This document shows, piece by piece, positions 1 to 28,334 of a stretch of DNA of 28,334 bases (position 1 is the first letter of the stretch; every line of letters starts with the position of its first letter). This stretch comes from a virus, in IMG/VR virus record IMGVR_UViG_3300032296_003089, positions 1 through 28,334 of that record; one strand, given 5' to 3'. The notes beneath the pieces were generated by a model. That model was not told where the DNA came from and did no database searches. It saw only the letters and a list, made by a program, of their open reading frames with translations. The translations under genes were made by a program, and so were the position numbers.

Positions 1-192
1 ATGTCAGATGATAATGATGGATCATATGTTACCTTTTATAAGCCAGAATGTGATCACTATGATGACATGATTGATTATAGTCGATCACATCATGAAACAT
101 GTGTTTTGAATTGGGCGAGTGATGAAATTAAAGCCGATGCTGAAAAGATAGATGTGTTTGCTTTGGAACAGGTACTTAAATATAAAGCATAA
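1..192 (+). CDS. Small acidic hypothetical protein (possibly cut at window start)
   Basis: A 63-residue reading frame begins with ATG at the very first base, so this may be the true start or an internal methionine of a gene that extends upstream. The product is acidic, rich in Asp, Glu, His and Tyr (for example CDHYDDMIDY near residues 17-26), with no membrane segment and no motif I recognise. It ends in TAA and is followed at once by the first of a series of Bacteroidetes-type promoters. Small acidic proteins of this kind are common in phage early regions, where many are host-takeover or anti-defence factors, but nothing here shows such a role. Confidence 0.5.
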   Translation: MSDDNDGSYVTFYKPECDHYDDMIDYSRSHHETCVLNWASDEIKADAEKIDVFALEQVLKYKA

Positions 193-206
193 TGTTCACA
201 ATTATG

Positions 207-238
207 TTTGGCTCTGTAAATAATATTTCGTATATTCA
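207..238 (+). promoter_or_regulatory. Bacteroidetes-type promoter for the 36-aa membrane peptide
   Basis: TTTGGCT (TTTG at 207-210) is separated by exactly 20 nt from TATATTCA (231-238). This fits the known Bacteroidetes primary-sigma consensus (TTTG at -33, TAnnTTTG at -7). A GTTCACA heptamer lies 6 nt upstream of TTTG. An A-rich leader follows up to the ATG at 260. Confidence 0.75.
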
Positions 239-259
239 GGTATAATTAAAAATAATAAC

Positions 260-370
260 ATGTATCCAAATCAAAAACCCGCTCTCGCCGATTACATTTT
301 AATATTGGCTATTGTTTTCTTCTCAATATGTCTAGTACTTAAAGTCATAGTAACGGCATCGCAAATGTAG
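260..370 (+). CDS. 36-residue single-pass membrane peptide
   Basis: A short frame of 36 codons starts with ATG after an A-rich leader and ends in TAG. The first ten residues are polar (MYPNQKPALA). The rest is one continuous hydrophobic helix (ILILAIVFFSICLVLKVIV, about residues 14-32) with a short tail, so it should be an inner-membrane peptide. It has its own promoter 20-50 nt upstream and sits between two near-identical promoter cassettes, which argues that it is expressed. There is no homology signal I recognise. Small phage membrane peptides often act as holins, superinfection-exclusion or anti-defence factors; none can be assigned here. Confidence 0.6.
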   Translation: MYPNQKPALADYILILAIVFFSICLVLKVIVTASQM

Positions 371-393
371 TTTTTATATTGTTCACAACCCCA

Positions 394-425
394 TTTGGCT
401 ACCCAAGGGTTTGGTTGTATATTTA
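394..425 (+). promoter_or_regulatory. Bacteroidetes-type promoter for the 60-aa gene
   Basis: TTTGGCT (TTTG 394-397), 20-nt spacer, TATATTTA (418-425) followed by GG. As in the first promoter, GTTCACA (381-387) lies exactly 6 nt upstream of TTTG. An A-rich leader leads to the ATG at 451. Confidence 0.8.
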
Positions 426-450
426 GGCAATAATTAAAACACATAACAAT

Positions 451-633
451 ATGAGAGAAGATTTGATTAACAGAGTAATTGATTTGCAGATCAAGTGCAA
501 CAACATGATTGATGTTTATGGTGAGTGTGATGTTGAAACTGCTGATGAGGTGGTTAGATTAGCCGATAGCTTGACCTTTGATGAGTCAAGTGAAGTAATA
601 AAACGATACACCCAACGTTTGGCTTCCAGATAA
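451..633 (+). CDS. Small acidic helical hypothetical protein
   Basis: A 60-residue protein, predicted by eye to be mostly helical and acidic, with two cysteines (KCNNMIDVYGEC, residues 15-26). There is no membrane segment and no recognised domain. The ATG follows an A-rich leader about 25 nt after a strong host-type promoter, and there is no Shine-Dalgarno sequence. The promoter of the next gene starts inside the last codons of this one (TTTG at 618-621), so the two genes are separate transcription units that overlap slightly. Function unknown. Confidence 0.65.
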   Translation: MREDLINRVIDLQIKCNNMIDVYGECDVETADEVVRLADSLTFDESSEVIKRYTQRLASR

Positions 634-649
634 AGGGATGTTATATTTA
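618..649 (+). promoter_or_regulatory. Bacteroidetes-type promoter inside the 3' end of the preceding gene
   Basis: TTTGGCT (TTTG 618-621), 20-nt spacer, TATATTTA (642-649). The upstream box overlaps the last codons of the 60-aa gene. The A-rich leader AATAATTAAAAAACACAT follows, up to the ATG at 676. Confidence 0.75.
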
Positions 650-675
650 AATAATAATTAAAAAACACATATAAT

Positions 676-933
676 ATGAGATTAGAAAAAAACGCACCCC
701 AAAACCAACTTGAACGTGAAGTTGAAACAATTTTGATAGACAATGGATATGCAATTAGCAATATTGAATTCCGAGATGTGGTCTATAAAGACGAAACCCG
801 TTACCTGAGAGTTGGTTATTGGAACCATTTATCAGATAAAGCACTTGCCCAGTTAGGGGATCGTATTAAAGAAACCATTGACTCATATGATGATGATTGT
901 GGATGGCTCTATTATTATAAGTTGAATCATTAA
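676..933 (+). CDS. Hypothetical 85-aa protein
   Basis: An 85-residue soluble protein that begins with a basic/polar segment and a helix (QLEREVETILIDNGY), followed by alternating strand-like stretches (IEFRDVVYKDETRYLRVGYW) and a second helix, ending in an aromatic, acidic tail (DDDCGWLYYYKLNH). This suggests a compact alpha/beta fold. No catalytic motif is evident and I do not recognise the family. It has its own promoter and is followed after 22 nt by another small gene, probably on the same transcript. Confidence 0.65.
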   Translation: MRLEKNAPQNQLEREVETILIDNGYAISNIEFRDVVYKDETRYLRVGYWNHLSDKALAQLGDRIKETIDSYDDDCGWLYYYKLNH

Positions 934-955
934 TCAAAACCCAAAACATAAACAT

Positions 956-1120
956 ATGGATAAATTTACTGAAGCGGTTGATGCCGTTGGAATCGAAGTA
1001 GCAAATGCAGCAGTGGATGCTGTGGAACTAAGTGATGCGGATGGTGCTCATTCAATGTTTGAGGACATGGGAATGTTCGAACACGCACTGGCTGTGGAAA
1101 TAATTTATTTTAATGGTTAG
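956..1120 (+). CDS. Small acidic 54-aa hypothetical protein
   Basis: A frame of 54 codons starts with ATG 22 nt after the preceding stop and ends in TAG, directly before a perfect hairpin. The product is acidic and helical, rich in Ala, Val, Asp and Glu (EAVDAVGIEVANAAVDAVEL, residues 6-25), with five methionines. No promoter is visible in the gap, so it is probably co-transcribed with the gene at 676. Its composition is like that of small phage DNA-mimic or inhibitor proteins, but that is only a resemblance. Function unknown. Confidence 0.55.
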   Translation: MDKFTEAVDAVGIEVANAAVDAVELSDADGAHSMFEDMGMFEHALAVEIIYFNG

Positions 1121-1140
1121 GGATCCCAATAGTGGGATCC
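1121..1140 (+). terminator. Perfect 8-bp hairpin after the small-gene operon
   Basis: GGATCCCA and TGGGATCC form a perfect 8-bp stem around a 4-nt loop (ATAG), starting at the base after the stop codon of the 54-aa gene. There is no T-tract after it, so it is not a classical intrinsic terminator. It could protect an mRNA 3' end, or mark the border of the unusual region that follows. Confidence 0.5.
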
Positions 1141-1398
1141 TAGGAAGTATAATCTAGGGGTGCCGTACGGTATACGTGCGTATATATACGGTACTATGTA
1201 CTATATCTACCATGCGTGCCGCGGTCCATATAACGTGCCACCCGATAAAGGTGCGGAATATACCACAATTCAGCTCGTATACGATCTTTACGCACCGATT
1301 GTATATACGTATATACGCTCCATAGATATACCCTAATTTTCGAAATACCCCTTTGCACCACAAATAGCGAGATTCAAAATCTCTCTTTTATAAAATCC
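1141..1398 (+). other. Non-coding, palindrome-rich stretch upstream of the nuclease gene
   Basis: I see no credible gene in these about 260 bases. The stretch is visibly richer in G+C than its surroundings and full of self-complementary CGTATA/TATACG words: GCCGTACGGTATACGTGCG, GTATATATACGGTAC, CGTATACG, and GTATATACGTATATACG at 1301-1317. The 12-mer GTATATACGTAT recurs just after the nuclease gene (2061-2072). A 69-codon frame on the opposite strand is not convincing. The stretch could hold a replication or regulatory element, or be the flank of a mobile nuclease cassette. Confidence 0.5.
1301..1312. repeat. 12-bp repeat flanking the nuclease cassette, left copy
   Basis: GTATATACGTAT, continuing as GTATATACG, occurs here and exactly once more at 2061-2072, seven bases after the nuclease stop codon. 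The two copies therefore bracket the T5orf172-type gene. They are direct repeats, and each is internally palindromic around ATACGTAT. Confidence 0.5.
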
Positions 1399-1430
1399 TT
1401 TGGCATCGACGAAGTATATAAATATATTTG
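1399..1430 (+). promoter_or_regulatory. Promoter placed so that the transcript starts near the ATG at 1436
   Basis: TTTGGC (TTTG 1399-1402), exactly 20 nt, then TATATTTG (1423-1430), a perfect match to the Bacteroidetes -7 box. The upstream box overlaps the TTG at 1400 that would otherwise extend the downstream frame, so translation from that TTG is unlikely. The transcript should begin within a few bases of the ATG at 1436. Confidence 0.7.
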
Positions 1431-1435
1431 TATAT

Positions 1436-2053
1436 ATGTATAGAGATAAACTTACACTAAGTGAAGCACTTGAACTTGAGAATACAGGTGAAATAACGAT
1501 TGTTAGCACGTTGGATGATACTTCATACCACCCCCGCGCCTCCGAGTTTTACTCCAATTATATCGCATTAAAATCGAAGGCACGACATGTACAATCCGAT
1601 CGTATTTTTAAATATTTCCCAGCATTCTATTATATTGAGATCCCAGTACGTGTAGACGAAAACACAAAAGAGTGGTATTATCTCTACGGAATCAAAAACC
1701 TAGAAATTAAAAGCAAAACCAAAGACAACATTGAATATGTTTACGTTCTAATAAACCCAGGGTACCCAGATTTGGTTAAAATCGGTATGACAGAACGTGA
1801 TGTCTCCACACGTGCTAAATGGATTAATGGGGCAGGCGTATTAACAGAATGGTTACCTAAATTTGCTTTACCTGTGGTTAAGGGTTCTGCTTATAAAATT
1901 GAACAACAAATGCATAAGCTGTTTGCCGAATATAGAGTTGAATCCGATCAAGGACACGAGCGTGAATTCTTTAAATTAAATCCATTGACTGCATTTGATA
2001 AACTACGGGAAATTGGGGCGTTACACCAAGTAGGTGATCCAATTGTATATTAG
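1436..2053 (+). CDS. T5orf172/GIY-YIG-like nuclease-domain protein
   Basis: About 205 residues from this start. The C-terminal half carries a T5orf172 (MUG113-type) domain of the GIY-YIG nuclease superfamily: YVYVLINPGYPDLVKIGMT, with the paired strand 'YVYVL' and 'KIGMT' standing for the GIY and YIG motifs. It is followed by an Arg helix (STRAKWIN), an AYKIEQQMHKLFAEYRVES helix and the E-F-F-K-L ending typical of the family. The N-terminal about 90 residues are unassigned and may bind DNA. A TTG start at 1400 would add 12 residues, but it lies inside the promoter, so I chose the ATG. Codons are richer in G and C (CCCCCGCGCCTCCGAG in mid-gene) than in neighbouring genes, which fits a transferred or mobile nuclease cassette. 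Nuclease activity is inferred from the family. Confidence 0.75.
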   Translation: MYRDKLTLSEALELENTGEITIVSTLDDTSYHPRASEFYSNYIALKSKARHVQSDRIFKYFPAFYYIEIPVRVDENTKEWYYLYGIKNLEIKSKTKDNIEYVYVLINPGYPDLVKIGMTERDVSTRAKWINGAGVLTEWLPKFALPVVKGSAYKIEQQMHKLFAEYRVESDQGHEREFFKLNPLTAFDKLREIGALHQVGDPIVY

Positions 2054-2060
2054 TATATTC

Positions 2061-2072
2061 GTATATACGTAT
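2061..2072. repeat. 12-bp repeat flanking the nuclease cassette, right copy
   Basis: GTATATACGTAT, identical to 1301-1312, lies 7 nt after the nuclease stop codon and just before a terminator-like hairpin. Confidence 0.5.
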
Positions 2073-2087
2073 TAAAGTGTATGGGTG

Positions 2088-2114
2088 AAGGGTCCGCATG
2101 TGGGGGCCTTTTTA
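2088..2114 (+). terminator. Probable intrinsic terminator of the nuclease gene
   Basis: AAGGGTCC, loop GCATGTG, GGGGCCTT, then a short T run (TTTTT). The stem contains one mismatch or bulge but is closed by AAGG/CCTT. Position after the gene and the T-tract support termination. Confidence 0.6.
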
Positions 2115-2124
2115 CTTTCTCCAC

Positions 2125-2132
2125 ATATTTAT
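2125..2132 (+). promoter_or_regulatory. ATATTTAT motif upstream of the 99-aa gene
   Basis: ATATTTAT lies 24 nt before the ATG at 2157, with no TTTGGCT box at the expected distance. It belongs to the recurrent (A/T)ATATTTATAA motif found before many genes of this window (see 5505, 11282, 13999, 20294, 21361 and 26968). Confidence 0.4.
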
Positions 2133-2156
2133 GTTAAATAATCTATTAATAATAAA

Positions 2157-2456
2157 ATGAAAGCAACAGAACTTAAAAAATTAATTCGTGAAGAAATTCA
2201 TAGAGTATTAAATGAAGGATTAACTTTTGAAGAATTAGCAACAAAGTTAGAACAAATACCATTTGATGGGGATGATTTTACTTTTTCACAAGATGATGAT
2301 ATCATATATGTGGAAGTTTTGAGTGGAGGAAATAAAAAAGCAGTTTTACTAGCTATCCAAGCAATTCTAAAAGAAAACCCAGCATATAAAATAGACCCAG
2401 AGAGTAAAGAGAAAACTCCAGATGGTAGTGTACAATTTAGTATTATCAAAAAGTAG
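2157..2456 (+). CDS. Hypothetical protein with N-terminal amphipathic targeting-type helix
   Basis: A 99-residue protein. Residues 1-20 form a charged amphipathic helix (MKATELKKLIREEIHRVLNE) followed by Gly21, so that L-N-E|G matches the (L/I)-x-E cleavage site of T4-type prohead proteases. Related leader helices begin the genes at 11295 and 27817 and, less clearly, 27023. Residues 22-99 look like a small alpha/beta domain (helix EELATKLEQI, strands FTFSQDDDIIYVEVLSG, helix KKAVLLAIQAILKE, final strand SVQFSIIKK). No enzyme motif is seen. The inference is a minor protein packaged in the capsid and processed during assembly. The 3' end is followed by a compact, structured terminator region. 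Confidence 0.7.
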   Translation: MKATELKKLIREEIHRVLNEGLTFEELATKLEQIPFDGDDFTFSQDDDIIYVEVLSGGNKKAVLLAIQAILKENPAYKIDPESKEKTPDGSVQFSIIKK

Positions 2457-2472
2457 ATAAAAAATTAAAGAA

Positions 2473-2504
2473 AACGGACTTAGGACCGTTGTAGTTTAGG
2501 CTAC
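2473..2504 (+). ncRNA. Two small hairpins before the terminator: structured 3' UTR or small RNA
   Basis: AACGG (2473-2477) pairs with CCGTT (2486-2490), and directly afterwards GTAG (2491-2494) pairs with CTAC (2501-2504). The strong terminator hairpin at 2511 follows. Three consecutive stem-loops ending in a T-tract within about 75 nt are consistent with a stable 3' UTR or a small regulatory RNA. There is no open frame here. Confidence 0.35.
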
Positions 2505-2510
2505 TTAAGG

Positions 2511-2546
2511 CCCCGATGAATTCGCTACTCATCGGGGTTCTTTTTT
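2511..2546 (+). terminator. Strong intrinsic terminator
   Basis: CCCCGATGA (2511-2519) pairs perfectly with TCATCGGGG (2529-2537) around a 9-nt loop and is followed by TTCTTTTTT. This is the clearest terminator of the front region. It separates the 99-aa gene from the next promoter-driven unit. Confidence 0.9.
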
Positions 2547-2605
2547 ATTTTATATGGTTAATTTTCAACGCTCTAACATTTTCCTGCACCTTCTCTGCGC
2601 CCTTA

Positions 2606-2637
2606 TTTGGCTCCCCAGGAAATCGGTCGTATATTTA
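2606..2637 (+). promoter_or_regulatory. Bacteroidetes-type promoter for the small membrane protein / AT-hook unit
   Basis: TTTGGCTCCCCAGG (TTTG 2606-2609), 20-nt spacer, TATATTTA (2630-2637) followed by GG. The box with its CCCCAGG extension is repeated exactly at 3162. An A-rich leader runs up to the ATG at 2662. Confidence 0.85.
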
Positions 2638-2661
2638 GGTATAAATTAAAAATAACGGGCC

Positions 2662-2826
2662 ATGGTAACAACAGCAGCATTTATTTGGATGGCATATTGC
2701 GCAGTATCACATGTACGCATTGATGCCAAAAAGAAAGGTGAAGATTTGTCATTCAAGTCTCAAGGTATTTGGTATGTTATTCAAGTGTTGTTTTACTGGG
2801 TTCTAACAGCAGCGTTCATTATTTAA
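2662..2826 (+). CDS. 54-aa small membrane protein
   Basis: A frame of 54 codons begins with ATG after an A-rich leader and ends in TAA. It has two hydrophobic stretches (TAAFIWMAYCAVSHV, residues 4-18, and GIWYVIQVLFYWVLTAAFII, 35-54) separated by a charged loop (RIDAKKKGEDLSFKS). This suggests a two-pass or hairpin inner-membrane protein with the loop in the cytoplasm. It is driven by a clear promoter and followed after 22 nt by the AT-hook gene. It resembles small phage membrane proteins of unknown role, and no specific family is recognised. Confidence 0.65.
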   Translation: MVTTAAFIWMAYCAVSHVRIDAKKKGEDLSFKSQGIWYVIQVLFYWVLTAAFII

Positions 2827-2848
2827 TAATTAAACACAAATAAAGGTT

Positions 2849-3154
2849 ATGGAACAAAAACGTCGTGGTCGCCCACCTGGGCCTAAAAAAGAAATCAAAA
2901 TGGAATTGAACACAACTACTACTACTGAACCAAAGAAACGTGGTAGAAAAGCAGTAGAAAAACCTACAATTGTATTCCCTGAAAATCCTGTTGAAGGTGA
3001 AGTTGAGGGTACAACAGTAGAAAAACTGAAGTTCATGGCTGTCCAAGTAAAACAAATGGATAAGCAACTGGACATGGAGCCGTATCGAATGGATCTTCGA
3101 ATGAAGAAACATGACGCAATTCAAAGAATGTGCCACTTGATAGGAGACTTGTAA
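2849..3154 (+). CDS. Small AT-hook DNA-binding protein
   Basis: A 101-residue basic protein. Residues 4-14 read KRRGRPPGPKK, a textbook AT-hook (core RGRP flanked by basic residues and prolines) that binds the minor groove of AT-rich DNA. A second, degenerate basic patch (KKRGRKAVEKP, about residues 28-38) may be another contact. A Thr run links the two. The C-terminal half (residues 50-101) is helical and amphipathic (VEKLKFMAVQVKQMDKQLDM) and may dimerise. AT-hooks are mainly known from eukaryotic HMGA proteins but also occur in bacterial and phage proteins. In an AT-rich phage this could be a genome-compacting or transcription-modulating protein. It is co-transcribed with the membrane protein upstream. 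Confidence 0.7.
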   Translation: MEQKRRGRPPGPKKEIKMELNTTTTTEPKKRGRKAVEKPTIVFPENPVEGEVEGTTVEKLKFMAVQVKQMDKQLDMEPYRMDLRMKKHDAIQRMCHLIGDL

Positions 3155-3161
3155 CAGGAAA

Positions 3162-3193
3162 TTTGGCTCCCCAGGAGCTTTGACGTATATTTA
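3162..3193 (+). promoter_or_regulatory. Bacteroidetes-type promoter for the DUF932 gene
   Basis: TTTGGCTCCCCAGGAG (TTTG 3162-3165), 20-nt spacer, TATATTTA (3186-3193), continuing as TAG. It is followed by an A-rich leader of about 35 nt. The -7 region also matches the TATATTTATA motif seen before structural genes. Confidence 0.85.
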
Positions 3194-3230
3194 TAGTATA
3201 AGATTAAATAATTAAATAAAAATAAAAGTT

Positions 3231-4031
3231 ATGTTAAACATTCAAAACAACACATTCCTGACAGAGTCAGAAATCAAAGCAAAAGCAAGTTCAATCTTCA
3301 CAGCTAAAGGTGCTCCAGGTACTAGTGAAAAATATGCTCACATTTCAACCGATCAAATTGTCAAAGACATGGCTAAATTGGGTTGGGGAGTAGTTGATGC
3401 TAAACAAGTACGTGCCCGTAAAGATGAGGGTTATCAAAAACACCTAGTTGTGTTCCGCAACAATGATATTGTTATCAATGGAGAAGATGGTGATCATGCT
3501 TACCCACAGATTCTACTAACTAATAGCCATGACGGTAAAAACGCATTTACTTTCACAGCTGGTTTGTTCCGTATGGTGTGTGAGAATGGTTTGGTTATTT
3601 GTTCTAAGGAGTTTGAAAATCTTAAGATTCGTCACTACGGATATGATTTTGAAGAATTGCAAAAAGTTATTGGTACAATAGTTGAAAAACTTCCACTAAC
3701 CGTTGAATCAATGAATAAGTTTAAGAAAAAGAAACTCCGTAAAACACAAATCGAAGAATTTGCTAAGAAAGCAGCTGCAATCCGATTCGGGGTAGAACAA
3801 CTTCAAAACATTACTATTGATTATAACAAGTTGATTGAACCAACTCGTGAAGAAGACAAAGGTAATGACTTGTGGAGTGTATTTAATGTGGTTCAAGAAA
3901 AACTAGTACACGGTATGTTTGAATACACAGCAGGTACTAAGTTGCGTAAAGCAAGAAAAATTAAGAACTTTAAACAAGACCTTGATTTGAATGCTAAGCT
4001 ATATGAACTTGCAGTTGAATATGCAGCTTAA
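3231..4031 (+). CDS. DUF932 family phage protein
   Basis: A 266-residue protein with the layout of DUF932/phage-plasmid-like (TIGR03299-type) proteins: an N-terminal region with YAHISTDQIVKDMAKLGW, a central strand-rich part with LVVFRNNDI and the characteristic FTFTAGLFRMVCENGLVIC (about residues 105-123), and a helical C-terminus with a stretch corresponding to W-S-V-F-N-V-V-Q-E-K. Family members are widespread in phages and plasmids; their function is not firmly established. It has its own strong promoter and a long A-rich leader, so it is probably made early and in quantity. The small downstream gene overlaps its last 11 bases. Confidence 0.8.
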   Translation: MLNIQNNTFLTESEIKAKASSIFTAKGAPGTSEKYAHISTDQIVKDMAKLGWGVVDAKQVRARKDEGYQKHLVVFRNNDIVINGEDGDHAYPQILLTNSHDGKNAFTFTAGLFRMVCENGLVICSKEFENLKIRHYGYDFEELQKVIGTIVEKLPLTVESMNKFKKKKLRKTQIEEFAKKAAAIRFGVEQLQNITIDYNKLIEPTREEDKGNDLWSVFNVVQEKLVHGMFEYTAGTKLRKARKIKNFKQDLDLNAKLYELAVEYAA

Positions 4032-4212
4032 TAATAAACAAGAATTACATCAGCTGATAAGTAAAGAGCTGAATCTAGAACCAGCTACTACCCACATAGA
4101 TGAATTGTGGGTAGTAGTTACTAGAACATTACATAAAGGAATCAACGTTTCTAAAGAGAATCTTGTTGAGTATTATTTGACATGTTGTAGGTATGACAAT
4201 CTAAAAGATTGA
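4021..4212 (+). CDS. Small hypothetical protein overlapping the DUF932 gene
   Basis: About 63 residues from the ATG that overlaps the end of DUF932 by 11 nt. An earlier in-frame ATG at 3991 would force a longer overlap and add ten residues encoded in the other gene, so I prefer this one. The product is helical (NNKQELHQLISKELNLE; THIDELWVVVTRTLHKG) and looks like a small DNA- or protein-binding domain, but no family is recognised. The frame ends one base before the first tRNA, so the tRNAs are probably on the same transcript as DUF932. Confidence 0.6.
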   Translation: MQLNNKQELHQLISKELNLEPATTHIDELWVVVTRTLHKGINVSKENLVEYYLTCCRYDNLKD

Positions 4213-4213
4213 T

Positions 4214-4337
4214 GGTCAAGTGGCGGAATTGGTAAGACGCGACAGATAGTTATAGTACTGTGGGTAAAAAAGAGAATGTGTACACATCTTGGTCCCTATA
4301 GTGGCAGCCTATGTAGGTTCGAATCCTACCTTGACTA
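4214..4337 (+). tRNA. Atypical class II (Leu-like) tRNA, anticodon unclear
   Basis: The ends are clearly a tRNA: acceptor GGTCAAG pairs with CTTGACT (one G-U), the D-arm TGGCGGAATTGGTAAGACGC is of Leu type, and the T-arm GTAGG-TTCGAAT-CCTAC is perfect. The middle is abnormal. The whole is about 124 nt instead of 85-95, the expected anticodon arm (ACAGATAGTTATAGTACTGT) pairs only with a bulge, and a further long hairpin (GGG...ATGTGTACACAT...CCC) and an ATAG...CTAT stem lie before the T-arm. If the bulged stem is real, the loop GTTATAG would carry UAU, which is odd for a Leu-type body. It may be a degenerate tRNA, one with an insertion, or a tRNA-like element. Confidence 0.6.
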
Positions 4338-4342
4338 CAAAT

Positions 4343-4416
4343 GCCCTCATAGCTCAGTTGGATAGAGCAACAGATTTCTAATCTGTCGGTCTCAGGTTCG
4401 AATCCTGATGAGGGTA
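4343..4416 (+). tRNA. tRNA-Arg (TCT)
   Basis: Complete cloverleaf: acceptor GCCCTCA/TGAGGGT (first pair G-U), D-arm AGCTCAGTTGGATAGAGC, anticodon stem ACAGA/TCTGT with loop TTTCTAA giving anticodon TCT (reads AGA), T-arm with GTTCGAATC. CCA is not encoded. AGA is the favoured arginine codon of the AT-rich structural genes here, so the tRNA plausibly supplements the host. Confidence 0.95.
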
Positions 4417-4420
4417 CTCG

Positions 4421-4442
4421 GTTTATAATATTTATTATAAAC
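4421..4442. repeat. 10-bp perfect inverted repeat
   Basis: GTTTATAATA and TATTATAAAC are perfect complements separated by TT. The pair lies between tRNA-Arg and the ATG at 4451 and contains an AATATTTAT motif at its centre. It could be an operator over a promoter for the secreted protein, or a processing site. Confidence 0.5.
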
Positions 4443-4450
4443 ACACCATA

Positions 4451-4840
4451 ATGAAAATATTAACTGTGCTTCTAGCACTACTAATAAAGGTTTCATTATA
4501 CTCTCAATACGTCCCCATAAACAAAAGATTTGATCAAGAAGAATATAGACTATTCATTCCAGGCCATAGTCATATAGTTATCGATTCACTTTATAGAACA
4601 GATCAACTCTATAAGATTAAACTAATAGAGGAAGAAGACGTCTATATTATCCAAAATAATGCTTTAAAGTTTGTTTGTGATCTTAAAGCAGGGGTGGTTG
4701 AGGTTTATTTTGATGGAAAATTTGATAGTAAATATGCTATTAAATTTTGGGATAGCTATAATTTCTTTGTAATTAGAATACCATTAGCTCGTACCTCATA
4801 CCATTTCTTTAGAGTCTACTCCCCAGATAAAGTTTGGTAA
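4451..4840 (+). CDS. Small secreted (periplasmic) protein of unknown function
   Basis: A 129-residue protein. Residues 1-19 are a Sec signal peptide: MK, hydrophobic core ILTVLLALLIKVSL, then YSQ, with cleavage likely after Gln19. The ...SQ ending is typical of Bacteroidetes exported proteins. There is no lipobox cysteine. The mature part (about 110 residues) is strand-rich with many aromatics (HSHIVIDSLYRTDQLYKIKL, VEVYFDGKF, YNFFVIRIPL) and resembles small beta-sheet domains, but I recognise no family. It is inserted between tRNA genes and carries its own AT-rich upstream element. Exported phage proteins of this size can act in superinfection exclusion or lysis; this is an inference from location only. 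Confidence 0.7.
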   Translation: MKILTVLLALLIKVSLYSQYVPINKRFDQEEYRLFIPGHSHIVIDSLYRTDQLYKIKLIEEEDVYIIQNNALKFVCDLKAGVVEVYFDGKFDSKYAIKFWDSYNFFVIRIPLARTSYHFFRVYSPDKVW

Positions 4841-4873
4841 TTTAAAATTTATTTATTATATTGTTCTATATTA

Positions 4874-4947
4874 GCACCTTTAGCTCAATCGGTTAGAGCA
4901 ACTGACTCATAATCAGTAGGTCGCAGGTTCGATTCCTGCAAGGTGCA
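4874..4947 (+). tRNA. tRNA with CAT anticodon (Met or lysidine-modified Ile2)
   Basis: Complete cloverleaf: acceptor GCACCTT/AAGGTGC perfect, D-arm AGCTCAATCGGTTAGAGC, anticodon stem ACTGA/TCAGT with loop CTCATAA giving anticodon CAT, T-arm GCAGG-TTCGATT-CCTGC. CCA is not encoded. The acceptor lacks the C-A mismatch of an initiator, so it is an elongator Met or, after TilS modification, Ile (AUA). The heavy AUA use in this window makes the second reading attractive. Confidence 0.93.
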
Positions 4948-4970
4948 CTAAAAAGTAAGTTATTAAAATA

Positions 4971-4976
4971 AAGGAG
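4971..4976 (+). promoter_or_regulatory. Shine-Dalgarno-like site, unusual for this window
   Basis: AAGGAG lies 9 nt before the ATG at 4986. Nearly all other starts here lack any such sequence and have A/T-rich leaders, as usual in Bacteroidetes. Confidence 0.5.
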
Positions 4977-4985
4977 AAACAAATT

Positions 4986-5390
4986 ATGGAAACAACATCT
5001 TTCGTTTTAGGTATGCTCTCGATTATTGCAGTTGCTTTTATGGCTGTGATTGTTTGGGGTATAGTTAAGATTAATAAGTTAACATCTGAAGTAACCTCTA
5101 CTCATAAATGGATAGATAATACTGTTCAAGATAGGGATCATCAACTTCAGCAAATCTATAAAAGATTTGATGAACAGGATCGTACTCATAATAATGATTT
5201 TGAACGATCGTATAATCATATAACAGCAAATTTTGATCATTTAGATCGAAAAATTAATGAACAAGAACGTGCTATGTCTCTTGAATTTGAACGAGCTTAT
5301 AACCAAATAGCTGAGTGTCGCTCATATACAGACTCACGTATAGATAAAGTATTAAGTATAAATAGTACTAAACAATTAATTAAAGGATAA
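4986..5390 (+). CDS. Membrane-anchored coiled-coil protein
   Basis: A 134-residue protein. Residues 5-28 form one transmembrane helix (SFVLGMLSIIAVAFMAVIVW). The remaining about 100 residues are a long charged coiled coil with an internal repeat: FDEQDRTHNNDFERSYNHI is echoed by a segment containing EQERAMSLEFERAYNQI about 35 residues later. The likely topology is N-terminal anchor with a cytoplasmic or periplasmic rod. No catalytic motif is present. Similar anchored coiled coils in phages include spanin-like and exclusion proteins, but the sequence is not diagnostic. It is one of the few genes here with a Shine-Dalgarno-like site and is followed by a strong terminator, so it closes the tRNA region. 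Confidence 0.7.
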   Translation: METTSFVLGMLSIIAVAFMAVIVWGIVKINKLTSEVTSTHKWIDNTVQDRDHQLQQIYKRFDEQDRTHNNDFERSYNHITANFDHLDRKINEQERAMSLEFERAYNQIAECRSYTDSRIDKVLSINSTKQLIKG

Positions 5391-5412
5391 TAATAATTTC
5401 GACTTACTTTTT

Positions 5413-5438
5413 AAAGCGGCTTTTAGCCGCTTTTTTTC
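5413..5438 (+). terminator. Strong intrinsic terminator
   Basis: AAGCGGCT, loop TTT, AGCCGCTT form a perfect 8-bp GC-rich stem followed by TTTTTC. It ends the tRNA/coiled-coil unit about 20 nt after the stop codon. Confidence 0.92.
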
Positions 5439-5472
5439 TTATTACATTACAATATGTATAAAGTATGAGTAC

Positions 5473-5486
5473 GTGGTTTAAACCAC
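5473..5486. promoter_or_regulatory. 14-bp perfect palindrome, candidate operator
   Basis: GTGGTTTAAACCAC is a perfect palindrome in the intergenic space between the terminator and the gene at 5518, about 20 nt upstream of the AATATTTATAA motif. Its placement suits a dimeric repressor or activator site. Confidence 0.45.
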
Positions 5487-5504
5487 CTAAAATTCGCTTA
5501 TTTT

Positions 5505-5515
5505 AATATTTATAA
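5505..5515 (+). promoter_or_regulatory. AATATTTATAA motif, candidate late promoter
   Basis: An exact copy of the recurrent motif, ending 2 nt before the ATG at 5518. No TTTG box lies 20 nt upstream. If it is a -10-type element, the transcript would be leaderless or nearly so. Confidence 0.5.
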
Positions 5516-5517
5516 GT

Positions 5518-5946
5518 ATGGATTTAAACAAAATATTTAAGTTATTCGGTTCTTCTGATAAAGAAGAAGAACATAAAGAAGTAGTTACACAAGTTGATTT
5601 ATCTGAAAGTCCAATGATGTGGATTGGTATGTTTAAACGAATGATTACTAATTATGAAACATTTGCAAAACAACTAATCCAATTCTTTAAATCATCAGAA
5701 CCTTCCCTGGATATGGAGGAGGTAGAGAGGGCTAGTAGTTACATGGTTTATGATAAGGCGTATAATCATTTAGCTAAATTAGACTTAACCAACACCACCC
5801 ATCTTGATAGTTTACAATTACTTTCAGATGAAACATTTGAATTTGTCCTAAACAAGGCATTGCTATACTTTGAAAGTGTAGAAGAATATGAAAGATGTTT
5901 GTTTCTAAAACAAATCCAGGACAAAGTAAATTCTTTTCAAAAGTAA
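5518..5946 (+). CDS. Hypothetical 142-aa helical protein
   Basis: A 142-residue protein. The first about 35 residues are polar and acidic (FGSSDKEEEHKEVV). The rest is helical with many aromatics and acidic residues (MMWIGMFKRMITNYETFAKQ; FEFVLNKALLYFESVEEYER). No membrane segment or enzymatic motif is seen, and I recognise no family. It stands alone between a terminator and the promoter at 5947, with its start set by the AATATTTATAA motif only 2 nt before the ATG. Its size and all-alpha nature would suit a small accessory virion or assembly protein, but this is a guess. Confidence 0.65.
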   Translation: MDLNKIFKLFGSSDKEEEHKEVVTQVDLSESPMMWIGMFKRMITNYETFAKQLIQFFKSSEPSLDMEEVERASSYMVYDKAYNHLAKLDLTNTTHLDSLQLLSDETFEFVLNKALLYFESVEEYERCLFLKQIQDKVNSFQK

Positions 5947-5978
5947 TTTGGAGTACACAATCCTATTTAGTATAGTAT
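5947..5978 (+). promoter_or_regulatory. Weaker host-type promoter for the HD/sigma operon
   Basis: TTTGGA (TTTG 5947-5950), exactly 20 nt, then TATAGTAT (5971-5978). The spacing is the same as in the clear promoters but the -7 box is imperfect. It lies about 75 nt upstream of the ATG at 6054, and the run of overlapping genes to 8000 could start here. Confidence 0.45.
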
Positions 5979-6053
5979 AAGTACGGGTTTTGAAAATAGA
6001 ATAAGAAAAAAGAGGTGTAAATGTATCCTCGGTTATTAACAAAATAAAATGAT

Positions 6054-6257
6054 ATGAAACATAGAAACAGTATTTTACATGAACTCAATAAAATTGAGGG
6101 ATTAACTAATCAACTTAACTTTATTGTTAACCAACAACAGCCAATTGAAGAATACAAGGCTGCTCTAGAACGTATTAGAGAATCAATTGAACAAGCTAGA
6201 GCATATGTTGAAAGTGAGCCGGTTGATGGTTATGAATTAAATGTTGCCGCACGATGA
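6054..6257 (+). CDS. Small coiled-coil protein
   Basis: A 67-residue, all-helical, charged protein with heptad-like spacing (LHELNKIEGLTNQLNFIV, then EEYKAALERIRESIEQARAY). It probably forms a short coiled-coil hairpin or dimer. There is no membrane segment. Its stop overlaps the start of the HD-domain gene (ATGA), so translation is coupled and the protein may be a partner of that enzyme. A long A-rich leader precedes the ATG. Function unknown. Confidence 0.65.
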   Translation: MKHRNSILHELNKIEGLTNQLNFIVNQQQPIEEYKAALERIRESIEQARAYVESEPVDGYELNVAAR

Positions 6258-7021
6258 AATTAACAGCAGAACAAATCCAAGACAATTGGAACAAATTTTT
6301 GTCTATCATTGATGAGCATATTTCTGAACCTAGATGTTCTGGGTTGAAAGCATTTTATGAGCAGTATGCTGAACGTATTATGCTTATGCCTGCTTCTCAT
6401 AAAAAAGAATATCATAATGCATTCCCAGGCGGTTATGTGGATCACGTGTTACGAGTAGTACAATGTGCTCTTAAACTAAATAAAGTATGGGTAGAAATGG
6501 GAGTAGACACCTCAACATACACAGTTGAAGAATTAGTATTTGCTTCTTTAAACCATGACCTAGGTAAAATGGGAGATGAACAAAATGAATCATACATCCC
6601 CCAGACAGACCAATGGCGTAAAGAGAAACTAGGTGAAGACTATAAATTCAACGATCGACTTGAATACATGTCAGTACCAGATCGTGGATTACATTTACTC
6701 ATGTCTCACGGTGTTACATTCTCCAGAAACGAAATGTTAGCAATCAAGTTACATGATGGTCTATATGATGATGCTAACAAGCCATATTTAATGTCTTGGT
6801 CCCCAGAAACAAAACCACGTACTGCATTAGTGTTTATTGTGCATCAAGCGGATTTAATGGCAGCACGTATTGAATTCGAACAAGTATGGATGCCTAAACT
6901 TAAAGGTGAAGTAACTCAAAGCAATCCATCAAACTTTACTATTAAAGAAAAAAAAACTAAAACTAAGGCTTTAGGTAGTATTAAAAGTGAAGGATTAAAA
7001 AGTTTATTAGATAATATATGA
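6254..7021 (+). CDS. HD-domain metal-dependent phosphohydrolase
   Basis: A 255-residue protein with the hallmarks of the HD superfamily: His64 in GGYVDHVLRV, the paired His101-Asp102 in LNHDLGKMGD, His152 in LMSHG, His167-Asp168 in KLHDG, and His197/Asp200 in VHQADLMAAR. These would coordinate one or two metal ions. HD enzymes hydrolyse nucleotides, cyclic dinucleotides or RNA 3' ends; the spacing and the HQAD ending recall YhaM-type and other phage HD hydrolases, but the substrate cannot be read from sequence. The C-terminus is lysine-rich (KEKKTKTKALGSIKSEG) and may bind nucleic acid. It lies in an operon with the late sigma factor. Roles in nucleotide turnover, or in removing defence signalling nucleotides, are possible and unproven. 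Confidence 0.85.
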   Translation: MKLTAEQIQDNWNKFLSIIDEHISEPRCSGLKAFYEQYAERIMLMPASHKKEYHNAFPGGYVDHVLRVVQCALKLNKVWVEMGVDTSTYTVEELVFASLNHDLGKMGDEQNESYIPQTDQWRKEKLGEDYKFNDRLEYMSVPDRGLHLLMSHGVTFSRNEMLAIKLHDGLYDDANKPYLMSWSPETKPRTALVFIVHQADLMAARIEFEQVWMPKLKGEVTQSNPSNFTIKEKKTKTKALGSIKSEGLKSLLDNI

Positions 7022-7293
7022 TGATAGCTATTGTTATATTAAGTTTAATGGTTGTGATCTTAGGATACACAACCTTTAACTTACTTAGAAAAAATGAAAA
7101 GCAAGAAGATATTCTAATGGGGTATATGTCTTACTTAAATAAAGTATCTGATATAATCGAAATGTCAGATAAAAAACTTAAAGAAGTAGATGCTAAAGAA
7201 TCATTTAAATCAGATGATGAGGTGGGTTTTTTCTTTGAGTCTATTAAACAAATCCAAAGTGTACTAAATCAGTTTAATATTAAAAATTTATGA
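7018..7293 (+). CDS. Small membrane-anchored helical protein
   Basis: A 91-residue protein with an N-terminal transmembrane helix (IAIVILSLMVVILGYTTFNL, residues 3-22), then a positively charged turn (LRKNEKQ) and an amphipathic helical region (YLNKVSDIIEMSDKKLKEVD). It is translationally coupled to both neighbours: ATGA overlap with the HD gene, and its stop overlaps the sigma-factor start. Single-anchor proteins of this size are often found next to replication or transcription genes in T4-like phages without known role. The orientation is probably N-out, C-in, by the positive-inside rule. Confidence 0.65.
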   Translation: MMIAIVILSLMVVILGYTTFNLLRKNEKQEDILMGYMSYLNKVSDIIEMSDKKLKEVDAKESFKSDDEVGFFFESIKQIQSVLNQFNIKNL

Positions 7294-8000
7294 GTAGTGA
7301 AGTAGTGGTAAAGCCAAAAACTAGTGGGATGTATTTTACTCAAGAAACAGAAAATGCTATTATTGAATATAATAATACTTTAGATTTTGAATTAAGAAGT
7401 AAAATATATCATGATCGAATTCACTATGCGTTTTTTAAATTAACCGAAAACATCATTCATACTTTTAAGTTTTATTATACTGAGGTGAGTAATATTGAGG
7501 ATTTACAACATGAAGTAATTTCATTTTTGCTTTCTAAAATCCATTTATTTGATCCAAGTAAAGGAGCTAAAGCATATTCATATTTTGGTACTATTGCTAA
7601 ACGTTATCTTATTATTTCTAATACTAAAAACTATAAAAAACGAGTAGACAAAGCACCAATTGAAGAACTTGAGTCTGATGGAAAATATAGTTACTCCTTA
7701 TCAGATGATCCTGTAGATAAACTTTCTTTATTTTTAGATGAATTTACAAACTATTGTTCTCAACATATATATGAACTTTTCCCTAAAGAAGGAGATGCTA
7801 AAATAGCAGATGCTATTCTAGAATTATTCCGTAAAAGAGAGAGTATAGAGATCTTTAATAAAAAAGCACTGTATATATACATCCGAGAGATAATTGATGT
7901 TAAAACCCCTAAAATCACTAAAATAGCAAATAAATTATATGATATGTTTAAAGAACATTATTATTTTTATTTGGAAAATGGTTATACAAATTTTCCATAA
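7290..8000 (+). CDS. gp55-like late RNA polymerase sigma factor
   Basis: A 236-residue protein. Residues 67-110 match the region-2 core of phage sigma factors related to T4 gp55: IEDLQHEVISFLLSKIHLFD, then PSKG and AYSYFGTIAKRYLI, which corresponds to the core-polymerase-binding and -10-recognition helices. A linker and a helical C-terminus follow (residues 140-236). As in gp55, a full region 4 for -35 recognition is not evident. Such factors redirect host RNA polymerase to late promoters with only a -10-like box. This fits the AATATTTATAA motif in front of many genes that follow. The start is set by the ATGA-type overlap with the upstream membrane-protein gene. Confidence 0.8.
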   Translation: MSSEVVVKPKTSGMYFTQETENAIIEYNNTLDFELRSKIYHDRIHYAFFKLTENIIHTFKFYYTEVSNIEDLQHEVISFLLSKIHLFDPSKGAKAYSYFGTIAKRYLIISNTKNYKKRVDKAPIEELESDGKYSYSLSDDPVDKLSLFLDEFTNYCSQHIYELFPKEGDAKIADAILELFRKRESIEIFNKKALYIYIREIIDVKTPKITKIANKLYDMFKEHYYFYLENGYTNFP

Positions 8001-8002
8001 TC

Positions 8003-8010
8003 ATATTTAT
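8003..8010 (+). promoter_or_regulatory. ATATTTAT motif at the head of the structural module
   Basis: CATATTTATGG lies directly after the sigma-factor stop and 15 nt before the ATG at 8026. It would start the large tail/baseplate transcript if the motif is the late promoter. Confidence 0.45.
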
Positions 8011-8025
8011 GGATAAATAAATATA

Positions 8026-8367
8026 ATGAATGGTTTAGATAATATTGTATTTGGTGGTAAAAAATTTTCTGATATATTAGAAGAGATATATAATAATCAA
8101 AAGAAAAAAGAAAAACAAATCTCTGCTCTAATAGCAGAACTTAAGCCATTAGTGAACGAGATAGGAGACGCTACTTTAATTGTTCCTCTAATTAAAGAAT
8201 ACTTAGAAATAAGTGTTAAAAATGATGAACAATTAATTAAGATGGCTACTATTATTCAACGTATTATGAGTAATAACGGAACTGCTGACGGTGGTTTTGG
8301 TATTTCTGAAGAAGAAAAAGCTCAATTATTAGCTGAAATAGATAAGTTTAAAGATGGAGGTGAGTAA
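8026..8367 (+). CDS. Hypothetical 113-aa helical protein at the head of the tail module
   Basis: A 113-residue helical protein (FSDILEEIYNNQKKKEKQIS; LKPLVNEIGDATLIVPLIKE) with a glycine/aspartate-rich linker (NNGTADGGFGIS) before a final helix ending DKFKDGGE. There is no membrane segment or enzymatic motif. The stop shares one base with the start of the spike-like gene, so the two are coupled. Position and size suggest a small baseplate or assembly protein, for example a chaperone of the spike or hub; no family is recognised. Confidence 0.65.
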   Translation: MNGLDNIVFGGKKFSDILEEIYNNQKKKEKQISALIAELKPLVNEIGDATLIVPLIKEYLEISVKNDEQLIKMATIIQRIMSNNGTADGGFGISEEEKAQLLAEIDKFKDGGE

Positions 8368-9674
8368 TGAGTATTAATGTAAAATATGGTTTTGGTAATA
8401 CCATTAACTATAATGTCCCTAAATTAGATGTAAAGTCAACAACATCATCTGATAAAATATTTTCTAGTAGAGTTAGAGATATTATATTAGATGGTACTCA
8501 TCCTCTCTTTGATGAATTTGGACAATGGAATGGTATAGGAACAATTTTTATTGAGCCCACCTCCCAACCTAGCAGAAAAGAAGAAATTCCCCTTATACCT
8601 GCTTATCCTGCTTTCCCTAATCTTAAACAATACCCACTAATTAATGAATTAGTACCTATAATATATTTAGCTGATCCTAATGTGACTGAAAACACTTCAG
8701 CAGTATCTGCTTATTATTTACCCCCAATAAATGTTTGGAATAGTCAAGTACATAATGCTGTACCATCAAGTGATATTACTCCTGAATTAGAAAATAAAGA
8801 ATATCCTTTAGTTGAAGCAGGATCAGTTAGAAGAATAACAGATCAAGATACTGATATAACATTAGGAAAAACTTTTAATGAAAATAATGTTTTAAACAAT
8901 CGTCCTCTTTTACCATATGAAGGAGATATAATTTATGAGGGACGTTTTGGTAATTCTATAAGATTTGGATCTACAGTTAATAATGCTAAGTTGGCTAACC
9001 CATGGTCTTTTGAAGGTAAAAATGGTTCACCCATCACTATTATTAAAAATGGGCAGTCTACTGAAACTGATGGTTCTCAGCCTTGGATCCCAACTGTTGA
9101 AAATATAAATATAGATGAATCATCTATTTATTTAACCTCAACCCAGCAGATTCCTTTAGAATTATCAACAAATAATATAGACTCGTATAGTGGGTTAACA
9201 GAAACTCCAACTATACCTGAATTATATAGTGGAAAACAAATTCTTTTAAATTCAGGTAGATTAGTATTTAATGCTAAAAATGACCATATTATATTAAGTG
9301 CAGATAAATCTGTTCATTTAGTATCAAATAATTCTATTAATATAGATACAACTGATAAAATATCTATGACTACTAATGTGTCATTTGGAGTAATTACTTT
9401 AACTTCACCTAAAGTTTATTTAGGCTCAGATATTGGTAGTGAAGGGTATGTGGGGGCTAATCTTCAATCTTTAGTATTAGGCGAAAATCTTATACAAACT
9501 TTAAATAGCATAATAGATGCTTTAGAAGGTATAGCTGGGGCTATGAGAACAGCTAACGCGTCTGGTATTGCTATTCCTAGTTTAAATCTTGAAGGTGTTA
9601 CCCTCTCAGGCCAAACAGAAATATTAAAAGAATCTTTAAATATTCTATTATCTAAAAATGTAAAAACTATCTAA
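8367..9674 (+). CDS. Probable baseplate central spike / hub protein (gp5-like)
   Basis: A 435-residue protein. Around residues 183-205, PYEGDIIYEGRFGNSIRFGS resembles the OB-like core seen in gp5-type spike proteins of marine T4-like phages, followed by the linked S-P-I-T-I-I-K-N-G-Q. Residues about 286-355 contain short beta repeats (LNSGRLVFNAKNDHIILSAD, SVHLVSNNSINIDTTDKISM), the look of a triple-stranded beta-helix needle. The C-terminus is helical with an Ala/Gly segment. No lysozyme domain is visible, so the T4 gp5 enzyme module is missing. It acts at the tip of the tail tube and pierces the outer membrane. It overlaps the next gene by one base. The name rests on pattern and position. 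Confidence 0.6.
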   Translation: MSINVKYGFGNTINYNVPKLDVKSTTSSDKIFSSRVRDIILDGTHPLFDEFGQWNGIGTIFIEPTSQPSRKEEIPLIPAYPAFPNLKQYPLINELVPIIYLADPNVTENTSAVSAYYLPPINVWNSQVHNAVPSSDITPELENKEYPLVEAGSVRRITDQDTDITLGKTFNENNVLNNRPLLPYEGDIIYEGRFGNSIRFGSTVNNAKLANPWSFEGKNGSPITIIKNGQSTETDGSQPWIPTVENINIDESSIYLTSTQQIPLELSTNNIDSYSGLTETPTIPELYSGKQILLNSGRLVFNAKNDHIILSADKSVHLVSNNSINIDTTDKISMTTNVSFGVITLTSPKVYLGSDIGSEGYVGANLQSLVLGENLIQTLNSIIDALEGIAGAMRTANASGIAIPSLNLEGVTLSGQTEILKESLNILLSKNVKTI

Positions 9675-11278
9675 TGCCCTTTAATTTACCAATAAATCCT
9701 TCAGATGTAGCTTCTCTTGTAACTATTGGAGTTAATGATAGTGGCTCAGGTACTAGTGGTTCTAGTATATTAGATAATGTTTCTCCTCAAATTGATGCCA
9801 AAATATATCTTGGAGGAAAAGTAACAACTGAAAAAGGAGATCCTATATCTAATGTTAAAGTAACGTTTAATCAAACTCCTAGAGTAAATTTTACAGCTGT
9901 TTTAGACCAAAATGACTCCAACACCCCAGCTATTATTAAACCTATAGTTGAAAGTGTTACTTCAGATAATAATGGAGAATGGTCTTTTGTATTTGCTAAA
10001 ACTGAAATAGACATTAAAGCTGTTAAAATTTTGTTTTTAAAGCAAGATTATAAACCAAGTAATATTCCCTTAGCTAATTTTAAATCAACTGAATATCCAA
10101 ATAGCGTAACTGAACCTAAAAAGATATCAACCCCTGATACTGAACCTCCATACGTTTACTCTGTAGGAAATGAACAGTTTTCAAGTAATGACCAATTTAC
10201 AGCCCAATCTAAAGCCTCAGACTATTATAATAAAGCTATAGATCCTAAATATAAAGGAGCTACTCTTTATAATATAAATAAAACTCTTTTTCCTTCCCCT
10301 AAACCTGAAGAATTAGTTCAAGCAGCTCTTCAATCATATGTAGAACCTATAGCTATTGAAATTAGGAAATTAGAAAGGAAAAAAAATGAAGAAAATGAAA
10401 AACAGTTATTACCGTATGATGCTAAATTAGCTTTAAATATAAATTTAGAAAAAGAAGATATTAAAAGAATATTAATACCTTTTGCAATAAAATTATTATT
10501 ACCATTTGGTATGGCTATTGTCCAATCAGTAATATCTAATATACCTTTAGCTAATGTAAAAGATCAAATTTTATGTCCTCGTCAAGATAAAATATTAGAA
10601 TTAATTAAAAAAAGAAATAAATTAGTTAAAAAAGTAAATAGTATTTATTCTAAAATAACAAAAGTTGAAAACCAATTGAGTACTGTAAATAGTGTATTGA
10701 CTGGCCTAGAAGTAGGTATATCAGCTATAGAATTTATCCCATACCCAGCCACTGGTATTCCCCCACTTGGGTTACCTCCATTAACTACAGGCCAGATTGA
10801 AAAAACAGGTAGTACTATAAATAAATTAAAAAATTTATTAGAAAAAGCTAAAATAGCTATTAATATTTTAACATTAACTGCTGCTGCTTTTGGAGCTATA
10901 TTAGGTATATTATTACGGTTATTAAATTCATTAGATGCTTTAATTCAAGAATGTTCTGAAAGTCAAGATATACCTTTTGAAACAATCAATGCTGAGTTAA
11001 ATATTTTAGTTAATACATCAACTGGAATAAGTAATAGTAATGTGATACAATTAACTCAAGATTCTCAACAGCTGGATACTACTTATAAAGGATTTACTTT
11101 AGAAATAAAATTTGATGAAACTAATTTTAGTAAATATCCTCGTCGTTTTGCTCAAGCTTTAACCAAAACTGGAATACCTGTATTGAAAACAGATTCATCA
11201 TTTGCTTCAGATCCACAAGTATTATTGGACCAATTAAAATTTATTATAGATTCAAACCCTCAGTTAACAGCTGAATAA
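9674..11278 (+). CDS. Baseplate/hub-region protein with beta-sandwich and hydrophobic helices
   Basis: A 534-residue protein with distinct parts. Residues 42-130 look like a carboxypeptidase-regulatory-like (CnaB-type) beta sandwich (IYLGGKVTTEKGDPISNVKV, SDNNGEWSFVF). Residues 266-291 are a hydrophobic helix (LIPFAIKLLLPFGMAIVQSV). Residues 304-345 form a coiled coil, 354-370 are Pro/Gly-rich (YPATGIPPLGLPPL), and 393-417 form a second hydrophobic helix (AINILTLTAAAFGAILGILL). The two hydrophobic helices are like those of tape-measure or membrane-inserting tail-tip proteins, yet the length is short for a tape measure of a contractile tail. Placed between spike and gp25, it is probably a hub-linked or membrane-active tail protein. 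I do not recognise a named family. Confidence 0.55.
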   Translation: MPFNLPINPSDVASLVTIGVNDSGSGTSGSSILDNVSPQIDAKIYLGGKVTTEKGDPISNVKVTFNQTPRVNFTAVLDQNDSNTPAIIKPIVESVTSDNNGEWSFVFAKTEIDIKAVKILFLKQDYKPSNIPLANFKSTEYPNSVTEPKKISTPDTEPPYVYSVGNEQFSSNDQFTAQSKASDYYNKAIDPKYKGATLYNINKTLFPSPKPEELVQAALQSYVEPIAIEIRKLERKKNEENEKQLLPYDAKLALNINLEKEDIKRILIPFAIKLLLPFGMAIVQSVISNIPLANVKDQILCPRQDKILELIKKRNKLVKKVNSIYSKITKVENQLSTVNSVLTGLEVGISAIEFIPYPATGIPPLGLPPLTTGQIEKTGSTINKLKNLLEKAKIAINILTLTAAAFGAILGILLRLLNSLDALIQECSESQDIPFETINAELNILVNTSTGISNSNVIQLTQDSQQLDTTYKGFTLEIKFDETNFSKYPRRFAQALTKTGIPVLKTDSSFASDPQVLLDQLKFIIDSNPQLTAE

Positions 11279-11281
11279 TCA

Positions 11282-11292
11282 AATATTTATAA
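11282..11292 (+). promoter_or_regulatory. AATATTTATAA motif, candidate late promoter
   Basis: An exact copy of the motif lies between two structural genes and ends 2 nt before the ATG at 11295, the same spacing as at 5505. Confidence 0.5.
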
Positions 11293-11294
11293 CT

Positions 11295-11639
11295 ATGAAA
11301 ACAGATATGTTAAAAAAGTTAATTAAAGAAGCAGTTCGTGAAGCAATTCAAGAAGAAATTAAAGATATACTTCTTGAAGCTGTGCGTTCTCCTAAAACTG
11401 TAGTTAATGAGAATGCTACCCCTATCCCTTACACTACAAAACCAACAACTATCAACCCAGATATTAAACGTAATTTACGTAGCATGATTGGTGGTGAATT
11501 TGATGCTACTATAACAGCTAATTCATTTCACGCACAACCTGCTTACACTCCACCTCCAGTTAGTACAACAAGTGAAGGCTCAAGTTTACCAGGTGGCGAA
11601 GTAAGTTTAGATCAAATAATGGGATTAATGACTAAATAA
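11295..11639 (+). CDS. Small protein with capsid-targeting-type N-terminal helix
   Basis: A 114-residue protein. Residues 1-28 are an amphipathic helix (MKTDMLKKLIKEAVREAIQE, then EIKDILLE) followed by Ala29, giving L-L-E|A, the cleavage pattern of T4-type prohead protease. The remainder is Pro/Thr/Ser-rich and probably disordered (VNENATPIPYTTKPTTINPD; AYTPPPVSTTSEGSS), with a short C-terminal helix (LDQIMGLMTK). Its helix closely resembles that of the gene at 2157. It sits between baseplate genes and its stop overlaps the gp25 start by one base. Either a scaffolding-like or packaged protein, or a baseplate accessory; the first fits the leader better. Confidence 0.65.
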   Translation: MKTDMLKKLIKEAVREAIQEEIKDILLEAVRSPKTVVNENATPIPYTTKPTTINPDIKRNLRSMIGGEFDATITANSFHAQPAYTPPPVSTTSEGSSLPGGEVSLDQIMGLMTK

Positions 11640-12139
11640 TGGCTGTTAGATTACCAAATAAACATCCTTTAGATATAAACAAGCGAGTAGCTGTTGGAGT
11701 ATCTATTCCTTTTAATGGTAAAGGAACTACTTTTAATAATCTTTTATATACAGCTTCAGCGGGTGATACAACTATACCCGCTAATACAGACAACCAATCT
11801 CCAATATACTCAACAGGTAACTCAGTATTTAATTCAACATATACAACTGTTGATCAAGTTAAATCAAATATGATTAATTTTGTTTTAACAAACAAAGGAG
11901 AACGTGTTTTAAATCCTAATTTTGGATCAAATTTAAGAAATTTTATATTTGAAAATATAACTGAATCAAATTTAAGAGCTTTAGAAATAAAACTTAGCAA
12001 TGATATTAAAGATAATTTCCCTAGTGTTAATATCATTTCTATAACATTAACACCTGCTTATGAGGATAATGCTATCCAATTAGATATTGTTTATTCAATT
12101 TATGGTAGTACAGCTCAAAATATACAAATAACATTCTAA
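11639..12139 (+). CDS. 25: Baseplate wedge protein, gp25-like
   Basis: A 166-residue protein whose C-terminal about 90 residues are a gp25/GPW fold: the signature KGERVLNPNFGSNLRNFIFE (residues 86-105), then ITESNLRALEIKLSNDIKDN, and the two final strands INIISITLTP-like and AIQLDIVYSI. In T4, gp25 joins gp6 and gp53 in the wedge core and contacts the first sheath ring. Despite the 'gp25-like lysozyme' family name, no lysozyme activity is expected. The N-terminal about 70 residues are an extension relative to the T4 protein. It is coupled to the gene before and adjacent to gp6, the same order found in many contractile systems. Confidence 0.88.
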   Translation: MAVRLPNKHPLDINKRVAVGVSIPFNGKGTTFNNLLYTASAGDTTIPANTDNQSPIYSTGNSVFNSTYTTVDQVKSNMINFVLTNKGERVLNPNFGSNLRNFIFENITESNLRALEIKLSNDIKDNFPSVNIISITLTPAYEDNAIQLDIVYSIYGSTAQNIQITF

Positions 12140-12140
12140 C

Positions 12141-13994
12141 ATGGCGACTGAAAATAGAGATATAAAATATGTAAACAAAGATTTTGGTGAATTAAGAAAT
12201 TCTCTTATTGAGTATACTAAAACTTATTTTCCTTCTACATATAATGATTTTTCCCCATCTTCCCCAGGAATGTTATTCCTAGAAATGTCAGCGTATGTTG
12301 GTGATGTTTTATCATTTTATTTGGATAATCAAATCCAGGAAAATTTTATCCAATATGCTAGACAACAAAATAATTTGTATACTTTAGCATACATGTTAGG
12401 TTATAGACCTAAAGTAACGGGAGTAGCAGTGGTAGATGTAGATGTATATCAACAAATACCTTCCATATCAGTAGGAGTTGATGGATATGCTCCTGATTAT
12501 AGGTATGCTGTTTTTATCAATAATAACACAGTTTTAAAATCAAGTTTAGCAGGAACCACTGATTTTGTAATTCAAGATACAGTTGATTTTGCTTTTTCTA
12601 GTTCTTCAGATCCTACTCAAGTTAGTATTTTAACTATAGATACAGTTACAAATCAACCTGAATTTTATCTTCTTCGAAAAACCCGTAAAGCAATATCTGC
12701 TAATATCCAAACTACTACTTTTACTTTTGGTGCTCCTCAACGCTTTCAAACAGTAGAAATAAATAGCGCTGATATAGTAGGGATATTAGATATAGAAGAT
12801 AGTGGTGGAAATAAATGGTATGAAGTACCATATCTAGGTCAAGAAATGGTTTATGATAATATAAAAAATAATGGTTCTGATGCTGGAGAAGTTCCTTATT
12901 TATTACAATTACTTAAAGCACCTAGACGATTTGTAACTCGTTTTACTTCCCCTACTACTCTTCAAATTCAATTTGGCGCAGGCACCACTACATCAAATGT
13001 TGAAGAAGAAATTATACCAAATCCTACCAATGTAGGAAACAATTTAAATCCTGTGGATAATAATCTAACCACAGCTTATGACCCAGCTAACTTTTTATAC
13101 ACAAGTACTTATGGTATAGCTCCTTCTAGTACTGTTTTAACAGTTAGATACTTAACAGGTGGTGGAGTAGCAGCTAATGTACCTGCTAACGCTTTTACTA
13201 GCATATCTAATCCTATTAATATAACTACCCCTAATCCTGCTATACCAGATGCTGGATTAGCTACAGATATTATAAATTCTGTAACAGCTCAAAATCCAAC
13301 AGCTGCTACTGGGGGTTCAGATGGTGATACTACAGAAGAAATAAAACAAAATTCTTTAGCAGCTTTTGGCGCCCAATTAAGAACAGTGACTCAAGATGAC
13401 TATTTAGTTAGAGCTATGAGTTTACCCTCTCAATATGGTTCTTTAGCCAAAATATATGCTGAACCAGAAAAAATAGAAAATTTACTTCCTGGTGAATCAT
13501 TATCATCTACTAATTTATATGTTTTATCATATGATAATAATAAAAGATTAAAAAATGCTTCTATTAGTTTAAAGCAAAATCTAAAAACTTATTTATCTCA
13601 ATATAGAATGGTTAATGATTCTATTAAAATTAGAGATGGTTTTGTTATTAATATTGGTGTGGATTTTGATATTATAGTTTTACCTAATTATAATAATAAT
13701 GATATTCTATTTAAATGTATATCTGCTGTTAAAAGTTATTTTGAAATTGATAAATGGCAAATAAATGAACCTATTATATTAAAGGATATTTATGTTATGC
13801 TTGATAGAATAGATGGAGTTCAAACAGTTAAAAACGTTACTATAACAAATAAATGTGGCCCTAACTACTCAGTCTATGCTTATGATGTTATTGGAGCTAC
13901 TCAAAATAATGTTATTTATCCATCTGTAGATCCAATGATATTTGAAGTTAAATACCCTGACTCGGATATTAAAGGACGTGTTGTATCTTTATAA
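12141..13994 (+). CDS. 6: Baseplate wedge protein, gp6-like (P2 gpJ family)
   Basis: A 617-residue protein, close to the about 660 of T4 gp6. Residues 8-95 carry the baseplate J / gp6 signature: YVNKDFGELRNSLIEYTKTY, then PSSPGMLFLEMSAYVGDVLS, and ENFIQYARQQNNLYTLAYML followed by GYRP. The middle is strand-rich. Residues about 390-470 include DGDTTEEIKQNSLAAFGAQL and RTVTQDDYLVRAMS, the conserved 'helix plus T-x-x-D-Y' part of J-like proteins. The C-terminus (INIGVDFDIIVLPNYN, ILKDIYVMLDRIDGVQTVKN) is the dimerisation domain. In the baseplate it forms the wedge ring around the hub with gp25 and a gp7 equivalent. The start follows the gp25 stop by one base. Confidence 0.88.
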   Translation: MATENRDIKYVNKDFGELRNSLIEYTKTYFPSTYNDFSPSSPGMLFLEMSAYVGDVLSFYLDNQIQENFIQYARQQNNLYTLAYMLGYRPKVTGVAVVDVDVYQQIPSISVGVDGYAPDYRYAVFINNNTVLKSSLAGTTDFVIQDTVDFAFSSSSDPTQVSILTIDTVTNQPEFYLLRKTRKAISANIQTTTFTFGAPQRFQTVEINSADIVGILDIEDSGGNKWYEVPYLGQEMVYDNIKNNGSDAGEVPYLLQLLKAPRRFVTRFTSPTTLQIQFGAGTTTSNVEEEIIPNPTNVGNNLNPVDNNLTTAYDPANFLYTSTYGIAPSSTVLTVRYLTGGGVAANVPANAFTSISNPINITTPNPAIPDAGLATDIINSVTAQNPTAATGGSDGDTTEEIKQNSLAAFGAQLRTVTQDDYLVRAMSLPSQYGSLAKIYAEPEKIENLLPGESLSSTNLYVLSYDNNKRLKNASISLKQNLKTYLSQYRMVNDSIKIRDGFVINIGVDFDIIVLPNYNNNDILFKCISAVKSYFEIDKWQINEPIILKDIYVMLDRIDGVQTVKNVTITNKCGPNYSVYAYDVIGATQNNVIYPSVDPMIFEVKYPDSDIKGRVVSL

Positions 13995-13998
13995 TTTT

Positions 13999-14009
13999 TA
14001 TATTTATAA
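13999..14009 (+). promoter_or_regulatory. TATATTTATAA motif, candidate late promoter
   Basis: One base different from AATATTTATAA. It overlaps the gp6 stop region and lies 6 nt before the ATG at 14016. Confidence 0.45.
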
Positions 14010-14015
14010 TAAAAA

Positions 14016-15137
14016 ATGGCTGTTTATAAGATTTTTCCAACTAAAGATGCTACTATATACTCTCTTTATCCTAGTAAAAATACAGGTTTAGATGAGATAA
14101 TTGAATCTTCTCTTTTAGTTGATAATGCTTCTGCTTATCCTCAAGCTAGTAGATTTTTAGTACAATTTGATAATAATGAAATTAATGACATTATTACTAA
14201 TAAAATTAGTGGATCTCAGTGGCAAGCTAATTTTAGAGGATTTCTAGCTAATCTAGAAGGATTAAATTTAGACACTAAACTTGAATTTTACCCTATATCA
14301 GGATCATGGAATATGGGTACAGGAAAATATAACTATAACCCTGAAATTCAGAATGGTGTAAGTTGGGGATGGAGATCATATTCTGGTAGTAATGCTTGGT
14401 CTACAAGTGGTTTATCAATTTATGTAACTGCTTCATATAGTGGTACTTTAGGAGGTGGTACTTGGTATTACAGTTCTTCAAATACAACAGTATTACCTAT
14501 ATTCTCAACTCAAAGTTTTACTTATACTGATTCTGGTGATATCAATACTGATATCACTAATATGGTTAAAGCATGGTATAGTGGTACTATAGAAAATAAT
14601 GGATTTATAGCTAAACAAGCTGTTGAATTTATTGATGATGAAAATTATCAAAACAAAATGCAATTTTTCTCTAGAGACACTAGTACTATTTACCCACCAC
14701 AATTAGAATTTAGATGGAGAGACTACATATGGAATACAGGTTCATCTACTAATACTATATTAAATACCTCTAATGCTACTGTAGCTTTAGATGAGAATCC
14801 AGGTGTATTTTATCCTGAAAGTATAAACAGATTTAGAATTAATAGTAGACCAACTTATCCAGCTAGATCATTCCAAACATCTTCTTTTTATACCCAAAAT
14901 TACTATTTACCTACTTCTTCATATTTTTCAATAAAAGATTTGGATACTAATGAAGTTGTCATAGATTTCGATGATCAATACACTCAATTAAGTGCTGATA
15001 ATCAAGGAAATTATTTCACACTTTATATGAATGGTTTAGAACCTGAACGATATTATAAAATTTTAATTAAAACTATTATTAATGGGTCAACAATAATTTT
15101 TGATAATAATTATTATTTTAAAATAAAAAATGGCTAA
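14016..15137 (+). CDS. Virion protein with DNRLRE-type beta-sandwich domain
   Basis: A 373-residue protein. Residues 1-240 resemble the DNRLRE domain (a carbohydrate-binding-module-like beta sandwich common in secreted bacterial proteins): KDATIYSLYPSKNTGLDEII at the start, SRFLVQFD, a tryptophan- and tyrosine-rich middle (VSWGWRSYSGSNAWSTSG), and the signature DINTDITNMVKAWYSGTIEN followed by NGF. The C-terminal about 130 residues form a fibronectin-like strand-rich unit (YFSIKDLDTNEVVIDFDDQY). In place of T4 gp7/gp8 between wedge genes, this suggests a peripheral baseplate protein that may touch host polysaccharide. The adhesive role is inferred from the domain type. It overlaps the next gene by 8 bases. 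Confidence 0.6.
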   Translation: MAVYKIFPTKDATIYSLYPSKNTGLDEIIESSLLVDNASAYPQASRFLVQFDNNEINDIITNKISGSQWQANFRGFLANLEGLNLDTKLEFYPISGSWNMGTGKYNYNPEIQNGVSWGWRSYSGSNAWSTSGLSIYVTASYSGTLGGGTWYYSSSNTTVLPIFSTQSFTYTDSGDINTDITNMVKAWYSGTIENNGFIAKQAVEFIDDENYQNKMQFFSRDTSTIYPPQLEFRWRDYIWNTGSSTNTILNTSNATVALDENPGVFYPESINRFRINSRPTYPARSFQTSSFYTQNYYLPTSSYFSIKDLDTNEVVIDFDDQYTQLSADNQGNYFTLYMNGLEPERYYKILIKTIINGSTIIFDNNYYFKIKNG

Positions 15138-15480
15138 TTATCCTTTAAATAAAACTGCTTTTAATAAAGAGGCGTATCTAAATACAGTTGACACTTCCTT
15201 TGCTCAAATATCAACTCCCCCTCCTCCATTAGAAGATACTATAACAGTTAGTGAATTTTTTGATCTATATAATGCTATTTTTTACGACATCCCAGCTAAT
15301 GGAACAACTAATTCTCATGAATATTTAGTAAAAACTAGTGGAGAATATATTAGTTTTGAACAAACTGATGAAGATATTCAAGCTTTATTAGATGAAATAA
15401 CTATTTTAAGACAAGAAAATTTAGAATTAACTCAACAAATTATAACCCCCCAGACTTCATCTGCTTCTCCAACTGCTTAA
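15130..15480 (+). CDS. Small structural-module protein with C-terminal coiled coil
   Basis: A 116-residue protein. The N-terminal half has a proline cluster (STPPPPLEDTITVSEFFDLY) and a strand-like region (YLVKTSGEYISFEQT). Residues about 82-105 are a heptad-rich coiled coil (DIQALLDEITILRQENLELT). The tail is Ser/Thr/Pro-rich. It starts inside the last codons of the DNRLRE gene and stops 3 nt before the gp7-like gene, so all three are translated in series. It is possibly a small trimeric linker or chaperone in the baseplate; no family is recognised. Confidence 0.6.
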   Translation: MANYPLNKTAFNKEAYLNTVDTSFAQISTPPPPLEDTITVSEFFDLYNAIFYDIPANGTTNSHEYLVKTSGEYISFEQTDEDIQALLDEITILRQENLELTQQIITPQTSSASPTA

Positions 15481-15483
15481 TAT

Positions 15484-18400
15484 ATGGCTACTCTAATCAA
15501 TGAAATAGATCCTATTACTTTTGAAACTCAAAACTATTCTCCTCAGGATATATCAGCTATGTCCCCAGAGATAGTCAATTCAGTTTTTGATCCTAGTAAA
15601 GGAGATTATGTTGAATATACAATAATATCTCCTGATAATTCTTTTCAAGTAACAGATCAAAATCTTGAAAATATTATTATAACTAGTACAGATGCTAGTA
15701 ATGGAGCTGTTTTTAATATTGATCTAGATCCTGAAAGAGATTTAAAAAATAAAGGATTTAGTAATGGTGAATATAATGTTGTATATAGTTTTTTACGAAA
15801 AGAATTAGGATCCTCTTCAGATAATAGAGCGTATTTTATTAAAGAAATATCACCTGATAGGACAGAATTAAGATTAGCATCTAATATTTTTTCTAACGAT
15901 GAGTTAGTCACATTAGCTAATGATTTTAAAGCTCAACTTAATTCATCAGAATATTTCCAAGATTTTTATCTTAATTTTGGTAGTAATAATTTAATTATAG
16001 CTAATAATATATTACTTGATAATACAAAAAATAAATATGAGATATTAATTAACCTATATGAGCCTCTACCAACACGTTTTAGATTAAAAGATGTGTTATG
16101 GGTTGTGACTCAAACTGCTGACCCATTAGCTTTTAACATACAATTTCAACCTGAAGTTATATTTCCTATAATTACTAATCCTACTCTTAATAGCCCTAAT
16201 TTTAATTTACCTATTAAGAATAGAACTAATAACTCAACTAATTATATTAATTATGAACAATTACTAAACACAAGTTTAGTATCTTCATATGATCAAATTT
16301 TATCTTATTTGGAAGATAAAAGTGTTAGTATAGGAATTGATTATACTGATTTTTCAAACTTTGTTCATTTTTCATCTGCTGAATCTCGAGTTAAAAATTT
16401 TTTCTATAAAGTTCAATTAATAGAACAATATAGTGCTAGTTTGGAAATAGTAGATGCAGCTAATACAGCTATTACATCAAGTACAATTATATTACAAGAA
16501 AAAATATCTAATATAATTAGAAACTTTGATGGATTTGAATACTATCTTTATTATACTTCTGGGTCAAATGCTTATCCTAAAGGAAATACATCTCCACCAT
16601 ATTCTTTATTAACTAGTAGTAATGCTGCCCCACAAACCTGGTATACCTCATCAGTAATGAGTGCTTCACTTTATGATGCTATTAATAAAGATTATTTATA
16701 TAATACTATTCCTACTTATCTAACAGATGACCCTCAAAATGAACCCTATAAGGTATTCATTGATATGATAGGACAATATTATGATAATATATGGATTTAT
16801 TATAAAGATGTATCAAATAGATACAGTGGTGATAACCGTTTAGAATACGGTATATCTAAAGATTTAGTAGCAGATGCTATTAGATCATTTGGTCTTAAAA
16901 TATACCAAAATAATTTCTCAGTAAGTGATTTATTTGATGCATTCACTGGATTTAACCCAGGGAGTTATACACGTTCAACTTCACCAAATCCTCTCCCAAC
17001 AGGGTATGATGGAGAATTCATAAGTGATTATATATTCGTATCAGATCAGTCTCTCTATACACCTATAGATGATGTTAATAAGGAAATGTATAAACGTATT
17101 TATCATAACTTACCTTATCTATTAAAATCTAAAGGAACAGTAGCTGGTTTGCAAAATATTATTAGTATGTTTGGTATAACTAGTTCTATTTTAACTATAA
17201 GAGAATTTGGAGGAGCCTGGGCTTCAGGAACCCCAGTTACTGGTATTCAAGATATTGTTACTGACAATATTCAGATTTTAACTAGTACTCAAATGTCCCA
17301 ATCTTTTCCTCCAATTATACCTCCAAATGCTACTATTGATACTTATACTAATGTACCAAAATTTGTTTTATCTTCTCAAAAAAGTATTTTACAAAATTAT
17401 AATGAATATCCAGTTGTAGCTACTAGTTTATCTCCTAGTGTTAACACTGTAGAAATAACATTTTCACCTCAAAATGATATAGATAATTACATTAAATCTC
17501 AAGGTAATTTTGATATAGGAACGTATATTGGTAATCCATCTCAAGCATTTTTACCTTACTATCCTGATTTATATACTCGGGCTAACGTCTTATTAGGTGG
17601 AGGAGATTATAATTTGGTAGCTTATATTCGTTTAATAAAATATTTTGATAACTCATTGTTTAATATGATTAAAGATTTTGTTCCTGCTAGAACAAATCTA
17701 AAATCAGGTATTACTATTAAACCTCACTTACTAAATAGAAGTAAACATGTTCAACCTCAAGTTTTCTTTAGTAGTAGTATATATAGTGGATTAATTAACA
17801 CAACCTTTATTGAAGGAGGAGCTGGTGGTACTTTTAATGAATTTAATGTATTAGCTAATCCTTTTAATACTCAATCTTGGAGTGAAACTATTATAACACC
17901 TCTAGGCCCAACCCGCTCAATCCATAGGGATCAATCTGAATTTTATAATGGAGAATTACCTTATTACCCTACAGAAGCTTTTACAGCTAATGGAGAATTA
18001 AACATTAATAACCCATATAAATACTCCTCAGACGCTCAAATACCTTATACTACACGATTATTTACTGAAATATCTCTTGTTAGTTTTTTAAACACTCTTA
18101 ATCCACCTCCAGGACAAATATATTATTGGGGTAATATTCTTCAATCTCCTTTAAGGTTAAATGTAGTTGCTATGAAAATTAATGCTATAGATAGTAATGG
18201 TGTTAATTATATTAATATTTTAAATAACTTATACTCCATCACTATGCCTGTAGTTAGCCCTATACAAAATAGTGCAACAAAAACTTTTCGTGTAGGAACA
18301 CCTTCATTAACCGGAAATGTTTTTACTTATGGCGTCATCTCAGATCCTTTTTCTAATTTTGCAGGGAATGAAATTCAAAGTGGTTATGTGACCTTTATCC

Positions 18401-18666
18401 CTGATTCAGATATTATTTGGGACTATTATGTTTATAATCCTTTAGTTAATAATAGTGTAGGTGATGTTAGATCTATTTACCATATGGTAATGGATTTTGA
18501 TACAGGTATTACTACACCTTCAAATTTTGAATCTCTTATATCTGGTTCAGCAATTAGAGCTACTGTTCAAGATTCAAATTATTCATCAAAAGCTTGGTCT
18601 AACATTAGATATAATGGATCAAGACAAAGTTCACAAAATTTTAATCAACCTTATTTACTTAAATAA
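15484..18666 (+). CDS. Large baseplate wedge protein, probably gp7-like
   Basis: At 1060 residues this is the largest gene here and close in length to T4 gp7 (1032). The central part (about residues 425-580) resembles the phage tail protein I (P2 gpI) core found in gp7 homologues: YKVFIDMIGQYYDNIWIYYK, then YKRIYHNLPYLLKSKGTVAG and LQNIISMFGITSSILTIREF. The N-terminal 400 residues are strand-rich and acidic; the C-terminal 400 contain beta-rich, Asn/Ser/Thr-rich sequence suited to peripheral domains (residues 770-1060). In contractile tails this protein runs along the outside of each wedge and links gp6 to peripheral fibres. The order gp25-gp6-...-gpI-like supports the call. Confidence 0.65.
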   Translation: MATLINEIDPITFETQNYSPQDISAMSPEIVNSVFDPSKGDYVEYTIISPDNSFQVTDQNLENIIITSTDASNGAVFNIDLDPERDLKNKGFSNGEYNVVYSFLRKELGSSSDNRAYFIKEISPDRTELRLASNIFSNDELVTLANDFKAQLNSSEYFQDFYLNFGSNNLIIANNILLDNTKNKYEILINLYEPLPTRFRLKDVLWVVTQTADPLAFNIQFQPEVIFPIITNPTLNSPNFNLPIKNRTNNSTNYINYEQLLNTSLVSSYDQILSYLEDKSVSIGIDYTDFSNFVHFSSAESRVKNFFYKVQLIEQYSASLEIVDAANTAITSSTIILQEKISNIIRNFDGFEYYLYYTSGSNAYPKGNTSPPYSLLTSSNAAPQTWYTSSVMSASLYDAINKDYLYNTIPTYLTDDPQNEPYKVFIDMIGQYYDNIWIYYKDVSNRYSGDNRLEYGISKDLVADAIRSFGLKIYQNNFSVSDLFDAFTGFNPGSYTRSTSPNPLPTGYDGEFISDYIFVSDQSLYTPIDDVNKEMYKRIYHNLPYLLKSKGTVAGLQNIISMFGITSSILTIREFGGAWASGTPVTGIQDIVTDNIQILTSTQMSQSFPPIIPPNATIDTYTNVPKFVLSSQKSILQNYNEYPVVATSLSPSVNTVEITFSPQNDIDNYIKSQGNFDIGTYIGNPSQAFLPYYPDLYTRANVLLGGGDYNLVAYIRLIKYFDNSLFNMIKDFVPARTNLKSGITIKPHLLNRSKHVQPQVFFSSSIYSGLINTTFIEGGAGGTFNEFNVLANPFNTQSWSETIITPLGPTRSIHRDQSEFYNGELPYYPTEAFTANGELNINNPYKYSSDAQIPYTTRLFTEISLVSFLNTLNPPPGQIYYWGNILQSPLRLNVVAMKINAIDSNGVNYINILNNLYSITMPVVSPIQNSATKTFRVGTPSLTGNVFTYGVISDPFSNFAGNEIQSGYVTFIPDSDIIWDYYVYNPLVNNSVGDVRSIYHMVMDFDTGITTPSNFESLISGSAIRATVQDSNYSSKAWSNIRYNGSRQSSQNFNQPYLLK

Positions 18667-18678
18667 ATAAATAAATTT

Positions 18679-20295
18679 ATGCCTTTGAATTTAGATATTA
18701 GTAATTATAATTACGGAACTGTACCTCAGTCCCCAGTAGCAGAGCAAAATCAAACATATTTTGCATATTGGAATGGTATTGGTGGGACTGGTCCTGAATA
18801 TATAGATGGAACAGCATATTTTATAAAATACTTAATTGATATCAATGGTAATGTGACCAATCCTGAATCTTTTACTGTTGCTGATAGTCCTGAAGCTATA
18901 GCTTTATATAATTTAAAAAATAATTTTGAAGTTGGCAAAAGAGCTATTATTAAAACCTTAGAACCAGACCCAACACAGAATGTTACATCTAATGCTGCTT
19001 TTTTATCTGGGACTCATAGGATAGCACATATTGGTAAAATAGTACCAATTTTAGTCACAGAAACAGGCCCTAACCAATCAGATTATATTACTACTATGAG
19101 TTTTGGACCCACATCCACTCAAATACTATTTATTAGTAGTTCCCCTGCTACAAATGTAGTTAACACAACAGCCCGATTTCGATATCAAGGAAACGAATAC
19201 TCAATCCCATACAATCCTGATCCACCAATCGCAGCTATTTATGATGAAACAGTTGTGTCTTCTCCAGCTTGGCAAAATGTTAATTTTAACACTAAAGCTA
19301 TTTTATCTAGCTCAGCTCAAACTGGTACTCGTATTAGATTTAAATTTGATATGTTTATTGAAGAAACATTTGATGGAGTTGATTTGTTTCCTCCTTTTGA
19401 TGGTGCTTCTGCTGAAATTATTATTTCTAAAAATGGTTCTCCATTCCCCATTTTCCCTATTTCAACCCCAAATTCAGATATTGATTATATCTCTAACCCA
19501 AGATTAAGAAAAGAAGGAAATGATTTAATTAGAAATAATGATGGAGGACTTTACACAACAAGTTATTCAAAATATTTTGATTATGATGCTAATGATTATT
19601 TTACTGTGGTTACTTACGCAAACTCTGTGACTAATAATAATAATCAACTAAGAGTTAAAGGAGCACCTGATCGTACCTCAACTGTTTGGTACATAGAACA
19701 AGAAATTCCTCCTGCTGTTTCAGCAGGATCAACAGAAGTTGCTTTGATATCTAATGTTAATATGGCTTCTTCTAGTTATTTTATAGATGTTGCTAATTAC
19801 CCTAACTCTACTAACGGAGGATACACTGTTTTAACAATGTCCCCAGGTTTAACTAGTATGTGGAATACTGGTGCTACTCAAAATCTTGACCCTGCTTCAG
19901 ATACATTTACTTTTTCTGATATTAATATACCCTTTAGTGATATTAAACCTGGTGATTTTATAAGATTTGAATATAAAAAAGAGCAAACTTTTACTATTTT
20001 TAATATAAATCAAGTTGCTCTTAATGGTGAATCAGTTTTAGAATTATCTGTTGCCCCTTCTTTAAGTGATTTATCTAACACAAATTGGTTTGGAGATAAT
20101 AAATGGATAGAATTAGATCATTTTGTGATTTATCGAGTGTTAGATGACGGATTATATATTACTTTAGATGTTCCAAAAAATGAATCTGGAAATGCTTACA
20201 CTGGTTTAATATTACCTGAATTTATATCTGAAGAACTATTAGATAAATTAGAAACACTAACTCAAGATCTACTATCAAGAGAAGTAATTAACTAA
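18679..20295 (+). CDS. Beta-rich structural protein, probably peripheral baseplate
   Basis: A 538-residue protein, low in lysine and cysteine, rich in Asn, Ser, Thr, Pro and aromatics, with alternating strand patterns throughout (ATQILFISSSPATNVVNTT-like, GTRIRFKFDMFIEETFDG, GDFIRFEYKKEQTFTIFNIN). The final 40 residues contain a helix (FISEELLDKLETLTQDLLSR). There is no signal peptide or transmembrane helix. Its position after the gp7-like gene and before the paralogue cluster suggests a baseplate periphery or short-fibre subunit, comparable in place to T4 gp8-gp10, but no family signature is visible. An AT-rich leader (AAATAAATAAATTT) precedes the ATG. Confidence 0.55.
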   Translation: MPLNLDISNYNYGTVPQSPVAEQNQTYFAYWNGIGGTGPEYIDGTAYFIKYLIDINGNVTNPESFTVADSPEAIALYNLKNNFEVGKRAIIKTLEPDPTQNVTSNAAFLSGTHRIAHIGKIVPILVTETGPNQSDYITTMSFGPTSTQILFISSSPATNVVNTTARFRYQGNEYSIPYNPDPPIAAIYDETVVSSPAWQNVNFNTKAILSSSAQTGTRIRFKFDMFIEETFDGVDLFPPFDGASAEIIISKNGSPFPIFPISTPNSDIDYISNPRLRKEGNDLIRNNDGGLYTTSYSKYFDYDANDYFTVVTYANSVTNNNNQLRVKGAPDRTSTVWYIEQEIPPAVSAGSTEVALISNVNMASSSYFIDVANYPNSTNGGYTVLTMSPGLTSMWNTGATQNLDPASDTFTFSDINIPFSDIKPGDFIRFEYKKEQTFTIFNINQVALNGESVLELSVAPSLSDLSNTNWFGDNKWIELDHFVIYRVLDDGLYITLDVPKNESGNAYTGLILPEFISEELLDKLETLTQDLLSREVIN

Positions 20296-20303
20296 TATTT
20301 ATA
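20294..20303 (+). promoter_or_regulatory. AATATTTATA motif before the first paralogue
   Basis: The motif overlaps the stop of the preceding gene and lies 7 nt before the ATG at 20311. The matching leader of the second paralogue (22055-22066) is otherwise nearly the same but has lost the motif. Confidence 0.45.
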
Positions 20304-20310
20304 TTAAAAT

Positions 20311-21330
20311 ATGTCATTTAAAAGGTTAGACTCTGAAGATTTTGTATTTAATATTGACTCAGTTGCTATTCCCTCTTGGTCAAATCATTCATCTTCATTA
20401 GTAAGTTTTTATACATCTTCTTTTCAATCATCCTTTTCTTCCCGATATTATCTAGACATTTATGATAGTCCTAATACAAGTGATAATTTAGAAAATCTTA
20501 ATGACATCCAATTTGCTATAGCTTATGCTGACTCTGATGGATCTGGATCAGTTTGGTATAGTCCAATAACCCCAGGTCAATCCCCAACAAGAACAGTATA
20601 TGGGCAATTTGTAAATTTATTATTAGGTGAAGATGAAAATACCTCTTTTAATTTTGGAGGATATAATGACAGTGATTATTTTTTCGCTATAATAATTAAT
20701 AGATCCCGCTATAAACAGTCTATCATGCCCGGAAGTCTTCAAATTAGAGGACTAACAGGATCTGATATATATTTAACAGACAATAGTCGTATAACCCCCA
20801 TTGTAGACTATACCCCAGCAGGAAGAAGATATTCACTAGGCTCAGGCAGTTTTGGTGATGGAGTAATACCCTCAAGTTTACTCACTACCGGACAAGGAAT
20901 ATATGGTTACCTTTACCCAGATGTAGGAGTTATAATTCTAAATCCAAGTGCTTTTTCCCAAGAAATACTAGAACCTGAAGGAGGTAATCCTTCAGCATTT
21001 GTTAGAGGATTTAACCAAAATAGTAATAATCCTGAAGGGTTAAGGTATTATTTAACTCAACTAACTTTACAAAGTGAAGAAACAATAGCATCAAACTATA
21101 TGTTTTGTAGAGCTAGAAATGCTGAATTTAACTACTCAACCAATCCAACCTTTTCTCCTTCATTTTATTCATCATCACTTAATGAATATATATTAACCCC
21201 AGCTACATATATTACATCTGTTGGGATGTATAATGATAATAATGAATTATTAGCAGTGGCTAAATTATCAAAACCACTTAAAAAAGACTTTAACAGTGAA
21301 GCTTTAATACGTGTTAAATTAGATTTTTAA
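20311..21330 (+). CDS. Tandem structural paralogue 1
   Basis: A 339-residue protein, first of four related genes. Family features visible here are the N-terminal MSFKRLDSEDFVFNIDS, the central RTVYGQFVNLLLGEDE, the PGSLQIR and YLYPDVGVIIL strands, CRARNAEFNYSTNPTF, and a conserved ending YITSVGMYNDNNELLAVAKL followed by SKP and a final strand IRVKLDF. The order of conserved ends around variable middles suggests a shared attachment scaffold with divergent exposed parts. No transmembrane or enzymatic motif occurs. Such repeated genes after the baseplate module are likely to be virion decoration, neck or fibre-type proteins. It is closest to paralogue 2, with long stretches of identical DNA. Confidence 0.65.
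   Translation: MSFKRLDSEDFVFNIDSVAIPSWSNHSSSLVSFYTSSFQSSFSSRYYLDIYDSPNTSDNLENLNDIQFAIAYADSDGSGSVWYSPITPGQSPTRTVYGQFVNLLLGEDENTSFNFGGYNDSDYFFAIIINRSRYKQSIMPGSLQIRGLTGSDIYLTDNSRITPIVDYTPAGRRYSLGSGSFGDGVIPSSLLTTGQGIYGYLYPDVGVIILNPSAFSQEILEPEGGNPSAFVRGFNQNSNNPEGLRYYLTQLTLQSEETIASNYMFCRARNAEFNYSTNPTFSPSFYSSSLNEYILTPATYITSVGMYNDNNELLAVAKLSKPLKKDFNSEALIRVKLDF
20774..20807 (+). repeat. 34-bp DNA identity block shared with paralogue 2
   Basis: These 34 bases, from TAACAGACAATAG to CATTGTAGA, are identical to 22530-22563 in the second paralogue and encode the TDNSRITPIV segment. Flanking codons are far more diverged, and near-identity resumes for another 40 bases. Confidence 0.7.
20900..20943 (+). repeat. 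44-bp DNA identity block shared with paralogue 2
   Basis: These 44 bases, from TATATGGTTACC to AATTCTAAAT, are identical to 22647-22690 and encode YGYLYPDVGVIIL. Identity includes all silent positions, although the sequence just downstream is unrelated. Confidence 0.75.
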
Positions 21331-21360
21331 ACTATAAACACTACAAAAATACAATTTAAT

Positions 21361-21371
21361 AATATTTATAA
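21361..21371 (+). promoter_or_regulatory. AATATTTATAA motif, candidate late promoter
   Basis: An exact motif copy in the 59-nt gap after paralogue 1, 18 nt before the ATG at 21390. The gap is the longest in the structural module, so a new transcription start here is plausible. Confidence 0.5.
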
Positions 21372-21389
21372 TAAAATAATCTATAAAAA

Positions 21390-22055
21390 ATGGGATATCT
21401 CAATAATTCAATAGTTACAGTTGATGCTATTTTAACAAGAAAAGGTAGAGAATTGCTGGCTAGAAATGATGGTTCTTTTAGAATTACACAATTTGCTCTA
21501 GCAGATGATGAAATTGACTACACAATGTGGAACCCTGATAACCCTCAGGGATCAGCATATTATGGAAGAGCAATTGATAATATGCCATTGTTAGAAGCAT
21601 TTCCTGATGAAAATCAAGCAATGAAATATTTGCTTACTACTCTTCCTAGAGGTACTTCTAAATTACCTATTTTAGATGTTGGTTACCAAGTTATATCTTT
21701 ATATCAAGGTGCTTCAATTGCTATTACACCTCAAACACTTAATTATTTAGGTGGTACACAAACATATGAATCATCAGGATATGTAGCTACTATTGGTGAT
21801 GTCAGACTATTAAGTAATTTTAATGGTGTAGGTATCAATACTACCCAAGCAACAGCTTTAAATTCAACAACAACTTTAGGAGCTGCAGTTTCTAAAACAG
21901 TAGTAGGTACTACTATTAATATGACAGCTACAACAGTAAATTCACTATTCCCCACAGGTATAGATCAATTATCTACTTCATTAGTAGTTATTGGTAGAGA
22001 TAGTGGAGCTAGAATAGTAATTCCTGTTCAAGTTAATAAAAATACAAATTGCTAA
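21390..22055 (+). CDS. Structural-type protein inserted in the paralogue cluster
   Basis: A 221-residue protein not related to its neighbours. The N-terminus (MGYLNNSIVTVDAILTRKGR, then ELLARNDGSFRITQFALADD and EIDY) is a pattern I associate with virion-type proteins of T4-like marine phages, where it is usually left unnamed. The C-terminal half is Thr/Ser/Val-rich with strand patterns (SKTVVGTTINMTATTVNSLF; SLVVIGRDSGARIVIPV). There is no signal peptide or membrane segment. Its own upstream motif and its position between paralogues 1 and 2 suggest either co-assembly with that family or an insertion that split an older tandem pair. Confidence 0.6.
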   Translation: MGYLNNSIVTVDAILTRKGRELLARNDGSFRITQFALADDEIDYTMWNPDNPQGSAYYGRAIDNMPLLEAFPDENQAMKYLLTTLPRGTSKLPILDVGYQVISLYQGASIAITPQTLNYLGGTQTYESSGYVATIGDVRLLSNFNGVGINTTQATALNSTTTLGAAVSKTVVGTTINMTATTVNSLFPTGIDQLSTSLVVIGRDSGARIVIPVQVNKNTNC

Positions 22056-22066
22056 TACATTAAAAT

Positions 22067-23059
22067 ATGTCGTTTAAAAGACTAGATCCTGAAGATTTTT
22101 TAATTAGTGCAGATTCAACTATTACACCTGCTTGGTCAAATTATTCTTCTTCATTAATATCACCCTTTGAATTTTCAACTGCTCAAATAGGTTCTGATAG
22201 TGGTAGATATTATATGAACATATATAATACTGATCCTGATCCTGCTGGTAGTAGTGCTGAACCTCAATTTGCTATAGCATATGGTGATTCTAAAGGATCT
22301 GGCTCACTTTGGTATAATGATAATGTTCCTGGTTTATCTCCATCTAGAACAGTGTATGGACAATTTGCAAATTTATTATTAGGTGAAGATGAAGGAACTT
22401 CATTTGATTTTGGAGGCCCAGCTGAAAATAATGAATCTTTTTTAGCTATAGTTGTTAATAGAGCTCGTTATAAACAAATGATTTATCCTGGTAGTATACA
22501 AATCAGATTATCTGGGTTTAATCCATATATAACAGACAATAGTCGTATAACCCCCATTGTAGAATACACCCCAGCAGGAAGAAGATATTCATTAGGTTCA
22601 GGTAGTTTTGGTAATGGGGTAATGCCTGCTGGATCAACAGAAGGAGTATATGGTTACCTTTACCCAGATGTAGGAGTTATAATTCTAAATTATAATGCAA
22701 TATCTGTTCTTAACAGCGCAGTACAAAGACAACCAAATACAAATAATAATAATAATGAACAATTAAGGTCACGTTTAGCACGATTTACTCTTCAAAGCCA
22801 AGAAACAATAACCTCAGATTTTGTATTTTGTAGAGCTAGAAATGCTGAATTTAACTACTCAGTAAATCCAAGTTTTTCAGTTTCTGCTAGTGCTGGTACT
22901 ATTTTATATGATGATTTTATCCAAAATCCAACTACATATATTACATCTGTAGGAATGTATAATGATAATAACGAGTTATTAGCTGTAGCTAAATTATCAA
23001 AACCACTTAAAAAAGATTTCACTAAAGAAGCTTTAATACGTGTTAAATTAGATTTTTAA
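22067..23059 (+). CDS. Tandem structural paralogue 2
   Basis: A 330-residue protein and the nearest relative of paralogue 1: MSFKRLDPEDFLISADS at the start, RTVYGQFANLLLGEDEGTSF, TDNSRITPIVEYTPAGRRYS, YGYLYPDVGVIIL, CRARNAEFNYSVNPSF and the same ending (YITSVGMYNDNNELLAVAKL, SKPLKKDF, IRVKLDF). Middle segments differ (Asn-rich TNNNNNEQLRSR here). Blocks of identical DNA with diverged flanks suggest gene conversion between the two. The leader repeats CTAATA and TTAAAATATGTC of paralogue 1 but lacks the TTTATAT in between, so it may rely on read-through transcription. Confidence 0.65.
   Translation: MSFKRLDPEDFLISADSTITPAWSNYSSSLISPFEFSTAQIGSDSGRYYMNIYNTDPDPAGSSAEPQFAIAYGDSKGSGSLWYNDNVPGLSPSRTVYGQFANLLLGEDEGTSFDFGGPAENNESFLAIVVNRARYKQMIYPGSIQIRLSGFNPYITDNSRITPIVEYTPAGRRYSLGSGSFGNGVMPAGSTEGVYGYLYPDVGVIILNYNAISVLNSAVQRQPNTNNNNNEQLRSRLARFTLQSQETITSDFVFCRARNAEFNYSVNPSFSVSASAGTILYDDFIQNPTTYITSVGMYNDNNELLAVAKLSKPLKKDFTKEALIRVKLDF
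22530..22563 (+). repeat. 34-bp identity block (copy in paralogue 2)
   Basis: Identical to 20774-20807 including silent positions; same reading frame in both genes. Confidence 0.7.
22647..22690 (+). repeat. 44-bp identity block (copy in paralogue 2)
   Basis: Identical to 20900-20943 including silent positions; the sequences on both sides differ strongly. Confidence 0.75.
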
Positions 23060-23063
23060 ATGA

Positions 23064-23948
23064 ATGGGTGCTTTCAAATCATTAACAAGTCAAGATATTA
23101 TTGTATCTCCTTTAGTAGTATATGGGGATTTTAAAAGTTCTCCTACTATTACTTTTTTAAAAGGTAAAAACACAACCTATGGCTCTAGTAATGATGAAAC
23201 AAACCCATCCCCATGGCCTTCAGCTTCATTAGTATATGCTTCTATAAAACAATTATATTATAGTAATACTTTTCCTAATGATCCTCAACCTTATATTGTA
23301 ACTGATAGTCAAGGAAATGTAGTTGAAGGTAGTCAAACTGCTAATGTTAATAGCAGATATGATAATTTTTTACAAAGTGGCCTTTACCCAGTTAAAAATT
23401 TCCCAACTGGAGCAAATGATATAATATCTGTAGGTATTATACCTCAATCATTATTTGGAGACTATATAAAACCAGGCAGTGTTGAATTTTTCTCATCAAC
23501 TGATTATTATGATGATGGTCAAGGAAATATAAAAAATGATAATGATATATATATAGGTAATATAATTTATACTCATGGTATAATAATTATAACAAACCAA
23601 ACCTATGCTTCTGATACAGGAGATATTGATGTAACTTTTACCCCATCAACAACAGTATATGAAACTCAATATAAATGCACTATCAGACCAGATGAATTTA
23701 ATTATTCGTTAAACCCAACTTTACTATCAGGATCTGAATTTACTAACCCTGTAAATTCAAATGGTTTACCTGTAAACACTAGTGGTGATGTAGTTGATTT
23801 TGTAACAGGTTCTGCTTTTGCCCCGTATGTAACAACAGTAGGACTTTATAATACAAATAATGAGTTATTAGCTGTAGGTAAATTAGCTCAACCTATACCT
23901 ACAAGTAGAACGGTTGATATGAATATAGTTATTAATATAGATAGATAA
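23064..23948 (+). CDS. Tandem structural paralogue 3 (divergent)
   Basis: A 294-residue protein, the most divergent of the four. Shared traits are the start (FKSLTSQDIIVSPLVVYGDF), a PGSVEFFS strand in place of PGSLQI, HGIIIITNQ in place of PDVGVIIL, RPDEFNYSLNPTLLSG in place of ARNAEFNYSxNP, and the ending YVTTVGLYNTNNELLAVGKL followed by AQP. The last strand has changed to NIVINIDR. An aspartate-rich loop (DYYDDGQGNIKNDNDIY, about residues 151-167) is unique to this copy and could bind metal. The start lies 4 nt after the stop of paralogue 2, so translation is probably coupled. Confidence 0.6.
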   Translation: MGAFKSLTSQDIIVSPLVVYGDFKSSPTITFLKGKNTTYGSSNDETNPSPWPSASLVYASIKQLYYSNTFPNDPQPYIVTDSQGNVVEGSQTANVNSRYDNFLQSGLYPVKNFPTGANDIISVGIIPQSLFGDYIKPGSVEFFSSTDYYDDGQGNIKNDNDIYIGNIIYTHGIIIITNQTYASDTGDIDVTFTPSTTVYETQYKCTIRPDEFNYSLNPTLLSGSEFTNPVNSNGLPVNTSGDVVDFVTGSAFAPYVTTVGLYNTNNELLAVGKLAQPIPTSRTVDMNIVINIDR

Positions 23949-23949
23949 T

Positions 23950-24786
23950 ATGTCATTAACAAGAATAGCACCTGAGGATTTTGTTTTTAGCAATGATTCT
24001 ATTCCAACATCATGTTGGAGAGATGAGAATGGTAATCCTGCAGGTAGTATATCAACAACCCCTTCTTGGGATCAACAAACATTCACCAATGGTGTAACCA
24101 ATTTTTATATTGGAAACCCAGGGAATATACAGTTTGGTTTAACTACTGCTAATAAAAATGCTGCTGATGGTACTATAACCAGACAAATGTATGGAGCTAT
24201 TCGTAATATAGTAGTTGGGGATACTAATGCTGATATTAGATGGAATAACACAGCTCAATCACAATTTAATGTTATAGCTGTATCTAAAAATATTCCTCTC
24301 CCTCTTTTACCTGGAAGCCTACGGATAGGAGCACGAACCGATGATAGTAAAATAAACCCACCAACAATTTTAAATTGCGGTAGGGCTTATAACTTAGTTA
24401 CTGGTATTACTATATCTGGGGGGGGTTTTAGCTTTGGTTCTGGAACATCACCTTCAGGTCTTTTTCTTCCTGATGTAGGATTAATTATAGGAACATCTCT
24501 TTCAGTTAATACTTTTATTTTAAATACTTTAAATCCAACCCCAACAAATCGTGTTTTTATAAGAGCCCGAAATAACCAATATAACTACTCTATGAACCCA
24601 AGTTTCATTTCAGGTAGTTCGGGAAAAATAATAAATCAAGATTGGTATGATAATCCTCAGACATATATTACAACTGTTGGTTTATACAATGATAATAATG
24701 AATTAATGGCTACAGCTAAACTCCCTAGACCATATAATAAAAACTTTAATAATGAGTTATTAATGCAAGTAGGCTTAAACTTTTAA
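23950..24786 (+). CDS. Tandem structural paralogue 4
   Basis: A 278-residue protein, shortest of the four. It begins MSLTRIAPEDFVFSNDS, keeps RQMYGAIRNIVVGD, LPGSLRIGA, GLFLPDVGLIIG, RARNNQYNYSMNPSFISGSS, and ends YITTVGLYNDNNELMATAKL followed by PRPYNKNF and MQVGLNF. One Cys-Trp pair (SCWRDENG) occurs early. A glycine-rich strand (ISGGGFSFGSGTSPSG) replaces the GSGSFG of copies 1 and 2. It closes the structural module; the next gene is a nuclease 3 nt downstream. The role is inferred as virion protein from the cluster. Confidence 0.62.
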   Translation: MSLTRIAPEDFVFSNDSIPTSCWRDENGNPAGSISTTPSWDQQTFTNGVTNFYIGNPGNIQFGLTTANKNAADGTITRQMYGAIRNIVVGDTNADIRWNNTAQSQFNVIAVSKNIPLPLLPGSLRIGARTDDSKINPPTILNCGRAYNLVTGITISGGGFSFGSGTSPSGLFLPDVGLIIGTSLSVNTFILNTLNPTPTNRVFIRARNNQYNYSMNPSFISGSSGKIINQDWYDNPQTYITTVGLYNDNNELMATAKLPRPYNKNFNNELLMQVGLNF

Positions 24787-24789
24787 AAT

Positions 24790-25266
24790 ATGAATAATTG
24801 GTTTTGGTATGAAAATGTGGAAGTCAAAGAATTTAAAACAATAGAAGATTTTCCACAAGATTGTTTTGGTTTTATATATGAAATCAAAAACACAATAACA
24901 GGTAAATTTTACATTGGTAAAAAAAGTCTTTATCATAATATAAAGAAAAAACTCACCAAAAAAGAACTAGCTGAACAATCAGGTCCTGGCAGAAAAGCAA
25001 CTACTAAAAGAATACAAAAAGAATCTGATTGGGCTACATATTGGGGTTCTAATAAAGAAATATTAGAAGAAATAAAAACAAACGGTAACTTAGCATTTAC
25101 TAGAAAAATTATTAAAATGGTAAGAACCAAAAAAGAACTAACTTATTGGGAAACAGCCTACCAGTGCAAGTGTAATGTATTATTTGTGAACAGTTATAAT
25201 GATAATGTACTAGGAAAATTTTTCAAAAAAGACTTTGCTCCTAATGCTCTCCTTCATACATTATAG
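24790..25266 (+). CDS. SegE-like GIY-YIG homing-type endonuclease
   Basis: A 158-residue protein with a GIY-YIG layout of the SegE type: FGFIYEIKN (residues 26-34) and KFYIGKKSL (39-47) for the GIY and YIG strands, an intervening basic segment (KKKLTKKELAEQSGPGRKAT), then WATYWGSNKEILEEI (81-95), where the YWGS turn is typical, and a helix ELTYWETAYQ whose Glu121 is the probable catalytic acid. It would cut DNA with a single metal ion. SegA-SegE of T4 are free-standing homing endonucleases that spread between related phages. This one lies between the structural cluster and primase with only 3 nt on either side, so it is well integrated. An intact active site is seen; activity is inferred. Confidence 0.75.
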   Translation: MNNWFWYENVEVKEFKTIEDFPQDCFGFIYEIKNTITGKFYIGKKSLYHNIKKKLTKKELAEQSGPGRKATTKRIQKESDWATYWGSNKEILEEIKTNGNLAFTRKIIKMVRTKKELTYWETAYQCKCNVLFVNSYNDNVLGKFFKKDFAPNALLHTL

Positions 25267-25269
25267 TGT

Positions 25270-26202
25270 ATGGTAAATCAGTTGTTGATAACTTTAGTAG
25301 ACTCTGTTTTAGGTAAAGGTAAAAATACCTCTAAAAATAACAGAGCATACCATTGTCCATTTTGTAAACATCATAAACCTAAACTTGAGGTTAATATGGA
25401 TACAAATGCTAAAGGTGACAATCCTTGGCATTGTTGGGTATGTAATACTAAAGGTAGAAAATTAACTCGTTTATTCAAACATGTAGAGGTTACACCTGAT
25501 AAACTTCAATCTCTGTACTCATTAGTAGGTACTTCTAAATCAGAACATACTGATGTTAATTTAGAGCAGGTTAAACTACCTGAAGAATTTATTCCATTAA
25601 TTGATGTGACATCTAATAATCTTATTGGTAGACGCGCTTTAGCTTACCTAAAACGTCGTGGTATTACTAAATATGATATTCTAAAATACAATATTGGTTA
25701 TTGTGAACATGGGCCTTATTCTAATATGGTTGTTATACCCTCATATGATGAAAAAGGTAATTTAAATTATTTTACCTCTAGAGGATTTGAAGAATTTTCT
25801 AGATCCAAATATAAGAATCCAAATGTATCAAGAAACATTGTTCCATTTGAATTTTTTATAAATTGGAATGTACCTATCATTTTATGTGAAGGCCCATTTG
25901 ATATGATGGCTATTAAACGTAATGTAATACCATTGCTAGGTAAAAACATCCAGGACAAATTAAAGAAAAAACTAGTTACCTCACAGGTACAAAAAATATA
26001 TATAGCATTAGATAAAGATGCAATTAAACAAGCTTTATCATTTTGTGAAGAATTATTAAATGAGGGTAAAGAAGTATATTTAGTAGAATTAAAAGATAAA
26101 GACCCAAGTGAAATGGGTTTTGAAAATTTTACTAAGTTAATTCAAACCACTCAACCATTAACCTTCTCAAATTTATTTGAGAAAAAACTAGAACTAGTAT
26201 GA
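25270..26202 (+). CDS. DNA primase (T4 gp61-like)
   Basis: A 310-residue protein with the order expected for a phage primase: an N-terminal zinc-binding domain with CPFC (Cys29, Cys32) and CWVC (Cys55, Cys58) around a strand-loop of about 22 residues, a linking helical region with AYLKRRGITKYDILKYNIGY (126-144), a core with VVIPSYDEKGNLNYFTSRGF, and a Toprim fold with IILCEGPFDMMAI (Glu207, 203-215) and YIALDKDA (Asp248, Asp250). It makes RNA primers for lagging-strand synthesis, with a replicative helicase not seen in this window. The length is near that of T4 gp61 (342). The stop overlaps the start of the nuclease gene (ATGA). Confidence 0.87.
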   Translation: MVNQLLITLVDSVLGKGKNTSKNNRAYHCPFCKHHKPKLEVNMDTNAKGDNPWHCWVCNTKGRKLTRLFKHVEVTPDKLQSLYSLVGTSKSEHTDVNLEQVKLPEEFIPLIDVTSNNLIGRRALAYLKRRGITKYDILKYNIGYCEHGPYSNMVVIPSYDEKGNLNYFTSRGFEEFSRSKYKNPNVSRNIVPFEFFINWNVPIILCEGPFDMMAIKRNVIPLLGKNIQDKLKKKLVTSQVQKIYIALDKDAIKQALSFCEELLNEGKEVYLVELKDKDPSEMGFENFTKLIQTTQPLTFSNLFEKKLELV

Positions 26203-26969
26203 GTACAATAAAACACTCTTATAATCGAATTTTAGAAATATCTGACGATCATAAGCAAATCACATTACCCGACTCTAGATTTTATAGACGAAACGGTAAT
26301 TATTATCCATCTGTGACTTATGTATTAAGTTATTACCCAAAAGGTAAATTTTTTGAAGATTGGCTTAAGAAAGTAGGTTACGCTGCTGAACATATTGTTA
26401 AAAAAGCAGCTGAAGAAGGTACTCAAGTCCATGAAATGATTGAAGAGTATTTAAATGGGGCTGAATTAAAATTCTTATCACCTCAAGGTTACCCACAATA
26501 TAATCCTGAAGTATGGCAAATGTTTTTACGTTTTGTAGAATTTTGGGAAACCCATAAACCTAAACTTATTGAAACCGAAGTACACCTATTCTCAGACGAA
26601 TTAAAAGTAGCAGGCACTTGTGATATGGTTTGTGAGATAAATGATGAATTATGGGTTATAGATTTTAAAACATCTAACCAAATCCAGACTACATACGAAT
26701 TACAAACCGCAGTTTACACTCAATGTTACAAAGAGTGTTATGGAAAAGAAGCTCAACGTAATGGAATACTATGGTTAAAATCATCTAAACGTGGTCCTAA
26801 AAAAGATAAAATGCAAGGTAAAGGATGGGAAATAGTTGAACCGGAACGTACATTTGAGGAAAACATTGAAATATTCAAAACGGTACGTAAATTATTTGAT
26901 CTGGAAAACCCAACATCATCACCTTCATTTGAATCGTTCCGAACTACTGCAAAACGGGAAGACATTTAA
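26199..26969 (+). CDS. PD-(D/E)XK nuclease, RecB/Cas4-like exonuclease
   Basis: A 256-residue protein with the motif series of RecB-type nucleases: GTQVHEMIEEYL (His78), LIETEVHLFS (Glu126), VAGTCDMVCEI (Asp142), LWVIDFKTSN (Asp155-x-Lys157) and YELQTAVYTQCY (Gln169). These residues form the metal-dependent active site. No four-cysteine iron-sulfur cluster of true Cas4 is visible. In phages such enzymes act in recombination, end processing or degradation of host DNA. The coupling to primase (4-nt overlap) points to replication or recombination. The N-terminal 60 residues (SVTYVLSYYPKGKFFEDWL) resemble the usual entry region of this family in phages. Confidence 0.85.
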   Translation: MSTIKHSYNRILEISDDHKQITLPDSRFYRRNGNYYPSVTYVLSYYPKGKFFEDWLKKVGYAAEHIVKKAAEEGTQVHEMIEEYLNGAELKFLSPQGYPQYNPEVWQMFLRFVEFWETHKPKLIETEVHLFSDELKVAGTCDMVCEINDELWVIDFKTSNQIQTTYELQTAVYTQCYKECYGKEAQRNGILWLKSSKRGPKKDKMQGKGWEIVEPERTFEENIEIFKTVRKLFDLENPTSSPSFESFRTTAKREDI

Positions 26970-26978
26970 TATTTATAA
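26968..26978 (+). promoter_or_regulatory. AATATTTATAA motif after the nuclease gene
   Basis: An exact motif copy overlapping the nuclease stop codon, 44 nt before the kinase ATG. A second, variant copy (27010) lies closer to that ATG. Confidence 0.45.
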
Positions 26979-27009
26979 TAAAAGACTTGGCTTGGCCAAC
27001 ATTCTGCAT

Positions 27010-27020
27010 TATATTTATAT
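27010..27020 (+). promoter_or_regulatory. TATATTTATAT motif 2 nt before the kinase start
   Basis: A variant motif copy ending 2 nt before the ATG at 27023, the same spacing as at 5505 and 11282. The gap before it holds GACTTGGCTTGGCCAAC, a TTGGCCAA palindrome of unknown role. Confidence 0.4.
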
Positions 27021-27022
27021 AG

Positions 27023-27820
27023 ATGATAAGACTAACCGATTTACTTAAAGAAATGATAAATAACCCGAAAGCTATTATTATGGCTGGAGGAGCATCAGTC
27101 GGTAAATCAACAGTACTAAAATCGTTACAACCCGTATTAAAAGGATTTGTAGACTTAAATGCTGACAAATATGTTGAAGATAAAGATTCTCCAATGTATG
27201 GTAATTTATCTGCTGCCTCTGTTCAAATAAGAAAAACGGATTTACCTAACGCTGTTGACAACCAACAAAATCTTATTTACGATACTACTGCTTCTAATTT
27301 ATCTACGTTACAACCAACTTTGGATAAATTAAATGATATGGGATACGAAACCATGATGATAATGGTTTATGCTCATCCAATAATATCATTTTTAAGAAAC
27401 TATAAACGTGAACGTAAGGTACCAGCAGTTGGTGTTTTAGGAACATGGGCTAATGTTTATAATTTGTTAGAAGATTATAAACGTATTTTTGGTGATAATT
27501 TTGTTTTAGTTAATACACCTGCCTCTGAAGAAGAACAAACCGAAATAAATAATTTTGAAACAGCTTATCAACAAGGCAAATTAAAAGAATACTTCTCAGA
27601 CTTACTAGCTTCAGGTCAATTTCAATCAACTTTTAGAAAAGATGATTCAACCTTATCACCTGAGGAATTAGAAAAAAGAGAAAAAGACAGAGCTAAAACT
27701 AAAGTTACTTTAGATAAAAGCATAGATAAAATAGCTGATACTTATGATAGTATTCAAGCTAATTTAAATCCTGTTGATAGCAAAGAGTTACCTAACATAG
27801 TTAAAAAATTTGTTGGATGA
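27023..27820 (+). CDS. Zeta-toxin-like P-loop kinase
   Basis: A 265-residue protein. After a ten-residue leader (MIRLTDLLKE) comes a P-loop: AIIMAGGASVGKSTVLKSL, with Walker A at residues 22-30. Next is FVDLNADKYVEDKDSPMYGN (Asp44/Asp48, the position of zeta-toxin substrate residues), then NLIYDTTASNLSTLQPTLDK with the usual D-T-T, a strand YETMMIMVYAHP and an arginine-bearing helix (FLRNYKRERKVPAVGV) that would form the lid. Zeta-type kinases phosphorylate UDP-sugars or other small molecules; phage members are known but substrates vary. The C-terminal 80 residues are charged and helical. The leader resembles T4 internal-protein leaders (L-x-E at residue 10), suggesting packaging. It overlaps the next gene by 4 nt. 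Confidence 0.75.
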   Translation: MIRLTDLLKEMINNPKAIIMAGGASVGKSTVLKSLQPVLKGFVDLNADKYVEDKDSPMYGNLSAASVQIRKTDLPNAVDNQQNLIYDTTASNLSTLQPTLDKLNDMGYETMMIMVYAHPIISFLRNYKRERKVPAVGVLGTWANVYNLLEDYKRIFGDNFVLVNTPASEEEQTEINNFETAYQQGKLKEYFSDLLASGQFQSTFRKDDSTLSPEELEKREKDRAKTKVTLDKSIDKIADTYDSIQANLNPVDSKELPNIVKKFVG

Positions 27821-28334
27821 AATCATTAGTAAAATCACTTATAACACCGTTTTTGTCTGAAGCTGATATACCTGAATCTAATAAAATAGTAGGTGTATTT
27901 GGAGGTGGTTTTCAACCACCAACAAAAGGTCATTTTGAAGTAGTTAGAAAAGCTTTAGAAATGTACCCTCAATTAACCGAATTTAATCTTTACGTTGGTA
28001 CAGGTGGCGATAGATCACAAGGTGTAATAATTCAAGAACAATCAGTAGCCATTTGGGACATATATAAAAATTATTTACCTAGTAAAGTAAATATTATCCC
28101 ATCTTCAAATCCAATTTCATCTATTTATTCTTATGCTAAAGATAAACCAGATGTTCAAATTAAATGGTTTTTAGGCTCTAGAGAAGATAAACCAGAAGAT
28201 TTTGTTGATTTTGAAAAACGTACTAAATCTGCTTTAGGTAAAACAAATATTGAACCTATTAATATTATAACAACAGGTGGTGTTAGTGGTACTAAAGCTA
28301 GAGCAGTATTAGATAATAAAAAAGAATTTTTTAA
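27817..28334 (+). CDS. NMNAT/cytidylyltransferase-like enzyme, cut by window end
   Basis: 172 codons are visible and the frame is open at the last base. Residues 24-40 (IVGVFGGGFQPPTKGHF) are the nucleotidyltransferase signature, with Thr36-x-Gly-His39 in place of the usual H-x-G-H. Residues 153-165 (TGGVSGTKARAVL) correspond to the ISSTxxR motif that binds the nucleotide phosphates. The fold therefore adds AMP or CMP to a small phosphorylated substrate; NMN adenylyltransferase is a candidate, but the substrate cannot be read here. Residues 1-15 form a helical leader (MKSLVKSLITPFLSE) followed by Ala16, giving L-S-E|A, a prohead-protease-type site. It is translationally coupled to the zeta-like kinase, so the two may work on linked substrates. 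Confidence 0.75.
   Translation, partial: MKSLVKSLITPFLSEADIPESNKIVGVFGGGFQPPTKGHFEVVRKALEMYPQLTEFNLYVGTGGDRSQGVIIQEQSVAIWDIYKNYLPSKVNIIPSSNPISSIYSYAKDKPDVQIKWFLGSREDKPEDFVDFEKRTKSALGKTNIEPINIITTGGVSGTKARAVLDNKKEFF

Follow-up and report, generated by a model that had tools for sequence, protein, structure and literature searches.

A clade-specific class of rigidly spaced promoters, probably read by the host polymerase, in Flavobacterium-type T4-like phages

Introduction

The viral record IMGVR_UViG_3300032296_003089, of which the whole stretch of 28,334 nt was analyzed (hereafter the window), carries recurrent TTTG boxes, each followed by a second box at the same distance. This raises the question of whether the box pairs are promoters, whether they differ from those of the host, and which polymerase would read them. 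A preliminary description had proposed a seven-member, phage-specific promoter family with an invariant 20-nt spacer, tighter than the consensus of a Bacteroidetes host. In Flavobacterium johnsoniae, promoters of the primary sigma factor consist of TTTG at -33 and TAHHTTTG at -7, where T-6 and G-5 hardly vary and the -33 element is weak (PMC6847099). For T4-like phages, an early-promoter consensus has been given for each phage (PMC1524935). Our literature search for Flavobacterium or Bacteroides phage promoters found no paper.

Results

Inspection of the sequence located six exact TTTGGC sites in the window, at positions 207, 394, 618, 1399, 2606 and 3162. The boxes 20 nt further on read TATATTCA, TATATTTA, TATATTTA, TATATTTG, TATATTTA and TATATTTA, respectively, where the 20 nt are counted from TTTG and the same layout can be written TTTGGC-N18. 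These sites, here termed class E, agree with the preliminary description, as do the TTTGGCT of five of them and the TTTGGCTCCCCAGG shared by two. The seventh member it proposed, at 5947 (TTTGGAG..TATAGTAT), fell below the threshold of a class E profile that was trained on relatives only and scored at most 8.8 on Markov shuffles. The profile detected a new, weaker seventh member at 26986 (CTTGGC), and the family thus reaches beyond the coordinates first described. TTG is present in all class E sites of the window, and TTTG in all but 26986.

All seven sites lie on the plus strand. Site 207..238 (TTTGGC-N18-TATATTCA, profile score 31.8) precedes a 36-aa ORF at 260-370, site 394..425 (TTTGGC-N18-TATATTTA, 42.5) precedes ORF 451-633, and site 618..649 (40.4) overlaps the end of the preceding ORF and lies ahead of ORF 676-933. 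The top profile match, 2606..2637 (49.8), precedes ORFs 2662-2826 and 2849-3154. Site 3162..3193 (37.1) is the putative promoter of the DUF932 gene (3231-4031), and here a GCTCC-CCA-GGAGC stem-loop with a fold of -8.4 kcal/mol overlaps the -33 region. At site 1399..1430 (10.8), 5 nt separate the end of the host-like -7 box TATATTTG from the start codon (ATG, 1436) of a T5orf172 (GIY-YIG-type) gene (Pfam, 3.5e-11), so that the transcript is probably leaderless; relatives G001, G005, G008 and G013 carry similar sites of the type TTTGGCATCGA/AA..CAAG/CAC..TATATTT. The -7 box of site 26986..27017 (CTTGGC-N18-TATATTTA, 14.5) also ends 5 nt before an ATG, at 27023, and position 18311 of relative G010 reads TTTGGCTTGGCCAACATTCTGTATTATATTT.

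When nine spacer lengths and both strands were allowed, TTTGGC..TANNTTT matched six times in the window compared to 0.57 expected, and none of 100 shuffles reached six. Five of the six matches share one spacer length and one strand. The loose TTTG form alone was barely above chance (9 vs 4.9 expected), and thus the signal is carried by the GGC extension.

The invariant spacer proposed for the window was recovered in 1.39 Mb of related contigs, where TTTGG..TATATT occurred 232 times at exactly 20 nt and 2-22 times at other spacings. TTTGGC-N18-TATATTTA was found 84 times at its own spacing, 0-2 times at other same-strand spacings of 8-34, and never in the reversed control, and [TC]TTGG-N19-TAYATT 305 times compared to 8 in its reversed control. 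The plain form TTTG-N20-TAnnTTT was rejected as the signal, as TTTGA, TTTGC and TTTGT showed no excess at 20 nt.

Position and direction bear out a directional, promoter-type element. Across seven phages, 178 of 190 sites (94%) had an ATG ORF at most 90 nt downstream, compared to 30% of random positions, so that the refuting condition set in the preliminary description, an equal frequency within and ahead of genes, did not hold; for wrong-spacer matches the count was 23 of 66. Orientation is strict, the median distance to the next ATG is 22.5 nt, and the ORFs behind the sites have a median length of 94.5 aa. Multiple copies stand ahead of most genes in an array, with up to 12 sites per 5 kb (G001). 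The layout of the DUF932 promoter is conserved in 49 of 60 relatives, and relatives with 60-70% protein identity retain the layout. While boxes and spacing are constant, the spacer letters between them vary widely from site to site, and sites within one genome are more alike than sites of different genomes. The decoration at -33 varies by sub-lineage (TTTGG, CTTGG or GTTGC). In the leader, a conserved TATAATTAAAA-type stretch occupies the place where the start point is expected.

The pattern is also specific to the clade. True and wrong-spacer searches of the whole collection, run blind, were compared by the content of the loci listed: this phage clade accounted for 101 of the 120 loci listed for the true pattern and for 22 of the 120 listed for the control. 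TTTGGC-N18-TATATTTA occurred in none of four Flavobacterium genomes, and the class E pattern was absent from the Flavobacteriia phages FCL-2 and 6H and from half of phi14:2, in line with the phage specificity first suggested. Among isolates, Flavobacterium phage immuto is the nearest, and its sites (GTTG-N20-TATATTTA) keep the spacing and the TTG core, but with GTTGC. This supports the host phylum that had been named for the window, Bacteroidetes, and points to a Flavobacterium host. A DUF932 search of cellular genomes for the host found no relative.

Class E resembles the Bacteroidetes primary-sigma promoter in its TTG core at -33, its TA..TT box at -7, the separation of ~20 nt and A-rich leaders without a Shine-Dalgarno sequence. 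It differs from the host promoter in fixed ways, and the departure is larger than first described. Host upstream regions read TTG-N18-20-TANNTTTG with a spacer of 18-20 nt (mode 19), whereas the class E spacer is fixed at 20 nt. At -5, A is found in 87% and G in 4% of 305 sites, and -6 may be T, C, A or G, so class E matches the TTG/TTTG element of the host at -33 but not TAHHTTTG at -7, with its nearly invariant T-6 and G-5. Its -33 element is strong, with an obligatory TTTGG or CTTGG (GTTGC in immuto), where that of the host is weak. The prevalence of A and the scarcity of G at -5 argue against a plain host-sigma reading.

Structural genes are preceded by a separate, late-type motif, class L (ATATTTATAA), which has no -33 box, and the gene neighborhoods of the two classes differ. 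On the plus strand of the window, class L motifs lie at 5506..5515 (before ORF 5518), 11283..11292 (before ORF 11295), 14000..14009 (before ORF 14016), 21362..21371 (before ORF 21390) and 26969..26978, just upstream of class E site 26986. Over 91 sites, the sequence upstream of the motif held no information, i.e., no -35/-33 element. Class L is comparable to the T4 late promoter TATAAATA and its sigma factor gp55 in that a short -10-type motif stands before structural genes and a gp55-like sigma is encoded nearby, although the sense motif is ATATTTATAA and not TATAAATA. The T4-type TATAAATA itself was rejected as the late motif: it seldom stands ahead of genes in the sense direction, being mostly antisense or far from starts.

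The candidate reader of class L is a gp55-like sigma gene at 7290..8000 on the plus strand (Sigma70_r2, 3.2e-4, below the Pfam cut-off). The late-sigma family PHROG 234 was matched in 21 of 29 relatives, with a best value of 2.2e-4 (limit E 1). A medium-confidence model of the ORF product (mean pLDDT 72, pTM 0.43) aligned with sigma domain 2 over ~95 residues with a Z of about 9 and an rmsd of about 3; T4 gp55 was not among the structure matches listed, which does not speak against the assignment. Since the sigma profile gave no match in the sequences of the PDB, the assignment depends on the Pfam and PHROG matches and on this model. The gene sits among late genes.

Stem-loops accompany a subset of class E sites. 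Native folds were below arm-swapped ones in immuto (z -5.5), G003 (-3.1), G009 (-2.8) and the DUF932 promoters (-3.8), while no such coupling of matched arms was present in G001, G005 and G008. Thus, the core element does not include the stem-loop, and a universal stem-loop was discarded. Some sites have a full stem-loop and a T-tract, and many have no stem-loop.

Discussion

On balance, we favor the view that class E is a clade-specific class of promoters that is read by the host polymerase and active before the late structural genes. A class E promoter would consist of (T/C)TTGG(C) near -33, a distance of exactly 20 nt from TTG to the -7 box, and TATATT(N)A at -7, with a start point expected 4-5 nt past the -7 box and an A-rich leader without a Shine-Dalgarno sequence. 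Each site would drive a single small gene or a few of them, mostly unknown, in packed arrays. Their position before such arrays suggests early timing, i.e., that the arrays are transcribed ahead of the switch to the late structural genes; the latter, with ATATTTATAA and no -33 box, would probably be read by the gp55-like sigma. The TTG core and the TA..TT box appear to fit host RNA polymerase with the Bacteroidetes primary sigma factor, and the strong, rigidly spaced -33 element with its obligatory second G probably offsets the missing host G at -5. As in T4-type early promoters, which the host polymerase uses right after infection, one phage-wide motif stands in reading direction before many small, mostly novel ORFs, the upstream box differs from phage to phage and the -10 region is host-like, whereas the sequence type is that of a Bacteroidetes polymerase and not of sigma-70.

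A possible, if less probable, alternative is that the reader of class E is a specificity factor made by the phage, either a sigma or an activator bound to TTTGGC, like T4 MotA at its -30 box, which would make the promoters middle or delayed-early and not immediate-early and host-read. The A-5 in place of the G-5 of the host box (PMC6847099), the free -6, the obligatory second G and the invariant spacer would all suit such a factor, as would the clade specificity and the -33 decorations, which are expected to differ by sub-lineage under co-evolution. Against it stand the retained host TTG core and TA..TT, and the sole sigma-like gene found, which lies with the late genes and matches a late-sigma family. 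Moreover, some host-read promoters are required by a phage that has no virion polymerase, and class E was the only class identified ahead of the small-gene arrays. Slightly less probable again is the bolder form in which unmodified host polymerase does not read class E and a phage factor imposes A-5 in place of G-5 and the rigid TTTGGC-N18 layout, each sub-lineage (TTTGG, CTTGG, GTTGC) having its co-evolving factor. We know of no description of a system that reprograms the diverged Bacteroidetes sigma in this way.

That the sites are ordinary host-type promoters, alike by common descent or through the spread of one cassette and with extra letters under no special selection, is improbable. Their TTG and TA..TT resemble those of the host, sites of one genome are more alike than those of different genomes, and the spread of such cassettes has a precedent in T4-type phages (PeSLs, as cited in PMC4503421). 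Yet spacer sequences diverge around fixed boxes and spacing, the layout is kept at 60-70% protein identity, and A-5 opposes the host preference. A site for packaging, partition or recombination proteins, or a terminator only, might account for the full stem-loops and T-tracts of some sites, but is very improbable given the strict orientation, the short median distance to the next ATG, the -33/-7 layout with its host core, the copies before most genes of an array and the many sites that have no stem-loop.

The favored reading also takes in the stem-loops. At many junctions a stem-loop encloses the -33 box, and in some cases a T-tract extends as far as the -7 box, so that one junction of ~60 bp may end one transcript and start the next. 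Composite promoter-terminator motifs of T4-like myoviruses, termed PeSLs, were reportedly described by Arbiol in 2010 and Comeau in 2014. We read class E as often fused to the terminator-like stem-loop of the preceding gene. It would thereby resemble PeSLs, which combine a stem-loop or terminator with an early-type promoter at intergenic junctions where small genes are clustered and which reportedly mediate gene shuffling by recombination. It would differ from them in having the -33 box within the stem-loop at many sites and the stem-loop in a subset only.

The motif marks, from raw sequence, a large clade of Flavobacterium-type T4-like phages, nearly all of them uncultured; in a blind search with 15 fixed letters, the clade made up 84% of the listed matches. 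For hundreds of unknown early-type genes, class E sites would show precisely where transcription units are bounded. A host-like switch that departs from the host in fixed ways is a hallmark of these phages and prompts the question of what reads it. Since class E dispenses with the nearly invariant letter of the host, it poses a clean, testable question on how the diverged Bacteroidetes sigma reads promoters, and with immuto and Flavobacterium sp. LMO8 an isolate is at hand for testing the reader.

Class E sites in the window and its relatives

The preliminary description had listed seven TTTG-box promoters with an invariant spacer, at 207, 394, 618, 1399, 2606, 3162 and, more weakly, 5947. The first six match it exactly. 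When the window was scanned with a profile built from relatives only, they scored 10.8 to 49.8, and ten Markov shuffles reached no more than 8.8; 5947 was not reported above 8 and is not retained. An additional site at 26986 scored 14.5. The scores of 1399 and 26986 lie near the best shuffle, yet other phages have counterparts of both at the exact spacing. Within the window, TTTGGC..TANNTTT has six matches when the spacer may take any length from 14 to 22 (0.57 expected): five with one spacer on one strand, and one on the opposite strand with a different spacer. The looser TTTG..TANNTTTR pattern barely exceeds chance.

Two protein searches yielded 160 related loci, or 1.39 Mb after removal of exact repeats. 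Here, TTTGGC-N18-TATATTTA occurs 84 times, compared to 0-2 occurrences at the other spacings from 8 to 34 and none in the reversed sequence. G is obligatory after TTTG; TTTGA, TTTGC and TTTGT show no excess at class E spacing. The pattern [TC]TTGG-N19-TA[TC]ATT gave 305 sites versus 8 in the reversed control; the next two letters are TA at 168 sites, CA at 56, AA at 24 and GA at 16.

The first 3.2 kb of the window are the counterpart of the end of a small-gene array in G001, a 163-kb relative. The stretch of about 280 nt at 1110-1390, which separates a small ORF from the T5orf172 promoter, holds no convincing gene and many short palindromes, such as GGGATCCC..GGGATCC and recurring words of the TATACGTATA type. 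A strong intrinsic-terminator-like sequence (CCCCGATGA..TCATCGGGG, then TTCTTTTTT) lies at 2500-2545, about 60 nt upstream of the 2606 promoter. The tRNA-Leu-like sequence at 4213-4340 (GGTCAAGTGGCGGAATTGGTAAGACGC ... GTAGGTTCGAATCCTACCTTGACTAC), whose central part is unusually long and which has no ARAGORN call, is a putative degenerate or interrupted tRNA gene.

Position before genes and clade specificity

Class E sites were placed relative to genes in seven phages: the window, Flavobacterium phage immuto and five large relatives. Of 190 sites, 178 have an ORF of 30 codons or more whose ATG lies no further than 90 nt downstream; the median gap to the ATG is 22.5 nt and the median ORF length 94.5 aa. 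Random positions reach 30% and wrong-spacer matches 23/66. These counts do not bear out the objection that the pattern would be as common inside genes as before them. Within a genome nearly all sites point the same way, and they are grouped ahead of small genes, with as many as 12 in 5 kb of G001. The layout upstream of the DUF932 gene (3231-4031) recurs with exact spacing in 49 of 60 distinct relatives; the letters between the boxes vary, and the -33 box reads TTTGG (32), CTTGG (16) or, in immuto, GTTGC. Immuto carries 31 sites of the GTTG-N20-TATATTTA type and three strict TTTGG-N19-TANNTTT matches, of which only 20704 stands before an ORF. In the window, the -7 boxes of 1399-1436 and 26986-27023 end 5 nt upstream of an ATG. 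F. johnsoniae transcripts start 4-5 nt after the -7 box (PMC6847099); with such starts, transcripts from both sites would be leaderless.

When all contigs of IMG/VR were searched by pattern alone, TTTGGCT-N17-TATATTTA returned at least 120 loci. Among the matches listed, 101 of 120 encode homologues of the window phage clade, and these contain a total of 308 class E sites over 1.04 Mb. Shortening the spacer by two as a control also gave at least 120 loci; among the matches listed, 22 of 120 have clade homologues, and only 7 class E sites were counted over 1.08 Mb of control loci. No class E site was found in Flavobacterium phages FCL-2 and 6H or in half of Cellulophaga phage phi14:2. Class E may reach jumbo phages, because one match lies in the 412-kb contig IMGVR_UViG_3300032007_000003, where seven sites (TTTGG/CTTGG..CGTATATTTACA) occur in 13.6 kb and a distant gp6 relative (30% identity) is the sole clade link.

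Comparison with host promoters

In 639 upstream regions from 1.2 Mb of two Flavobacterium genomes with crude gene calls, TANNTTTG is sense-enriched (271 vs 157), TANNTTTA is not (257 vs 258), and TTG lies 18-20 nt away, most often 19. The F. johnsoniae promoter set reads TAHHTTTG with nearly invariant T-6 and G-5 and a weak -33 element (PMC6847099). Class E shares the TTG core; however, its spacing is fixed, which makes it tighter than the host consensus, as proposed, and the -5 position is A in 87% and G in 4% of the 305 sites. TTTGGC-N18-TATATTTA is missing from four Flavobacterium genomes (13.3 Mb), although with about one chance match expected by our estimate this indicates lack of enrichment only.

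The loss of G-5 disfavours plain reading by the host enzyme and would suit a phage factor, which we regard as a less likely but serious alternative. Because the TTG core is retained and no virion polymerase was identified, host polymerase is favoured as the predicted reader of class E.

Stem-loops at class E junctions

Segments around the -33 box were folded and compared with chimeras in which their two halves were swapped between sites at the same cut. Native segments folded better in immuto (z -5.5), G003 (-3.1), G009 (-2.8) and the DUF932 promoters (-3.8), and no better in the related contigs G001, G005 and G008. T-tracts reach the -7 box at, for example, sites in immuto (AAAAGAGTTGC..GCAGCTCTTTTTTCGTATATTTA) and G003 (AAGGCTTGGCTTCCCAAGCCTTTTTTGTTATATTTA). 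We read these junctions as putative combined terminators and promoters, comparable to the composite elements of T4-like phages called PeSLs (cited in PMC4503421). No window site has a strong stem-loop and a T-tract together.

Late-type motif and sigma-like protein

TATTTATAA precedes many structural genes in the window and immuto, and all five copies of ATATTTATAA in the window lie immediately upstream of a gene. This late-type motif, class L, has no upstream element in 91 aligned sites. A gene at 7290-8000 encodes a sigma-like protein with a weak Sigma70_r2 match; a late-sigma PHROG is matched in 21 of 29 relatives. Its model matches sigma domain 2 over ~95 residues (Z about 9, rmsd about 3), where Z below about 13 is not decisive for helical models. 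By analogy with T4 gp55, we infer that this protein would read class L.

Phage identity and host

Genes of the window, the complete 28,334-base IMG/VR virus record, have matches among T4-like myovirus proteins, namely the baseplate components gp25 and gp6, a primase and an exonuclease. Its nearest isolated relative is immuto, a 160-kb phage of Flavobacterium sp. LMO8, with 49% identity in the gp6-like, 42% in the DUF932 and 46% in the sigma-like protein and a similar gene order in the regions compared. The Bacteroidetes host phylum first suggested from the promoters is therefore supported independently of them. Immuto is annotated with a full 7-deazaguanine DNA modification gene set (queC, queD, queE, folE, queF-like, dpdA; 18600-37000 of its locus).

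Taken together, the analysis shows class E to be a conserved, directional, clade-specific promoter-type element; its early timing, strength and coupled termination are putative.

Follow-up and report, generated by a model that had tools for sequence, protein, structure and literature searches.

Several bacteriophages direct proteins into the head by means of N-terminal leaders. In T4, the internal proteins (IPs) and Alt bear such leaders and are ejected; residues 4, 7, 8, and 10 of the capsid targeting sequence (CTS) matter, the core proteins are likewise gp21 substrates, and T4-like phages have been suggested to load varied proteins by targeting leaders (PMC9026906). P1 packages DarB in the head for delivery by virtue of its N-terminal 30 residues (PMC9024508). 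The ejection proteins of phiKZ-like phages and of SPN3US are cut after Glu by a gp21-related protease (PMC5694885), and a protein of family T4-GC190 has been reported in purified virions of the cyanophage S-SM1 (PMC3037559). In the literature searched (preprints not covered), head-entry leaders were found for T4, P1, and giant phages; the leader strings discussed below had no match, and no genome paper of phage immuto was found, as judged by title.

Here we compare these systems with a stretch of 28,334 nucleotides from an uncultured virus (IMG/VR record IMGVR_UViG_3300032296_003089), hereafter the window. We read the N-termini of a set of its proteins, with a probability of roughly 0.78, as gp21-processed capsid-targeting propeptides of a T4-like head pathway, which would load a large and swappable set of injected cargo; the reading holds less surely for one of the four proteins, that at 11295.

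Four N-termini with the spacing of the T4 capsid targeting sequence

The four genes lie on the plus strand. The first (2157–2456) encodes a 99-aa protein, in which a 20-residue leader, MKATELKKLIREEIHRVLNE/G (2157–2216; the slash marks the proposed cut), precedes an orphan mature part. The second (11295–11639) adjoins a gp25-like gene and encodes a 114-aa protein with a leader-like helix of 28 residues ending in ILLE/A (11295–11378). The third (27023–27820) encodes a Zeta-toxin-like P-loop kinase (PF06414, 6.6e-13, above cut-off) with the 10-residue leader MIRLTDLLKE/M (27023–27052). The fourth (27817–28334), whose reading frame is still open at the window end, encodes a nucleotidyltransferase of NadD/PPAT-like fold with the 15-residue leader MKSLVKSLITPFLSE/A (27817–27861). 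Alignment A1 leaves out L009, where the match begins at residue 28.

A sequence-only reading of the window had placed (L/I)-x-E sites in these N-termini, LNE/G at 20 (2157), LLE/A at 28 (11295), LSE/A at 15 (27817), and LKE/M at 10 (27023), and had likened the leaders to those of T4. All four sites were re-read as claimed, and the likeness extends to the residue spacing that experiments mapped in T4: each leader ends in L/I-x-E (LNE, LLE, LSE, LKE) and carries hydrophobic residues at -6, -3, and -2 with Glu at 0, as does MKTYQEFIAE/A, the N-terminus of T4 ipII and ipIII in the sequence record. The residues concerned are L4, L7, L8, and E10 in 27023; I9, F12, L13, and E15 in 27817; I14, V17, L18, and E20 in 2157; and I22, I25, L26, and E28 in 11295. 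Set against the T4 IP propeptide (10–19 residues), the leaders of 27023 and 27817 fall within the range, that of 2157 is one residue over, and that of 11295 lies outside.

The 2157 protein illustrates the separation of leader and mature part. Two loci match it, over residues 1–21 only. Neither a PHROG nor a Pfam family was found, and a search of the ORFs of the window and of collected related loci found no homologue of the mature part outside the window. Against named phages, tblastn with P0001 and with a leader peptide gave zero matches, the queries being short and possibly below the method's reach.

Leader types and their unrelated mature parts

Judged by their letters, the leaders are of at least three types. 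The 20-residue class, MKKSELKQIIKEEI.KVLNE/, includes 2157, with 11295 as a longer variant; the 10-residue class, MIKLTDLLKE/, includes 27023; and the 27817 leader is a type of its own. A profile of the 20-residue class was trained on 90 of 94 IMG/VR leader representatives, after removal of those sharing all of their first 20 residues with a protein from the test genomes. By this profile 2157 scores 43.9 and 11295 scores 12.1. None of the other ORFs among the window's 42 exceeds -36.3; the maximum is -18.3 for 91 internal Met positions and -2.3 for 8,400 shuffled N-termini. Since 27817 scores -46.7 and 27023 lies outside the best 16 listed, neither belongs to this class. These scores rule out the single leader common to all four proteins that had been proposed from the sequence. 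Conversely, 27023, put forward there as the weaker case, is better backed than claimed, being a member of the second shared class.

The 20-residue class was drawn from an unanchored leader scan of IMG/VR, and its figures cover the matches listed. Among these, 145 of 147 sit at a start or one codon later, and the motif also stands at two C-termini. With 7 of 124 proteins left out before clustering (mature parts under 25 residues), the leader occurs on at least 94 mutually unrelated mature clusters. [LI]18 and E20, both outside the searched pattern, are present in 64 of the 94 representatives, and 21 of the 124 proteins are without a hydrophobic-x-E site at residues 15–30. Conservation drops directly past L-x-E20: residue 20 carries 2.04 bits, residue 21 carries 0.58, and residues 22–32 carry 0.09–0.28.

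The 10-residue class was counted in loci gathered as relatives or leader carriers, a biased sample in which 97 distinct sequences have it no more than 20 residues from an ORF start and 3 have it deeper, with 33 unrelated clusters in all; when the search leaves E10 free, it is present in 30 of 39 clusters. The leader of 27023 is also found on NT5C genes of related contigs, and MIKLTDLLKE is identical on unrelated kinase and NT5C genes in one locus (L213) and near-identical in L002, L004, and L008. A third shared motif, MQKLAG, occurs in at least 49 clusters of the sample gathered, 9 of 80 proteins having been left out as shorter than 40 residues; in 16 of 80 cases it lies within a longer ORF or at its end. 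The boundary can also be read from a homologue: in five contigs a leader ending in I-x-E stands directly before GGNVF, and the homologue in phage immuto starts M-GGNVF with stops upstream, so that it is leader-less and begins exactly at the boundary. In Flavobacterium phage immuto, whose laboratory host is Flavobacterium sp. LMO8, gp083, gp087, and gp114 are among the leader proteins and gp070 is the protease.

The leaders are thus modular in the two shared classes (at least 94 and 33 clusters), and the earlier proposal that otherwise unrelated proteins, enzymes included, carry them is borne out there; such sharing was not seen for the 27817 leader. Enzyme domains behind leaders include the Zeta-like kinase, NT5C, and nucleotidyltransferases. 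Most mature parts among the 94 representatives are without a known domain in Pfam or PHROG, which returned 16 and 14 families, respectively, at E ≤0.01, nearly all single-member. One representative matches Tpt1-like proteins (0.00037) and one Tox-ART-HYD1 (0.0056); as both matches are below cut-offs and a PDB sequence search with the latter protein gave no match, an ADP-ribosyltransferase identity for leader cargo is only suggestive.

The 11295 protein is the weakest of the four cases, a possible leader protein or a possible baseplate helix. LLE/A at residue 28 and the profile score speak for its place in the proposed set; against it stand its position as a conserved gene of the baseplate cluster and conservation that continues past the proposed cut. 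In the 74 of 88 homologues with a start-like N-terminus, E28 is kept in all 74 and conservation runs on to about residue 37. An AlphaFold2 model (helix at 2–31, remainder at low confidence) was uninformative as a clue to function.

Protease, capsid protein, and upstream element

The sequence-only reading called for a prohead protease gene. Related contigs do carry one of the gp21 type, whereas PF03420 has no match in the 28,334-nt window fragment. Of the related or leader-bearing records searched, 7 in a set of 19 and 13 in a set of 48 carry the family, the 48 representing 50 of the 120 listed leader-scan stretches, partly chosen as long contigs. It is found in all six searched related records above 150 kb (2/2 and 4/4), and in none of three records of 100–150 kb nor in a 98.8-kb record, which may be fragments. 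Searches for both PF03420 and the capsid protein gp23 covered 35 records, and the 11 that carry the one are the 11 that carry the other; G078 (159.9 kb) entered the gp23 search alone. The relatives' protease matches the T4 gp21 structure 5jbl at 1.2e-28 and the peptidase S77 family above cut-off; the His of ELDHP and the Ser of SSRG, which we take to be catalytic residues, are kept in 3 of 3 aligned proteases.

A late-promoter-like element, TATTTATA, whose function we infer, lies directly 5' of 11295 (11284–11291) and of 27023 (27012–27019), both on the plus strand; 2157 and 27817 are without it. Genes of the three leader types have it in 41 of 104, 35 of 83, and 17 of 52 cases, compared with 278 of 2111 other genes. 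Since it also precedes tail and baseplate genes, this enrichment fits late synthesis and packaging of the leader proteins.

A delivery model, its rivals, and known systems

In the model that we favor, one, two, or three octads, with Glu at 0 and hydrophobic residues at -6, -3, and -2, make up an amphipathic leader helix that would bind to the core of the prohead. After cleavage past L/I-x-E by a gp21-type protease, the leader would leave, and the mature protein would remain in the head and be ejected along with the DNA. In this phage group the leader serves as a swappable module, with few types spread over many unrelated proteins, small ones as well as enzymes. The steps that we infer are core binding, cleavage, packaging, ejection, and an effect on the host; a part in early host takeover, as first proposed, may be added to them.

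How much of this pattern could arise otherwise? Chance would have lysine- and glutamate-rich amphipathic N-termini of an AT-rich phage fall into the pattern, and the small counts of the window lend themselves to it: the spacing rule selects 4 of 42 ORFs (2157, 11295, 27023, and 6254), whereas 200 shuffles of the window gave 0.6 on average and never more than 4. Moreover, 6254 is probably selected through chance, 27817 misses the rule because of P11, and the rule also picks unlikely cargo, namely 6254 and a terminase N-terminus in G011. The evidence within the window is modest, and its strength comes from the relatives. Over eight contigs including the window, the rule selects 86 of 1004 ORF N-termini versus 23 of 2437 internal Met positions (p 1e-27); in a crAss-like control phage it selects 1 of 117 and 5 of 509, respectively. 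These counts, the held-out profile, and the conservation drop rule out chance for the two shared classes and leave it scarcely credible overall.

Two further readings accept the helices and differ in their purpose. The leaders may target the prohead and be cut, most of the proteins being assembly or core parts that are kept in the head or lost. T4 core proteins are gp21 substrates too, some rule-positive genes near capsid genes (G011:154344, for example) resemble scaffold parts, and most mature parts lack a known domain; the several enzyme domains, the ejection of T4 proteins that bear such leaders, the IPs and Alt (PMC9026906), and a diversity of mature parts too great for a structural component make this account unlikely. 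More doubtful still is that the helices are docking or oligomerization tags for another compartment or particle (tail or baseplate, membrane, host structure), L-x-E being a helix pattern and no cut site. Such tags would suit 11295, placed among baseplate genes and conserved beyond its site, as well as the C-terminal copies of the 20-residue motif and MQKLAG within ORFs. They fit poorly with conservation that ends directly past E20 over 94 unrelated proteins among the matches listed, with an E that 30 of 39 clusters retain in the 10-residue class, with a leader-less homologue that starts exactly at the boundary, and with spacing identical to that of T4.

Delivery of head-packaged cargo is the reading that we retain: unrelated proteins of an uncultured T4-like phage probably carry head-entry tags for delivery into the next host. 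A wider version, for which we see the balance as even, is a general virion cargo system, in which octad-code leaders (one to three repeats of hydrophobic-x-x-hydrophobic-hydrophobic-x-E-x) are placed on almost any small protein and each virion injects a changing set of at least 10 effectors, including nucleotide and NAD-type enzymes along with kinase-like and ADP-ribosyltransferase-like proteins. If true, its breadth would be comparable to that of bacterial secreted-effector repertoires. The leader provides a tag to pick probable virion-carried, infection-delivered proteins from genome sequence alone; because the 94 representatives have few Pfam and PHROG matches, most of them weak, it gives a first means of approaching the many uncharacterized phage proteins. 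In addition, the suggestion of varied loading in T4-like phages (PMC9026906) becomes directly testable, and new leaders are on offer for protein delivery in phage heads.

Among known systems, P1 DarB likewise has an N-terminal head-entry signal on a delivered protein; the excerpts of PMC9024508 report no consensus among Dar N-termini, and the likeness is drawn from descriptions rather than from sequence. The phiKZ-like phages and SPN3US share a gp21-related protease that cuts after Glu and an ejected cargo; propeptides are mostly longer than 100 residues in SPN3US, the motif is A-x-E, and the excerpts of PMC5694885 describe no short shared leader module. The cyanophage T4-GC190 cytidyltransferase has a domain homologous to that of 27817 and is reported as a virion protein in S-SM1. 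Three of the six members read (P-RSM1, S-ShM2, and P-SSM4) begin with a T4-style 10-residue leader, MKKFS[TA]F[IL][SK]E/A; its letters differ from those of 27817, the other three members, as well as those of HTVC008M and Deifobo, have no such leader at the N-terminus, and the S-SM1 N-terminus lies outside the members read. Relative to the T4 CTS, the letters differ, the 20- and 28-residue forms of the window phage are octad repeats, and at least three leader types, known from sequence alone, are spread over many families (at least 94, 33, and at least 49 clusters among matches listed or in biased samples). With the T4 CTS of IPI, IPII, IPIII, and the Alt propeptide, they share a short putative N-terminal propeptide, an L/I-x-E end, the hydrophobic spacing to the Glu, unrelated mature parts, and, in related contigs, a gp21-type protease.

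Leader families shared by unrelated proteins

The N-termini of several proteins of this uncultured T4-like phage are best read, from their sequences, as T4-type capsid targeting sequences processed by a gp21-type protease. The leader proteins would be packaged into the head, cleaved by such a protease, and injected. ORF reading bore out the 4 N-termini and (L/I)-x-E sites described in the sequence-only reading, namely those of the ORFs starting at 2157 (an orphan 99-residue protein), 11295 (a baseplate-cluster protein), 27023 (a Zeta-toxin-like kinase), and 27817 (a nucleotidyltransferase). The single common leader claimed there holds for 2157 and 11295, which share 1 profile, and fails for 27023, whose MIRLTDLLKE/M (slash, proposed cut) falls in a second class, and for 27817, which has a leader of its own.

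A protein search with 2157 retrieved 2 loci; in both, the match is confined to residues 1-21, the remainder of the protein is unrelated to 2157, and the contig also carries a T4-type prohead protease. We scanned IMG/VR with a degenerate DNA pattern for K.[ST][EQ]L[KQ][QK][IL]I[KR]EE[IL], with no start codon required, and at least 120 stretches matched. Among the 147 matches listed, an ORF start lies within 12 residues in 135, and 10 more have an ATG 1 codon upstream; the motif also occurs at the very C-terminus of 2 proteins (L227, L228). T4 Alt undergoes C-terminal processing too, according to excerpts of PMC9026906. When the leader was removed from the 124 distinct ATG-preceded proteins among these matches, the 117 mature parts with 25 or more residues formed at least 94 clusters, including 78 singletons. 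Residues 16-20 are conserved although the search pattern stops at residue 14: among the 94 representatives of the matches listed, L18 is present in 63, E20 in 68, and [LI]18 with E20 in 64. Information is 2.04 bits at residue 20 but only 0.58 at residue 21, and it stays at 0.09-0.28 across residues 22-32; 21 of the 124 listed proteins are without a hydrophobic-x-E site at residues 15-30.

With a profile of 90 leaders, the scores of 2157 and 11295 greatly exceed those of the remaining 40 ORFs in the window. In 2 longer contigs of leader-bearing phages, G010 (163 kb, 241 ORFs) and G011 (161 kb, 229 ORFs), the same profile selects 7 and 5 ORFs, respectively, and these outscore all internal Met positions and all shuffled N-termini. 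Four leader proteins (L326:10754-11170, L169:5547-5927, L346:1822-2901, and L254:884-1312) have Y/F-H-x-T-like openings that recall folds of ADP-ribosyltransferases, enzymes with the activity of T4 Alt; only 2 of them have a weak Pfam match.

In the second class, relatives of the kinase begin MIKLTDLLKE/, and an NT5C-type deoxyribonucleotidase in locus L213 carries the identical 10 residues; in 3 other loci (L002, L004, L008), kinase and NT5C leaders are 1 or 2 residues apart. Across 13,604 ORFs of loci from relatives and leader scans, 97 distinct sequences have MI[KRS]Lxx[LI][LI]xE no more than 20 residues from the ORF start and 3 have it deeper, on 33 unrelated clusters; when the pattern does not demand E10, 30 of 39 clusters have it. 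Further putative cargo above Pfam cut-offs includes a nucleotidyltransferase and a DUF2608 protein, with Tpt1-like, alpha/beta-hydrolase, and zinc-ribbon matches below. Kinases matching 27023 begin MIPFILKE/G in HTVC008M and MKTFAELQE/G in Methylophilales phage Melnitz-2. A third motif, MQKLAG[IL]I[TS]E, mostly a few residues in, occurs on at least 49 clusters among the matches listed; it is not exclusively N-terminal, since the ORF start lies more than 40 residues upstream in 16 of 80 listed cases.

Leader boundaries in individual proteins

All 9 aligned sequences conserve the 27817 leader; residue 14, S or A, is the only position that varies, and E15 is invariant. In the predicted structure of 27817 (mean pLDDT 71), pLDDT is below 50 over residues 1-19 and the first strand starts at residue 24; among PDB structures, the model best matches nucleotidyltransferases of the NadD and PPAT types. 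The cyanophage cytidyltransferase T4-GC190 is a homologue of the protein (hhalign probability 96.6); T4-GC190 members in P-RSM1, S-ShM2, and P-SSM4 start MKKFS[TA]F[IL][SK]E/A; the leader is absent from the other 3 of 6 cyanophage members (P-HM1, S-H9-1, Syn1), and the pelagiphage HTVC008M and Pseudomonas phage Deifobo homologues have no such site. Excerpts of Sullivan et al. 2010 (PMC3037559) count the T4-GC190 protein among the new detections in purified S-SM1 virions. Of the experimental evidence found, this comes closest to supporting the reading, although it concerns a homologue in another phage.

In 5 contigs, I-x-E/GGNVF occurs within a protein, preceded by a leader such as MISLIKLLHEVLIDE; the homologue in the relative Flavobacterium phage immuto starts M/GGNVF, with stop codons upstream. 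An 806-residue fusion (G010:5249) has the leader-like SLIKPFIEGE directly before an internal nucleotidyltransferase domain. Long multi-domain proteins (L177:5249-7669, immuto gp088 at L217:7131-9854, and L001:10001-12073) join nucleotidyltransferase-like parts and a metallopeptidase-like HEMIHH motif, and some add a zinc-ribbon-like stretch. They may be cargo polyproteins with cut sites inside the chain.

The gene for 11295 adjoins a gp25-like gene. All 74 homologues aligned retain E28, but the conserved stretch extends to roughly residue 37, where a variable linker follows. This baseplate neighbor and the conservation beyond E28 make 11295 the weaker leader case; it may be a baseplate protein bearing a leader-like helix.

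Genome context, protease, and upstream element

The window (G+C 31%) spans an entire IMG/VR virus record of 28,334 bases, which is classed as linear and probably a fragment. It encodes gp25- and gp6-like baseplate proteins of a T4-like myovirus, the latter closest among named phages to immuto (49% identity, full length). By gene order, its end corresponds to the immuto stretch between primase and the terminase/portal/protease/capsid genes. An ORF at 24790-25266 (GFIYEIKN...FYIGKKS) presumably resembles a GIY-YIG endonuclease. A tRNA-Arg gene at 4343-4417, 86% identical to that of crAss-like phage cr126_1, gave the sole megablast match among phage records to bases 1-25000.

The prohead protease gene expected by the sequence-only reading was found in related contigs; PF03420, the gp21-type family, was not found in the 28,334-base fragment. 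It occurs in 7 of 19 records that are related or carry leaders and in 13 of 48 from the leader scan (2 of 2 and 4 of 4 above 150 kb; 0 of 3 at 100-150 kb), and together with the T4-type capsid protein gp23 in the same 11 of 35 records searched for both. The relatives' protease profile matches T4 gp21 (5jbl) at 1.2e-28. One to 3 TGA codons interrupt PF03420 or gp23 matches in G040 and G041 (contigs of L282 and L286), which suggests that these leader-bearing phages read TGA as an amino acid.

Within 60 bases upstream, TATTTATA or ATATTTAT precedes 41 of 104 leader genes of the first type, 35 of 83 of the third, 17 of 52 of the second, and 278 of the 2111 remaining genes at these loci; the reverse complement is found there less often (3, 5, 1, and 62, respectively). 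The element precedes 7 of 10 leader genes vs 32 of 222 others in G010, and only 3 of 9 vs 37 of 211 in G011 (enrichment, pooled p 4e-4). Window genes with the element upstream are 11295 and 27023, as well as 5518, 14016, 20311, and 21390; 2157 and 27817 are without it. TATTTATA copies also lie at 3188, 5507, 14001, 20296, 21363, and 26970, mostly just 5' of coding-strand ORFs. We infer a late-promoter-like element.

A spacing shared with T4 internal proteins

Hydrophobic residues precede the glutamate at L4, L7, and L8 (E10) in 27023, I9, F12, and L13 (E15) in 27817, I14, V17, and L18 (E20) in 2157, and I22, I25, and L26 (E28) in 11295. The spacing repeats with an eight-residue period, at E12 and E20 in the 20-residue class and at E12, E20, and E28 in 11295. 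The derived rule, which also bars P, G, or C before the site, fits 86 of 1004 N-termini vs 23 of 2437 internal Met positions in 8 contigs (odds ratio 9.8, p 1e-27); since it was devised post hoc, the contrasts with internal Mets and a control phage outweigh the p value. Corresponding counts are 18 of 230 vs 4 of 661 in immuto and 1 of 117 vs 5 of 509 in the crAss-like negative control. The rule also picks a G011 terminase and window ORF 6254, probably not cargo.

The literature searched contained no account of these leader families, their octad structure, or their spread over many unrelated proteins. That such leaders allow T4-like phages to load varied proteins is already proposed in excerpts of PMC9026906, which assign IPIII residues 4 and 7 to targeting and 8 and 10 to processing. 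T4 IPII and IPIII start MKTYQEFIAE/A and IPI starts MKTFKEFTSTTTPVSTITE/A, with cut marks set from the motif; in the window leaders, the hydrophobic residues lie equally far from the cut as in T4 IPIII.
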